Shown: piece by piece, positions 1-50,236 of the stretch
Numbering within the stretch: position 1 is the first letter of the stretch
Layout: each line of letters starts with the position of its first letter
From: an uncultured Anaeromyxobacter sp.
GTDB lineage: Bacteria; Myxococcota; Myxococcia; Myxococcales; Anaeromyxobacteraceae
Reading direction: 5' to 3'
DNA length: 50,236 nucleotides
Assembly: GCA_903874275.1 (NCBI GenBank)
Contig: CAIQRS010000185.1
Location: forward strand, 1-50,236
The notes under the pieces: model-generated
What the model saw: only the letters and a program-made list of their open reading frames with translations
Database searches by the model: none
What the model was told of the DNA's origin: nothing
Position numbers and translations under genes: made by a program

Positions 1-608
1 CACGACGCATGGTCGGCCTCCTTCGCCGTGGCGGGCCAGCGCATGACGACGATCCGCCCGCAGCCATACGGGCAGTCGCCGCGATTACCGTGCTTGCAGT
101 ACACGATCTCAACGCCCGCCCGTGCCGCCTCCTCGATGGCGCGGAGGCGGGCGATCTCGCGGTTCTGCTGGCGGGCCAGTTCGTCGCGGGCGAGGCTGTC
201 CCGGTGCCATTGGTCCATGCGATCCAGCACTTCGGCGTTGAGGGCCACGATGCGGGCGTCGAGTGTCGCGATGCGAGCCTGACCCTGCGCGATGACTTCC
301 TCTACGCCGACGTGCCCGCACCAGTCGGGCGGCAGGGCGGCGAGGATGGCGGCGGCGGCCTGTTCCGGGGTGAACGGCCAGCGGTCTCGCTGGACGGCTG
401 GGAACAGGTCAAGAAGCGCCGCAGCGAGCGGGGCTAGGCGTGGATCGGTGCGGCGGTCCGGCGGCATCGGCCCTTGCTTCTCGGGCGGCAGCCGCAAGTC
501 GGGATGATCCTTCGTCCAGTGGTCGCCACCGCAGACCTTGCACATCTCCCACGGCGGGATCAGCGGATCGGTGGGGGCGAGTCTCGGGTCGTTACTCGTC
601 GTCGCCAT
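1..608 (-). CDS. Zinc-knuckle/coiled-coil hypothetical protein, cut by the left window edge
   Basis: I do not recognise this protein. The frame is open from an ATG at 608 (preceded by a GGGGGTGG ribosome site) to the edge with no stop, so at least 202 residues are seen. Residues 23-35 show C-x2-C-x3-H-x4-H, residues 100-160 are charged and helical (probable coiled coil), and Cys171, His173, Cys179 and Cys183 may form a second metal site. The start overlaps the stop of the upstream gene by 17 nt, as in an operon. Part of it (141-185 and 286-356) is nearly identical to the truncated gene at the right edge. The overlapping ORFs on the plus strand here look like shadows. Confidence 0.7.
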   Translation of the reverse strand, partial: MATTSNDPRLAPTDPLIPPWEMCKVCGGDHWTKDHPDLRLPPEKQGPMPPDRRTDPRLAPLAAALLDLFPAVQRDRWPFTPEQAAAAILAALPPDWCGHVGVEEVIAQGQARIATLDARIVALNAEVLDRMDQWHRDSLARDELARQQNREIARLRAIEEAARAGVEIVYCKHGNRGDCPYGCGRIVVMRWPATAKEADHAS

Positions 609-852
609 AGTCCACCCCCACGGGCTTGATGCCCGTCTGCGTGATGAGGGCGGCGATCGTGCCCGCGGCCCGATCGTTCGCCATGACGGTGCGTGCGAGG
701 TCCACGTAGGAGCGGAACTGCTGCACGCCCTCGACTCCCTCCATCTCGGAGAGGATCTTCCGGAGCGTGGGTGGCGTCAGCTCCTCGCGGATGGCGTTGA
801 AGGCCATCTGCCAGTCGCCGACCTTCTGCGGGATGGTCCGGGTCGCGCTCAC
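592..852 (-). CDS. Hypothetical protein, 86 aa
   Basis: Function unknown. This is a compact, probably helical soluble protein without Cys pairs, signal peptide or membrane segment. Its ATG overlaps the upstream stop as ATGA, which is the rule in this leftward operon and supports both start and coding status. Its stop lies inside the next gene. The frame has the G/C-rich third positions typical of its neighbours. Confidence 0.75.
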   Translation of the reverse strand: MSATRTIPQKVGDWQMAFNAIREELTPPTLRKILSEMEGVEGVQQFRSYVDLARTVMANDRAAGTIAALITQTGIKPVGVDYGDDE

Positions 853-1094
853 TCGTAGACGACCTTCACGGCAACGACGGGAGTCGTGTAGACCACACCG
901 GTCTCAACGTCGTCGAACATGATGCTCGCGCCGGCGATGATGGCGGGCCACTCGACGAGGTGCCCGATGGTCCGACCGCGTCCGTCCGAGGACACGCCGA
1001 TGATGTCGCGAGTCCCGTGGATGCGCTCCCAGATTAGGTCCGTCCGGTCGAAGGCGTACTGTGCGCCGCTCTTGGTGGTGACGTAGACGATCAT
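849..1094 (-). CDS. Hypothetical protein, 81 aa
   Basis: Unknown function. The translation is rich in beta-prone residues (MIVYVTTKSG at the start, many Val and Ile), suggesting a small all-beta fold. No metal-binding or membrane motif is visible. Its ATG overlaps the upstream stop and its stop overlaps the downstream ATG (ATGA at both ends), so it is translationally coupled within the leftward operon. Confidence 0.75.
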   Translation of the reverse strand: MIVYVTTKSGAQYAFDRTDLIWERIHGTRDIIGVSSDGRGRTIGHLVEWPAIIAGASIMFDDVETGVVYTTPVVAVKVVYE

Positions 1095-1306
1095 GGCTGC
1101 TCCTCCCGAAGCTCGTAGGTTGTCGGCTCACCCTGCGTGAGCCCGCCGTTCATGATGGCGAAGATGGGGCGGCCCTCGACGCGGGCCTCCGTGATGTACT
1201 CCAGCACCCGCGTCGGCGGGTAGCCGGTCTTCATGCACAGCTCGTTCAGCGTGAGTGGCCCATCGTACAGGGCCTCGATCAGGGTCTGGACGTGGATGGC
1301 ACTCAT
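1091..1306 (-). CDS. Small winged-helix-like protein, 71 aa
   Basis: This looks like a minimal winged helix-turn-helix: residues about 5-40 read as three helices (IHVQTLIEALY, LTLNELCMKTG, PTRVLEYITEAR), followed by a short hairpin at 45-65. Such proteins bind DNA in many phages, so a regulatory role is possible, but nothing in the sequence gives its target. It is ATGA-coupled to genes on both sides. The fold call is inference from the helix pattern. Confidence 0.65.
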   Translation of the reverse strand: MSAIHVQTLIEALYDGPLTLNELCMKTGYPPTRVLEYITEARVEGRPIFAIMNGGLTQGEPTTYELREEQP

Positions 1307-1512
1307 GGTTCGCGCAGGATGGTGGTAGCCCGGACGGCCCGAGCCAGTTGCTCGATCAAGATGAGCGCCGACTCCGGGGACAGGACATCGACGGCGATCG
1401 GGACGCCCTGCAGGTAGTCCAGGGCCACGACGACCTCGATGTAGGAGTCCTCGCCCCGCCCAGGGTGAACGGGGTGGACGTTGAGCACGGTGACGGTTCT
1501 GTTCTTGCTCAC
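1303..1512 (-). CDS. Hypothetical protein, 69 aa
   Basis: Unknown function. I chose the GTG at 1512 because it overlaps the upstream TGA as GTGA, and the longer version upstream only repeats the other gene's frame in a low-quality translation. Residues 20-50 alternate hydrophobic and polar residues (EVVVALDYLQGVPIAVDVL), followed by a helix, suggesting a small alpha/beta protein. It has no cysteine or membrane segment. Confidence 0.65.
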   Translation of the reverse strand: MSKNRTVTVLNVHPVHPGRGEDSYIEVVVALDYLQGVPIAVDVLSPESALILIEQLARAVRATTILREP

Positions 1513-1766
1513 TCGGCGGCGCACTTTCGGCAGATGGTCTCGCCGATCGGCAGGTCCCCGATGTCGCGCCCGCACTCCAGGCAGTAGTCGTACGGATACC
1601 CGTCCATCAGGCGCTCGGTCTCGTGGTTGAAGCGGGCGATCTCGTGGGCCTCCTCCTCGCCGCACGCGCGGCAGAAGATGCTGTCCGGGGCGACGTTCTC
1701 CGTGCCACAGCCGACACAGAGGAGGTCGTTCGACCAGCGGTACGTGGGGAGGGCTCTCTTGGTCAT
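1509..1766 (-). CDS. Double zinc-ribbon protein, 85 aa
   Basis: Four CxxC pairs are visible: CVGC and CRAC near the N terminus, and CLEC and CRKC near the C terminus. They form two successive four-cysteine zinc ribbons joined by a helix (about residues 38-55). Such proteins usually act as nucleic-acid or protein adaptors; the partner is unknown. The start is the ATG at 1766, coupled to the upstream stop by ATGA. The longer in-frame ORF upstream reads as an Arg/Ala-rich shadow. Confidence 0.75.
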   Translation of the reverse strand: MTKRALPTYRWSNDLLCVGCGTENVAPDSIFCRACGEEEAHEIARFNHETERLMDGYPYDYCLECGRDIGDLPIGETICRKCAAE

Positions 1767-2104
1767 CGCAGGATCCTTCCGCTCGGGTAATGGATGTCCA
1801 GCAGCCGGTTCATGAGGACCCAAGCATCCTCCAGGTCGGGAACCCCACGGGTGATCGTGCCCCACATCATCGGGGTCACGTAGCGCGGGTTCTCGATCTT
1901 CAGCAGGAACTCGTGGACCTCGGAGTCGGTCGCCTGCTGGCGTAGGCTGGGGATGTCCACGACGCGCCCCGTGTGGTCCTGCCACGCGTGAGCGATCGTG
2001 ATGAACGCCTCCATCTCGACGCGCACACCGCACGCGCACTCGATGAAGTGCGGTCCGGCGTGCGCGCCCATGTTGCACTCAGACACGACGTGCACCGGGC
2101 TCAT
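1763..2104 (-). CDS. Hypothetical protein, 113 aa
   Basis: I do not recognise it. The N-terminal third has Cys10, His and a CAC motif (ECNMGAHAGPHFIECACG) that could hold a metal. The rest is soluble and helical, ending in a Trp-rich segment. The start at 2104 is set by the ATGA overlap with the ParB-like gene upstream; the much longer ORF reaching 2662 is a shadow of that gene. Confidence 0.7.
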   Translation of the reverse strand: MSPVHVVSECNMGAHAGPHFIECACGVRVEMEAFITIAHAWQDHTGRVVDIPSLRQQATDSEVHEFLLKIENPRYVTPMMWGTITRGVPDLEDAWVLMNRLLDIHYPSGRILR

Positions 2105-2772
2105 TGCCGCTTCGCCCTCGCCTCGGTGTAGGCGGTGACGAGGAGCTTGATGATCTCGGCGAACGAGGCCAGCTCGTCGCGCGGGAGCATGAGGAGGCCG
2201 TTCTTGGTCGGTGCCCCGATCCCGTCGTCGTCCACGCGCCACCCGAGCAGGTGGTACGCGCCGGCGCGGAACATCTCGAAGCCCTTGTCGGGCTTGGTCT
2301 CGGGTGACCCGTCCCCGCTGCGCTTGTGCGACGTGCGGTAGAAGTTGATTTGCGCGATGCGCTCGCGCGCGGCCTTGCTGTGATTGAGCAGGGCCTCGAA
2401 CTCGTCGTCCGGGTACTGGGCCACGACTCGCCAGTTGTGCGACTGCTTGTGGGAGATGCCGAGTTCGGCGAGAGTGGCCGGAAGGAAGGCGTCCTCGGAG
2501 GATGCCTTCTTCTCTTCGGACCACCGGCCCTCCTTCTCGGTCTTGCGCTCCCCAGCCTCGGACATCCGGATCAACTCGGCCCCGAGCTTGCGCTCCGTGC
2601 GCAGGATGTACTCGGAGGCCTTGTTCTCGGACTCGATGCCGAGGCCGCGCGACTTGGACCACGTACGGGCCGCCGCGAACTTATCTCGTAGATCGTGCAG
2701 GTCCGGGGCGGAGGTCGCCAGCGCAAGGGCCCTGTCGGCCTCGCCCAGCAGGATCAGATCCTTGTCTGTCAT
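2101..2772 (-). CDS. Phage ParB-like/DUF family protein, 223 aa
   Basis: The N-terminal 130 residues match a phage and plasmid family I know by its pattern: a DLHDLRDKFAAAR helix, the KASEYILRTERKLGAELI core, a charged linker, then ATLAELGISHKQSHNW, which looks like a helix-turn-helix, and YPDDEFEALL. Members are often found beside DNA-methylation or partition genes, but the biochemical role is not established. The C-terminal 70 residues look like a separate small domain. The start ATG at 2772 has a good AGGAG ribosome site; a 67-nt gap upstream makes it the first gene of a sub-operon. Confidence 0.7.
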   Translation of the reverse strand: MTDKDLILLGEADRALALATSAPDLHDLRDKFAAARTWSKSRGLGIESENKASEYILRTERKLGAELIRMSEAGERKTEKEGRWSEEKKASSEDAFLPATLAELGISHKQSHNWRVVAQYPDDEFEALLNHSKAARERIAQINFYRTSHKRSGDGSPETKPDKGFEMFRAGAYHLLGWRVDDDGIGAPTKNGLLMLPRDELASFAEIIKLLVTAYTEARAKRQ

Positions 2773-2839
2773 CGGGTTCTCCTGTTCATGCAAGTACTGT
2801 AGCACATCCGCCGAGGGAACGCCGCACTGCGCCGCGGGC

Positions 2840-3013
2840 TCATGGGCAGACCCACGTGGCCACGTCAACGAAGCGCATACCGGCCTGCCAGTACCCGCCC
2901 GGGCAGTCCGCACCGGTCGGGGTCATGTCCCCGTTCAGGAAGAACAGGAGCGACACGACGAAGATGATGATGATGAGCCAGCCCTCACCGTCGTTGCTAC
3001 TGCTCTGGTTCAT
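2840..3013 (-). CDS. Small single-pass membrane protein, 57 aa
   Basis: Residues about 13-33 form one strongly hydrophobic helix (GWLIIIIFVVSLLFFLNGD) after a polar N terminus; the tail has two cysteines. It should sit in the host inner membrane. The start at 3013 overlaps the upstream stop (ATGA). Small membrane proteins in early phage operons often interfere with host functions or block superinfection, but nothing here shows which. Confidence 0.7.
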   Translation of the reverse strand: MNQSSSNDGEGWLIIIIFVVSLLFFLNGDMTPTGADCPGGYWQAGMRFVDVATWVCP

Positions 3014-3180
3014 GGCAGTCTCCCTTCGTACCTGAAGCGCGCCCACAGGATGGGCACGAGGTACTCGGCCGCGATCTTCGTGTTCCACGGCCCGTAATGC
3101 AGGACGCGATCCCCGTCCACCACGCGGACGTAGTACTCGCGCCAGTAGTACTTGACGACCTCGACGATCGTGACGCTCAC
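3010..3180 (-). CDS. Hypothetical protein, 56 aa
   Basis: Unknown. I chose a GTG start at 3180 because it overlaps the upstream TGA (GTGA). The peptide is rich in Tyr, Trp, Val and Arg (YYWREYYVRVVDGDRV), typical of a small beta-sheet fold, with a helix at the end. There are no cysteines and no membrane segment. It is coupled to the membrane-protein gene that follows. Confidence 0.6.
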   Translation of the reverse strand: MSVTIVEVVKYYWREYYVRVVDGDRVLHYGPWNTKIAAEYLVPILWARFRYEGRLP

Positions 3181-3431
3181 TTGGCCTCGCAGTCGTGCCC
3201 GGCACCGGTGTCGGGCGGGCCCCCGCACTCGGGGCAGGGCGGCGGACCGAACACGAGGCCGAGGCGGTGGATCTTCACCCAACACCCGCGCCCATGCTCG
3301 AAGCCGATGCCCGACGTCGTGTTGGCGTGTCCGTAGCGAGCGCCGCAGGACGGGCACGACCCCCGGTACTGCGGCGGCGTGTTGATCCACTCCCTGGCAC
3401 GTGACTCCAGCGAGCGGGGCAGGTCCTTCAT
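3177..3431 (-). CDS. Zinc-ribbon protein, 84 aa
   Basis: Cysteine pairs CPSC (residues 26-29) and CPEC near residues 67-70, with extra His and Cys residues between (H34, H46, C49) and after them (HDC), indicate one or two zinc-binding sites. The N terminus (KDLPRSLESRAREWI) is a helix. The start at 3431 is ATGA-coupled to the upstream gene. Function unknown; a nucleic-acid-binding adaptor is the usual role of such folds. Confidence 0.7.
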   Translation of the reverse strand: MKDLPRSLESRAREWINTPPQYRGSCPSCGARYGHANTTSGIGFEHGRGCWVKIHRLGLVFGPPPCPECGGPPDTGAGHDCEAK

Positions 3432-3814
3432 CCGTACACCAGCTCTCCGAAGCACCCGAGCTGCACGACGCAGTCGGCCTCCGCGCTGTCCATGCAGGCG
3501 AAGTCCTCCATGTCGTCGAAGAAGCGGCCGACGAAGCCGCCGGCGCCCGTCAGGAACAACTGGATCCCGCGCCGGATGAGGGTCGGCGTGATGTCGAAGA
3601 CGCCCGTGCCGCCCTCGTAGGCCTCGCGGATCGTGTAGAAGACGAAGTCCTCGGGAACCTCGGCGCACGCGCCGTAGCCGTCATCGGGATCCTGCCAGCG
3701 CTGGAAGTCGTACTTGTCGATGACGCTCCAGTAGCCGATGCCGCCCTCGGCGGCCGTGATGGCGATGTCCCCGCAGTCCGCGGTGGACAGGTCGCGCTCG
3801 ATCATGACCTTCAT
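3428..3814 (-). CDS. Hypothetical protein, 128 aa
   Basis: I do not recognise this soluble, acidic protein. It has a Gly-rich centre (GGTGVFD, GAGGFVGRFFDD) and several scattered cysteines that do not form a clear zinc motif. ATGA overlaps at both ends place it firmly within the leftward operon. The opposite-strand ORFs over this stretch have unlikely composition and are treated as shadows. Confidence 0.7.
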   Translation of the reverse strand: MKVMIERDLSTADCGDIAITAAEGGIGYWSVIDKYDFQRWQDPDDGYGACAEVPEDFVFYTIREAYEGGTGVFDITPTLIRRGIQLFLTGAGGFVGRFFDDMEDFACMDSAEADCVVQLGCFGELVYG

Positions 3815-3993
3815 GGCTTATCGTCCTCCAGTTCGTCGAAGTCGTCGTCGAAGGGCTCGTCGTCCTCCGGACCGTCCATCTCCTCGTCCCAGTGCTCCAT
3901 GTCGTACCGGTTCTCCGCGTACCACACGGTCTCGGCCTCCTCATTCCAGTGAGCGTAGTCCGCGACGGTCGGGATGTTGTCGCCGCGCTTCAT
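3811..3993 (-). CDS. Very acidic small protein, 60 aa
   Basis: The C-terminal half is almost all Asp and Glu (residues about 37-58, EEMDGPEDDEPFDDDFDELE). Small acidic phage proteins are often DNA mimics that inhibit host nucleases or other DNA-binding proteins, and that is a possible role here, but composition alone cannot prove it. I chose the ATG at 3993 (ATGA overlap with the upstream stop) over the longer start at 4026. Confidence 0.6.
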   Translation of the reverse strand: MKRGDNIPTVADYAHWNEEAETVWYAENRYDMEHWDEEMDGPEDDEPFDDDFDELEDDKP

Positions 3994-4274
3994 GACCAGT
4001 CCTCCCGCTGCTGCAGGGCGTTCCACGCGTAGAGCACGCTGCCCTTCGTGCCGGACTGCACTTCGTGACGCGAGGGGATGCGGTTCCCCCAGTAGTCGTA
4101 CGCATGCTCAGGCCCGAGCACGCAGAAGCCGGCCTCGATCGCGGCCATCATGGACCGGCCGATCGAGCCCTCGAAGCGCCACGCGCCGGCGTCAATCAGG
4201 TCCTGCAGGCCCACGTCGGACGCGTCCTGCGCCGCGAGCACCTGCGCCAGCATCGCCTTGTGTGTCATTGCCAT
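3990..4274 (-). CDS. Hypothetical protein, 94 aa
   Basis: Unknown. It is mostly helical (MLAQVLAAQDASDVGLQDLIDAGAW) with a Tyr/Trp-containing middle; no metal site or membrane helix. The upstream side is a 65-nt gap with two hairpins (4311-4340), so it heads its own run of coupled genes. The start could also be the second ATG two codons in. Confidence 0.65.
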   Translation of the reverse strand: MAMTHKAMLAQVLAAQDASDVGLQDLIDAGAWRFEGSIGRSMMAAIEAGFCVLGPEHAYDYWGNRIPSRHEVQSGTKGSVLYAWNALQQREDWS

Positions 4275-4310
4275 CGTACACCTGCCTCATTCAGCGCCGG
4301 GTGGTGATCC

Positions 4311-4340
4311 CCGGTCGGACCGGCCGAAGCCGGTTTCGGC
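4311..4340 (-). terminator. Pair of hairpins after the lipoprotein gene
   Basis: Two inverted repeats lie back to back: 4311-4323 (CCGGTC-G-GACCGG) and 4323-4340 (GCCGAA, 6-nt loop, TTCGGC). On the transcribed strand they follow immediately after the stop of the lipoprotein gene. There is no T-run, so they may be a weak or Rho-assisted terminator, or an RNA-processing site, rather than a classic intrinsic terminator. Confidence 0.35.
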
Positions 4341-4720
4341 TATCCTGATGCGCCCGCAGGGGCTGGTGTACCGAGGCACTGCTGGTAGATACCCATGTAG
4401 TTGTCGGGGAGCGCGGTGATGGTCGCCTCGTTGAGGATGGCCTCGGCACGGCGCCCAAAGTCTGTAAGGTCCTCGTTCGGGTAGTCGAGATACGCTGCGT
4501 AGAGTTCGACCATGGCGGCGACGGGTCCCGTGGTGGACGTGATGAGGAGGTCGAGGATCTCGGCGCAGGCCGGCGGGGTGACGTAGACGGTGGGCCCGGG
4601 GACGTCGCGGGTGATGACCTGCGGCGTGGGCTGAACGACGGGGACCGGCACGGGGCAGGGCGCGGCAGTACACGCCCCCACCACGAGCACGGCCCCAAGG
4701 GCGATGGCGGTCAGTTTCAC
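4340..4720 (-). CDS. Predicted lipoprotein, 126 aa
   Basis: The N terminus has a Lys, a hydrophobic stretch (LTAIALGAVLVV) and a lipobox-like VGAC, so Cys17 would be lipidated after signal peptidase II cleavage and the protein anchored outside the inner membrane. A Pro/Val-rich stalk (residues about 22-47) follows, then a helical domain ending in a Cys. Phage lipoproteins often act in superinfection exclusion or as spanin-like lysis proteins. It lies far from the lysis genes, so exclusion is the more likely guess. The start is ATGA-coupled to the upstream gene. Confidence 0.65.
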   Translation of the reverse strand: MKLTAIALGAVLVVGACTAAPCPVPVPVVQPTPQVITRDVPGPTVYVTPPACAEILDLLITSTTGPVAAMVELYAAYLDYPNEDLTDFGRRAEAILNEATITALPDNYMGIYQQCLGTPAPAGASG

Positions 4721-5544
4721 GGCTCGTTCCTTTCACATTCCAGCAGCCACGCCTCGTGCTCGGGCGTGCCGTAGACCTCGATCGGGTCGCGATCGTCGAG
4801 GTTGCCCTCGCCGTACACGTCGCCCTCGTAGGCGGCGTCCACGTTCGGGCCCTCGCTCTCGTAGCACTTGTCGCACAGGACGCCCGACTCGCCGGCGTCC
4901 CGGTACATGACGGGCCACTTGAAGAACTCGATGACGTGGGCATCGCCCTCGGCGATCCCGTCGTCACAGCCGTGGCAGTACTCGTACGCGCCTTCGCAGA
5001 TGTGGCCGTACGGGACGTCCTTGCTGCAGTCAGCGCAGTAGTCGAGATCGCACTCTTCGAGATCGTTGTGGACCGTGAGGCACTCGGAGCACTCGACGTC
5101 CTCGTACGAGGGGGCGTCGTGACCGGGTGCGCTCGGGTCCTTGACGTACAGGCGAGCGACGATCTGGAACTGGCCCTCCTCGACGATGGCCCAGTAGCCG
5201 CCGCCGGCGAGTGCGCAGAAGTCCTCGAACGAGAGGGCGGGTCCGCTCTTGTCCCAGCCCGTCGCGTCCATGAGCAGGTCCACGATGTCGCCCGCGGCCC
5301 GGTACCCGAAGCGGACGAGGAGAACGACGGACTGCTCGTACGGCAGGGCGACGTTGCCCTCCTCGTTCAGGTCACGGAAGGTGGCGGGCCGGTAGCCTAC
5401 CGGGCAGTAGTCTCCGAGGAACGGGAGCTGCCGGCAGTCCTGCTCCTCACTGCCGCGCCACACGGGGAGGGGCTTGCGCTCCTCCTCAGCGGCGCGGTAT
5501 GCCGCGACGTCGGAGATGTTGCGGATGGTCTCGGGTCCGAGCAT
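4717..5544 (-). CDS. Multi-zinc-site hypothetical protein, 275 aa
   Basis: This is the largest gene of the left arm and is not one I recognise. Residues 1-135 form a soluble domain without metal motifs. The region of about 150-235 is packed with cysteine pairs (CSEC, CADC, YCHGC, CDKC), enough for two or three zinc-ribbon or RING-like sites. The last 40 residues are acidic. It probably binds protein or nucleic acid. It starts at an ATG one base beyond the stop of the gene before it. Confidence 0.65.
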   Translation of the reverse strand: MLGPETIRNISDVAAYRAAEEERKPLPVWRGSEEQDCRQLPFLGDYCPVGYRPATFRDLNEEGNVALPYEQSVVLLVRFGYRAAGDIVDLLMDATGWDKSGPALSFEDFCALAGGGYWAIVEEGQFQIVARLYVKDPSAPGHDAPSYEDVECSECLTVHNDLEECDLDYCADCSKDVPYGHICEGAYEYCHGCDDGIAEGDAHVIEFFKWPVMYRDAGESGVLCDKCYESEGPNVDAAYEGDVYGEGNLDDRDPIEVYGTPEHEAWLLECERNEP

Positions 5545-5545
5545 G

Positions 5546-5755
5546 TCAGGCCTCCTTCGGCGGGTTGATGCGATCGTAGATGTCCACGAGTCGGTCGATC
5601 AGGTCCGAGGCGGCGCGCTGATCCTCACGAGTGTACCCGTCCTGAGCGGCGTACTTGCCAAAGACGACGGAGGTCTGGATGTCCACGATGGTCGTGTCGA
5701 TCGCGCGGGTCAGGTCCTCGCGGTCCTGCTCCGTGATGAAGATGGCGGACTTCAT
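5546..5755 (-). CDS. Hypothetical helical protein, 69 aa
   Basis: Unknown. Two amphipathic helices (EQDREDLTRAIDTTIVDIQ and DQRAASDLIDRLVDIYDRI) are clear; no cysteines. Together with the next gene upstream it forms a pair of short helical genes separated by single bases from their neighbours, suggesting a coupled operon. Confidence 0.65.
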   Translation of the reverse strand: MKSAIFITEQDREDLTRAIDTTIVDIQTSVVFGKYAAQDGYTREDQRAASDLIDRLVDIYDRINPPKEA

Positions 5756-5756
5756 G

Positions 5757-5969
5757 TCAGGCCTCCTGTCGAATGTAGGCGCGGAGCCTAGCCACGAGGG
5801 CGGGATCCTTCTGGCCGAGGTAGACGGCGATCTCCACGAGGCTGTCGAGGAGGGCGGCCGAGTCGCTCCGGCGGGCGGCCTTCACGTCGCGCAGGATGGA
5901 GTCGGCGAACACCATGGCGATGTTCGCGTAGCCCTCGTCCGTGGGAGTCATGTCGATGTACTCGGGCAT
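5757..5969 (-). CDS. Hypothetical helical protein, 70 aa
   Basis: Unknown. It has a short beta-like start (MPEYIDMTPTDEGY) then continuous helices to the C terminus. The ATG at 5969 lies next to the stop of the upstream gene; the longer ORF start at 6068 would run through that gene and reads as low-complexity. It has no cysteine or membrane segment. Confidence 0.65.
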   Translation of the reverse strand: MPEYIDMTPTDEGYANIAMVFADSILRDVKAARRSDSAALLDSLVEIAVYLGQKDPALVARLRAYIRQEA

Positions 5970-5970
5970 G

Positions 5971-6345
5971 TCAGGCCTCCAGATCCGCGAGCGTGATCGA
6001 CTCGCCGGCGGCGAAGTCGTAGATGGCGAGCTGATTGCACGAGCGTGCGAGGGAGATCGCGGCGTCACGCTCGTCCGACCAGAGGTACGCGACGGCGTCC
6101 ACGTAGAGCTGGCCCTCGTCGAGCCACGTGCCGACGTAGTTGCCGCCGAAGTCCTTGTGGACCTGCCGGAACGCGTGACGGAGCCTGAACGCTCCCGTCG
6201 TCGCGGGGTCCAGAATGATCCCGCCTACGCCCACGGCATAGCCGGACTCGGGCTCGAACGGGGTGCCGTCCGTAGCGAATGTGCCGCCGCCCTGATCGAC
6301 GGTCTTGGCGATAGCTGCCTCGAAGGTCTGGATGTCGGGGATCAT
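5971..6345 (-). CDS. Hypothetical phage protein, 124 aa
   Basis: The pattern of a helix, GGGTF, a Gly-rich loop and a GGNYVGTWLDEGQLYVDA strand pair resembles a type of small protein common in actinobacterial phage early regions, but no function is known to me. The ATG at 6345 has a good GAGAGGAG ribosome site. It begins a sub-operon: the 94 nt upstream hold a hairpin and a TTGACA box. Confidence 0.65.
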   Translation of the reverse strand: MIPDIQTFEAAIAKTVDQGGGTFATDGTPFEPESGYAVGVGGIILDPATTGAFRLRHAFRQVHKDFGGNYVGTWLDEGQLYVDAVAYLWSDERDAAISLARSCNQLAIYDFAAGESITLADLEA

Positions 6346-6439
6346 GGTGCTCCTCTCGATGGGCTGTGGTCGGATCAACGGGGCCACCATACCATGCCTG
6401 TCAATGGCACGGGCCGAAGGCCCCGCGATCCCGATGCGC
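6346..6439 (-). promoter_or_regulatory. Intergenic hairpin and possible promoter
   Basis: Two signals lie between genes. A GGGCC-GAA-GGCCC hairpin at 6411-6424 follows the HhH-GPD-like gene and could end its transcript. A consensus TTGACA reads leftward at 6404-6399. No good -10 box is found 16-18 nt further on (best candidates are GTTGAT-like), so the promoter is a weak proposal. Confidence 0.3.
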
Positions 6440-7096
6440 CTACGTTACGTCGAGCAGGCGTCGCACGAAGGCGGGCGTGCCACGCTTGCAGGTCTGGTCG
6501 TGACGATTGCGGCGCGTCGAGCCGAGCCCTTCGGACTGTGCGACGAGCCACGTGACGGCCTGGGCCGTGCATGGCGTGACGCCGAGCACGGTCGCGGCCT
6601 CGGTATAGGCATGGGCCACTCGGCGATAGACGCCCGTGGACTTGGCTTCGGAGCGTTCGCCGTTCGTCACGACGCGCATGGCCCAGACGTCCACGACGAC
6701 GGACCACTCGTTACCCATGATCGCCCCAGCGAAGGCACGCACCTTCAGGGCGAGCGAGGCCCACGGCAGTTCGTCGGACGTGAGCGCGGCCCACGCGGCC
6801 CGACGGTTCGCGCCGTAGGTCGTGGCGCTCGGCATCTCGCCGCCCTGCCACGTCGCCGAGGCGAAGGCGAACGCGTCCGCCACGTTCCACGCCCACGGGT
6901 TACGGGGCGATAGCGCGGCGAGTGCGCAGGCTACGCGCGTCGGGTCGATCGTCGTCTCGGCCGCGATGGCATCGACGATGTTCCGCGCGACGCCGTACCA
7001 GTGCTCGCCATCGTAGAGCTGCGCGGCGGTCGCGCGGCGGTACGTGACGACGATGGCGTCCACCATGTCACGATGGGATGGGAGGGGCTGTGTCAT
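6440..7096 (-). CDS. HhH-GPD-like phage protein (DUF7178-like), 218 aa
   Basis: The central pattern ALAALSPRNPWAWNV (residues 61-75), the LKVRAFAGAIMG helix, the VVVDVWAMRVV segment and the late TPCTAQAVTWLVAQ helix match a phage family I recall as DUF7178-like. Its helix-hairpin-helix layout is similar to HhH-GPD base-excision glycosylases. The VDVW aspartate sits where glycosylases keep their catalytic Asp. It may therefore bind or repair DNA or act on modified bases, but activity is unproven. The C terminus is Arg-rich. The start shares one base with the upstream stop. Confidence 0.65.
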   Translation of the reverse strand: MTQPLPSHRDMVDAIVVTYRRATAAQLYDGEHWYGVARNIVDAIAAETTIDPTRVACALAALSPRNPWAWNVADAFAFASATWQGGEMPSATTYGANRRAAWAALTSDELPWASLALKVRAFAGAIMGNEWSVVVDVWAMRVVTNGERSEAKSTGVYRRVAHAYTEAATVLGVTPCTAQAVTWLVAQSEGLGSTRRNRHDQTCKRGTPAFVRRLLDVT

Positions 7097-7323
7097 CAGT
7101 CGGGGTCGTCGATCATGCAGCGCCCGACGAGCCGGAACTCGTCCACCGAGACCTGCTCGCCCATCGAGCCGTCGAGCCCGGTCTCGATCGCCTCACGAGC
7201 CGTGCTCCATTCGAGCACGCTTGCGACGGCGTTCTCCAGCCGGTCGAGAGTCGCGCTGCTCACCCAGCCGTCCAAGTCGCCCGAGACCTCGACGGTGAGC
7301 GTGATGTCGTACGTTACGTACAT
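7096..7323 (-). CDS. Hypothetical protein, 75 aa
   Basis: Unknown. It starts with beta strands (MYVTYDITLTVEVSG) and continues with a helix (ATLDRLENAVASVLEWS), an alpha/beta pattern. I set the start at the ATG at 7323; the longer ORF to 7410 begins with a shadow of the gene upstream, with which it still overlaps by 10 nt. Its stop overlaps the following ATG by one base. Confidence 0.65.
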   Translation of the reverse strand: MYVTYDITLTVEVSGDLDGWVSSATLDRLENAVASVLEWSTAREAIETGLDGSMGEQVSVDEFRLVGRCMIDDPD

Positions 7324-12621: not shown

Positions 12622-14041
12622 AGCACGCGTATTCGGAGAGGGATCCGAGGACTTTCGACAGGCCGAGTGGCTCGCGCGCAAGCTGGCGAGGCAGTGGCGC
12701 TTCGACTTCTCGACGAAGCTCTGGCATCACTGGGACGGGACGCGCTGGGCGCCCGACAAGACGAACTCGCTCCTCAATACCGTTGCGACGGCTGCCGCCC
12801 TGTCGGTCGGCAGCGCCGAGAACGAGGCCCAGCGCAAGGCCCTCGTCAAGCTCCTCTCGATCGCGCCACTCATGAAGGCCCTGGAGGCCCTCGCCACGTT
12901 CGAGGGCTACGGCACGAGCGGCGAGGACTGGGACCAGGATCCGTACACACTCGGCTGCGCGAACGGGATCGTGGATCTGCGGAAGAACGAGCTGATCGCG
13001 AAGCCGGACCCGTCCTGCCTCGTCACGAAGTCTACGGGCGTGGACTTCCACCCCGTCCAGGAGCCGACGGACTTCGCGCGCCGGGCGCCGCGCTTCATGC
13101 AGTTCCTCCTGGAGATCACGTCGGGCGACATGGGGATGGTCCTCTTCCTGCTCCAGTGGTTCGGGGCGAGCCTCTTCGGCTTCAGTCCCGAGCAGCGCTT
13201 CCTCATGATGATCGGCATTGGCCGTAACGGGAAGGGCGTCCTGAAGAACTCTGTCATCCACGCCGCCGGCGAGTACGGGGCCCAGCCCGACGGGAACGTC
13301 TACATGCGCGCCAGGCACGGTGGCGTCAGCTCGTCCTCCGCGCGCGCCGAACTGATCGACCTGAAGGGGAAGCGGATCTGCTTCTTCTCGGAGCCCGAGG
13401 GCCAGCACTTCAACGAGGAGATGCTGAAGGCGCACACGGGCGGGGACTTCATCACGGCGCGCACGCTCTATAGCGCCAAGATGCTGAAGTGGCAGGCTAC
13501 GCACAGCATCACTTTCCTTGTGAACGACGCGCCCGAGGTCGAGGACGTGGGCCCCAGCATGGCGAACCGGGTCATGGTCGCCGACTTCCGGGAGCGCTAC
13601 GACGGGGACAAGGAGGACAAGCGCCTGGAGAAGAAGCTCGAAGGCGAGGCCGAGGGCATCCTGGCCATCCTGTGCTGGGCCGCGAAGCGCTGGTACGACT
13701 CGTACGAGTCCGACGGGGGCGGCATCGAGATCCCCAACCGCGTCAAGGAACAGAGCAAGGCCTTCATGGAGAAGAACGACCCGATCGCGCACTGCCTCAA
13801 CGAGGCCTTCGACACGGGCGGGGACCTGAAGTGGCAGGCGAGCCTGTGCTACCAGGCGTACCTGCAGTGGTTCGCGCGCTCTGGTGAGGAGGGAGAGGCC
13901 GTCTCGCAGATCAAGTTCGCCCGGGGGATCGAGAAGAAGGGCTTCAAGAAGGTCTCCAAGAGCAACGGGAACTACTACCTCGGGTTGAAGCCGAAGTCCG
14001 CGGTTGACATCGCGGACCGGGAGAGCGAGGACAACGATTGA
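12614..14041 (+). CDS. SF3 (D5/P4-type) replicative helicase, 475 aa
   Basis: Residues 1-190 are the D5-N-type region before the motor. The ATPase core shows Walker A GIGRNGKG (201-208), a Walker B-like RICFFSEPEG (254-263), sensor HSITFLVNDAP (297-307, Asn304) and MANRV with the probable arginine finger Arg319. These are the hallmarks of phage superfamily 3 helicases of the P4 alpha family. The C-terminal 80 residues look like a winged helix. Start is GTG at 12614, inside the prim-pol gene. It should unwind the origin as a hexamer together with the prim-pol. Confidence 0.85.
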   Translation: MSEARVFGEGSEDFRQAEWLARKLARQWRFDFSTKLWHHWDGTRWAPDKTNSLLNTVATAAALSVGSAENEAQRKALVKLLSIAPLMKALEALATFEGYGTSGEDWDQDPYTLGCANGIVDLRKNELIAKPDPSCLVTKSTGVDFHPVQEPTDFARRAPRFMQFLLEITSGDMGMVLFLLQWFGASLFGFSPEQRFLMMIGIGRNGKGVLKNSVIHAAGEYGAQPDGNVYMRARHGGVSSSSARAELIDLKGKRICFFSEPEGQHFNEEMLKAHTGGDFITARTLYSAKMLKWQATHSITFLVNDAPEVEDVGPSMANRVMVADFRERYDGDKEDKRLEKKLEGEAEGILAILCWAAKRWYDSYESDGGGIEIPNRVKEQSKAFMEKNDPIAHCLNEAFDTGGDLKWQASLCYQAYLQWFARSGEEGEAVSQIKFARGIEKKGFKKVSKSNGNYYLGLKPKSAVDIADRESEDND

Positions 14042-14120
14042 CGAGACGATAGCGGACCAACTGCTCAACGTACTGAGCAAACTACCTCAGCCTATGCACA
14101 GACCCGTGGGGGAAACCCTT

Positions 14121-14237
14121 ATGTTTGCCTCCGCCACGACCGATCTGTGGATCCCGAGCGCCCTGGCACTCTGGGTGGGCGTCCTGCTGGGCTGCATCTA
14201 CACGATCGTGACCCTCATGGAGGGGCCCAAGCGATGA
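14121..14237 (+). CDS. Small membrane peptide, 38 aa
   Basis: The last 25 residues form one membrane helix (IPSALALWVGVLLGCIYTIVTL). I start at the ATG at 14121, which has GGGGGA upstream; third-position G+C rises to the genome norm only from here. The same frame is open from 14004, inside the helicase gene, and a 77-residue version cannot be excluded. Function unknown; it is coupled by ATGA to another small hydrophobic peptide. Confidence 0.5.
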   Translation: MFASATTDLWIPSALALWVGVLLGCIYTIVTLMEGPKR

Positions 14238-14314
14238 GGATGTACCTGGGCGCCTGCCTGGCCCTCACCTGGGCTCTGCTGACGGCCATAGACCACCTCC
14301 GGCGCGCCAAGTGA
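14234..14314 (+). CDS. Tiny hydrophobic peptide, 26 aa
   Basis: ATG at 14234 overlaps the previous stop (ATGA) and its own stop overlaps the next GTG (GTGA). The peptide is a short hydrophobic helix (YLGACLALTWALLTAI) with a basic tail (HLRRAK). The double overlap is the main reason to accept such a short gene. Confidence 0.5.
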   Translation: MRMYLGACLALTWALLTAIDHLRRAK

Positions 14315-14721
14315 CCGAGCCCTGCCCCCATTGTGGGGTCCGGCACCGGACCCTGAGCCCCGAACAGTGCCTCGATCGGCAGATGAGTGAGCGAACACTG
14401 CAGGATAGGGTAGTTGGGCGCGCGAAACGGCGTAACTGGGCTGTCGCGCACGCCGGAAAGGGCTGGGTTGGGGGCAAGGAAGGCGGCGAAGGGCAGTTCG
14501 TGACGCCCATGAGCGCAGGGTGGCCGGATTTGACGCTTGCCAGGGCGGGCAGTCGTCTGTTATTCTTCGAGTTGAAGAAAGAGCAGGGTGAGGTGAGCGA
14601 AGATCAGTGGTTCTGGCTCAAACTTCTCAACCTATGCGGTGCTCGCGCCGTCGTTATCAGGCCAAGTGACCTGCGTGAGGGCCGCGTGAACGCTATCCTC
14701 GACGAAGGAAGCCCAATATGA
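14311..14721 (+). CDS. VRR-NUC-type nuclease, 136 aa
   Basis: VRR-NUC proteins are small PD-(D/E)xK nucleases that act on branched or structured DNA. After a short CPHC...C segment (residues 5-20), the LQDRVVGRAKRRNWAVAHAG helix leads to WPDL (71-74), FELKKE with Glu87 and Lys89, and a late VSEDQWFWLKLL helix plus GARAVVIRPSD, which fits the family closely. It starts at GTG 14311 (GTGA overlap) and ends overlapping the next ATG. It may resolve replication intermediates before packaging. Confidence 0.8.
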   Translation: MTEPCPHCGVRHRTLSPEQCLDRQMSERTLQDRVVGRAKRRNWAVAHAGKGWVGGKEGGEGQFVTPMSAGWPDLTLARAGSRLLFFELKKEQGEVSEDQWFWLKLLNLCGARAVVIRPSDLREGRVNAILDEGSPI

Positions 14722-15182
14722 GTCTCGGATGCAGGATCTGCGACGATCCGGCTGTTAGGAAGCCGATCGACGAGATGCAGTTCAAGAATGACCCAGATGC
14801 GTCGATTGCGCGCATCATGAAGTACCGCGGTTTCGACGTTGGAGCCCCTGTCTACAGGCGGCACCGGAGCGAGGCCCACCGGCTCATCTACATGCCCAAG
14901 GATGACGAGAAACCTGCTCTCGTGAAGCGGGATCTTGCCATTCTCGTCCGGGACAAGATGTACGACGCGATCGAGGCCCTCCCGGCCGACGCCATGCTCA
15001 TCAAGGAGTTCCAGCCGGCCCTCGGGAACGCGATCCGGGCCCAGGGCGCGATCGACAAGCGGGAGACGAAGAAGGTGGGCGGGCAGACGTTCATCCTGCA
15101 GCTCGCCGCGGCCCTGGGCGAGCGGATCGGCATTACGGCGGGCCCGGAGGTCATCGAGGGCGAGGCTACCGAGCTTGTCTGA
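14718..15182 (+). CDS. CxxC/RRHR-domain protein, possible small terminase, 154 aa
   Basis: It lies directly before the large terminase and overlaps it by 8 nt, the usual site of the small terminase subunit. Residues 5-55 show CRIC, a helix, IARIMKYRG and a final YRRHRSEAH. This fits the small zinc-plus-helix-turn-helix pattern (CxIC...GVS...RRHRxxH) that is common in actinobacterial phages. The rest (65-145) is helical and could form the oligomer. DNA recognition for packaging is inferred from place and fold. A relative of the N-terminal domain lies at 45160-45381. Confidence 0.6.
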   Translation: MSLGCRICDDPAVRKPIDEMQFKNDPDASIARIMKYRGFDVGAPVYRRHRSEAHRLIYMPKDDEKPALVKRDLAILVRDKMYDAIEALPADAMLIKEFQPALGNAIRAQGAIDKRETKKVGGQTFILQLAAALGERIGITAGPEVIEGEATELV

Positions 15183-16689
15183 CGCTGCCGACAAGATCGC
15201 GGACTACGAGTTCGACATCCCCGGTTTCGCGCGGGATGTGCTCGGGATTACGAACGGGGTCCACTCCGGGCAGGCCCGTTTCTTCGATGCCGTCTCGGTG
15301 CGTCGCGCCGACGGGCAGACGGCCCAGTGGCTGACGATCATGCTCGCCTCGGGGAACCGGGCCGGCAAGACGATGGCCCTCGCCATCGCGATCATCCACG
15401 CGTGCATCTACAAGACGAACCTGCAGCGGAACCTGACCACGGAGAAGGGCCGCCAGAAGTGGGCCCGGTCGGAGTTCCACTGGTACCACTTCGGGATCGC
15501 GCACGAGGTCGCGGACCTGGTCTGGGCCGAGATCGTGCGCATCCTGGACGGGATGCACCTCGCCCAGGCCGACGGTTGCCCCTTGACGGCGAACGGACCC
15601 GCCGCTACGTGGGACGTCAAGGAGTACGGCGACTTCCACTGGATCAAGTTCATCCCCGACCTTGGCGGCGCGCAGATCCACTTCCGGACCACGGGCGAGA
15701 AGGCCCTGGGATCCCTGGGCAAGGACATGCACGGGATCAGCTTTGACGAGGCTGGCATCGAGCGGAACCTCGACTTCCTCGTGGACGAGGTCTTCCACCT
15801 ACGGCGCCTCGGTACGGGCGGCCAGCTCCTGATGGTCTCGACCCCCTCCGAGGACATCGGCTCGATGTTCGCCGATCGGTGGGCCCTCGGGGACCACGAG
15901 AACAACCCGGACGCGAAGAAGAGCGCGTTCTCGCTGCGGATGAGCACCCGGGAGAACATCGACTTCGGCCTTACGCGCGAGATGTTCGACATCCTGGTCG
16001 CCGACATGGACGAGCGCACCATCCGGCAGAACATCGAGGGCGAGTTCCTCCAGGCGCGCGCCGCGTACTTCAACGGCTGGAACGTAGACAACTGCTTCGT
16101 GGACAACCTTCCGGAGCGGGCTCTCGCGCGCAAGGGCCTGCGCTACATCCAGGGCGTGGACCCGGCGAAGACGCAGGACAGCGCCTGGAGCATCGTCCTG
16201 GCCGTCGTCCCCAATCCGGCCGTGCCCGAGGACCCCTACCTGGTTGGTGTCAGGGCTGAGCAGAAACGTGGCCAGAAGAGCACGGATACGGTCGTGAACC
16301 TCGCCGCGGAGGCCCACAACGCGTACGATGTTGCACGTCTCGGCACGCACTGTTATACTGCGATTGACGCCACCGGTTTCGGGGGCAAGCTCTTTCGCGA
16401 ACTGCTGGAGCGCGAGGTCCCCAATCTGGTCAACGTCGAGTTCGGGGGGACAGTACAGAAGAAGCGGAAACTGCTAGGTGACCTGCGCACTGTGATTGAC
16501 TCGGGCCGACTGATCCTCCCGCGCGAGGGCATCTGGCTGCAGGTTCGCCGACAACTACTTGGGTACAAGCTTGACGATCGTGGCATCGAGCAGGACGCGG
16601 TGATGGCGCTCGTGTGCGCCGTCTACCTGTTGCGCCGGTCTGCCGATGGCCAGGGCAGTGTTCCCTTTGACCTGGCCGGAGGCTCATGA
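15175..16689 (+). CDS. terL: Terminase large subunit, 504 aa
   Basis: This is the packaging motor and headful or cos nuclease. The ATPase domain has Walker A ASGNRAGKT (58-66), Walker B GISFDE (187-192) and the coupling motif VSTPS (221-225). The C-terminal RNase-H-like nuclease starts with GVDPAK (Asp329) and AIDATGFG (Asp398 region), with a last acidic site near EQDAVMAL. The length is normal for the family. I choose the TTG at 15175, in the overlap with the preceding gene, because no ATG exists near the true N terminus; the ORF start at 14935 belongs to a shadow frame. Confidence 0.9.
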   Translation: MSDAADKIADYEFDIPGFARDVLGITNGVHSGQARFFDAVSVRRADGQTAQWLTIMLASGNRAGKTMALAIAIIHACIYKTNLQRNLTTEKGRQKWARSEFHWYHFGIAHEVADLVWAEIVRILDGMHLAQADGCPLTANGPAATWDVKEYGDFHWIKFIPDLGGAQIHFRTTGEKALGSLGKDMHGISFDEAGIERNLDFLVDEVFHLRRLGTGGQLLMVSTPSEDIGSMFADRWALGDHENNPDAKKSAFSLRMSTRENIDFGLTREMFDILVADMDERTIRQNIEGEFLQARAAYFNGWNVDNCFVDNLPERALARKGLRYIQGVDPAKTQDSAWSIVLAVVPNPAVPEDPYLVGVRAEQKRGQKSTDTVVNLAAEAHNAYDVARLGTHCYTAIDATGFGGKLFRELLEREVPNLVNVEFGGTVQKKRKLLGDLRTVIDSGRLILPREGIWLQVRRQLLGYKLDDRGIEQDAVMALVCAVYLLRRSADGQGSVPFDLAGGS

Positions 16690-18629
16690 TGGCGCAAGAC
16701 TTCAGTTCCCTTACCCTTGCCAGCGCGCTGAAGCTCCGGGAGGCCGACAGCGGAGAGGACATCACCCTCGTTCGCGAGCTGAATGACCGCGTCGAGAGCG
16801 TCCGCACCGAGATGCAGCTCTTCCGCGAGTTGTGCGACCGCTTCGATGCCCTCTACTACTCCGAGGCCTTCACCCTCGGCGGGGCGGACCTGTGGTCTAC
16901 GGACCCGAGTGCCAGCACACCCGGCCGATCCCACGTCAGCGTCAACACTCCGGCGACCTACATCGACATCCCCGCCTCCCTGCAGTCCGTGGACCCGATC
17001 GAGAACATGATCGCCACCGACACGACGGAGGAGGCCCGCTCCGCGGCGGCCGCGCTGGAGCGCATCTACACTGCGTGGAAGGCCGAGGAAGAGTTCGAGC
17101 TGAAGTTCCACAAGGCCTCGACCGTCAAGGCCCTCTACGGGCGGACGGCGAGCCGGATCTACTGGGACAAGGAGGACAAGGCCCCTCACCCGTGCGTGGA
17201 CGTGGTCGAGCAGCCCCGGAACCTGTACCTCGGGTACAAGACCGACTCCTACGAGGAGGTCGAGTGGGCCGCCTACGTCACCAGGTGGAACCCGAACGCC
17301 CTCGCCGAGGAGTACGGCCTGGAGGTTGACGCCCGCGCGCTCGACGAGACTATCGTTCCTTACGTCTCGTCCGTAACGCTCGACAGCATGGCCCCGCGCC
17401 CGTGGCTCAACTTCGGGCCCGCCCAGATCGAGGTCTGGGACTACTGGTACCGCCGGCGCTCCTCCGGGAAGCGCGGGAAGATGGAGACCTGGAACGCCGT
17501 CGTCGCTGGCGACGCGATCGTCCAGGGTCCCAACAAGTACCCCGAGTACGAGGGAGGGATCCCGTACGTCCCGCTCTTCAACACGTTCATCCCGGGCGTC
17601 CCCAACGGGCGGGCCGAGCTGTACGACATGGAGCCCCTCATCCGGGAGAAGTACGAGAAGATCACGGCCGGAAGCCAGATGATCGCGAACGGCGTGGCCG
17701 GTGACTACTGGCAGCTCGTCGGCCCGGAGGCGCCCTCCCGCGTTCCGCCCGGCCTGAAGCCCCGCCGGAACGAGCTGATCGGGCCAGGTCCGGGGAACCG
17801 CATCGAGACGATCACGCCCTTCATCGCCCAGTTCCAGCTCGAACAGTTCCTCGGACGGATCGACCGCGAGATGGCGACCGTCTCGGGCCTGAACGACCTG
17901 CTCCTCGGGCTCGCCCCGGCGCAGGTCCTGTCCAGCTCGAAGGCCATCAACGCCCTGATCGCGAACTACGAGGCGCGACTCAGCATGCGCCGCAAGCTGC
18001 TGTACGCGTGGCGCAGGCGCACGTGGGAGCTGGCCGTCAAGGTCTGGGCCGCCAAGGACAAGGACGTCCGGGCCGTCGTCGTTGCCGGCGGCGGGAAGCT
18101 CGACATCCAGGATCCGTCCCTCAGCCCTCGCGACGAGATGGAGACCAGCACTCGTGCGTCCAACCTCGTTGCCGCCAAGCTCTGGAGCCAGCGTCGCGGC
18201 ATGGACGCCGTCGGCGTGGACGACCCGGAGACCGAGCAGGACATGATCCGCGAGGAGCGGACCGACGCCACGATGTTCCCGGAGGAAGTGCAGGTCATGG
18301 CCCAACTCATGGGCGCCCTGCAGAGCCTCGGCCTCAACGCGCCGGCGGGCGCGGAGAGCCAGGTCGAGGGTCAGATGGCGAGCGGGCAGGCCGATCTGCG
18401 GTCTGCCCTCGGGGCCCGAACGCCCGAGAACACCACCAGTTCGCAGCTCCCCGGGGACCAGGGCATCACGCCCGCGATCCCGGGCGCCCCTCCCGAGGCA
18501 GGAGGCGCCCCGCCCCCGTTCGCGGCTGGGCCCGGCGGGGAGGCAACTCCGCCCGTGATGCAGGGGATGCTCCAGGGCGGTAAGACGAAGGGTAGGATCC
18601 TAACTCAGTCTTCTCTGGGGAGGCGGTAA
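16686..18629 (+). CDS. Portal protein, 647 aa
   Basis: It follows the terminase with an ATGA overlap, the standard place for the portal. The protein has a helical N terminus, the long mixed alpha/beta body with VWDYWYRR and IPYVPLFNTF, a central RIDREMATVSGLNDLLLG region and the following helix expected at the clip/stem (residues about 380-440). The C-terminal 90 residues are Gly/Pro/Ala-rich and probably disordered. It forms the dodecameric DNA gate of the head. Two ATGs stand together at 16686 and 16689; either may serve. Confidence 0.8.
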   Translation: MMAQDFSSLTLASALKLREADSGEDITLVRELNDRVESVRTEMQLFRELCDRFDALYYSEAFTLGGADLWSTDPSASTPGRSHVSVNTPATYIDIPASLQSVDPIENMIATDTTEEARSAAAALERIYTAWKAEEEFELKFHKASTVKALYGRTASRIYWDKEDKAPHPCVDVVEQPRNLYLGYKTDSYEEVEWAAYVTRWNPNALAEEYGLEVDARALDETIVPYVSSVTLDSMAPRPWLNFGPAQIEVWDYWYRRRSSGKRGKMETWNAVVAGDAIVQGPNKYPEYEGGIPYVPLFNTFIPGVPNGRAELYDMEPLIREKYEKITAGSQMIANGVAGDYWQLVGPEAPSRVPPGLKPRRNELIGPGPGNRIETITPFIAQFQLEQFLGRIDREMATVSGLNDLLLGLAPAQVLSSSKAINALIANYEARLSMRRKLLYAWRRRTWELAVKVWAAKDKDVRAVVVAGGGKLDIQDPSLSPRDEMETSTRASNLVAAKLWSQRRGMDAVGVDDPETEQDMIREERTDATMFPEEVQVMAQLMGALQSLGLNAPAGAESQVEGQMASGQADLRSALGARTPENTTSSQLPGDQGITPAIPGAPPEAGGAPPPFAAGPGGEATPPVMQGMLQGGKTKGRILTQSSLGRR

Positions 18630-18632
18630 GAG

Positions 18633-19001
18633 ATGCCTTACTCCAACATTGAGGACCGGCGCGCGGCCGACCGGAGACGGTATGTCGAGACCCGGGCAGA
18701 GCATAACGCGGCATCGCTCGCATACTACCGTCTCCACCGCGCGGACCTGATGGCCGCGATGAATGTTTACGACGCGGCCAATCGCGCCCGGAGGGCTTGG
18801 CGCGGGGCAACCAGTCGCTTCGGCGAGGAGGTGGACTTCGCGACATTTGTCGCCGTTTGGTCAGGCCGATGCTTTGGCTGTGGGAAAGAGCCCGCATGCG
18901 GCGTGGATCACATCGTCCCGAAGGCGCGCAAGGGCCGGAACATCGAGAGCAATCTCCAGCCTGCCTGCTTGTCTTGCAACCACCGAAAGAGGGCCGCCTA
19001 G
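18633..19001 (+). CDS. HNH endonuclease, 122 aa
   Basis: The C-terminal half is a clear HNH nuclease: C80-x2-C83, VDHIVP (91-96) with the catalytic His93, NLQPAC with Asn107, and CLSCNHRK with C112, C115, Asn116. The first 60 residues are Arg/Ala-rich helices. It sits between portal and internal virion genes, a typical insertion place for free-standing homing-type HNH genes, but also close to the packaging genes, where HNH proteins assist the terminase in some phages. The base composition is a little less G+C-rich than its neighbours. Confidence 0.8.
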   Translation: MPYSNIEDRRAADRRRYVETRAEHNAASLAYYRLHRADLMAAMNVYDAANRARRAWRGATSRFGEEVDFATFVAVWSGRCFGCGKEPACGVDHIVPKARKGRNIESNLQPACLSCNHRKRAA

Positions 19002-21607
19002 TGGCCCGGCGTGGGCGTTTCGGTCAGGTCTCCCGGGCCGCCCCATCCCTGACTAGCACGATCATCGCCATCGCTCGCGAGATGGCAGCGCAGCGGGACG
19101 CGAACATGAAGGACGCGTGGCTGAACGGCGGTCTCTACGAGGGCAAGAAGGTCACCGACGAGCTGTACCTGGCCCATTGGAAGGAGAAGATCGCGCACGT
19201 AGACAAGCATGATCCCCTGTATGACACGTACAACAACGCATACAACCAGCTTGACTACTCGATCAACGAGAGCAAGATGGCCACACTCAACGCGCAGGGC
19301 AAGATCAGCGACACCCAGATGGGCCAGTTCTACATCAACTGGTCTAAGAAGATCCCGAAGAACAGCGAGTTCTACCGCGCTCTGCAGCGCGACGGGGCGC
19401 AGTGGCTGCGCACGGGCAAGGCAAAGAGCGCCGCTGCCGCCAAGAAGGCCGCCGAGGAGCGCTACCAGAGCCAGCTCCAGGGGATGCACGACAAGGATCA
19501 GGTCGTCGGGGAGTACCTGATGGACGTGGTCAACCGCATGGCCGCTTCCGGGAACGCCGACGCCGGCATCTCGCCCCTCATCGGACCCGGGGGGCAGATC
19601 GACAACTTCGATCCGAGCGACCCGGAGCAGATGCTGCGCCTCGTGTCTCTCATCAACCTCCCCGGCCACATGGCCGGGCGGCCAGAGACGGGTAATCCGT
19701 CCGTCCTGTTCCATGACGAGAACGGAAAGCCAGTCACCGGAACAGACGTCGTTGCCTTCCTGAAGAAGAACGACCCGAAGTTCGCGGGCACGGTCACGCC
19801 CTCGTACTTCTCTGGCTCCATCAAGACGTGGCGCGACAGCATTGGGGAGCAGGAGGCGCTGGCCGAGAAGACGGGCCACGCCGACAACGCCGCCTCGTTC
19901 AACAAGCAGAAGGGCGTCGTGACTGAATGGGGTCGCGAGGCAAACGCGTGGACGGTTCAGGACGATTATCTCGACGCGAAGCGCGAGTGGGTCGCGGTGC
20001 GCCGCAATGGGTTCCTTGCGCCCGGCGTCCTGGACAAGGCCTTCACCAAGTTCCAGAACTCTCTCATCAAGCTCGCCAACGATCCGCGTATCTCCGGGGA
20101 CGATGCCACCCGGGCCCGACTCATGGCTGAGGCCAATCAGGTCGATGGCCAGCCCACCCTGGCTGAGAGCTTCACCGGGCTAGTGAATGGCGAGCCCACG
20201 GAGAACAGCGACATCGCCAAGGACAAGCTGCTGGTCGGGTCCCGCCGGGACGCTATCGACTTGGTCGCCTCTGGCGAAGCGGTCTGGACCCAGGGCTCCT
20301 ACTCCGCGGACAACGTGTTCACTCCAGAGGTTGGCGGGGCATCCATTGGCGCGGTAACTCGCGAGGATGTTGCCGACCTGTCCCCCGGCGGGAAGAGTGA
20401 CGTCATGTTCCTACCGGCCGGCGACGGCAAGACGACGATCCCGGTCTACGTGGTGGCTGCCTCGATCACCGTCATGGCCACCGATGCCTACGGCAGGGTT
20501 GTCAGCGGCAGCGGTACCGTGGTCGGCACCGTCCGCAACGTCTACGTCAACGGGAAGCTCGTCGAGGAGTACGGCTTTACGGCCTCTGATGGAGTCACCC
20601 GCTACACGACGGATCCGTTCTGGGGTCCCGGCCTCGAACACAGCCACTCCGGAGGCGGCCTGGTCCTGGACGCCTCTTCTCTGGTCCCGACTGACACCTC
20701 GGCCGTCCCCTACGGCCCGATCCCGGGCTCCCCGGGCTGGACCATCGGCGGGAAGACCGCGGACTCTAAGGACAAGGTGACCGGCGAGACCAGGCCGGGC
20801 AACCCAGGATCTTTCGGGATGGACGTCGATGTCATCCTGGAGAACTCTGCCCCGGACCGCTACCGGGCGGGGGCAGATCCGCACACGGACTTCACCTCTC
20901 CGACGATCCCTCTCCTCCTTGACGCGCGCGTACCCGACGGGGAGCGGACTCTGGAGCAGTTGAACGGGAACACTGGCTTCAGGCAGCAGACCGAGTACGA
21001 CAACCGCATCGCGGCCGGGTATCGCCTAGACCCTGCCGATCCGTCTGGGTACTCCGGAGGCGACATCGCGAAGTACAACCAATACAAGGCGGTCAGTGAC
21101 GCCGGCATCTCCCGCAACACGACAAGTTCGCCAGAGGCGATGCTCGGGGCTATCGACAAGATTAGTAACCTGTGGGATCGCGCAACCACTGGGACCCTCC
21201 GCAAGAAGACGCACGAGGACTGGGGTATCGGGTCCGCGGGCGCCTTCTCGGCCTACAACGCGGAGAAGGCCGGCGAGGATCCGTCCAAGCTCCCCCTCGA
21301 CAAGCTCCGCGGCACGCCCTTCGAGAAGCTTGGGGAGAGCACCATCGACGGGTCGAACCGCCTCTCTCTCGCGGTAAACGCGGCGACCGGCTTCAATATG
21401 AAGCTCGGCCAGGGCCTCACCCTTCCGAGCGTTCCCGCGGTCAACGCGGCGACCGGCTTCAAGCCGACCCCGATCCCCACCTCGCCCAACGCGGCGACCG
21501 GCTTCACCGTCCCGGGTTCGTCGCTCGCAGGCGGGTCCTCCGGCACCGGGCTGACCGGCTCCGCTGCGGCCCGAGCCGAGAAGGCGAAGCGGGACCGGTA
21601 CCTGTGA
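19001..21607 (+). CDS. Large putative virion protein, 868 aa
   Basis: I do not recognise this protein. The start is GTG 19001, which shares one base with the HNH stop; the ORF beginning at 18797 runs through the HNH gene in another frame. The N-terminal 350 residues are helical and charged, the middle 450-620 is beta-rich (GGASIGAVTREDV, VMFLPAGDGKTTIPVYVVAAS), and the C terminus is Gly/Ser-rich with three NAATGF motifs. Its place between portal and scaffold suggests an internal or ejection protein of the head. It overlaps the next gene by GTGA. Confidence 0.65.
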   Translation: MARRGRFGQVSRAAPSLTSTIIAIAREMAAQRDANMKDAWLNGGLYEGKKVTDELYLAHWKEKIAHVDKHDPLYDTYNNAYNQLDYSINESKMATLNAQGKISDTQMGQFYINWSKKIPKNSEFYRALQRDGAQWLRTGKAKSAAAAKKAAEERYQSQLQGMHDKDQVVGEYLMDVVNRMAASGNADAGISPLIGPGGQIDNFDPSDPEQMLRLVSLINLPGHMAGRPETGNPSVLFHDENGKPVTGTDVVAFLKKNDPKFAGTVTPSYFSGSIKTWRDSIGEQEALAEKTGHADNAASFNKQKGVVTEWGREANAWTVQDDYLDAKREWVAVRRNGFLAPGVLDKAFTKFQNSLIKLANDPRISGDDATRARLMAEANQVDGQPTLAESFTGLVNGEPTENSDIAKDKLLVGSRRDAIDLVASGEAVWTQGSYSADNVFTPEVGGASIGAVTREDVADLSPGGKSDVMFLPAGDGKTTIPVYVVAASITVMATDAYGRVVSGSGTVVGTVRNVYVNGKLVEEYGFTASDGVTRYTTDPFWGPGLEHSHSGGGLVLDASSLVPTDTSAVPYGPIPGSPGWTIGGKTADSKDKVTGETRPGNPGSFGMDVDVILENSAPDRYRAGADPHTDFTSPTIPLLLDARVPDGERTLEQLNGNTGFRQQTEYDNRIAAGYRLDPADPSGYSGGDIAKYNQYKAVSDAGISRNTTSSPEAMLGAIDKISNLWDRATTGTLRKKTHEDWGIGSAGAFSAYNAEKAGEDPSKLPLDKLRGTPFEKLGESTIDGSNRLSLAVNAATGFNMKLGQGLTLPSVPAVNAATGFKPTPIPTSPNAATGFTVPGSSLAGGSSGTGLTGSAAARAEKAKRDRYL
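21381..21506 (+). repeat. Three NAATGF-coding repeats
   Basis: The 18-nt block AACGCGGCGACCGGCTTC occurs three times within about 120 nt near the 3' end of the 868-residue gene. The linkers differ in sequence, so the repeated unit itself appears to be under selection or recently copied. Confidence 0.6.
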
Positions 21608-24600
21608 GCAGCTACGGCTACGACAGCCAGCCCAGCACTGCATCGACGGGCTCGCGTAGGCGGACCCTCGACCCGTGGGCGGCGTCGGGCTCCAGTCTCC
21701 GGGGCTCCCGGGTCCCGCCCGGCGGGTGGGCCGGGGCTGGGGGCGGGTCCTCTGACAGCCTGAACCCGCCGGGCTCCATCACGATCAACCCGATGGATCC
21801 GGCGGGCTCCCTGGGGGAGGCCCAGAAGCAGACGACCGACGTCTTCCAGGGCGTGAAGAACGCCCTCTTCGGCACGTCCGCCGAGGACGCGCGCGGGCAG
21901 CACGGGGGCGTACTCGGCGACGTCCCGCTGCTCGGTGCGCTGGTGCGCGGGGGAACCGAGGTCGTCAGCCATGGCGTCGGCGCCGGGGTCACGGCGATCG
22001 GTGCCGGAGTGAACGCCGTCGGCGGGGCCCTGGAGCATATCCCCGTTCCCGGCGAGGAGGTTCTCCGGGCCGAGTACGACAAGATCCCGGACTCGTCTCC
22101 GGCCAAGATCGCCGCGATGGAGGAGATGAAGGGCGGCGGCCTGGTTGGACCCGCCATCGGGCACATCATGTCTTCAGCAATCCGTGAGCACCAGATGGAG
22201 CTGGGTGCGACCAACCCGCAGCTCTACGCGGGGATGTTCTCGCCGGCGGGCTCGATCGCCGACTCGGTCACCAACATCTTCGACAGCCTGGGCTTCCTGC
22301 AGCGCGGAACCGAGCGCCTGATCGCGGGAGCGGCGCGTCCTGGTTCGGGGGGCATGAACCAGTTGGAGATGATTATGGCCGTTGGCCGCGGCGAGATGAC
22401 ATGGACTGGGGACTGGGGAGCGGAGGCCGGCGGGCTCAATACGTCCGAGCAGGCCGTGTTTGATCGCGTGACGGCGGGAGACTGGACCGAGACGCAGGCA
22501 CTCGACTTCATGGCCTCTCACGGTATCGGCCTATCCCACAGCCAGATCGTCGAGATCGCGGGCACGTTCGCAACTGACCCGTTGACGATCGCGTCCCTGG
22601 GGATGGGCGCCTACGCGAAGTTGGGCATCACGGCCGGACGGGCCGTCGCCTCGGGCGGGACCACCCTGCGAGGCCTTACTGCGCTCGGGGAACTCAGACC
22701 AGCGGCGAGGGCCAATGTTCTAGCCCGGGCCGTCTCCCAGCGGGAGGCCGCCCTCGACATCGCGCGCGTCCTCACATATCCGTACAAGGCGGCCCAGGGG
22801 AACGCGCTCGGGAAGTCCGCCAAGATTGTGCGGACCATCATAGACCCGCTCCACGCGATGGATCTCCACCTACCGAGCGCTACGGCGAACGTTGACCTCC
22901 TGTCGGACGTGGCCACGAAGGCGGTCGTCGATGTCCACGGTCCGGTTGCGCACCTGGAGCTTCTTACTGACCTCGATGGCATCGTCCCCGAGGCCAGCGA
23001 CGCCTTCAGCGAGGGCCTTGCTGTCGCTTCGGGCAACTACGCTCGGCAGGTCGTCGCGAACAATCACCGTGCGTCCCTCCTCGCGTCGGCCTCCGGCGGA
23101 GAGGAGCTATCCTCCATCGGGGTCCCGACCCCGGGCGCCGTCATCACGCCACTGGTGGCCCAGCAGACGCGCGGCGTGGTTCAGCAGATCGCCGAGCTGT
23201 CGAACAACTTCCGTACCCGCGTCTGGGACGAGCCCGCCCTGCAGAACCTGACCGACCGCGTGGTCACGATGATGCACATTCCGGAGGAGGACGCCGCTGC
23301 CCTGGTCCGCGGAGCTAACAACGACAAGCGGGCCATGCTCCACCTGAGCACGTACGGCCTGGCGACGCGTCGCCTGCTCGACGGTGTGGCCAACTCTGCG
23401 GCTACGATGACGGGCCTCACGCCTGACATGCTCCACCGGCTCGTCCTCATCAACCGGACAACCCTCACCAGGATCGGGGCCGAGGGTATTCTGCAGCGCA
23501 TGACCGCTGCGACGGGAGACATGGACGCCGTGGTCGCCGAGATGAGGGCAGCGCAGGAGCTGTACCCCAACCTTCGGTACATCGGGCTCGACCTGACGGA
23601 CCCGGCCAAGTCCGTCGATGACTTCGCCAAGTACCTGAAGCGCCAGATGGATCGCCTGCCGATGCAGGTCACGGACGACGAGATCGCCCAGCTCGACCCG
23701 ACACTGCAGGGCCTGCACGCCGACATGAAGGGCGAGTTTACCTTGGGATTCCGCCCGAACGACGAGTACCTGTGGGGCCTGGAGCGCACGAACGTGGCCG
23801 AGGGCGCGCTTGAAGCGGTTGGCGACGTGTGGATCGACCACGTGGCGGACGGCGCGATGAAGTACCGGGGTGCCCGGGCGCTCGACCTCAACATCGCGGG
23901 CCTCCCGATTGTCGGTGGGCTCGTCAAGGCCGTGGTCAAGCCGATCGACTACATCGAGGCCGCCGGGCGCGTCATCAAGCAGCAGGTATCGGGCGGGATG
24001 ATCGCCTCCTCGGCCCGGGGCAAGTTCGTCGCGACGACGACCGAGCGCTTCCAGCACGCCGGCGTGTCGAAGGCCGTGGCCGAGGACGTCTGGAAGGGGA
24101 TGCAGGACCTTGTCGGCCCGGGAGTCAACGACGCGGTCGCCAGCCCCCGTGGCCTCAGTGCGGCCTCCCTGTGGCGCGGGGTCGATGACGTCATCCCGAT
24201 CGAGGCGAAGTTCGCGGGCTTCGACAAGCGGGCCCTTCTGGACCTGATGCTCGACGCGTACGACGGCGACGTGCGCTTCATCGGCCTCACCCAGAAGTTC
24301 ACGGCCCGGGCCAAGGCCGTTCTTGGCAAGGCCTCGGGCGCCAACTACGCGGGCATGGTGGCCGAGCACGCGTGGCCCCTGATGAAGTTCCGCCTGAACC
24401 TGGTCTTCCAGGGCCAGGAGAAGATCGAGCCCTGGATCCTCAACGCTCAGCGCGGCGTGTTCGAGGGCCTCGGCGGAACGAAGAACCTGACCGACGTGCA
24501 GGCCGAGGGCATCCTGGAGCGCATGACGAACCTGTCCCTCACGCGCCAGGGCGACATCGACCAGTGGGAGTTCTCCGCCGCGGCCGTCCACGGTGCGGAG

Positions 24601-27339
24601 GTGCGCGCCGCCGCGAACGTTCCCGGCTCGAAGCTCGGCAGTATCAGGTCCTCGTTGTCCTCGCTCATCGACGTCCAGGGGACCAAGCGCATCGGGATGC
24701 TCCGCACGTTCAAGGACGGGCTCGGCGCGGAGATGCGCTCCGTGTGGGAGAAGTCGCACCCGGGCGAGTGGGACCAGATGTATGATGACGCGATGCGCCG
24801 CGCCGGCGGCCAGATGTCCGAGGACGACTTCGCCGTCCAGATGATGGCCGATAAGATGCTCGGGAACGACGTTCTCGCGTCGGTTGGGGACTTCAAGGCA
24901 GCGATCGAGCCCGGGCAGTGGGCGGCGCCGCAGACGATCGGCGAGCTGAGGGCCCTCGATCTCGACAACGTGGCCCGGTCCCTCGCCTTCCCGGTGGGCA
25001 AGGGGAAGACCATCGCGTCACAGGCCGAGCTTCGGGCTGCTATCGCGTCCGGCAAGCTCACCGTAGCTGACGTGTCGAAGGGTCTGCGCCTGCACGGGGC
25101 GGACCCGGATTACATCACGCGCGTCGAGAACGCGCTCAACTTCTCGTGGACCGGCTTCTGGGGGGAGGCCACCAGGGCCTTCAACCTGTCGGCCGACGAG
25201 GCCACCAGCCTGCAGAACTTCGTCGCTGCCACGGCGCGCATGCGCGGGATGAAGCCAGTGGACTACATGAGCCAGGTCTTCAGCCCTCAGATCGCGGGCG
25301 GCACCGAGGCCACACTTGGGGAGTTGGGCAAGACCGTCGAGCTGATGCGCGGCAGCAAGCTCGTCAAGGAGTCCTCCCTGGCCAGGCTCGCCGCCGCCGA
25401 GGAGGGGACGGCTGCGGTTGCCTCCACGTACGACGATCTCGTCCGTCAGATGTCGTCCGTATTCAGCGCCCACCTCGACCCGAGCGCCAAGCGGGCCCTT
25501 CTCCTGGAGTTCCGGCCCACCCTGAAGGTCGCCATCGCCCGCGGCGACACGGGCATCGACATGAACACGGTGGACGGGATCGGGCGCCTGTGGGATGCGG
25601 ACGCCGAGGAGCAGCTCGCCAAGCGGATCATCGACTACATGGCCTCGCCCGACCGGGCCGTCCAGCCCGTCCGCGTGAAGACGTTCGAGGAGTTTGAGCA
25701 GCTCCACCCGGGAGCGGGACTCGAAGACGTCCACTACGACATCGAGGTTGGCGAGCCAGTTCCCGGGGTCGTCACTCCCACCAAGCCGTACGACACGGGC
25801 GGATGGATGGTTGGCCCGGAGCTGCGCAGCGCGCCGGCCGACATCCAGGAGCGAGTCTACACGGCCGTCCATCACGTCTGGTCCCAGTTCCCGGACATCG
25901 ACTTCGTTCATATCAATCTTGCCGATCTGCACAGCCCGTTGGGGCAGGACTGGCCGAACGTTAGGGCCGTCTCCATTACCCTGAAGAGCGCTCCGGCCAA
26001 GAAGGGGTCCCTGCTCCTCGAACAGAAGGGGTACGGAAAGGACAGCAAGGCGTTCTGGGCCGAGAAGTCCAAGCTGCATGAGGAGATGAAGGCTCGGCCG
26101 ATTGAGGATCGCATCGGGGCCTTCGTTCCTGGCGAGCAGACCTCCGATCTGGGGGTTCCCTTCAACACGAGCGTCTCGATGGAGGGCGACGTCACACATG
26201 AGATGGCGCACCTCGTGGATCACTCGCTCCGGTCTGAGACCGTTGGCCGGGTCAAGAACCCGCGCGGCTGGCAGATCGCTCAGGACTGGATGGACAGTTA
26301 CGAAGACAGTGGCGAAGAGATCATGCGGAAGGTCTCGGACTACTCGTTCTCGGACGACATGGAGGCCTTCGCCGAGCTGTTCGACCTCGCCTTCAACCCG
26401 GCGCACGATATGACCAAGCTCCCGCGCGACGTCTTCGACACGGTCGAGAGCTTCAAGAACATGCTCGCCGATACCGGGGTGTGGAAGCGCCCAGCCCAGG
26501 CCGGCTACGCCGCCGCGAACGCGGACGTCGCGCGTACCGCGCAGATGTTCGCCAAGTGGAGCACGGGCGCGGTGGCCGACACGATCGTCAGTCGGGGCAG
26601 CTCCGTGCACGGCGGGCTCCTCGAACGGCTCGGCCAGATGCCGACGGCCGATGCCGCCCCGTACAACTTCACGGAGGCGGCCCTGCAGGACGCGGCGACG
26701 CAGTCGATGCGGGCCAAGTGGTCAGACGCGTACCGGCTCCAGTACTTCAAGCAGAGCCGGAACATGCTGGAGCGTTCGGTCAACCACCCGATGTTCGGCA
26801 TCTACCCGGCCTCCTATATGTGGGGCAAGATCATGCCCGAGATGGTGCGCTTCATCGCGAAGGAGCCCTTCGGTGTGCGCACCGGGGCCATGGCGTACAG
26901 TCTCTACGACATCCAGCGAGCCGTAGCCCTGCAGCGCGAGTTCGACCCGACGTTTGATGCGAAGATCGAGGAGCTGGGCCACAACCAGGCCCTGTCCTTC
27001 CTCGGGTACATGCTCCCGTCCGTCCCGTGGGACATTCAGTCGAGCTTCCCGTCGTGGGCCCGCGATCTCGCGGCGCAGGGCATGGAGAACCAGGAGCGGG
27101 TTGACGCGGGAGGCGTGAACGAGGGCATCGACCTCATCAAGCCCGCCGTGGATACGGCTAAGAAGCTCTCTCCGTACCAGACGTCCATCCCGTGGGCCGC
27201 GCGCGGCCTGGAGGACGTCTTCGGGGGCGGCAATGCACCGGCGATCACGTCGGATGTCAACGGGCCAGTCGCGGGGCTTGACCTCGGGGCGACCCTGGAA
27301 CAGGTCATGCAGGAACTTGGCTCCGTCCTCGGCGGTTGA
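21604..27339 (+). CDS. Giant virion protein with HExxH metalloprotease domain, 1911 aa
   Basis: It is the largest gene here, starting at GTG 21604 (GTGA overlap). The N-terminal 60 residues are Gly/Ser/Pro-rich, followed by a Gly-rich hydrophobic stretch (residues about 105-155) and a long helical body. Near residue 1532 lies HEMAHLVDH, a zinc-protease motif (His1532, Glu1533, His1536), with Glu1587 or Glu1591 in DDMEAFAELF as likely third ligand. Size, lack of a secretion signal and position beside the portal suggest an internal protein ejected with the DNA, whose protease may cut host targets or the virion itself. A tape-measure role is possible but its place before the scaffold is unusual. 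Confidence 0.65.
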   Translation: MSSYGYDSQPSTASTGSRRRTLDPWAASGSSLRGSRVPPGGWAGAGGGSSDSLNPPGSITINPMDPAGSLGEAQKQTTDVFQGVKNALFGTSAEDARGQHGGVLGDVPLLGALVRGGTEVVSHGVGAGVTAIGAGVNAVGGALEHIPVPGEEVLRAEYDKIPDSSPAKIAAMEEMKGGGLVGPAIGHIMSSAIREHQMELGATNPQLYAGMFSPAGSIADSVTNIFDSLGFLQRGTERLIAGAARPGSGGMNQLEMIMAVGRGEMTWTGDWGAEAGGLNTSEQAVFDRVTAGDWTETQALDFMASHGIGLSHSQIVEIAGTFATDPLTIASLGMGAYAKLGITAGRAVASGGTTLRGLTALGELRPAARANVLARAVSQREAALDIARVLTYPYKAAQGNALGKSAKIVRTIIDPLHAMDLHLPSATANVDLLSDVATKAVVDVHGPVAHLELLTDLDGIVPEASDAFSEGLAVASGNYARQVVANNHRASLLASASGGEELSSIGVPTPGAVITPLVAQQTRGVVQQIAELSNNFRTRVWDEPALQNLTDRVVTMMHIPEEDAAALVRGANNDKRAMLHLSTYGLATRRLLDGVANSAATMTGLTPDMLHRLVLINRTTLTRIGAEGILQRMTAATGDMDAVVAEMRAAQELYPNLRYIGLDLTDPAKSVDDFAKYLKRQMDRLPMQVTDDEIAQLDPTLQGLHADMKGEFTLGFRPNDEYLWGLERTNVAEGALEAVGDVWIDHVADGAMKYRGARALDLNIAGLPIVGGLVKAVVKPIDYIEAAGRVIKQQVSGGMIASSARGKFVATTTERFQHAGVSKAVAEDVWKGMQDLVGPGVNDAVASPRGLSAASLWRGVDDVIPIEAKFAGFDKRALLDLMLDAYDGDVRFIGLTQKFTARAKAVLGKASGANYAGMVAEHAWPLMKFRLNLVFQGQEKIEPWILNAQRGVFEGLGGTKNLTDVQAEGILERMTNLSLTRQGDIDQWEFSAAAVHGAEVRAAANVPGSKLGSIRSSLSSLIDVQGTKRIGMLRTFKDGLGAEMRSVWEKSHPGEWDQMYDDAMRRAGGQMSEDDFAVQMMADKMLGNDVLASVGDFKAAIEPGQWAAPQTIGELRALDLDNVARSLAFPVGKGKTIASQAELRAAIASGKLTVADVSKGLRLHGADPDYITRVENALNFSWTGFWGEATRAFNLSADEATSLQNFVAATARMRGMKPVDYMSQVFSPQIAGGTEATLGELGKTVELMRGSKLVKESSLARLAAAEEGTAAVASTYDDLVRQMSSVFSAHLDPSAKRALLLEFRPTLKVAIARGDTGIDMNTVDGIGRLWDADAEEQLAKRIIDYMASPDRAVQPVRVKTFEEFEQLHPGAGLEDVHYDIEVGEPVPGVVTPTKPYDTGGWMVGPELRSAPADIQERVYTAVHHVWSQFPDIDFVHINLADLHSPLGQDWPNVRAVSITLKSAPAKKGSLLLEQKGYGKDSKAFWAEKSKLHEEMKARPIEDRIGAFVPGEQTSDLGVPFNTSVSMEGDVTHEMAHLVDHSLRSETVGRVKNPRGWQIAQDWMDSYEDSGEEIMRKVSDYSFSDDMEAFAELFDLAFNPAHDMTKLPRDVFDTVESFKNMLADTGVWKRPAQAGYAAANADVARTAQMFAKWSTGAVADTIVSRGSSVHGGLLERLGQMPTADAAPYNFTEAALQDAATQSMRAKWSDAYRLQYFKQSRNMLERSVNHPMFGIYPASYMWGKIMPEMVRFIAKEPFGVRTGAMAYSLYDIQRAVALQREFDPTFDAKIEELGHNQALSFLGYMLPSVPWDIQSSFPSWARDLAAQGMENQERVDAGGVNEGIDLIKPAVDTAKKLSPYQTSIPWAARGLEDVFGGGNAPAITSDVNGPVAGLDLGATLEQVMQELGSVLGG

Positions 27340-27366
27340 CAACCTGCACACAGTAGGAGTACCCTC

Positions 27367-27900
27367 ATGGCAGAGATCGACGCAACCGACACGACTGGTA
27401 CATCTCCCGAGACCGAGGGCACGGAAACGTCCCCGGAGTCGAAGGACACGGACTACGCCGCGCAGGTGGCCTCGGCCCGCAAGCGACAGGCTGGCGCTGA
27501 AGCAGCGCGCCAGGCCGCAGAGGCCAAGTACGCAGCCGCGGAGAAGGAACTGAACGCGTTTCGCGTGAAGGACCAGACCGAGCAGCAGAAGGACCTCTCC
27601 GAGCTGGCACGGCTTCAGGAGCAACTGAAGTCTGCGGAGGCCCGCGCATCGGAGGCTGAGGCGAAGGCCGAGGCCAGGATCCTCGACGCGAGGTTCCCCA
27701 ACGCGCGCAAGGAGCTTCCCGAGATCACCGACGAGGTGAGGCTCGCGAAGTACGAGGCGATGCTGGCGGATCCGGGAGACCCGGAACCCCCGACACCGCG
27801 CGGCGTCAATCCCCCTCGGAGCGGTCAGCACGAGCCACCGAAGGAAGTCACAAGCGCTGACATCCTCGCGAAGCTCGCTACGATGACCCCCGAATGGTAA
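27367..27900 (+). CDS. Scaffolding protein, 177 aa
   Basis: It lies directly before the capsid gene and has the expected design: an acidic, Thr/Ser-rich start (1-30), a long coiled coil (about 33-105, rich in Ala, Glu, Lys and Arg) and a helical C-terminal piece that should bind the capsid shell. There are no cysteines. A GTAGGAG ribosome site precedes the ATG at 27367. Identification rests on position and composition. Confidence 0.75.
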   Translation: MAEIDATDTTGTSPETEGTETSPESKDTDYAAQVASARKRQAGAEAARQAAEAKYAAAEKELNAFRVKDQTEQQKDLSELARLQEQLKSAEARASEAEAKAEARILDARFPNARKELPEITDEVRLAKYEAMLADPGDPEPPTPRGVNPPRSGQHEPPKEVTSADILAKLATMTPEW

Positions 27901-27937
27901 CCAGTCGCCGGCACTAGCCGGCAGTTAGGAACACACA

Positions 27938-29200
27938 ATGGCAGTCCTCACCCCGGCAATCACCGTCAGTGCGATGACGAACTTCGCAGCGACGGTCGTG
28001 ACGCTGGTCGAGAAGAAGCTGGAGGAGAACCTTCGTTCCCCCCTCCCCTTCCTCAACCCCGGCAACTACCGCACGGCGAAGTTCGTCAAGGGCACGAACA
28101 ACACCCTCCGCTACCTGAACATCCCGGACATGGTCGCGACCACGAACAGTGGCTCGTTCTCGGCCGGGACTGCTCCGTGGCTGGAGGAGGGCACTCCGCC
28201 CGCGTCTGAAGTCCTCGCCTTCGGGTACGAGGAGTTCAGCGCCTACCAGGCAGGCCGCACGCTGACCGTCAGCGACAAGGCCCTGCAGGAGAACCCGGTC
28301 GATCTCATGGCGAACATGGCTGACAAGATCAGCCGGAACGCCATCGAGACCGCGAACCTCTGGGTCCAGGACAAGCTGAAGGCCAGCACCACCAACGTCA
28401 TGTACGCGAACGGCTCGGCCGGTCTGACTGCCCTCGGGTACGACGACCTGCTCGCCGGCGCCGACGTCAAGGACGCAGTCGCGCTCCTGTCGGCCGCGAA
28501 CGTCTCCCCCTTCTCGGATGGCTCCTACCACGGGATCATCCACCCGCTCGTCAAGCGCGATCTCATGTCGGACAACGAGGCCGGCGGCTGGATCGACGCC
28601 CAGCGCTACCAGGGCAACGTGGCCGGTGGCCTCATGAACGGCGAGCTTGGCTCGTACGGTGGGGTCCGGTTCGTTGAGTCGGCGATCATCACCCCGACCG
28701 TTCAGGCCGGGACCGCAGTCAACATCACGGCCGTCTACACGACGGGCGTCTTCACGACGGTCGCTGGCGATCACGGCTTCGTGGTCGGCGACAAGCTCAC
28801 CTTCGCCACCATCGGCGGGGGCGGCACCCAGTTCACGGCGACGGTTCCGGGCGCTCTCTACGTCCGCACCGTTCCCTCCAGCACGACCTTCACGACCAGC
28901 GCGACGCGCGGCGGGACCCTGTTCACGTGGAACACGGCCGACGTCACGTCGAGCCCGGCCGTCAAGGCCAACGCCCTCTACTCGACCTACATTCTGGGCC
29001 CGGACTCCTACGCGTTCGGCGACTGGAACGCGATCGAGGTCTTCGTGACGCCTCCGGGCGGCCACACGGACCCGCTGCATCAGTCCGCACTGATCGGCTG
29101 GAAGGGCTACTTCGGCGCCAAGCTCCTCGGCGAGGTCTACACGACCACGGCCCCGGTCCCGCGCATGAAGCGGATCGTCTCGACCGCCGCGCTCGCCTGA
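27938..29200 (+). CDS. Major capsid protein, N4-gp56-like, 420 aa
   Basis: The order of motifs fits the N4-gp56 capsid family: an N-terminal arm, WLEEGTPP, the GRTLTVSDKAL strand-helix, SYHGIIHPLVKRDLM (196-210), WIDAQRYQGNV, GELGSYGGVRFVES (235-248), then YILGPDSYAFGDW (351-363) and DPLHQSALIGWKGYFGAKLL (378-397). This is an HK97-fold shell protein. Between residues about 258 and 340 lies a Thr/Gly-rich beta insert (HGFVVGDKLTF) not expected in the core family and similar to the repeats of the next gene. It probably projects from the shell. Confidence 0.85.
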   Translation: MAVLTPAITVSAMTNFAATVVTLVEKKLEENLRSPLPFLNPGNYRTAKFVKGTNNTLRYLNIPDMVATTNSGSFSAGTAPWLEEGTPPASEVLAFGYEEFSAYQAGRTLTVSDKALQENPVDLMANMADKISRNAIETANLWVQDKLKASTTNVMYANGSAGLTALGYDDLLAGADVKDAVALLSAANVSPFSDGSYHGIIHPLVKRDLMSDNEAGGWIDAQRYQGNVAGGLMNGELGSYGGVRFVESAIITPTVQAGTAVNITAVYTTGVFTTVAGDHGFVVGDKLTFATIGGGGTQFTATVPGALYVRTVPSSTTFTTSATRGGTLFTWNTADVTSSPAVKANALYSTYILGPDSYAFGDWNAIEVFVTPPGGHTDPLHQSALIGWKGYFGAKLLGEVYTTTAPVPRMKRIVSTAALA

Positions 29201-29215
29201 GCGTAACTGGTCACA

Positions 29216-29246
29216 GGGGCTCGGTCCTTCGGGGCCGGGCCCCTTT
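29216..29246 (+). terminator. Intrinsic terminator after the capsid gene
   Basis: GGGGC-TCGGTCC, a TTCG tetraloop and GGGCCGG-GCCCC make a long stem with few mismatches, followed by TTT. It stands 15 nt after the capsid stop and would set capsid expression apart from the fibre genes. Confidence 0.7.
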
Positions 29247-29314
29247 ACTGTATCCGCCGGCTGTGGTAATCTTCAGGTGGAGCGACAGACGTTCGCTTGA
29301 CAGGAGGTAACACC

Positions 29315-31786
29315 GTGTCTGGTAGAAACGCTGAGGGCCGCGAGGTCCGCGAGTACATTGCCATTGGTCCCAACGGGGGCCCCGTCCAGATCGCCACTGC
29401 CGCCGTCGGGCCCGTCCCCATGGGGAAGCTCGGCATGGCCGGCCTCACCAACATCTCGTCCAACACGAAGGCCACCGCGTCCGTCGTCAGCCTCCTTCAG
29501 CCCCACGGCCTGACGACCGGGGACACCGTCTTCTTCGCCAGTTCCGACTCCCTGCCCGTCATCGACGGCGCGCGGGTCGCGACCGTCATCGACTCGACGA
29601 GCTTCTCCGTCCCGGTGAACACGTCGAACACGAACCCGGCCGCCACGATCGCTGCGGTCTCGCAGGCCAGCCCGGCCGTCATCGACACGGTCGCCGCGCA
29701 CAACATCGTGAACCTCTCATCCGTCATCATCTCTGGAGCGGACGCAGTCCCCGACATCAACGGGACGATCGTGGCGACCGTCACGGATGGGGACTCCTTC
29801 ACCATCCCGATCAACACGAACGCGAACCAGTCCTTCGTCATCTCCGAGATCACGAAGGCGAGCCCCGCAATCGTCACCACGACGACGCCCCACCTCCTGA
29901 AGGCGGGCTCGACGAACACGGCGGTCACGGGCACGGACTCCGTCCCCGTCATCGACAACGGAGCGCGCGCGTGCACGTACATCGACGCGACGCACTTCAG
30001 CGTTGCGGTGGACATTCCCGCGGGGCAGGACTTCAACATCACGTCCGCGAGCGCGGCGAGCCCCTCCGTCTTCGTGACGGCGGCCCACCTGATGAACGCG
30101 GGCGACACGACCGTGACCGTCTCGGGGAGCAACCGCTTCCCGGACATCAATGGCGTGAAGGTCGCCACCAAGACTGCCGCGACGGGCTTCACGATCCCGG
30201 CCGCCGCGACCGGTTCCGTCGCCATCACGTCGAACACGGCCGCGAACCCGTCCGTCTTCACGACGGCCGCGCATAGCCTGCTCGCCGGCGACACGACCGT
30301 CACCGTCGCGGGTACGGACTCCGTCCCGCGCGTCGATGGCGCCAAGAGCGCGACGTACATCGACGCGACCTCGTTCAGCATCCCGTCCACGGCCACGCAG
30401 GCCTTCACGATCGCCACCGCGACGGACACGAACCCGTCCATCGTGACGACCACGACTCCCCACCTCCTGAAGGCGGGCACCACGAACGTCGCCATCACGG
30501 CCGACGACGCGGTCCCGACCATCACGGATCCCGCCGCCGTGGCCACGTACATCGACGCGACCTCCTTCCGCATCCCCCGTGTCGCGAACCTGCAGGACTT
30601 CAACATTGCGTCCTCGACTGCAGCGCCGCTCTCCACGGTCACGACGGCCGCGCACCTGATCGCGTCCGGGACGCGCTCGGTCATCATCGCGGGTTCGGAT
30701 CAGGTCCCGACGCTCAACGGGGCACACACGGCCACCTACGTCAGCGCGACGGAGGTCACGATCCCGTCCGCCTCGACGCAGTCCTTCACGATCACGAACA
30801 TCTCGTCCCACGCGAACACCCCCGTCCTCACCGTCCCGGGGGGCCACCTCCTGAAGGCGGGCGCGACGTCCGTCACTCTGATCGACACGCTCGGCAACCA
30901 TCTGGACGGCGTTACGGATGCCACGTACATCGACGCCACCACGTTCAGCGTCAACCCCTTCAACACGACGGGAGCGGGCGACAACGGAGCAGCCAACGCG
31001 ACCATGATCTACGGACGCGACGGCACCGGCGTCGGCACCATGACGTGGGGGCAGGGCGCCGCCGCAGGGACCGTGACGTACGGTCGGGCCGGCACCACTG
31101 GCACGATCACGTACGGCCGGGCCGGCGGAGCCACGGGCAAGATCAACTACGGGCGGGCCGGGACGACCGGGGCCGCGGCGTACAAGCGGGCCGGCACGAC
31201 GGGCACCGTCGGCTTCGGGAAGGCGGGTACGGCTGCGACCACCATGCAGCCCGCGATCACGGCCATCGGGCTCGGCGCCTCGCCGCTCATCACGACTGGT
31301 GGGCCGCACGGCCTTCGGACTGGGGACACGGTGACGACTGCCGCCACCGACAGCACCCCGGCATGCGACGACACGTACACCGTGACCTACGTGGACGAGC
31401 ACAGCTTCACGATCACCCCGGCCGCTCCGGTCACGGACGTCGGCACGGCGGGCAAGCTCGTCAAGGTCACGTACAACTCGGACGTCGTCGATCGCGGCGG
31501 CGCGTCGGGTGGTGGCGCGATCGTCGTGACGCCAGCCCTGGGCTACAACACGGCGCGCTCCGTGAAGATCAACCTTCAGGGATCCGCCGACGGGACCAAC
31601 TGGTTCAACATCCCGTACGCCCTGGTCGGCGATCCGCGAACGTTCGTGACGACGGAGATCACGCTCACGTCCGGTCCGCAGACGTACCTCCTTCAGGAGC
31701 AGGTCTTCTGGCGCTACGCCCGCTTGGCCTTCAACACGTCAAGGAACATCGGGCTCACGCCGACCCTCTCGTACATCGCCGCGTAA
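29315..31786 (+). CDS. Repeat-rich virion surface protein, 823 aa
   Basis: Start is GTG 29315 behind a strong AGGAGG. Residues 43-550 contain eight copies of a roughly 63-residue beta unit, each with an (A/P)H(L/G/S)-like turn (near residues 64, 129, 192, 258, 320, 382, 447, 511), a central VPxxxG and a DATxFxIP end; a ninth stands at 645-705. Residues 565-642 carry a second repeat, YGRAGTTGT, about eight times. The last 100 residues form a beta domain (SVKINLQGSADGTNWFNIP). The 63-residue unit resembles the FCCH-like beta repeats of other phage structural proteins. Its place after the capsid suggests a decoration or fibre protein. Confidence 0.7.
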   Translation: MSGRNAEGREVREYIAIGPNGGPVQIATAAVGPVPMGKLGMAGLTNISSNTKATASVVSLLQPHGLTTGDTVFFASSDSLPVIDGARVATVIDSTSFSVPVNTSNTNPAATIAAVSQASPAVIDTVAAHNIVNLSSVIISGADAVPDINGTIVATVTDGDSFTIPINTNANQSFVISEITKASPAIVTTTTPHLLKAGSTNTAVTGTDSVPVIDNGARACTYIDATHFSVAVDIPAGQDFNITSASAASPSVFVTAAHLMNAGDTTVTVSGSNRFPDINGVKVATKTAATGFTIPAAATGSVAITSNTAANPSVFTTAAHSLLAGDTTVTVAGTDSVPRVDGAKSATYIDATSFSIPSTATQAFTIATATDTNPSIVTTTTPHLLKAGTTNVAITADDAVPTITDPAAVATYIDATSFRIPRVANLQDFNIASSTAAPLSTVTTAAHLIASGTRSVIIAGSDQVPTLNGAHTATYVSATEVTIPSASTQSFTITNISSHANTPVLTVPGGHLLKAGATSVTLIDTLGNHLDGVTDATYIDATTFSVNPFNTTGAGDNGAANATMIYGRDGTGVGTMTWGQGAAAGTVTYGRAGTTGTITYGRAGGATGKINYGRAGTTGAAAYKRAGTTGTVGFGKAGTAATTMQPAITAIGLGASPLITTGGPHGLRTGDTVTTAATDSTPACDDTYTVTYVDEHSFTITPAAPVTDVGTAGKLVKVTYNSDVVDRGGASGGGAIVVTPALGYNTARSVKINLQGSADGTNWFNIPYALVGDPRTFVTTEITLTSGPQTYLLQEQVFWRYARLAFNTSRNIGLTPTLSYIAA

Positions 31787-31798
31787 GGCGGTACAGAG

Positions 31799-32476
31799 AT
31801 GACCACCTTTGCAGCACTGAAGACGAACGTGTCCCGCGACTTGCGGGACACGGGCAACCTCACCTTCGATGTCACCGTGGTCGGGGACTTCATCAATGAG
31901 GCCCTGGCCGAGATCGGGCGCATCGCGCCCAAGCGCTTCCAGAAGGACATCAGCCTGTCGGCGAACGCGATGACGTACACCGTCCTGCCGACGGGCTTCA
32001 ACTCGGCCGTACCCGAGATCGAACTCATGACCGTCGAGCTGTGGCACACGACGGAGACGCCGGACGTACCGGTCGCCCTGATCGAGCCCTCCTCTACGTC
32101 GTACGTGAACTACTCTGCTACGGGCTGGCGCATGTGGGACGGCGTGCTCCAGATCCCGCGCTGGATCCCCGTCTACGTGAAGGGGAGCGAGTCGTCCTAC
32201 CTGCTCCGCGTCTGGGGTTACTGCCCATACCCTCCGCTCATCAACACCGGAGATACCGTGCCGCTCTCGAACGAGCTGGAGCACGCGCTCCGTGCGCGCT
32301 GCCGAGTCTCGGGCATCGAGCGGCTCATCAACGATCGAGACCTCTTCTCGCAGTGGCAGGTCCGCTCGAACAACACGGACGTCTCGCCCGCTGCGCTCAT
32401 GAACTCCCTGTCCCTGGCCCAGGCGGACTGGCGCCGCCTCTCCAGGCAGATCGCGGTCCTACGTGAGGCACCCTGA
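31799..32476 (+). CDS. Head-tail connector/adaptor-like protein, 225 aa
   Basis: It starts with a helix set (FAALKTNVSRDLRD, VVGDFINEALAEIGRIAPKRF) that resembles the adaptor proteins which dock below the portal, followed by a beta region and a helical C terminus (ALRARCRVSGIERLI, AQADWRRLSRQIAVLRE). That helix-beta-helix order and the place soon after capsid genes are typical of connectors, but sequence similarity is weak. It shares one base with the next gene. Confidence 0.5.
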   Translation: MTTFAALKTNVSRDLRDTGNLTFDVTVVGDFINEALAEIGRIAPKRFQKDISLSANAMTYTVLPTGFNSAVPEIELMTVELWHTTETPDVPVALIEPSSTSYVNYSATGWRMWDGVLQIPRWIPVYVKGSESSYLLRVWGYCPYPPLINTGDTVPLSNELEHALRARCRVSGIERLINDRDLFSQWQVRSNNTDVSPAALMNSLSLAQADWRRLSRQIAVLREAP

Positions 32477-32922
32477 TGTGCGACCTGCAGAACGACATCT
32501 CCTTTCGTGGGGTGTCTCTGAACGATGCCGTGGCGACGTCGTCCGGCATCGTCGGGAACCAGATCGAGACGATCGACCATAGCGAAGTAGCGATCCGGCA
32601 GTTCCGCGAGCCCCTGGCACTGAAGGACGGCATCGACGTCGGTGGCGTTTGGCTGGGGGCCCGGATCGTCCGGATCAGCGGGGTGACGTATGGGTCGTCC
32701 CGTTCGGACGCCATGAGCAGGATTGCGTCACTTGAAGCGGTCATGCTCCCGGTATCCGGGACATTCGGCTTCTACGCTCTCCCCCTGACAGAGGGGACGG
32801 TGCAGGCGCAGCCCCAGGGCCTGCGCGTGGTCTGGGATCGTCGCATGACGGGCGGTGACAGCTCGGACCAGCTCGGGATCCCGTGGTCCGTCGTCCTGTA
32901 CTGCGCCGACCCGGGCCTCTAG
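32476..32922 (+). CDS. Tail component, 148 aa
   Basis: Not firmly identified. The fold is mostly beta with one helix (DAMSRIASLEAVM), and the chain contains VWLGARIVRISG and GTFGFYALPL, a pattern similar to the distal-tail or tail-tip proteins that precede minor tail proteins in other phages. It overlaps the previous stop (TGATG) and stops one base before the next ATG. Confidence 0.5.
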   Translation: MCDLQNDISFRGVSLNDAVATSSGIVGNQIETIDHSEVAIRQFREPLALKDGIDVGGVWLGARIVRISGVTYGSSRSDAMSRIASLEAVMLPVSGTFGFYALPLTEGTVQAQPQGLRVVWDRRMTGGDSSDQLGIPWSVVLYCADPGL

Positions 32923-32923
32923 C

Positions 32924-34396
32924 ATGGCGGCGAACATCGACCCGCTCTCCGAGTGGCGCATCGTCATCAAGGCCATGGGGGGGGCGGTCGGCAATGGGAG
33001 TATGCAGCTCTCCTTCACCGAACCGACGAACATCTACAGCCTGACCCCCGAGGGCATCATCGACTCGTCCATGCTCCCGGGTAGCCGCCACGAGCAGGCC
33101 CCCGCCGGCGGACCGTACACTGTGGTGCGAGCGATCATCCCATTCGATCCCGTGTACGAGACGGGCGGGACGTTCTGGTTGCTGCAGTCTGGTCCCTATG
33201 CTGGATGGTACGTGTCCGCGTGGTCCAACACGCTCTCCGACGACTTCGGTCCGTACGGGGGTATCGAGACGGAGGCGGGCTTCGACCGTGGTCCGGGCGC
33301 CACGCTCGGCACCATCTACAAGCCGGCCGCCCACCTGTCGGGCGCCTCGATCAACTACAACGCGCCCGGAGAGCTGCACTTCACGCTCCTGGTGGACGAC
33401 CCGTACATCGGGCTGCCCGTCCCGAAGGAGACGCACTACGCAGTCGAGATCGAGGAGAACGGGTCCTGGGTGGAGCGCTTCTCCGGCCTGATCTGGGACG
33501 TCGATGCCACCGAGACCGAGGCCGTCTTCTACGGGATCGACTACCTTGGCCTGTACCAGTACGTGGTAGATGAGCGCTTCGACCCCGACGAACCGGAGGT
33601 CCCTGTCCCCGTCGGGTCCAAGTACGTCAATAAGGACATGCGACAGATCGTCACCCTGGCCCTGACGTACGCCCGGGACAAGACGGACTCTCCAGTGGGC
33701 TTCATCAAGATCGGGGACATCCCCCTGGCGATGCGCGACGCGGGGAAGATAGACGCCATCTACAGCACGCTGACCAACGTCCTAGACTTCGTGGTGGGCA
33801 TCATCCAGTCCCACCGCGAGGGGAGCGGCATCTACACCCGGATCAGCGTAGTCAACGATGGCGGGTGGAAGGTCGTCGTTGAGAACGATCCGGGAGAGTG
33901 GCGGGAGGACCTTACGCTCGAATACGGAGAGCTGGCGCAGGGGTACCGGATCATGAAGTTCGGCCCCCAGTGGGCTACCCGGGCGAACGTCGTGGCCCGT
34001 GATCGTGACGGGATCAAGGTCAGCTTCAAGACGGAGGTTGGGGGCGCGTCCGAGACGAAGTACGGGAACATCAACATGGCGGCGGCTATCGTTGAGACGA
34101 AGGACAAGAAGGACCTGCAGCGCCGGGCGAAACAGATGGCGATGGACGCGGCGGCCATGCCCCGCAAGATCGGGGTCGGGCTGAAGCTCGGCTCCTGGAG
34201 CCCGTTGTGGGAGTTCAACATCTGCGACACGATCCAGGTGGACATCGCTCACGGCGCCGTGGACACGATGACCTGGAACCCCAACGGGTACTGGGTCATC
34301 GTTGGGTGCTCGTGGGAGACCTACGACGACGGTCACTGGATCACGAACGTCTCCCTCATCCCGGACCACATCCAGGGCGGTTGCGGTTGCTCATGA
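32924..34396 (+). CDS. Minor tail/baseplate protein, 490 aa
   Basis: The ATG at 32924 is one base after the previous stop; the ORF beginning at 32855 overlaps that gene in another frame. The protein is beta-rich, with a central FSGLIWDVDATETEAVFYGIDYLGLYQYV segment resembling the tail-hub fold in which a minor tail protein forms the tail tip, then a helical part (IDAIYSTLTNVLDFVVGII), and it ends with GGCGCS. Likely part of the tail tip or receptor-contact assembly. Exact role unknown. Confidence 0.6.
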   Translation: MAANIDPLSEWRIVIKAMGGAVGNGSMQLSFTEPTNIYSLTPEGIIDSSMLPGSRHEQAPAGGPYTVVRAIIPFDPVYETGGTFWLLQSGPYAGWYVSAWSNTLSDDFGPYGGIETEAGFDRGPGATLGTIYKPAAHLSGASINYNAPGELHFTLLVDDPYIGLPVPKETHYAVEIEENGSWVERFSGLIWDVDATETEAVFYGIDYLGLYQYVVDERFDPDEPEVPVPVGSKYVNKDMRQIVTLALTYARDKTDSPVGFIKIGDIPLAMRDAGKIDAIYSTLTNVLDFVVGIIQSHREGSGIYTRISVVNDGGWKVVVENDPGEWREDLTLEYGELAQGYRIMKFGPQWATRANVVARDRDGIKVSFKTEVGGASETKYGNINMAAAIVETKDKKDLQRRAKQMAMDAAAMPRKIGVGLKLGSWSPLWEFNICDTIQVDIAHGAVDTMTWNPNGYWVIVGCSWETYDDGHWITNVSLIPDHIQGGCGCS

Positions 34397-35175
34397 AGCG
34401 CTTCGAGTACATCATGCCCCATCGCCGCCGGCCCTTCCCCGAGGGTCACTTCTCCAGGGCCGCGTACCTGGCCTCCCTCTGCCCTGGTATGCACATCTAC
34501 GATGAGTACGAGCCCGTGCTCGGTCCATGGGCCGCGCTGGTGCTCGACACGTACGAGGCCGGGATGTCCGTGCCAGCTCAGGCCGAGGCGGACTGGTGGG
34601 CTCCGCGCGGTGTGCCCCTCGTCTCCGTCTCTCGGACGCTCGACGGCGACCCGGCCCAGGAGAGGGACGACTGGGCGCTCCAGGTGAAGGTCGGCCCGTA
34701 CGAGGACTCCCCCGGCCTGGACGTCGGGCCCCTGGTCGCCGTGTCAGACGCGCCGGCCGCCGGGTCCGATCTCCTCCTTGTCGTGTCCCGGTGGAGGGAG
34801 GGCCGCTTCTGGTTGCGTGATGCCGCGCGGGTCCTGGGAGACGCGGCCCTGGCCGTCACGCACACTCCCATGCCCTGCCCGTACGTCGAGGGCTACGCGC
34901 CCGACTGGATCGCCGGGTCCGAGGTCGTCATCGGCGGGGCCGGCGGGGGGAACCTGTACGAGACCCTGTGGGCAGGGAAGCGCCTCGTGGCCAAGGCCTT
35001 CTGTTCGGAACAGAAGAAACGTCTTGATGCTGCAGTGGCCGCCGGCGAGGCTATCGTCGAGGTCGAGGCCGTCGAGGAGATCCCCGACGCGGTCGAGCGC
35101 GTGCGCGCGATGATCCCGATTGGCCGGCGACAGACCGGCGGCGGCGAGTTTGCCCGCCTTATGGGGAGCCTCTGA
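34393..35175 (+). CDS. Glycosyltransferase-like protein (GT28/MurG C-domain type), 260 aa
   Basis: Residues 163-225 follow the C-terminal domain of GT-B enzymes such as MurG: SEVVIGGAGGGNLYETLWAGKRLVAK with the Gly-rich GGAGGGNLYE (181-190), then SEQKKRLDAAVAAGEAI with Glu206-Gln207. The N terminus also has PEGHFSRAAYLASL (16-29), like the GHxxRxxxLA of GT-B enzymes. At 260 residues it is shorter than the usual 350 or more, so it may have lost parts. It lies between tail genes (ATGA overlap upstream, one shared base downstream), suggesting it modifies virion or host-surface sugars, or serves as a structural protein. Confidence 0.55.
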   Translation: MKRFEYIMPHRRRPFPEGHFSRAAYLASLCPGMHIYDEYEPVLGPWAALVLDTYEAGMSVPAQAEADWWAPRGVPLVSVSRTLDGDPAQERDDWALQVKVGPYEDSPGLDVGPLVAVSDAPAAGSDLLLVVSRWREGRFWLRDAARVLGDAALAVTHTPMPCPYVEGYAPDWIAGSEVVIGGAGGGNLYETLWAGKRLVAKAFCSEQKKRLDAAVAAGEAIVEVEAVEEIPDAVERVRAMIPIGRRQTGGGEFARLMGSL

Positions 35176-35672
35176 TGCCCCTGAAGTCCATGACCCACGA
35201 CACCCTCGGCGGGCACGGCATCGACCACGGTACCAGCGGGACCGACCCCATCACCGCCTCCTCGATCAGCGCGGCGCCCACCACTCACTCCCACGTGATG
35301 CGCTTCGGGGCGGGCGTTCCGACCGGGGCACCCGCCGACTACGAGAACGGGCTGGCCTTCGACACGCGGCCCAACGACGGCGGCCTGTACGGCTGGAACT
35401 CGAATACCCTGGTCTGGGTCAGGCTGACGGTACCCCTGTCCACCAGCACGGGAGAGTCCTCGTGGGCCTGGGCCCATGCAGCGGCCGGGAAGGCCTCGGC
35501 CTCCGGCTCCGGGGCGTCCTCGTGGACCTGGTCCGAGACCGCGGACGGGAAGGCCTCCGCTTCTGGCGGTGGCGCATCCGCGTTCCTGTGGGCTACGGTC
35601 GCGGCGGGCAACACCCCGCGCTCCGGGCGATCCGCCGTCCACTTCCATTGGACGACGCAGGTGCCAGCGTGA
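35175..35672 (+). CDS. Virion-associated protein with Gly/Ala/Ser repeats, 165 aa
   Basis: The N-terminal 85 residues form a compact beta domain. From residue 98 two similar blocks, AAAGKASASGSGASSWTW and TADGKASASGGGASAFLW, stand in tandem. It probably belongs to the tail or fibre assembly because of its place; no known domain is seen. The ATG overlaps the previous stop. Confidence 0.55.
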   Translation: MPLKSMTHDTLGGHGIDHGTSGTDPITASSISAAPTTHSHVMRFGAGVPTGAPADYENGLAFDTRPNDGGLYGWNSNTLVWVRLTVPLSTSTGESSWAWAHAAAGKASASGSGASSWTWSETADGKASASGGGASAFLWATVAAGNTPRSGRSAVHFHWTTQVPA

Positions 35673-35681
35673 CCGATTACC

Positions 35682-35690
35682 TGTTATACT
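35682..35690 (+). promoter_or_regulatory. Extended -10 promoter element TGTTATACT
   Basis: TGT-TATACT fits an extended -10 box of the main sigma factor. It lies in a 50-nt gap, 33 nt before the ATG at 35723. No clear -35 box is present, as often with extended -10 promoters. A second TATACT gap promoter follows at 37000. Confidence 0.5.
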
Positions 35691-35722
35691 CAGATCCACA
35701 CGCACGATAGAGGGAGACCCCC

Positions 35723-36145
35723 ATGGCACTCACTGCGAAGCGAACAGAGGCGGCGGCCAACGCGGCCTGCGATGCGTTCGCGGCCCTGCTCAACACCGGA
35801 TACCTGCGCATCTACGACAGCACGGGCGGCACCGGGCAGCCGGCGACTCCATCTACGGTCATCGGCAGCCAGGTCCTCCTGGCCGAGCTTCGGTTCGACG
35901 CGGCCGCCTTCGGAGCGGCCGTCGCCGGGGTCGCGACCGCCGCGGCGATCGTAACGGACGCCCTGGCGAACAACACCGGGACCGCGACCTGGTTCCGGGC
36001 ACTCGCCTCGAACGGCACGACCGCCGTCTACGACGGGAGCGTCGGGACCTCGGGCTGTGACCTGAACCTGAACACGACCGCGATCGTGCAGAACACGCCC
36101 GTCTACGTGACGTCCCTGACCCTGACCGAAGCCACCGATGAGTAG
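35723..36145 (+). CDS. Small virion protein of the tail/fibre region, 140 aa
   Basis: This is a beta-rich protein with an N-terminal helix (RTEAAANAACDAFAALL), then strands including GYLRIYDSTGG and NTPVYVTSLTLTEA. Proteins of this size and pattern occur near minor tail genes in many phages of high-G+C bacteria; the role is not known. A GAGGGAG site precedes the ATG, and the promoter at 35682 should drive it. Confidence 0.55.
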   Translation: MALTAKRTEAAANAACDAFAALLNTGYLRIYDSTGGTGQPATPSTVIGSQVLLAELRFDAAAFGAAVAGVATAAAIVTDALANNTGTATWFRALASNGTTAVYDGSVGTSGCDLNLNTTAIVQNTPVYVTSLTLTEATDE

Positions 36146-36169
36146 GCCTCCGGCCAGGAGGTAGGCAGT

Positions 36170-36994
36170 ATGAGTCCGGAGAGGTATCCGCCCTCGACAG
36201 CCAGGCTTGCAACCAGGCTCGATCGGGCCCGGGCGAGGAGGGCCGCCGCCGAAGCCGCGCGCCTCGCTGCCGAGGAGGCGGCCGAGGAGTCCCGGAGGCC
36301 CATCCGCGGGGAGAAGGGCGACACCGGGGAGCCCGGCCCCGTCGGCCCTGTCGGCCCCGTCGGCCCGAAGGGCGACCCCGGCGAGCCCGGCGAGCCCGGC
36401 GAGTCTGGATCCGACGGCAGGGACGGCGTTCCTGGGCCGCCAGGCGAGCCTGGAGCGCCCGGGACGCCCGGAAAGGATGGGAGCGCCGGACGGGACGGGA
36501 AAGACGGGGAACCCGGTCCTGGGGGCATACAGGGCGCGCGTGGGCCCAAGGGCGAGAAGGGCGAGCCCGGCGAGGCCGGGGCGGACGGGTACGGTGGTGG
36601 CATCGGGCCCGGCGTCGAGAGTGTACGCTTCGTGTCGGGCTCCGAGTCCTTCATGGTCAACAGTGTGGAGTGGCCCGCCGGCAGCCTAGTGAAGACGAGG
36701 CGCGGTCGGGCGAAGATCGTCTTCCCCGCGGCTGCCCCGGGTGGAGGCGGGGGCGGGACTGCCGCACCCATCGCCTGGAACGAGGTCCCGTCGGGAGCGG
36801 TGGACAGCTCCAATCCGACCTTTACGTTGGCCCAGGGTCCTGATCCCGTCGGTGCCATGATGCTCTTCAAGAACGGCATCCTGCAGCGCGTCGGGTCCGG
36901 CAACGACTTCACCATCTCCGGGACTACCATCACCTTCCTCGCGGGGAACATCCCGCAGACGGATGACATCCTCGCTTGCACGTATCAATGGTAA
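36170..36994 (+). CDS. Collagen-like tail fibre protein, 274 aa
   Basis: Residues 1-45 form an Arg/Ala/Glu coiled coil, 46-145 are Gly-X-Y repeats (GEKGDTGEPG, GPKGDPGEPG and others) that should form a collagen-like triple helix, and 195-274 are a compact beta domain. That last domain (NEVPSGAVDSSNPTFTLAQG..., SGNDFTIS, NIPQTDDILACTYQW) recurs at the end of the next gene. A trimeric fibre with a binding head at its end is the natural reading. Confidence 0.75.
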   Translation: MSPERYPPSTARLATRLDRARARRAAAEAARLAAEEAAEESRRPIRGEKGDTGEPGPVGPVGPVGPKGDPGEPGEPGESGSDGRDGVPGPPGEPGAPGTPGKDGSAGRDGKDGEPGPGGIQGARGPKGEKGEPGEAGADGYGGGIGPGVESVRFVSGSESFMVNSVEWPAGSLVKTRRGRAKIVFPAAAPGGGGGGTAAPIAWNEVPSGAVDSSNPTFTLAQGPDPVGAMMLFKNGILQRVGSGNDFTISGTTITFLAGNIPQTDDILACTYQW

Positions 36995-37005
36995 CGAGCT
37001 ATACT
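36976..37005 (+). promoter_or_regulatory. Promoter, TTGCAC - 18 bp - TATACT
   Basis: TTGCAC (36976-36981) and TATACT (37000-37005) are separated by 18 bp. The -35 part overlaps the end of the collagen-like gene. It can drive the fibre gene starting at 37041. Confidence 0.5.
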
Positions 37006-37040
37006 GAGACCGCGCTGACTGGCGCGGAGGGGAGCCCATC

Positions 37041-37517
37041 ATGACCGCAACGAGAGTCCGCAAGCAAGACCTCGGCAGCAACGTATTCGCTCAGCCGGCC
37101 GTGGTGCTGGACATTGCGGCGAACGTTGCGTCGGGGACCTCCGGGCAGGCCATCCAGACCGATGCCCACATCATCGCCTTCGACACGTCCAACCCATCGA
37201 CGCAGGCGTCGGCCGACTCCCCCGTAGTTGGCGTGGCGACCGTCGCGGCGCGCCGTGACCACAAGCACGGGATGCCGACCCTTCTCACGGGCACGTTCGT
37301 CTACAGCGAGGTCCCGGCGGGCGACCTCGACGGCGTGGACGCCACGTACGTCCTCGCCCACACGCCCGTCGCGGGCACGCTCCGCCTCTACAAGAACGGG
37401 ATCCGACAGAACGCGGGCTCCGGGAACGACTACGTCCTCGCCACGGCGACGTGCACCTTCGAGGCGGGCAACCTGCCCCAGACGGGCGACGTCGTGCTCG
37501 CCGATTACATCTGGTAA
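37041..37517 (+). CDS. Fibre-associated protein, 158 aa
   Basis: The N-terminal part contains DSPVVGVATVAARRDHKHGMP (residues about 57-78), like the D-x-x-x-G-x-A...DHxH segments found in phage tail fibres. The C-terminal 75 residues (SEVPAGDLDGVDATYVLAH..., KNGIRQNAGSGNDYVL, GNLPQTGDVVLADYIW) are a copy of the collagen fibre's head domain. It is probably a second fibre component that uses the same head. Confidence 0.65.
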   Translation: MTATRVRKQDLGSNVFAQPAVVLDIAANVASGTSGQAIQTDAHIIAFDTSNPSTQASADSPVVGVATVAARRDHKHGMPTLLTGTFVYSEVPAGDLDGVDATYVLAHTPVAGTLRLYKNGIRQNAGSGNDYVLATATCTFEAGNLPQTGDVVLADYIW

Positions 37518-37520
37518 GGC

Positions 37521-40085
37521 ATGTCTCAGACTAGGATCCACGGACAGGACATCAAGAACGCCACCATCACCGACGCGGACGTCGCGACGGCGAACAAGGA
37601 CGGGGCGAAGAACGTCGCGTCCATGCGCACGCTCGGCGCGACCGTCACGACGCAGGCCTACAGTGACGCGCCCGACTCGGGCTCGGCCGTAACGGCCTCC
37701 TCCTCCGACCACAAGCACGGTATGCCCGCGCCCTTCGTCGTGGGCGCGATCGGGGAGTACTGGTTCAACGACCTGGCCTCCGACCTGACCGTGCCATCCG
37801 TCACCGCGACGGTCTTCGAGTTCGTCCATCAGGTCGGGGTCAACCCGGACACGATCATCCGGTCCTCCGGCAACTTTGTGACCGAGGGCTTCCTGGCCGG
37901 CCAGAAGATCAAGGTTGCTGGAGCGGCCGACGCCGGGAACAATGGAACGTTCGTCGTGACCGCCGTCGCGACCACCACCCTGACTCTAGCCAAGACCCAC
38001 AGCCTGACGTCGAGGGACGACGCAAGCAGCATCACGATCAACACGCCCCGGGAGAACCTGCGCCGCGTCCCTCCAATCGGGACCGAGCAGGACGAGTCCG
38101 TGTCCGTCGTCCTCGCGGACGGGGCCGTGGCGATCGACACGTACACGACGACGGCCGGCTCCCCGGGCTCCCTCTTCATCCCGATCGGGACCTGGCTCTT
38201 CACGGCCTGGGCCTACGTTGACTCGACGGCGCACGCTTCGACGATGAAGTTCGAGGTCAACAAGGTCACGGAGCTGGGCGTCTCCAACGTCCTCTTCACC
38301 ACGGCGGAGACAACCATCACGGCGACGACGCTCGGCACGGCCCAGAAGATCGAGCAGGAGCACGCCATTGCGTCGCCCATCGCTCTCCTCGCCACGGACC
38401 GGCTCTCCATCCGGGTCCTCGTCCACACGGCCAGCTCCCACGCGAAGGTTATCCACTTCATCCACGACGGCACGTCCCGGGCGAGCCACGTCACGACGAC
38501 CCTGAACGCGCTCTCCACGTTCGGGACGCCGAACCTGACGCTCGGGACGACGAACGTGCTCGGTACCAGCTCGGTCGGCATCGCGACCAACAGCACGATC
38601 GCCGCCTTCGACTCTACGGCGCCCGTCACCCAGGACTACGGCGACGCGGCTGCGGTGGGCGCGGCTACGGTGGCGGCTCGTCGGGATCACAAGCACGGGA
38701 TGCCCGCGACGCCCGCCGTGGTGCTCCGTCCCCGGTACAAGTCGGCCGTCCTCTTGCTGGAGCCCACTGCCTATTGGCGGCTGGGCGAAGCGGACTACTA
38801 CTACAACGCTGTCCGGCGCTCAGTCCCGACCGTGTACTACCGGTTCAACGAGGCTACTCCGGGGACCGGGACGCTGACCGACGACATGGGCTACTACAAC
38901 GGGACCTATGTTCACAGTCCTACTGGCGGTGTAACCGGGGCTATCGCGAATGACACAAACAAGGCCGTCACGTTCGATGGAGCGAATGACCGCGCTAGCC
39001 TCGCCTCTGGGACGCAACTTTCATGCGCGAACTACGTCTCCGTGGAGTTCTGGTTCAAGAGGAATGGCAAGCCCGCTGATGATGAGGTCATCTTCGACCG
39101 TCGAGAGCAGTACAGCACCAAGGGTTACAGTGTCGGACCTGGCACCTACGGCACAATGGCGCTGTTCTGCGGAGACGGGACTGACTACGGTGCTGTCGGT
39201 TCAAATGCTGACATCTGCGATAACGCATGGCACCACATCGTCGCTGTTCGTGACGACCATACGTTGGAGATTTACGTCGATGGTCTAGCAACCGTCAACT
39301 TGGGCGCCGTCTGGACTTCTGTTGACTCGATGGCAGGAACCACTGCCTCCGCAATCGCCGCGCACTACGTCTACGACCCCGGTACGACGCAGTACTTTGA
39401 GGGATCGCTTGACGAGTTGGCCATCTACAAGGATCGCGCCCTGACCGCAGCCGAGGTCGCCGCGCACTACGCCGCACGCCTCGGGCCTGCTCCTTCGACC
39501 GTTGCCGACAACGCTGAGGGGACTGCGGCCTACGACGGCACCTACGTCGGCTACCCGACGCTCGGTGCGACGGGCGCGCTGACGGGGGATGCTGACACGG
39601 CGGTTACGCTTTCCAGTGCGGCCTTTGGGGGCATGACCCTAACTGGTGGGGTTGGCGCTTGTGCAAACTGGTCCATTGGCATGTGGATCAAGGGAGAGGC
39701 GACTGGCGGCGGCGGTTATGATCGCTTGTTCGACACGTTTGGTGACATCATCGACATCGGGCGTGACGCCACGACTGGTGCGATCAACCTCTATGATGGT
39801 AGCGGCTGGATCTCGATGGGAACCTCTGTCGCTGCTGGTACTTGGGCGTTCCTTGTCTTCACTTTCAACGGGACCAACCTTTGCTGCTACAGGGATGGCG
39901 TTTCAACCTATGGGCCTACGGCGAAGGGGCGTGCGCTCACGGCGGCGAATATCCGCTTGGGTGCCGCTAATGGTGGTGGTGGTAGCGAGGGTCTCGGCGG
40001 GTCGATGGATGAAGCCGCCATCTGGAACCGGGCCCTGTCGGCCACTGAGATCGTTGCCCTCTACGCGATCGGCACTGGGACGTGA
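37521..40085 (+). CDS. LamG-type receptor-binding fibre protein, 854 aa
   Basis: The N-terminal half (1-400) has two DHKHGMP motifs and a beta domain with GFLAGQKIKVAGAADAGNNGTF, a pattern known from other phage fibres. Two concanavalin-like (LamG) domains follow, about 425-640 and 655-850: each has YWRLGE/YRFNE or related starts, a WHHIVAVRD-type strand with EIYVDG (first) and TWAFLVFTFNG (second), and ends SLDELAIYKDRAL / SMDEAAIWNRALS. LamG domains bind sugars or proteins, so this is the likely receptor-binding tip. From about 38760 to 40010 the codons use far more A/T in third positions than the rest. Confidence 0.75.
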   Translation: MSQTRIHGQDIKNATITDADVATANKDGAKNVASMRTLGATVTTQAYSDAPDSGSAVTASSSDHKHGMPAPFVVGAIGEYWFNDLASDLTVPSVTATVFEFVHQVGVNPDTIIRSSGNFVTEGFLAGQKIKVAGAADAGNNGTFVVTAVATTTLTLAKTHSLTSRDDASSITINTPRENLRRVPPIGTEQDESVSVVLADGAVAIDTYTTTAGSPGSLFIPIGTWLFTAWAYVDSTAHASTMKFEVNKVTELGVSNVLFTTAETTITATTLGTAQKIEQEHAIASPIALLATDRLSIRVLVHTASSHAKVIHFIHDGTSRASHVTTTLNALSTFGTPNLTLGTTNVLGTSSVGIATNSTIAAFDSTAPVTQDYGDAAAVGAATVAARRDHKHGMPATPAVVLRPRYKSAVLLLEPTAYWRLGEADYYYNAVRRSVPTVYYRFNEATPGTGTLTDDMGYYNGTYVHSPTGGVTGAIANDTNKAVTFDGANDRASLASGTQLSCANYVSVEFWFKRNGKPADDEVIFDRREQYSTKGYSVGPGTYGTMALFCGDGTDYGAVGSNADICDNAWHHIVAVRDDHTLEIYVDGLATVNLGAVWTSVDSMAGTTASAIAAHYVYDPGTTQYFEGSLDELAIYKDRALTAAEVAAHYAARLGPAPSTVADNAEGTAAYDGTYVGYPTLGATGALTGDADTAVTLSSAAFGGMTLTGGVGACANWSIGMWIKGEATGGGGYDRLFDTFGDIIDIGRDATTGAINLYDGSGWISMGTSVAAGTWAFLVFTFNGTNLCCYRDGVSTYGPTAKGRALTAANIRLGAANGGGGSEGLGGSMDEAAIWNRALSATEIVALYAIGTGT

Positions 40086-40768
40086 GCTGGCTCTACCCGA
40101 CCATCTCGCAGCTCACGTACTGGGGGGTCGGGGACATCGACGAGTGCTCCATCCTGGCCACGTACTGGGCGGCCATGGCGGCCGGGTACGAGGGAACCCT
40201 GCCCTCGATCGAGGCCTTCCGCAAGGCGGCCGGGCGCCCAGACCTGCCGGGCCCGACGGGCCTGACGAACGCCCAGGTGGGGGCCGGGATCATGGGCACG
40301 GGCCTTGGGCAGATGGACGTCGTGAGCCTGGCCGGTGGGACGACCTGGGCCGCGTTCGTCTCTCACATGGCGAGCGGGGCCGCCGCCACCATCGCCGTGA
40401 CCGCCGGGCTGCTCCCGTCGAAGTACCGGTACAACTTCGCCGGCGGGCACCGGGTGGGGGTTGCGTTCCAGAACGGGAAGTGGTACATCGCTGACCCTCT
40501 CGCCAAGGGAGGGAGCAGGCCCCTGGAGATCAGCGAGGCCGATCTGAGAAGGGCAGCCCTCGGCTTCGGGGGCGGGTCCGTGAGCGGGATCCTGTTCCGG
40601 GGGAAGGGGATGAGCAGCAGCGAGTCGGGCAAGGCTGAGGTGCTGCCGACGCCCGTACCAGTGCCGGCCATGCCCTCCGTCCTCACCATGTACGACAGCG
40701 GGTCCGCGATCGGTTCGTTCTATCGGGGACGCCACGAGAGACAGGGAGTCCAGGGTGGTGTAGGATAG
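40082..40768 (+). CDS. C39-like cysteine peptidase, 228 aa
   Basis: GTG start at 40082 (GTGA overlap). The first half has DECSILATYWAAM with Cys22, and residues 121-140 read GGHRVGVAFQNGKWYIADPL with His123 and Asp138: a Cys-His-Asp triad in the papain/C39-like order. The last 45 residues are Ser/Pro-rich. It lies at the head of the lysis genes and shares its fold with the N-terminal half of the endolysin at 41255, so a cell-wall peptidase role is likely. Confidence 0.6.
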   Translation: MSWLYPTISQLTYWGVGDIDECSILATYWAAMAAGYEGTLPSIEAFRKAAGRPDLPGPTGLTNAQVGAGIMGTGLGQMDVVSLAGGTTWAAFVSHMASGAAATIAVTAGLLPSKYRYNFAGGHRVGVAFQNGKWYIADPLAKGGSRPLEISEADLRRAALGFGGGSVSGILFRGKGMSSSESGKAEVLPTPVPVPAMPSVLTMYDSGSAIGSFYRGRHERQGVQGGVG

Positions 40769-40772
40769 TACC

Positions 40773-41255
40773 ATGAAGAACGACGCCAAGATGCTCTCCC
40801 TGCGCATCAGCCACGAGCGTGAGCTGCGTGCCGCAGAGAGGGCCGCCTTCGACCACGAGCGCGAGCTACGTGCGGTCTGGGATCACCACGAGCGGGAGCT
40901 GCGCACGGCGAACGAGGCCTCCGTCGAGAAGGCGCGCCAGTTGCAGTACGAGATCCTGGAGGCTCGGCTGGAGAGCATGAACCAGTTCCGGGACCAGCTC
41001 ACGGACCAGGCGAAGACCTTCATGCCGGTCGATCGCTGGCAGCGCGAGCACACGAACCTCACAACCAATCTTGACACTGCCGAGAAGGCGCTCCAGGATC
41101 GCGTCACGAAGCTGGAGACCCAGGGTACGCGGCAGACCTCCCGCGAGGACCTGCTGGACGCGCTGCAGACGAGCCGACGCTGGCTCTACGGGATCCTCGT
41201 GACGGTCATCATCTTCGGTATCACTACTACCCTACACTTCTTCGGAGCTTTCTGA
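40773..41255 (+). CDS. Coiled-coil protein with C-terminal membrane anchor, 160 aa
   Basis: Residues 1-130 are a long charged coiled coil (three ERELRA-type repeats), and residues about 138-158 form one membrane helix (YGILVTVIIFGITTTLHFF). This design fits a spanin-like or membrane-linked lysis protein; it stands between the two peptidase genes. The stop shares one base with the next start. Confidence 0.6.
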   Translation: MKNDAKMLSLRISHERELRAAERAAFDHERELRAVWDHHERELRTANEASVEKARQLQYEILEARLESMNQFRDQLTDQAKTFMPVDRWQREHTNLTTNLDTAEKALQDRVTKLETQGTRQTSREDLLDALQTSRRWLYGILVTVIIFGITTTLHFFGAF

Positions 41256-42316
41256 TGACACTCCCAGCCCTGATCGCGAACCACGTCCACGTATCCGAGC
41301 GCGAGACCGCGCACCGGTGGCCCGACGGGAGCTACGACGATGCCGCCTGGGAGGACTGCACCTGGGACTCCGCCCTGGAGTACGCCCGCTCCGTCGGCGT
41401 CAAGGCGCCCGCCACGCACGCCGAGGCCGAGGCTCTGCGCCACGAGGTGAAGGGCCCCGCCGGCGGCTCGAACCCGACCGAGGTGCAGACGGCCTTCAAG
41501 AAGCGCTACAAGCTGAATGTCACCATCCTCCGGGGCTTCGCTGACATGTGGGTGAAGCTCGTCCCGGGTACGGTCGCCTGCGTCACGCTCTCGATGGGCG
41601 CCTTCCCGAAGGGGCACCGGCTCCGCCGGCTCTCCCCGCGCTTCGCGGGCGCTCACAGCGTCACCATCTTCCGCATCGACGAACACGATCGCGTGTGGTG
41701 GTGCGATCCCCTCGGCCCGAAGGTCGGGTACGATGGCGAGTGGGTGACCAAGGCCGAGCTGAAGGGGGCGATCGACGCGCTCCCCTTCAACGGGCACTAC
41801 GTCGGCAAGATCGTGCCCGCGATGGCCAAGCCCAAGCCCGTCGTGCCCCCGACCCCCACCGTAGCGAAGGTCTCGCCGATCGAGTCGAGCTGCGCCCGTG
41901 CGTTCCTGGAGAGGATCGAGGCCCCGGTCACGACCGACATGGTCCGGGCCGTGACGGCCTGGTTCAGGCAGGAGTCGGGCAGCGCGGAGAAGGTCATCAA
42001 CTTCAACGCCTTCAACGTCCGTCCCGGCGCCGCCGACAGCCTCTCCATCGGGACCAGCGTCAACAACTTCCTGAAGTTCCGCAATCTGACGGCGGGCTTC
42101 CTGGCCGCGGCCGTCGTGCTCCTGTCCCTCGCCCCGCGCTTCGGGTACGAGACCGTCCTCCTGCGCGCGCGGAAGGGCAACGATCCCCTTGGGTTCCTGG
42201 CGGCCCTCGCCGCTTCTTCCTGGAGTGCGTCCCACTATGGCTGGGCCGCCGGCAAGGACGGTCGCACCGCCGCCGGGAACCATCTTGTGTCCGTCTACGA
42301 CGGGCTGACCATCTAA
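41255..42316 (+). CDS. Endolysin, peptidase plus lysozyme-like domain, 353 aa
   Basis: Domain 1 (about 1-185) looks like a C39-type cysteine peptidase: EDCTWDSALEYA with Cys35, GAHSVTIFRID with His134, and VWWCDPLG with Asp151. A Pro-rich linker (192-203) follows. Domain 2 (205-353) begins with a helix and has VTAWFRQESGSAEKVINFNAFNVR with Glu240 as candidate catalytic acid, like lysozyme/transglycosylase domains. It should cut the peptide cross-links and the glycan. No signal peptide, so it needs the holin at 42330. Confidence 0.7.
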   Translation: MTLPALIANHVHVSERETAHRWPDGSYDDAAWEDCTWDSALEYARSVGVKAPATHAEAEALRHEVKGPAGGSNPTEVQTAFKKRYKLNVTILRGFADMWVKLVPGTVACVTLSMGAFPKGHRLRRLSPRFAGAHSVTIFRIDEHDRVWWCDPLGPKVGYDGEWVTKAELKGAIDALPFNGHYVGKIVPAMAKPKPVVPPTPTVAKVSPIESSCARAFLERIEAPVTTDMVRAVTAWFRQESGSAEKVINFNAFNVRPGAADSLSIGTSVNNFLKFRNLTAGFLAAAVVLLSLAPRFGYETVLLRARKGNDPLGFLAALAASSWSASHYGWAAGKDGRTAAGNHLVSVYDGLTI

Positions 42317-42329
42317 CAGGAGACGCAAC

Positions 42330-42734
42330 ATGGACCTCCCGACCTGGCTACAGTCAATCATCGGCAGCCCGGAGTTCACGGCGCTGCTACTCACCACGTT
42401 CGCCGGCATCGTCACCGGTGTCGTGAGCTGGGTGGCGATCCAGTTCCGGAAGAACATCCTCCACAGCCTGTCTGCCACGGACTACGCCCTCCTGCGCGAC
42501 ATCGCGGCCGACGCTGTGAAGTACGCGGAGCAGGCTTTCAAGAACGCGGACGGTCCCACCAAGCTCGCCGCCGCCATTGACGCGGCGAACGCGATGATTG
42601 CGAGCTACGGCCTGACCGTCACGGTCGAGCAGCTCGCGAAGATCATCGAGGCCGCCGTCTTCGCGGAGATTGCGAAGCAGGGAACTGAGCCCCCGTCTGG
42701 TACAATGGTTCCCGAGCCCGGCCCGGGCGCATAG
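42330..42734 (+). CDS. Holin, LLH family, 134 aa
   Basis: One N-terminal membrane helix (ALLLTTFAGIVTGVVSWVAI, about 18-38) is followed by the AADAVKYAEQAF...GPTKLAAAIDAAN...LTVTVEQLAKIIEAAV pattern that typifies LLH-type holins. It follows the endolysin by 13 nt with a GAGACGC leader. It makes the pores that release the endolysin. The C terminus is Pro-rich. Confidence 0.8.
   Translation: MDLPTWLQSIIGSPEFTALLLTTFAGIVTGVVSWVAIQFRKNILHSLSATDYALLRDIAADAVKYAEQAFKNADGPTKLAAAIDAANAMIASYGLTVTVEQLAKIIEAAVFAEIAKQGTEPPSGTMVPEPGPGA
42698..42706 (+). promoter_or_regulatory. Extended -10 element TGGTACAAT
   Basis: TGG-TACAAT lies within the 3' end of the holin gene and could start a short transcript for the last gene at 42841. 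No -35 box fits. The 106-nt gap after the holin also contains a G+C-rich hairpin. Confidence 0.35.
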
Positions 42735-42840
42735 AGAGAGGGGGGACAGAACGAACCACCGAGCACCACCCCACCGTCGAGTCGGCTGGCTAGGCCGGCT
42801 CGCCAGCATCGACAGAGTCCTCAGAGGACAGGAGAACATT

Positions 42841-43083
42841 ATGGCAGACCTCGCAGCCCTCGAAGCATCCCTCGCCGAAGTCAAGGCATCCGCCGAGGTG
42901 GCCTCGGCCGCCGTGCTTGCGGCCCTCGACGCAACCAGTGTCAACATCGCCTTCCTGAAGGCGCAGATCGACCAGCTCGTGGCCGAGCAGGTCACGCAGG
43001 CGCAGATCGACGCCCTCGCGGCCACGGCCGGCGAGGTGGACGCCATCGTGGACTCGATCACGGCGGCCGTCACCCCGGCCTGA
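42841..43083 (+). CDS. Small coiled-coil protein, 80 aa
   Basis: An Ala-rich helical protein with heptad-like spacing (LAALEASLAEVKASAEVASAAVLAAL, IAFLKAQIDQLVAEQV). Small coiled-coil proteins of this kind stand near lysis or tail genes in many phages; role unknown. A strong AGGAGA precedes the ATG at 42841. It is the last gene of the rightward unit. Confidence 0.7.
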   Translation: MADLAALEASLAEVKASAEVASAAVLAALDATSVNIAFLKAQIDQLVAEQVTQAQIDALAATAGEVDAIVDSITAAVTPA

Positions 43084-43100
43084 CCCCAGCCCAGACACGA

Positions 43101-43135
43101 AGAAGCCCGGTCCTCACTGCGAGGGCCGGGCTTCT
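43101..43135 (+). terminator. Strong intrinsic terminator ending the rightward unit
   Basis: AGAAGCCCGG-TCCTC, loop ACTGC, GAGGG-CCGGGCTTCT: 15 bp with one G-T pair, then CTATT. It lies 18 nt after the last rightward stop and also has A-rich DNA on the other side, so it may stop transcription from both directions. Confidence 0.8.
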
Positions 43136-43408
43136 CTATTCCCGACTCTGGAGAGAGCCTCCTGCATAGAGCAGGACTTGCTATCCGAAAGCTCCTGCGC
43201 CCCCTACAGGGGACGCGTGTCCCCCCTCGGGGGCGGGAGCCTGAAGGTGGGGTCTCCCCGTTCTTCACTCAACCTGTCAAGAAGGGGTGTTCTGTGAAGA
43301 TGCGGCCCCCGCATCCGCTGCCACAGGTCGGGCTCAGTCTCGGGCTCGCGTGGCACGAGGGACGTGGGGGATATCGTTAGCTGCCGCCTGACCCACTCGG
43401 GGGGCATC
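43136..43408. other. Convergent intergenic region with further hairpins
   Basis: About 270 bp without a supported gene. CCCCT-ACA-GGGG (43202-43213 area) and CCCCC-TC-GGGGG (43221-43232 area) can fold, and TCCTGC/GCAGGA form a stem near 43160-43177. They probably serve to end the leftward transcript. The minus-strand ORF across 43204-43572 is Arg/Pro-rich and reads as a shadow. Confidence 0.45.
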
Positions 43409-44074
43409 TCAGCCCTCGGTGTACGTTGGAGGAGGGGTGGGGAGCGGGGTCGGCACCGGCGTGGGGACCGGCGTGGGGACCGGCGTGGGGACCGGGGTCG
43501 GGACGGGCGTAGGAACGGGCGTCGGGCCCGGCGTCGGCGCGGGGGTCGGCGTGGGGCACGTGCCCAGCTCATCGCACGTAGGATCGCGCGGTGGCGGGGT
43601 CGGGCTCGGAGTGGGCGTGGGTGTGGGCGTGGGTGTGGGCGTTGGCGTGGGTGTGGGCGTGGGTGTGGGCGTCGGCGTGGGCGTCGGCGTTGGCGTCGGG
43701 GTCGGAGTCGGAGTCGGCCTCGGGCAGGGGAGCGCCACGATCTCAGTGGTGAGGTACTCCCACTTCGGCTTCTTGTCCTCGTCCCCCCTGTCCTTCTTGT
43801 CTTCGTCCTCCTTGTCCTTGTCCTTCTGCCGCTGGACTAGCGTGGCTGAGCCTTCGACGGTGATCTTGTCGCCGTCGTTGTACTCGATCCACTCGCCATC
43901 GTTGATCTTGTACTCGCTGATCTTCTTGTCGGCGTGCAGCGTCACCGTCGTGATGGACACGTAGTCCTCGTTGCACTCCTGCTTGATGCCGGGCTCCCAC
44001 GCGAGCGCGACGCCCGCACTGAGGACGAAGAGCAGGGCGACGAGGATCGCGATGTAGTGATTGCGTCGGTTCAT
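43409..44074 (-). CDS. Secreted or surface Pro-Thr repeat protein, 221 aa
   Basis: Residues 1-26 are a signal sequence (basic start, [18 protein letters not shown]). A folded domain follows (27-75), then a Lys/Asp/Glu segment (82-100), then about 40 residues of alternating Pro-Thr, a short Cys-bearing piece (CDELGTC) and 8 or so PTPVPTPV units. The Pro-Thr stretch should be a stiff extended stalk, perhaps glycosylated, outside the cell membrane. Start is ATG 44074; the longer ORF runs into the exonuclease gene. Confidence 0.65.
43430..43730 (-). repeat. Pro-Thr coding microsatellite
   Basis: Two tracts of 6-nt (GGCGTS-type, 43590-43730) and 12-nt (43445-43550) units code for PT and PVPT repeats. 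The unit differs mainly in third positions. Such tracts change length by slippage, so the stalk may vary between strains. The Gly-Val ORF on the other strand is its shadow. Confidence 0.7.
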
Positions 44075-44085
44075 GGTGTTCCCTT

Positions 44086-44721
44086 TCAGCCGATGCCCGG
44101 GCCATGGTGGCCCGGTGTGGCGGAACCCCCGCCAGGGTTCCACATCCGCGGCGGCCGGAGCATGCCCCGATCGAGCATGGCCTGCCGCAGGTGGATGTGA
44201 TCGTACACGTCTGATGCGACGCGCTCCCGCGTCTTCTCCCGCCCTGCCCCGAGGCGGTTAGCCTCGCGCCAGTCGGTCTGCGACATGTGGTACTTGGTGA
44301 GCTGCTTGCCGTACACGTCCTTCACGTGCAGCGTTTCGAGCAGGAACTCCTGCGTTGCGGGGACGTCAGCCTTGCTGAACATGTCGAGCTTCGTGTCGCA
44401 CGTCAGCTTGGCCGTGAGGAGGGGCATGTCCAGCTCGTAGAGGGCCCCGTTGATGATGGGCAGGTCGTGCTTTCGGATGTAGTGCCCGGTGACCATGTCC
44501 GCCATGTTGTACCGAGCGACGAAGCGCTCCAGGATGGCGCGCGGTCCGTCATCGTCGGGCTCCAGCAAGAGTACCTCCATGCTACTGAGGTCGTCCACCC
44601 AGCAGGACGCGATGGCCGTTATCTCTGCCGTCGGGCGGTCGTCCATCCAGTAGGACAGGGGCCGGTTCTCGATGTCGAAGTCGAGGACGTGGAGGTCTCG
44701 GGCCTCAGACAGAAGTAGCAT
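44086..44721 (-). CDS. DnaQ-like 3'-5' exonuclease, 211 aa
   Basis: The chain has the DEDD exonuclease motifs: Exo I at DFDIE (Asp16, Glu18), Exo II at [12 protein letters not shown] (Asp86) and Exo III at [11 protein letters not shown] (Asp174 region, with His where DEDDh enzymes have it). No polymerase domain follows, so this is a stand-alone proofreading or processing exonuclease; the prim-pol lacks one and may use it. It overlaps the gene upstream by 17 nt. The last 20 residues are Gly/Pro-rich. Confidence 0.75.
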
Positions 44722-44908
44722 CGCCCGAGACCAGCTTCAGCGCGAAGGCCGGGATCTTCCCCGCCTGCAGCGCGGTGTCGAAGTCGGCGAGCCGCTGGCT
44801 CAGGACCTCGTTCAGTTCGCGGTCAGCTAGGATGCTGTGCTTCAGGCGGATCTCCGCCCGCGTGACCTTGGTGATGGCCAGCCGGGCCATCTCGATGTCA
44901 GTCTTCAC
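44705..44908 (-). CDS. Hypothetical helical protein, 67 aa
   Basis: Unknown. The whole chain reads as helices (ARLAITKVTRAEIRLKHSILADRELNEVLSQ) without cysteines. It overlaps the exonuclease gene by 17 nt and the repeat gene upstream by 11 nt, so it is probably co-translated with them. Confidence 0.6.
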   Translation of the reverse strand: MKTDIEMARLAITKVTRAEIRLKHSILADRELNEVLSQRLADFDTALQAGKIPAFALKLVSGDATSV

Positions 44909-45167
44909 CGGTGTCTCCTCGTTGACGCTTCTGGTAGGCGCGCTCTCCGGCTAGGATGCCGGCGGTCGTTGCCTTGTAGCGGGCATTCTCGGCCCTGCCC
45001 TTGTCCGTGGCCCTGTAGCGGGCCTTCGCGGCCCTGCCCTTGGGCGTGGCCCTGTAGCGGGCCTTCGCGGCCCTGCCCTTGGGCGTGGCCTCGTAGCGGG
45101 CCTGCCGGCGGGCATTCGCGGCCTTGCCCTTGGGCGTGGCCTCGTAGCGGGCCTGCCTATCACGCAT
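44898..45167 (-). CDS. Tandem-repeat basic protein (RYxATPKGRAAKA), 89 aa
   Basis: Five to six copies of a 13-17-residue unit, (Q)ARYEATPKGRAAKA, fill residues 5-72; the DNA units (TAGCGGGCCTTCGCGGCC type on the plus strand) are nearly identical. The protein is Arg/Lys-rich and may bind DNA or RNA along each repeat. The repeats look recently expanded. The C terminus is short and acidic. Confidence 0.7.
   Translation of the reverse strand: MRDRQARYEATPKGKAANARRQARYEATPKGRAAKARYRATPKGRAAKARYRATDKGRAENARYKATTAGILAGERAYQKRQRGDTGED
44960..45160 (-). repeat. Tandem DNA repeats inside the RYxATPKG gene
   Basis: Units of 39 to 51 bp sharing GCCCTTGGGCGTGGCC and TAGCGGGCCT blocks stand head to tail, about five copies. 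Copy number may vary by recombination. Confidence 0.7.
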
Positions 45168-45381
45168 TGTGGTTCCTCCGGTGCCGGCGCACGCTCGCCT
45201 CGTCGATCACCACGCCGCGGCGGTGCAGCGCATCGACGACCCGGGCGTTCCCGACCACGGTGACCGGGAGGGACAGCTCGTGCACCCACTCGTCCCGGGG
45301 CCCTGGGTACAGGGTCTTCAGGAACATGCAGATGTGGCAGCCGCCCTTGGGCGGACCCGTAAGTTCAGCGTGTAGTGTCAT
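45160..45381 (-). CDS. Cys/His small protein with RRHRxxH end, 73 aa
   Basis: CHIC (residues 15-18), a helical middle with NARVVDALHRRGVVIDEASV and the final RRHRRNH match the phage zinc-plus-helix-turn-helix pattern. The gene before the large terminase (14718) begins with the same kind of domain. It may be a DNA-binding regulator. It overlaps both neighbours. Confidence 0.65.
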   Translation of the reverse strand: MTLHAELTGPPKGGCHICMFLKTLYPGPRDEWVHELSLPVTVVGNARVVDALHRRGVVIDEASVRRHRRNHNA

Positions 45382-45586
45382 CGTCGTCTTCCTCCAGGAG
45401 GTGCAGCCCAGTGGCTACGAGGATCGCGTCCCGGGTCTGCTCCAGCTTGGTCCCGGAGCGTACCTTCTTCTCTGGCTCGGCCTCGACCTTGACCGGAACG
45501 TGCTCCTCCGCTACCGGGTAGCACGTCGGGCATCCGGGCCTGAAGCACTCGTGATGGGGCGGCCGGCCCGCGGGCGAGGTTACCAT
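45365..45586 (-). CDS. Hypothetical protein with Cys/His motif, 73 aa
   Basis: Unknown. HHECFRPGCPTCYP near residues 11-24 may bind a metal; the middle is charged, then a helix (LEQTRDAILVATGLHLLEE) and an Asp-rich tail. I choose the ATG at 45586, overlapping the upstream stop by 7 nt; the longer ORF includes the neighbour's shadow. Confidence 0.6.
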   Translation of the reverse strand: MVTSPAGRPPHHECFRPGCPTCYPVAEEHVPVKVEAEPEKKVRSGTKLEQTRDAILVATGLHLLEEDDDDTTR

Positions 45587-45795
45587 TCTGCCTGTTCCCT
45601 TCTGCGGATGCGCGTGAGCATCTCGCGGCGCCACTTGTCTGCGCTCGGTGCCCAGATGGCGTCCCGGACCTGCTCCCCGGTCAGGCCAGTTGCTGCATAC
45701 TCTTCATCGAACGAGTAGAGCTTCCGCCCGGTCGCCGTGAAGTGCGCCTCGAAGATGTCCCGGGCCTGCTTCGTGAGGGCCGGCGTGCGCCTCAT
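45580..45795 (-). CDS. Hypothetical protein, 71 aa
   Basis: Unknown. A helical, basic protein: ALTKQARDIFEAHF, EEYAATGLTGEQVRDAIW, KWRREMLTRIRRRE. The GLTGEQVRDAI part looks like a short helix-turn-helix. The ATG at 45795 overlaps the upstream stop (ATGA). Confidence 0.6.
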   Translation of the reverse strand: MRRTPALTKQARDIFEAHFTATGRKLYSFDEEYAATGLTGEQVRDAIWAPSADKWRREMLTRIRRREQAEW

Positions 45796-46385
45796 ACGTC
45801 GTGCCAGGGGTTGTCGCGCTCGACGTAGTCCGGGTGGTATCGGCACCACGAGCAGTGCGGGTCGCCCGCCGGGCGATAGCAGTCCTCGCAGCGGGAGCGC
45901 GCGTCCGCCTCCATCAGGACGTTGTAGCAGACGCCACAGTTCGTGGTGCCCGCGACCGACGTGTAGAGCTTGTCCATCGGGTGCTCGCACGACTGGAGCA
46001 GGGGCGGGATGAGCCGGTGGATCAGCTCGTTCTCCTTGCGGATCAGCTCCTCCGCCCACAAGTCAGTCAAGGAGGGCTCTACCGCCGGCTTCTTCTCGTC
46101 GAGCAGGCAGATGGCGATGAAGGCGTAGGCTGCGAGATCCTGAAGCGTGTCCCGGATGCTCTCGCCCACCCGATCGTTCGTCGAGTCCTTCATCAGGTTC
46201 GTGATGCGGATGTACTTATCGGAGAGCCGCACCATGCAGCCCTCGAAGGCCGGGATCCCGAAGGCCTCGCACATGCGGAAGTTGGCCCACGGGTCGGAGT
46301 TCTCGGCGCCAGCGTAGCCGGCGTTCTTGCGGACGTGAAGGTCCCATGCTTCGTCCAGCAGGGCCTTGTACTCGTGGCTAGCCAT
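45792..46385 (-). CDS. DUF1599/Nmad1-like protein with C-terminal zinc ribbon, 197 aa
   Basis: Residues 15-100 show the pattern of DUF1599, renamed nucleotide-modification-associated domain 1: KNAGYAG...DPWANFRMCEAFGIPAFEGCMVRLSDKYIRI...ESIRDTLQDLAAYAFIA. Such proteins occur in phages with altered DNA bases and resemble MazG-like helical folds. Residues 135-190 add two zinc-ribbon pairs (CGVC, CEDC, CSWC). It might act on nucleotides or on modified DNA. The ATG at 46385 overlaps a 55-residue gene upstream. Confidence 0.65.
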   Translation of the reverse strand: MASHEYKALLDEAWDLHVRKNAGYAGAENSDPWANFRMCEAFGIPAFEGCMVRLSDKYIRITNLMKDSTNDRVGESIRDTLQDLAAYAFIAICLLDEKKPAVEPSLTDLWAEELIRKENELIHRLIPPLLQSCEHPMDKLYTSVAGTTNCGVCYNVLMEADARSRCEDCYRPAGDPHCSWCRYHPDYVERDNPWHDV

Positions 46386-46545
46386 GTGGAACCACCTTCC
46401 CCGGCGCGTGCACGGGACAGCCCTCGGTGATCCACCAGCCGTCCGGCGGATAGGGCGCCCACTTCCCGTGGTTGTTGTCGAGCACGGCGCAGATGCAGCC
46501 CTGCTTGATGGCCTCGTCCGATCCCGGGTTGGGCTTCTTCTTCAT
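46378..46545 (-). CDS. Small conserved-type phage protein, 55 aa
   Basis: Translation starts MKKKPNPGSDEAIKQG, then CICAVLDNNHGKW, and near the end WWITEGCPVHAPG. I recognise this PGSxEAxxxGCxCxVxDNxHG...CPxH pattern as a small protein found in many phages and prophages. Cys and His residues suggest one zinc site. Function unknown. It is ATGA-coupled to the HAD gene upstream and overlaps the next by 8 nt. Confidence 0.8.
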   Translation of the reverse strand: MKKKPNPGSDEAIKQGCICAVLDNNHGKWAPYPPDGWWITEGCPVHAPGKVVPHG

Positions 46546-46937
46546 GACTTCCCCTTCTTGTTCTCGACGATCAGGTACTCGCTGATGTCGTTGGCGAGCA
46601 GGCCCGGCTCGACCCTGATGGCCCGGTCATCGAAGTACGCGTCCGCCTGGACCTTCTCCGACGTGATGTGATCGAACGGGATCTTCCAGTACTGGAGGTA
46701 GTCCACGACGTAGGAGACGTTCGCTTCCCCGAAGGCGTCGGGGTCCTGGTAGTCGAACTTGTAGCAGCCGTTCTGCCACCACGTGGGCGACAGGCGCGAC
46801 GTGAGGATGATGATGCGGTACCCGGCCGCGCGCAGGTCCGTCATCGCGTCAACCACACCCGGGAAGGGCGGGTCGAGGTCGAAGAGCGGGCCCCAGGGGG
46901 CGATCGTGTTGTCGAAGTCGATGGCCACGGTCTTCAC
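46542..46937 (-). CDS. HAD-family phosphatase, 131 aa
   Basis: The start is GTG 46937 (GTGA overlap). The chain holds all HAD motifs: DFDNT (nucleophile Asp7, acid Asp9), RIIILTSR with Thr46, a conserved Lys (Lys95) and ADAYFDDRAI with Asp103-Asp104. The small size without a large cap fits phage enzymes that remove phosphates from nucleotides or DNA/RNA ends. It stands next to the DUF1599/Nmad1-like gene. The substrate cannot be read from the sequence. Confidence 0.75.
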   Translation of the reverse strand: MKTVAIDFDNTIAPWGPLFDLDPPFPGVVDAMTDLRAAGYRIIILTSRLSPTWWQNGCYKFDYQDPDAFGEANVSYVVDYLQYWKIPFDHITSEKVQADAYFDDRAIRVEPGLLANDISEYLIVENKKGKS

Positions 46938-47260
46938 GAGGCACTCTCCCGAAGGTACTCGACCATGATCCTGTTCTCCCTGATCCACGACAGGAGGATG
47001 GGGGCCAGCCGTGAGACCAGCTCCTCCTCGTCGTCGGCCGGGGCCGCACTGAGCGCGGCCGCGTTGAACATGGCGTGCAGGCTCTCGTGGACGAGGGTCG
47101 CGCGCTTGCGCTCGTGCCCGTCCACCCGGTCGATGCTGATGCGGGGGGCGCCGGGCTCGTACAGCCCGTGACACTTCCCGCCCTCGTGTTCGAGGTTGAG
47201 CTTGTCCACGACGGGGATGACCTGCCCGAGCAGGCGGATGTTGCGGGGCAGTGCTCTCAT
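46934..47260 (-). CDS. HExxH metallopeptidase-like protein, 108 aa
   Basis: TLVHESLHAMF gives His58-Glu59-x-x-His62, and the downstream DDEEELVSRLAP offers Glu79 or Glu80 as third zinc ligand. Short proteins of this layout, with a SWIRENRIMVEYL-type end, are common in phages of actinobacteria and are called metalloproteases, though activity is seldom shown. It is ATGA/GTGA-coupled to both neighbours. Confidence 0.7.
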   Translation of the reverse strand: MRALPRNIRLLGQVIPVVDKLNLEHEGGKCHGLYEPGAPRISIDRVDGHERKRATLVHESLHAMFNAAALSAAPADDEEELVSRLAPILLSWIRENRIMVEYLRESAS

Positions 47261-47469
47261 GCGCTGCCCTGCTTCTTGGCGATGAAGGCCGCGACGTCCG
47301 CCGGGACCCTGTCGTTCATGGGCACGCGCCCCTCGACGAGGTCATCGACGGCGAGCTGGATGGCCTCGGGCATGCCCGACTTCCAGATCAGGCCGGTCTC
47401 GATGAGGATGCGCCGATCCTCGGGGTCACTGGCGTCAAAGCGCGGGTGAGTCTTGGTTCCGGTTGGCAT
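47257..47469 (-). CDS. Hypothetical protein, 70 aa
   Basis: Unknown. It has DASDPEDRRILIETGLIWKS then MPEAIQLAVDDLVEG, mostly helical, with a basic tail. The start ATG shares one base with the upstream TAA (TAATG). No cysteine. Confidence 0.6.
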   Translation of the reverse strand: MPTGTKTHPRFDASDPEDRRILIETGLIWKSGMPEAIQLAVDDLVEGRVPMNDRVPADVAAFIAKKQGSA

Positions 47470-48035
47470 TAGGCAATCCTCTCGAACTCTGGGCAGGCGG
47501 CGAGGGAGCACACCCCGTACTTGCGGCCCTTGCGTGAAGTTAGGGTGACCAGGTGCTTGTCCCCGTGCTCGGGGCAGGTCCATGCGCCGGATGTTACGGG
47601 TGGAGTAGTAGCAACTGGAGCGGCATCTAGGACGGCGAAGGCGGCAGCAAAGGCCTGACGCTGGGCGTCAGCCTGCTGCGCCGCAAACTTCTCCTCGAAG
47701 GAGGGACCAATGTCGGGCGCTTTCTCCTCGGGAGGGGGAGAGATCGGCGGCAGGGGCTCGGCGAGCCCGGCCTCCCGCTCGATGGAGAGCAGGCAGGACT
47801 CGATGCCGGCGAGCTGAGCCTGCATCTGGAACAGGTTCTCCCTGATGATCTTGGAGGAATGTATGACCTGGCTCTGGATCCCCTCGTCGTGCGGGAATAT
47901 ATCCCCCTTCGCGTCGAGGAATGTAGACCTTACGTTGCTCTCCATGCCGACGGGCGTGAGCTGGGTGGCCTTCTCCTGCTTCATGCCCATGATGCTCGCC
48001 GTCATCGCGTCGAGCACGTTCTGCGTGTCGCTCAC
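47469..48035 (-). CDS. Helical protein with C-terminal zinc ribbon, 188 aa
   Basis: Residues 55-95 form a helix pair (KIIRENLFQMQAQLAGIESCLLSIE), followed by a Pro/Glu-rich linker and an Ala/Gln helix. The last 35 residues (WTCPEHGDKHLVTLTSRKGRKYGVCSL...CPEF) are a small zinc ribbon of the type found at the ends of ssDNA-binding or recombination proteins. The function is uncertain; it stands beside the Cas4/RecB-like nuclease, so a DNA-repair context is plausible. Confidence 0.65.
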   Translation of the reverse strand: MSDTQNVLDAMTASIMGMKQEKATQLTPVGMESNVRSTFLDAKGDIFPHDEGIQSQVIHSSKIIRENLFQMQAQLAGIESCLLSIEREAGLAEPLPPISPPPEEKAPDIGPSFEEKFAAQQADAQRQAFAAAFAVLDAAPVATTPPVTSGAWTCPEHGDKHLVTLTSRKGRKYGVCSLAACPEFERIA

Positions 48036-48214
48036 TTACGGTCCCCCTTCCAGATGACATTGAGGCACCCGGTGCAGAGCCAGAGGACCTGGCCCTTCTG
48101 CTCGTAGGGGTTCTTCCGCCACGGCAGCCCGCAGCACGCGGCCAGCCCTGAGTACGGGGGGTCGATCAGGTGGATGACCACGACCGGGTAGTTGGGAAGC
48201 TCCTGCTCCTTCAT
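48032..48214 (-). CDS. Small Cys-rich protein, 60 aa
   Basis: Two Cys groups, CCGLPW and CTGC, can form one zinc site after a short beta segment (YPVVVIHLIDPPY). It is coupled by ATGA to the nuclease gene upstream and to the gene downstream. Function unknown. Confidence 0.65.
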   Translation of the reverse strand: MKEQELPNYPVVVIHLIDPPYSGLAACCGLPWRKNPYEQKGQVLWLCTGCLNVIWKGDRK

Positions 48215-49245
48215 TCTCCCTCCGGGGCACTGCCACTGTAGTTAGCGGTGAACAGGGTGTCGGGCTCCGGGTACGTGGCGAGGAAGCGCGCGAAGGCGAC
48301 GCTCCCAAGGAAGGCCCGGAGCACACTCTGGTTGAAGTCGAACAGGTGGACGGCCCACGAGTTGGGCCTGATGTGGACGAGGCCCCCGAGCATGGTCGCG
48401 TTCAGCAGCTCGGTGAGCCGGTGGTCGATGATCCCGTTCGTGCCGACGAACTCGGCCGCCATGTAGGCGTGGGCCTGCACGACCTGATCCGTGTAGACGC
48501 CCTTCGAGGTCTTCCAGTCGAGAAGGGCGAGTTCGCCGCCGAGGGCCCGGAACATGTCGAGGGTGAACGTCTCGGCCTTGGGCATCGGGCCGTCGTAGCC
48601 GTCGGGCAGGAGCCACGCGAGCGCGTCTGCGCTCCCGGCGTAGCCCGCCGTCAGGTTGAAGACCTGCACTTCACGGGCGATGATGAACATGGGCACGTTC
48701 GCGCGCATGTCCCAGTACTGGCGGAGCGAGTTCCGCACGAAGTTGACGTCCTCGAAGCGGACCCCGTCCTTGACCTTGCTCTTGTCGCGGTTCGACAGGC
48801 CCGCAAAGGCGCTCTCGACGTAGGCCTGCTCGATGCGCGTCCAATCGACGTTCTTCTCGATCGCCTCGTGCGTGATGGTACCGCGGATGGCGGCGATGTT
48901 CCGGGGCTCGTCGGCCGTATCGCTCAGCCACTTCCGGACCGAGTCGATGGCTCCCTGCTCGCCGGCGGTCGCGTCGTACTTCTTCGCGAACTCGCTCGGG
49001 AACTCGAAGACCTGACGCTTCTCGGTCACGCCACCGCGTGGCCCGATGGTCGTCTGCTTCTGCGTCCCGAGGATCGTGTCGATGACGTTCCCGATCTGCC
49101 AGCGCACGAGCACGTAGGGCTCGCCGCACAGGCGCCGGATGCTCGTGACCGACAGCACGTCCGTCGGCTCACCGCCCTCGGCGGGGTCCCACCTATAGAA
49201 ACGGAACCCTTCGCCGCTGATGCTCGCGTTCTTGGGATTGCTCAT
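48211..49245 (-). CDS. Cas4/RecB-like PD-(D/E)xK exonuclease, 344 aa
   Basis: The core nuclease is clear: RGTITHEAIE (121-130, with His126), REVQVFN then YAGSADALAWL with Asp207, GGELALLDWKTSK with Asp243 and Lys245, and QVVQAHAYMAAEF with Gln257 and Tyr261. These are the RecB/Cas4-family motifs. There is no Cys cluster at the end, so it lacks the Cas4 iron-sulphur site. It likely processes DNA ends for recombination. I start at ATG 49245 (coupled to the upstream stop); the longer start would need the neighbour's frame. Confidence 0.75.
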   Translation of the reverse strand: MSNPKNASISGEGFRFYRWDPAEGGEPTDVLSVTSIRRLCGEPYVLVRWQIGNVIDTILGTQKQTTIGPRGGVTEKRQVFEFPSEFAKKYDATAGEQGAIDSVRKWLSDTADEPRNIAAIRGTITHEAIEKNVDWTRIEQAYVESAFAGLSNRDKSKVKDGVRFEDVNFVRNSLRQYWDMRANVPMFIIAREVQVFNLTAGYAGSADALAWLLPDGYDGPMPKAETFTLDMFRALGGELALLDWKTSKGVYTDQVVQAHAYMAAEFVGTNGIIDHRLTELLNATMLGGLVHIRPNSWAVHLFDFNQSVLRAFLGSVAFARFLATYPEPDTLFTANYSGSAPEGE

Positions 49246-49457
49246 GGCTTCACCAGCTCGGGCATCGTCTCCACCCACCTGACGCAGTGCCAGATGGCGT
49301 CGGGCAACATCCACTCGTGGTTCCGGGACACGGCCTCGCTGACGCCCTCCGCGTCCCTGCTCTTGCTGAGCACGGCGGCCCGTGCCCTGGCCTCCGCCGG
49401 GTCGGAGAAGTACTCCTCGGTCGTGCGATTGTGCATGACGATCTTGTGCTCGCCCAT
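49242..49457 (-). CDS. Hypothetical protein, 71 aa
   Basis: Unknown. It is an alpha/beta protein (EHKIVMHNRTTEEYFSD, EARARAAVLSKSRD). Two starts are possible: ATG 49457 sharing one base with the upstream stop, or GTG 49460. No good ribosome site is seen, so it is probably coupled to the membrane-protein gene upstream. Confidence 0.6.
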   Translation of the reverse strand: MGEHKIVMHNRTTEEYFSDPAEARARAAVLSKSRDAEGVSEAVSRNHEWMLPDAIWHCVRWVETMPELVKP

Positions 49458-49696
49458 CACGCGTACTGGTCCGTGACCGCGAGCAGGAGCATGGCCGCGA
49501 TGCCCGCTACTGCCGCGAAGGGCGCCGCATCGACGGACTCCACGCCCACGATGAGGGCGATGACGGCCACGATGTAGAGCAGGATCCGGCGCACCGCGGC
49601 GCGCTCGTGGCCGCCGATGGCGTACCGTAGCCCGTGTTCGACTCTCACGGCGTGAGAGTCTGACTCGATGAGAGTGTCTTCCGCGAGAGTCACCAT
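49457..49696 (-). CDS. Two-helix membrane protein, 79 aa
   Basis: Two membrane helices are evident: RILLYIVAVIALIVGVESV and AAPFAAVAGIAAMLLLAVT, with a short loop between. The N terminus is charged. It could be an early membrane protein that blocks superinfection or affects the host envelope; nothing more can be read. It overlaps the gene upstream by 7 nt. Confidence 0.65.
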   Translation of the reverse strand: MVTLAEDTLIESDSHAVRVEHGLRYAIGGHERAAVRRILLYIVAVIALIVGVESVDAAPFAAVAGIAAMLLLAVTDQYA

Positions 49697-49989
49697 GATG
49701 TCAGTCCTCCGATGTCGATGTCGGGAAGGGGGGCAGGAGGTAGGGCCTCGGATAGCCCGTAGAGGGGCCAGAAGGCTCGGGTGTGAGTGCGGTCGTGCTC
49801 GTGATGGCTGCAGTACTGGCGTGCAACGGACAGCACCCACATGCGGCCGTGCCGGGGATGGGTCGGGCAAACGTCACCGTCCCCGTAATCGTGACTTGCT
49901 CTGGATGGTCGGGGCACGGGTCGAGCCACCGCCGCAAGAGCGGTCGCCTTCGCACGGGCAAGATCCAGCGCTTCATCGGACATCCCCAT
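49690..49989 (-). CDS. Small Cys/His protein, 99 aa; relative of the gene at 9146-9355
   Basis: I choose ATG 49989 because AGGAAGG lies 6 nt before it. The DLARAKATALAAVARPV helix and CPTHPRHGRMWVLSVARQYCSHHEHDR match the gene at 9146-9355 in order and spacing (a C-H-C-H possible zinc site). The two are paralogues at opposite ends of the leftward unit. A different frame (49701-49976) has poor composition and is rejected. Confidence 0.65.
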   Translation of the reverse strand: MGMSDEALDLARAKATALAAVARPVPRPSRASHDYGDGDVCPTHPRHGRMWVLSVARQYCSHHEHDRTHTRAFWPLYGLSEALPPAPLPDIDIGGLTSW

Positions 49990-50236
49990 CGAGCACCTTC
50001 CTCGCCTCACTAAGGGCGGCCATACAACGGGCCCAGTCGCCTGCCTGCATCCCCAACGGAGCGGACGCAGCCTCGACCAGCTTCGCGAGCGCTGCGCGGA
50101 GGCGGGCGATCTCGCGGTTCTGCTGGCGGGCCAGTTCGTCACGGCACGCGGCGTCGTGCTGCGCTTGCGCGATGACTTCCTCTACGCCGATGTGCCCGCA
50201 CCAGTCGGGCGGCAGGGCGGCGAGGATGGCGGCGGC
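49973..50236 (-). CDS. Coiled-coil hypothetical protein, cut by the right window edge
   Basis: The 5' end lies beyond the window; 87 residues up to the stop at 49973 are visible. The first 16 residues are the same as 86-101 of the left-edge protein but for one (Val to Ile), and DELARQQNREIARLRA is also shared. The following C-terminal part differs. It overlaps the gene downstream by 17 nt. It is either a paralogue or another version of the same locus. Confidence 0.65.
   Translation of the reverse strand, partial: AAAILAALPPDWCGHIGVEEVIAQAQHDAACRDELARQQNREIARLRAALAKLVEAASAPLGMQAGDWARCMAALSEARKVLDGDVR

Follow-up and report, generated by a model that had tools for sequence, protein, structure and literature searches.

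According to the COBRA paper (PMC10914622), MEGAHIT contigs that are broken at repeats have ends of maxK length in common. The stretch of DNA analysed here (hereafter the window), a contig of 50,236 nucleotides from an uncultured Anaeromyxobacter sp., is like the de Bruijn contig breaks presented there in being a virus contig broken at a repetitive or variable place, and unlike them in that its ends are without a maxK overlap. Seven uncultured tailed phages from IMG/VR resemble the window phage in their terminase large subunit (TerL; 57-66% amino-acid identity) and in the gene neighbourhood around the window junction, whereas the accessory genes between their counterparts of two small conserved genes, 592-852 and the GDGD-CP gene (49690-49983), vary in number and sequence. 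A further set of viral contigs holds relatives of the two incomplete genes at the window ends, here termed A (left) and B (right). In this DWCGH/coiled-coil family the modules LAxLAAAL ... AAAILAALPPDWCGH and then EIARLRAAL, which form the family core, are alike throughout, and L141=L142 and L143 carry tandem copies with short repeats; A of the window differs in having one more cysteine stretch at its N-terminus and in its C-terminus. We find it somewhat better than an even chance that A and B are neighbouring tandem paralogues in one phage genome with a circular map, with an unassembled gap between them.

The window is the entire contig C185 of an assembly of 285 contigs and 5.07 Mb with a completeness of 98.87%. 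Judged by its predicted proteins, it is the genome of a tailed dsDNA phage, with TerL, a portal protein and a major head protein all present (PHROGs matches with E values of 1.9e-19, 9.1e-7 and 3e-34, respectively), and PHROGs matches also predict primase/helicase, holin and exonuclease functions. The scan covered 30 proteins of 58 chosen ORFs, which had been picked by a heuristic GC3 filter. The original prediction that both outer blocks are read leftward agrees with the strands of these ORFs, which are minus for 20 of 20 in 1-9840 and for 13 of 13 in 43409-50236 and plus for all 25 between. Close relatives at the DNA level were found neither for positions 1-8000 in phage records nor for positions 1-25000 in plasmid records. 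The TerL and portal proteins have no relative among 50,697 phage records, and the primase part matches 865 phage records, every one of them at less than 60% identity. TerL relatives in IMG/VR amounted to 13 loci with a protein query and 29 with an alignment query. Searches for TerL in four genomes of the genus and for the portal protein in 24 genomes of the family returned only the genome to which the window itself belongs. A single TerL relative turned up in one pattern scan of species genomes, where it lies on a contig of a Baikal 'Myxococcales bacterium' MAG; this offers a lead to the host lineage. The coordinates of the features discussed below are collected in Table 1.

Table 1. Features of the window, with positions counted from its first base
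Feature	Position	Strand	Remarks
Gene A	1..608 (ORF 3-608)	-	At least 202 aa; 3' end lost at contig end
Repeat island 2, left copy	139..189	-	50/51 with 50094-50144
Repeat island 1, left copy	286..356	-	70/71 with 50166-50236
Conserved small gene	592..852	-	Left-side synteny anchor
Primase/helicase region, two ORFs	11797..14041	+	
Terminase large subunit	14935..16689	+	Listed ORF; real start probably near residue 80-95, from relatives
Portal protein	16686..18629	+	PHROGs
Major head protein	27938..29200	+	PHROGs
Exonuclease (phrog_298)	48211..49245	-	Right-side synteny anchor; 53-65% identity in 7 relatives
Small membrane-like protein (MVTLAE...), 79 aa	49457..49696	-	Similar ORF by eye in 7/7 relatives
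Small conserved gene (GDGDxCP...HGRM)	49690..49983	-	Start 49983 or 49989
Gene B	49973..50236	-	87 aa remain; 5' end lost at contig end; relative of A
Repeat island 2, right copy	50094..50144	-	50/51 with 139-189
Repeat island 1, right copy	50166..50236	-	Last 45 bases exact

The two ends of the window do repeat each other as predicted, with 70 of 71 positions matching in island 1. In island 2, the predicted exact match of 45 bases (141-185 and 50096-50140) is present and extends outwards on both sides to the limits given in Table 1. Both islands sit in the leftward frames of A and B and in the same frame. They are spaced by 96 bases on the left and by 21 on the right; the difference of 75 bases, or 25 codons, means that the copies are not colinear without a gap. 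The end copies are mosaic, with matching islands and unlike sequence between and after them. The longest exact runs between the ends are 47 bases (139-185) and 45 bases (the window suffix), whereas 200 rounds of trinucleotide shuffling of the two end segments (first 999 and last 399 bases) produced none longer than 13; the end repeat is therefore not a matter of chance. The terminal 700 bases on either side gave only two weak matches elsewhere in the assembly (87% over ~40 bases each). When the ends are joined from 50236 to 356, residue 85 of the left protein falls in frame on residue 1 of the right 5'-open ORF and, as had been claimed, the frame stays open as far as the stop at 49973. A diversity-generating retroelement at the ends was considered and set aside, given a single base difference per island and no reverse transcriptase match among the 30 PHROGs-scanned proteins of the 58 ORFs.

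The arrangement of genes across the window ends was compared in IMG/VR. Used as single queries, the exonuclease and 592-852 proteins gave nothing in viral contigs, whereas an exonuclease alignment did find relatives there. An exonuclease relative was found in three of 14 records and then in four of seven others, giving seven distinct records: G004 (3300033485_000034), G011 (3300037422_000199), G014 (3300049926_000017), G038 (3300036766_000385), G040 (3300033233_000069), G042 (3300046791_000242) and G043 (3300044260_000040). The searched records that lack one are fragmentary, with lengths of 4 to 24 kb. In all seven, a relative of 592-852 shares contig and strand with the exonuclease relative and lies upstream of it, at distances of 752 (G004), 459 (G011), 2277 (G014), 1873 (G038), 1318 (G040), 1076 (G042) and 1138 (G043) bases. 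The best E value of these 592-852 relatives is 3.3e-31 and the weakest is that of G014 (5.6e-5, with 31% identity). By arithmetic, the same distance in the window is ~1.2 kb through the 50236-to-356 join and 1.5-1.6 kb if the ends simply abut. The GDGDxCP...HGRM gene has a relative at this place, by eye, in six of the seven, with none listed in G043. Since the relatives of 592-852 and of the exonuclease are neighbours in 7/7 records, the two leftward blocks belong to a single unit and the map is closed across the window ends, and to this extent the original prediction stands. As far as gene order indicates, the genome of the window phage very likely maps as a circle, and in two of the seven relatives (G004 and G043) a single contig runs from the exonuclease through to TerL. 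If the contig ends were instead the physical ends of a linear genome, one would understand why no assembler-size repeat joins them, and no end repeats were seen in the relative records; nothing positive points to such ends, and all seven relatives read continuously across this point and have their own breaks elsewhere, as in G011 between the relatives of 3010-3390 and 5971-6390. We judge real linear ends very unlikely, to the point of being barely credible.

The genes flanking the junction define the place that A and B occupy. A lies directly after 592-852 and overlaps its end by 17 bases, and B precedes the GDGD-CP gene, the start of which falls just inside B. A and B are thus predicted to hold the first and the last place, respectively, of an accessory position between 592-852 and 49690-49983. 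The content of this position differs among the relatives: counted from ORFs by eye and GC3, with no gene caller, it comprises no small gene in G004, G011 and G042, one in G040, two in G038 and G043, and two or three in G014. No clear relative of A or B was seen in the searched parts of G004, G011 and G014. The flanks of the locus show 81-87% identity between G038 and G040, and inside it only islands of 33 and 65 bases are common to the two. The two locus genes of G038 have a 32-base 3' repeat in common (84%), and the single locus gene of G040 is without such repeats.

This variation bears on the model that follows from the original prediction, in which the ends represent one gene in two population versions, such that a circle of ~49.88 kb passes from 50236 directly into 357, with positions 1-355 derived from a variant phage. 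The open frame across the 50236 join, the synteny across the window ends in the relatives, the single gene at the locus in G040 and the different mosaic versions carried at the same locus by the otherwise similar G038 and G040 all agree with it. A graph branch between two versions, however, should leave an end overlap of 141 bases or of a lower k such as 99, and this expectation was compared with contig ends in the same assembly. All contigs of the assembly were searched with 60-base queries from both ends of 16 contigs (32 ends; four of the 20 contigs fetched read N), and at least 10 of the 32 ends have a partner among the matches listed. The exact overlap in 12 pairs is 141 bases in six, 138-140 in four (three of these four involve ends that lie in one simple repeat) and 99 in two; overlaps of less than ~60 could not appear with queries of this length. 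The values 99 and 141 belong to a MEGAHIT k-list, and the assembly was presumably made by MEGAHIT.

In comparison, the recurring part of the window suffix is limited to 45 bases next to a mismatch, and that of the prefix to 9. A standard assembler closure overlap at the window ends is ruled out by the contrast between 45 exact bases and the 99-141 of the 12 pairs. With only a 45-base suffix match and no strong partner elsewhere, the likeness of the ends is better regarded as a property of the genes than as a closure overlap. The same contrast lowers the likelihood of the 50236-to-356 join and of 1-355 as an alternative version of the locus, with the proviso that overlaps below ~60 were invisible in the control. 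Moreover, the contig is unbroken from A into 592-852 and from B into the exonuclease, whereas a bubble formed by two versions should, from how we understand the assembler to work, break on both sides. We therefore hold one gene in two versions to be possible but less likely than tandem genes. The absence of a 141-base overlap favours a gap over a graph branch; it does not by itself choose between one gene and two, because near-identical tandem genes could also branch.

The layout of A comprises an N-terminal CKVCGG, the TPEQAAAAILAALPPDWCGH core, a coiled-coil-like stretch and a second cysteine-rich stretch. Neither A nor B matches a PHROGs or Pfam family at an E value of 1e-3. In phage records, A has no match at 1e-5 or at 0.05 and B has none at 0.01. 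In 145 genomes of the order, three have a match to A, namely its own genome and two at E values near 1e-3. Cysteine pairs and heptads of the kind found in A and B are read as possible metal-binding and coiled-coil features, respectively, and the products of the two genes may be small accessory proteins of the early operon that form coiled coils and possibly bind metal. Homology links A with B, and both with members of the family in other phages. Viral contigs with such relatives comprise five loci (L009, L140, L141, L142 and L143), of which L141 and L142 are identical over the 1400 bases compared, leaving four distinct family loci. L140 contains one B-type ORF of 126 aa (2824-3204), and no other window gene was found in L009. 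L141 has two family-like ORFs in a row and L143 has three. Protein likeness within a row is weak, with E values of 0.004 in L141 and of 0.036 and 1.7e-4 in L143, as obtained from a seven-sequence comparison without composition correction. At the DNA level, neighbouring copies have short repeats of 38 bases (92%), 26 bases (100%), 22 bases (95%) and 68 bases (78%) in L143 and one of 22 bases (95%) in L141=L142; such repeats were found in neither L140 nor L009, that is, they are absent from two of the four distinct family loci. Family copies thus lie side by side on one molecule in L141=L142 and L143, and in the window the contig ends fall between A and B.

The presence of the family in several other phage contigs raises the question of whether the assembler extended one end of the window, the left (about 1-285) or the right, into a chimera with another phage that has the same accessory family, and it is in keeping with such an origin that the first 117 bases have no other match in the assembly. 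The islands, however, have 98-99% DNA identity, whereas the best outside relatives reach at most 56% at the protein level over 84 residues (L140) or 73% over ~45 (L009), and the GC content is alike in both end pieces (0.69-0.71) as against 0.66 beside them. A chimeric end is accordingly improbable.

We infer that A and B lie within one genome and that the gap lies between them. On the reading of A and B as tandem paralogues, the contig would be nearly complete, the leftward early block would run on through the contig ends, and the contig would stop inside the variable accessory position between 592-852 and 49690-49983, the unassembled part being the 3' end of A together with the 5' end of B. 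Paralogy and recombination would then account for why the ends look alike, with short islands of 98-99% DNA identity and unlike sequence between them, and genes of the A/B type may be gained, lost and recombined via short shared modules. With a tandem pair and one gap, a single event explains why A connects with the left block alone and B with the right block alone. The two locus genes of G038 and the tandem copies with repeats in L143 and L141=L142 count in favour of this arrangement. Counted against it are L140, L009 and G040, which are without such repeats, so that a single gene is possible, and the open joined frame, which a single gene needs, although homologous paralogues would show the same. 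That the gap falls exactly in a repeated stretch would be a coincidence, and this weighs mildly against tandem paralogues.

In practice, the contig is best handled as a circle with a small gap and with both end genes retained, and not as a 49.9-kb circle in which 355 bases are superfluous. The accessory locus differs from one relative to another in this phage group and may be prone to assembly breaks. There is a small but appreciable chance that the A/B family represents more than this, namely a recombination-driven modular cysteine/coiled-coil array that grows, shrinks and exchanges parts at a fixed place in the early operon of otherwise different environmental phages. Such an array might be a fast-evolving locus for host interaction or counter-defence, and the break in the assembly would then mark active variation in the sampled population.

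Several other features of the window were noted. A tRNA-Trp (cca) gene lies at 11693-11764, directly before the primase. Two very large overlapping ORFs (936 and 2055 aa as listed) occupy 18797-27339 between the portal and major head protein genes; they show 34-39% identity over long stretches in three relatives and have no Pfam match. The protein encoded by 37521-40085 has a strong concanavalin A-like lectin domain (Laminin_G_3, E value of 1.3e-36) and also matches the virion structural family phrog_8510. The gene at 46542-47174 matches phrog_1238 (named phosphoheptose isomerase; E value of 8e-17), with a weak match to a polynucleotide kinase family and a HAD hydrolase match below the cut-off. 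Finally, a gene resembling a DNA polymerase exonuclease subunit (44086-44908) is located in the leftward block in the window and in G004, whereas in G011 and G014 it is found with a small neighbour on the opposite strand, just before the primase; from this placement, the gene and its neighbour are apparently a module that moved and flipped.
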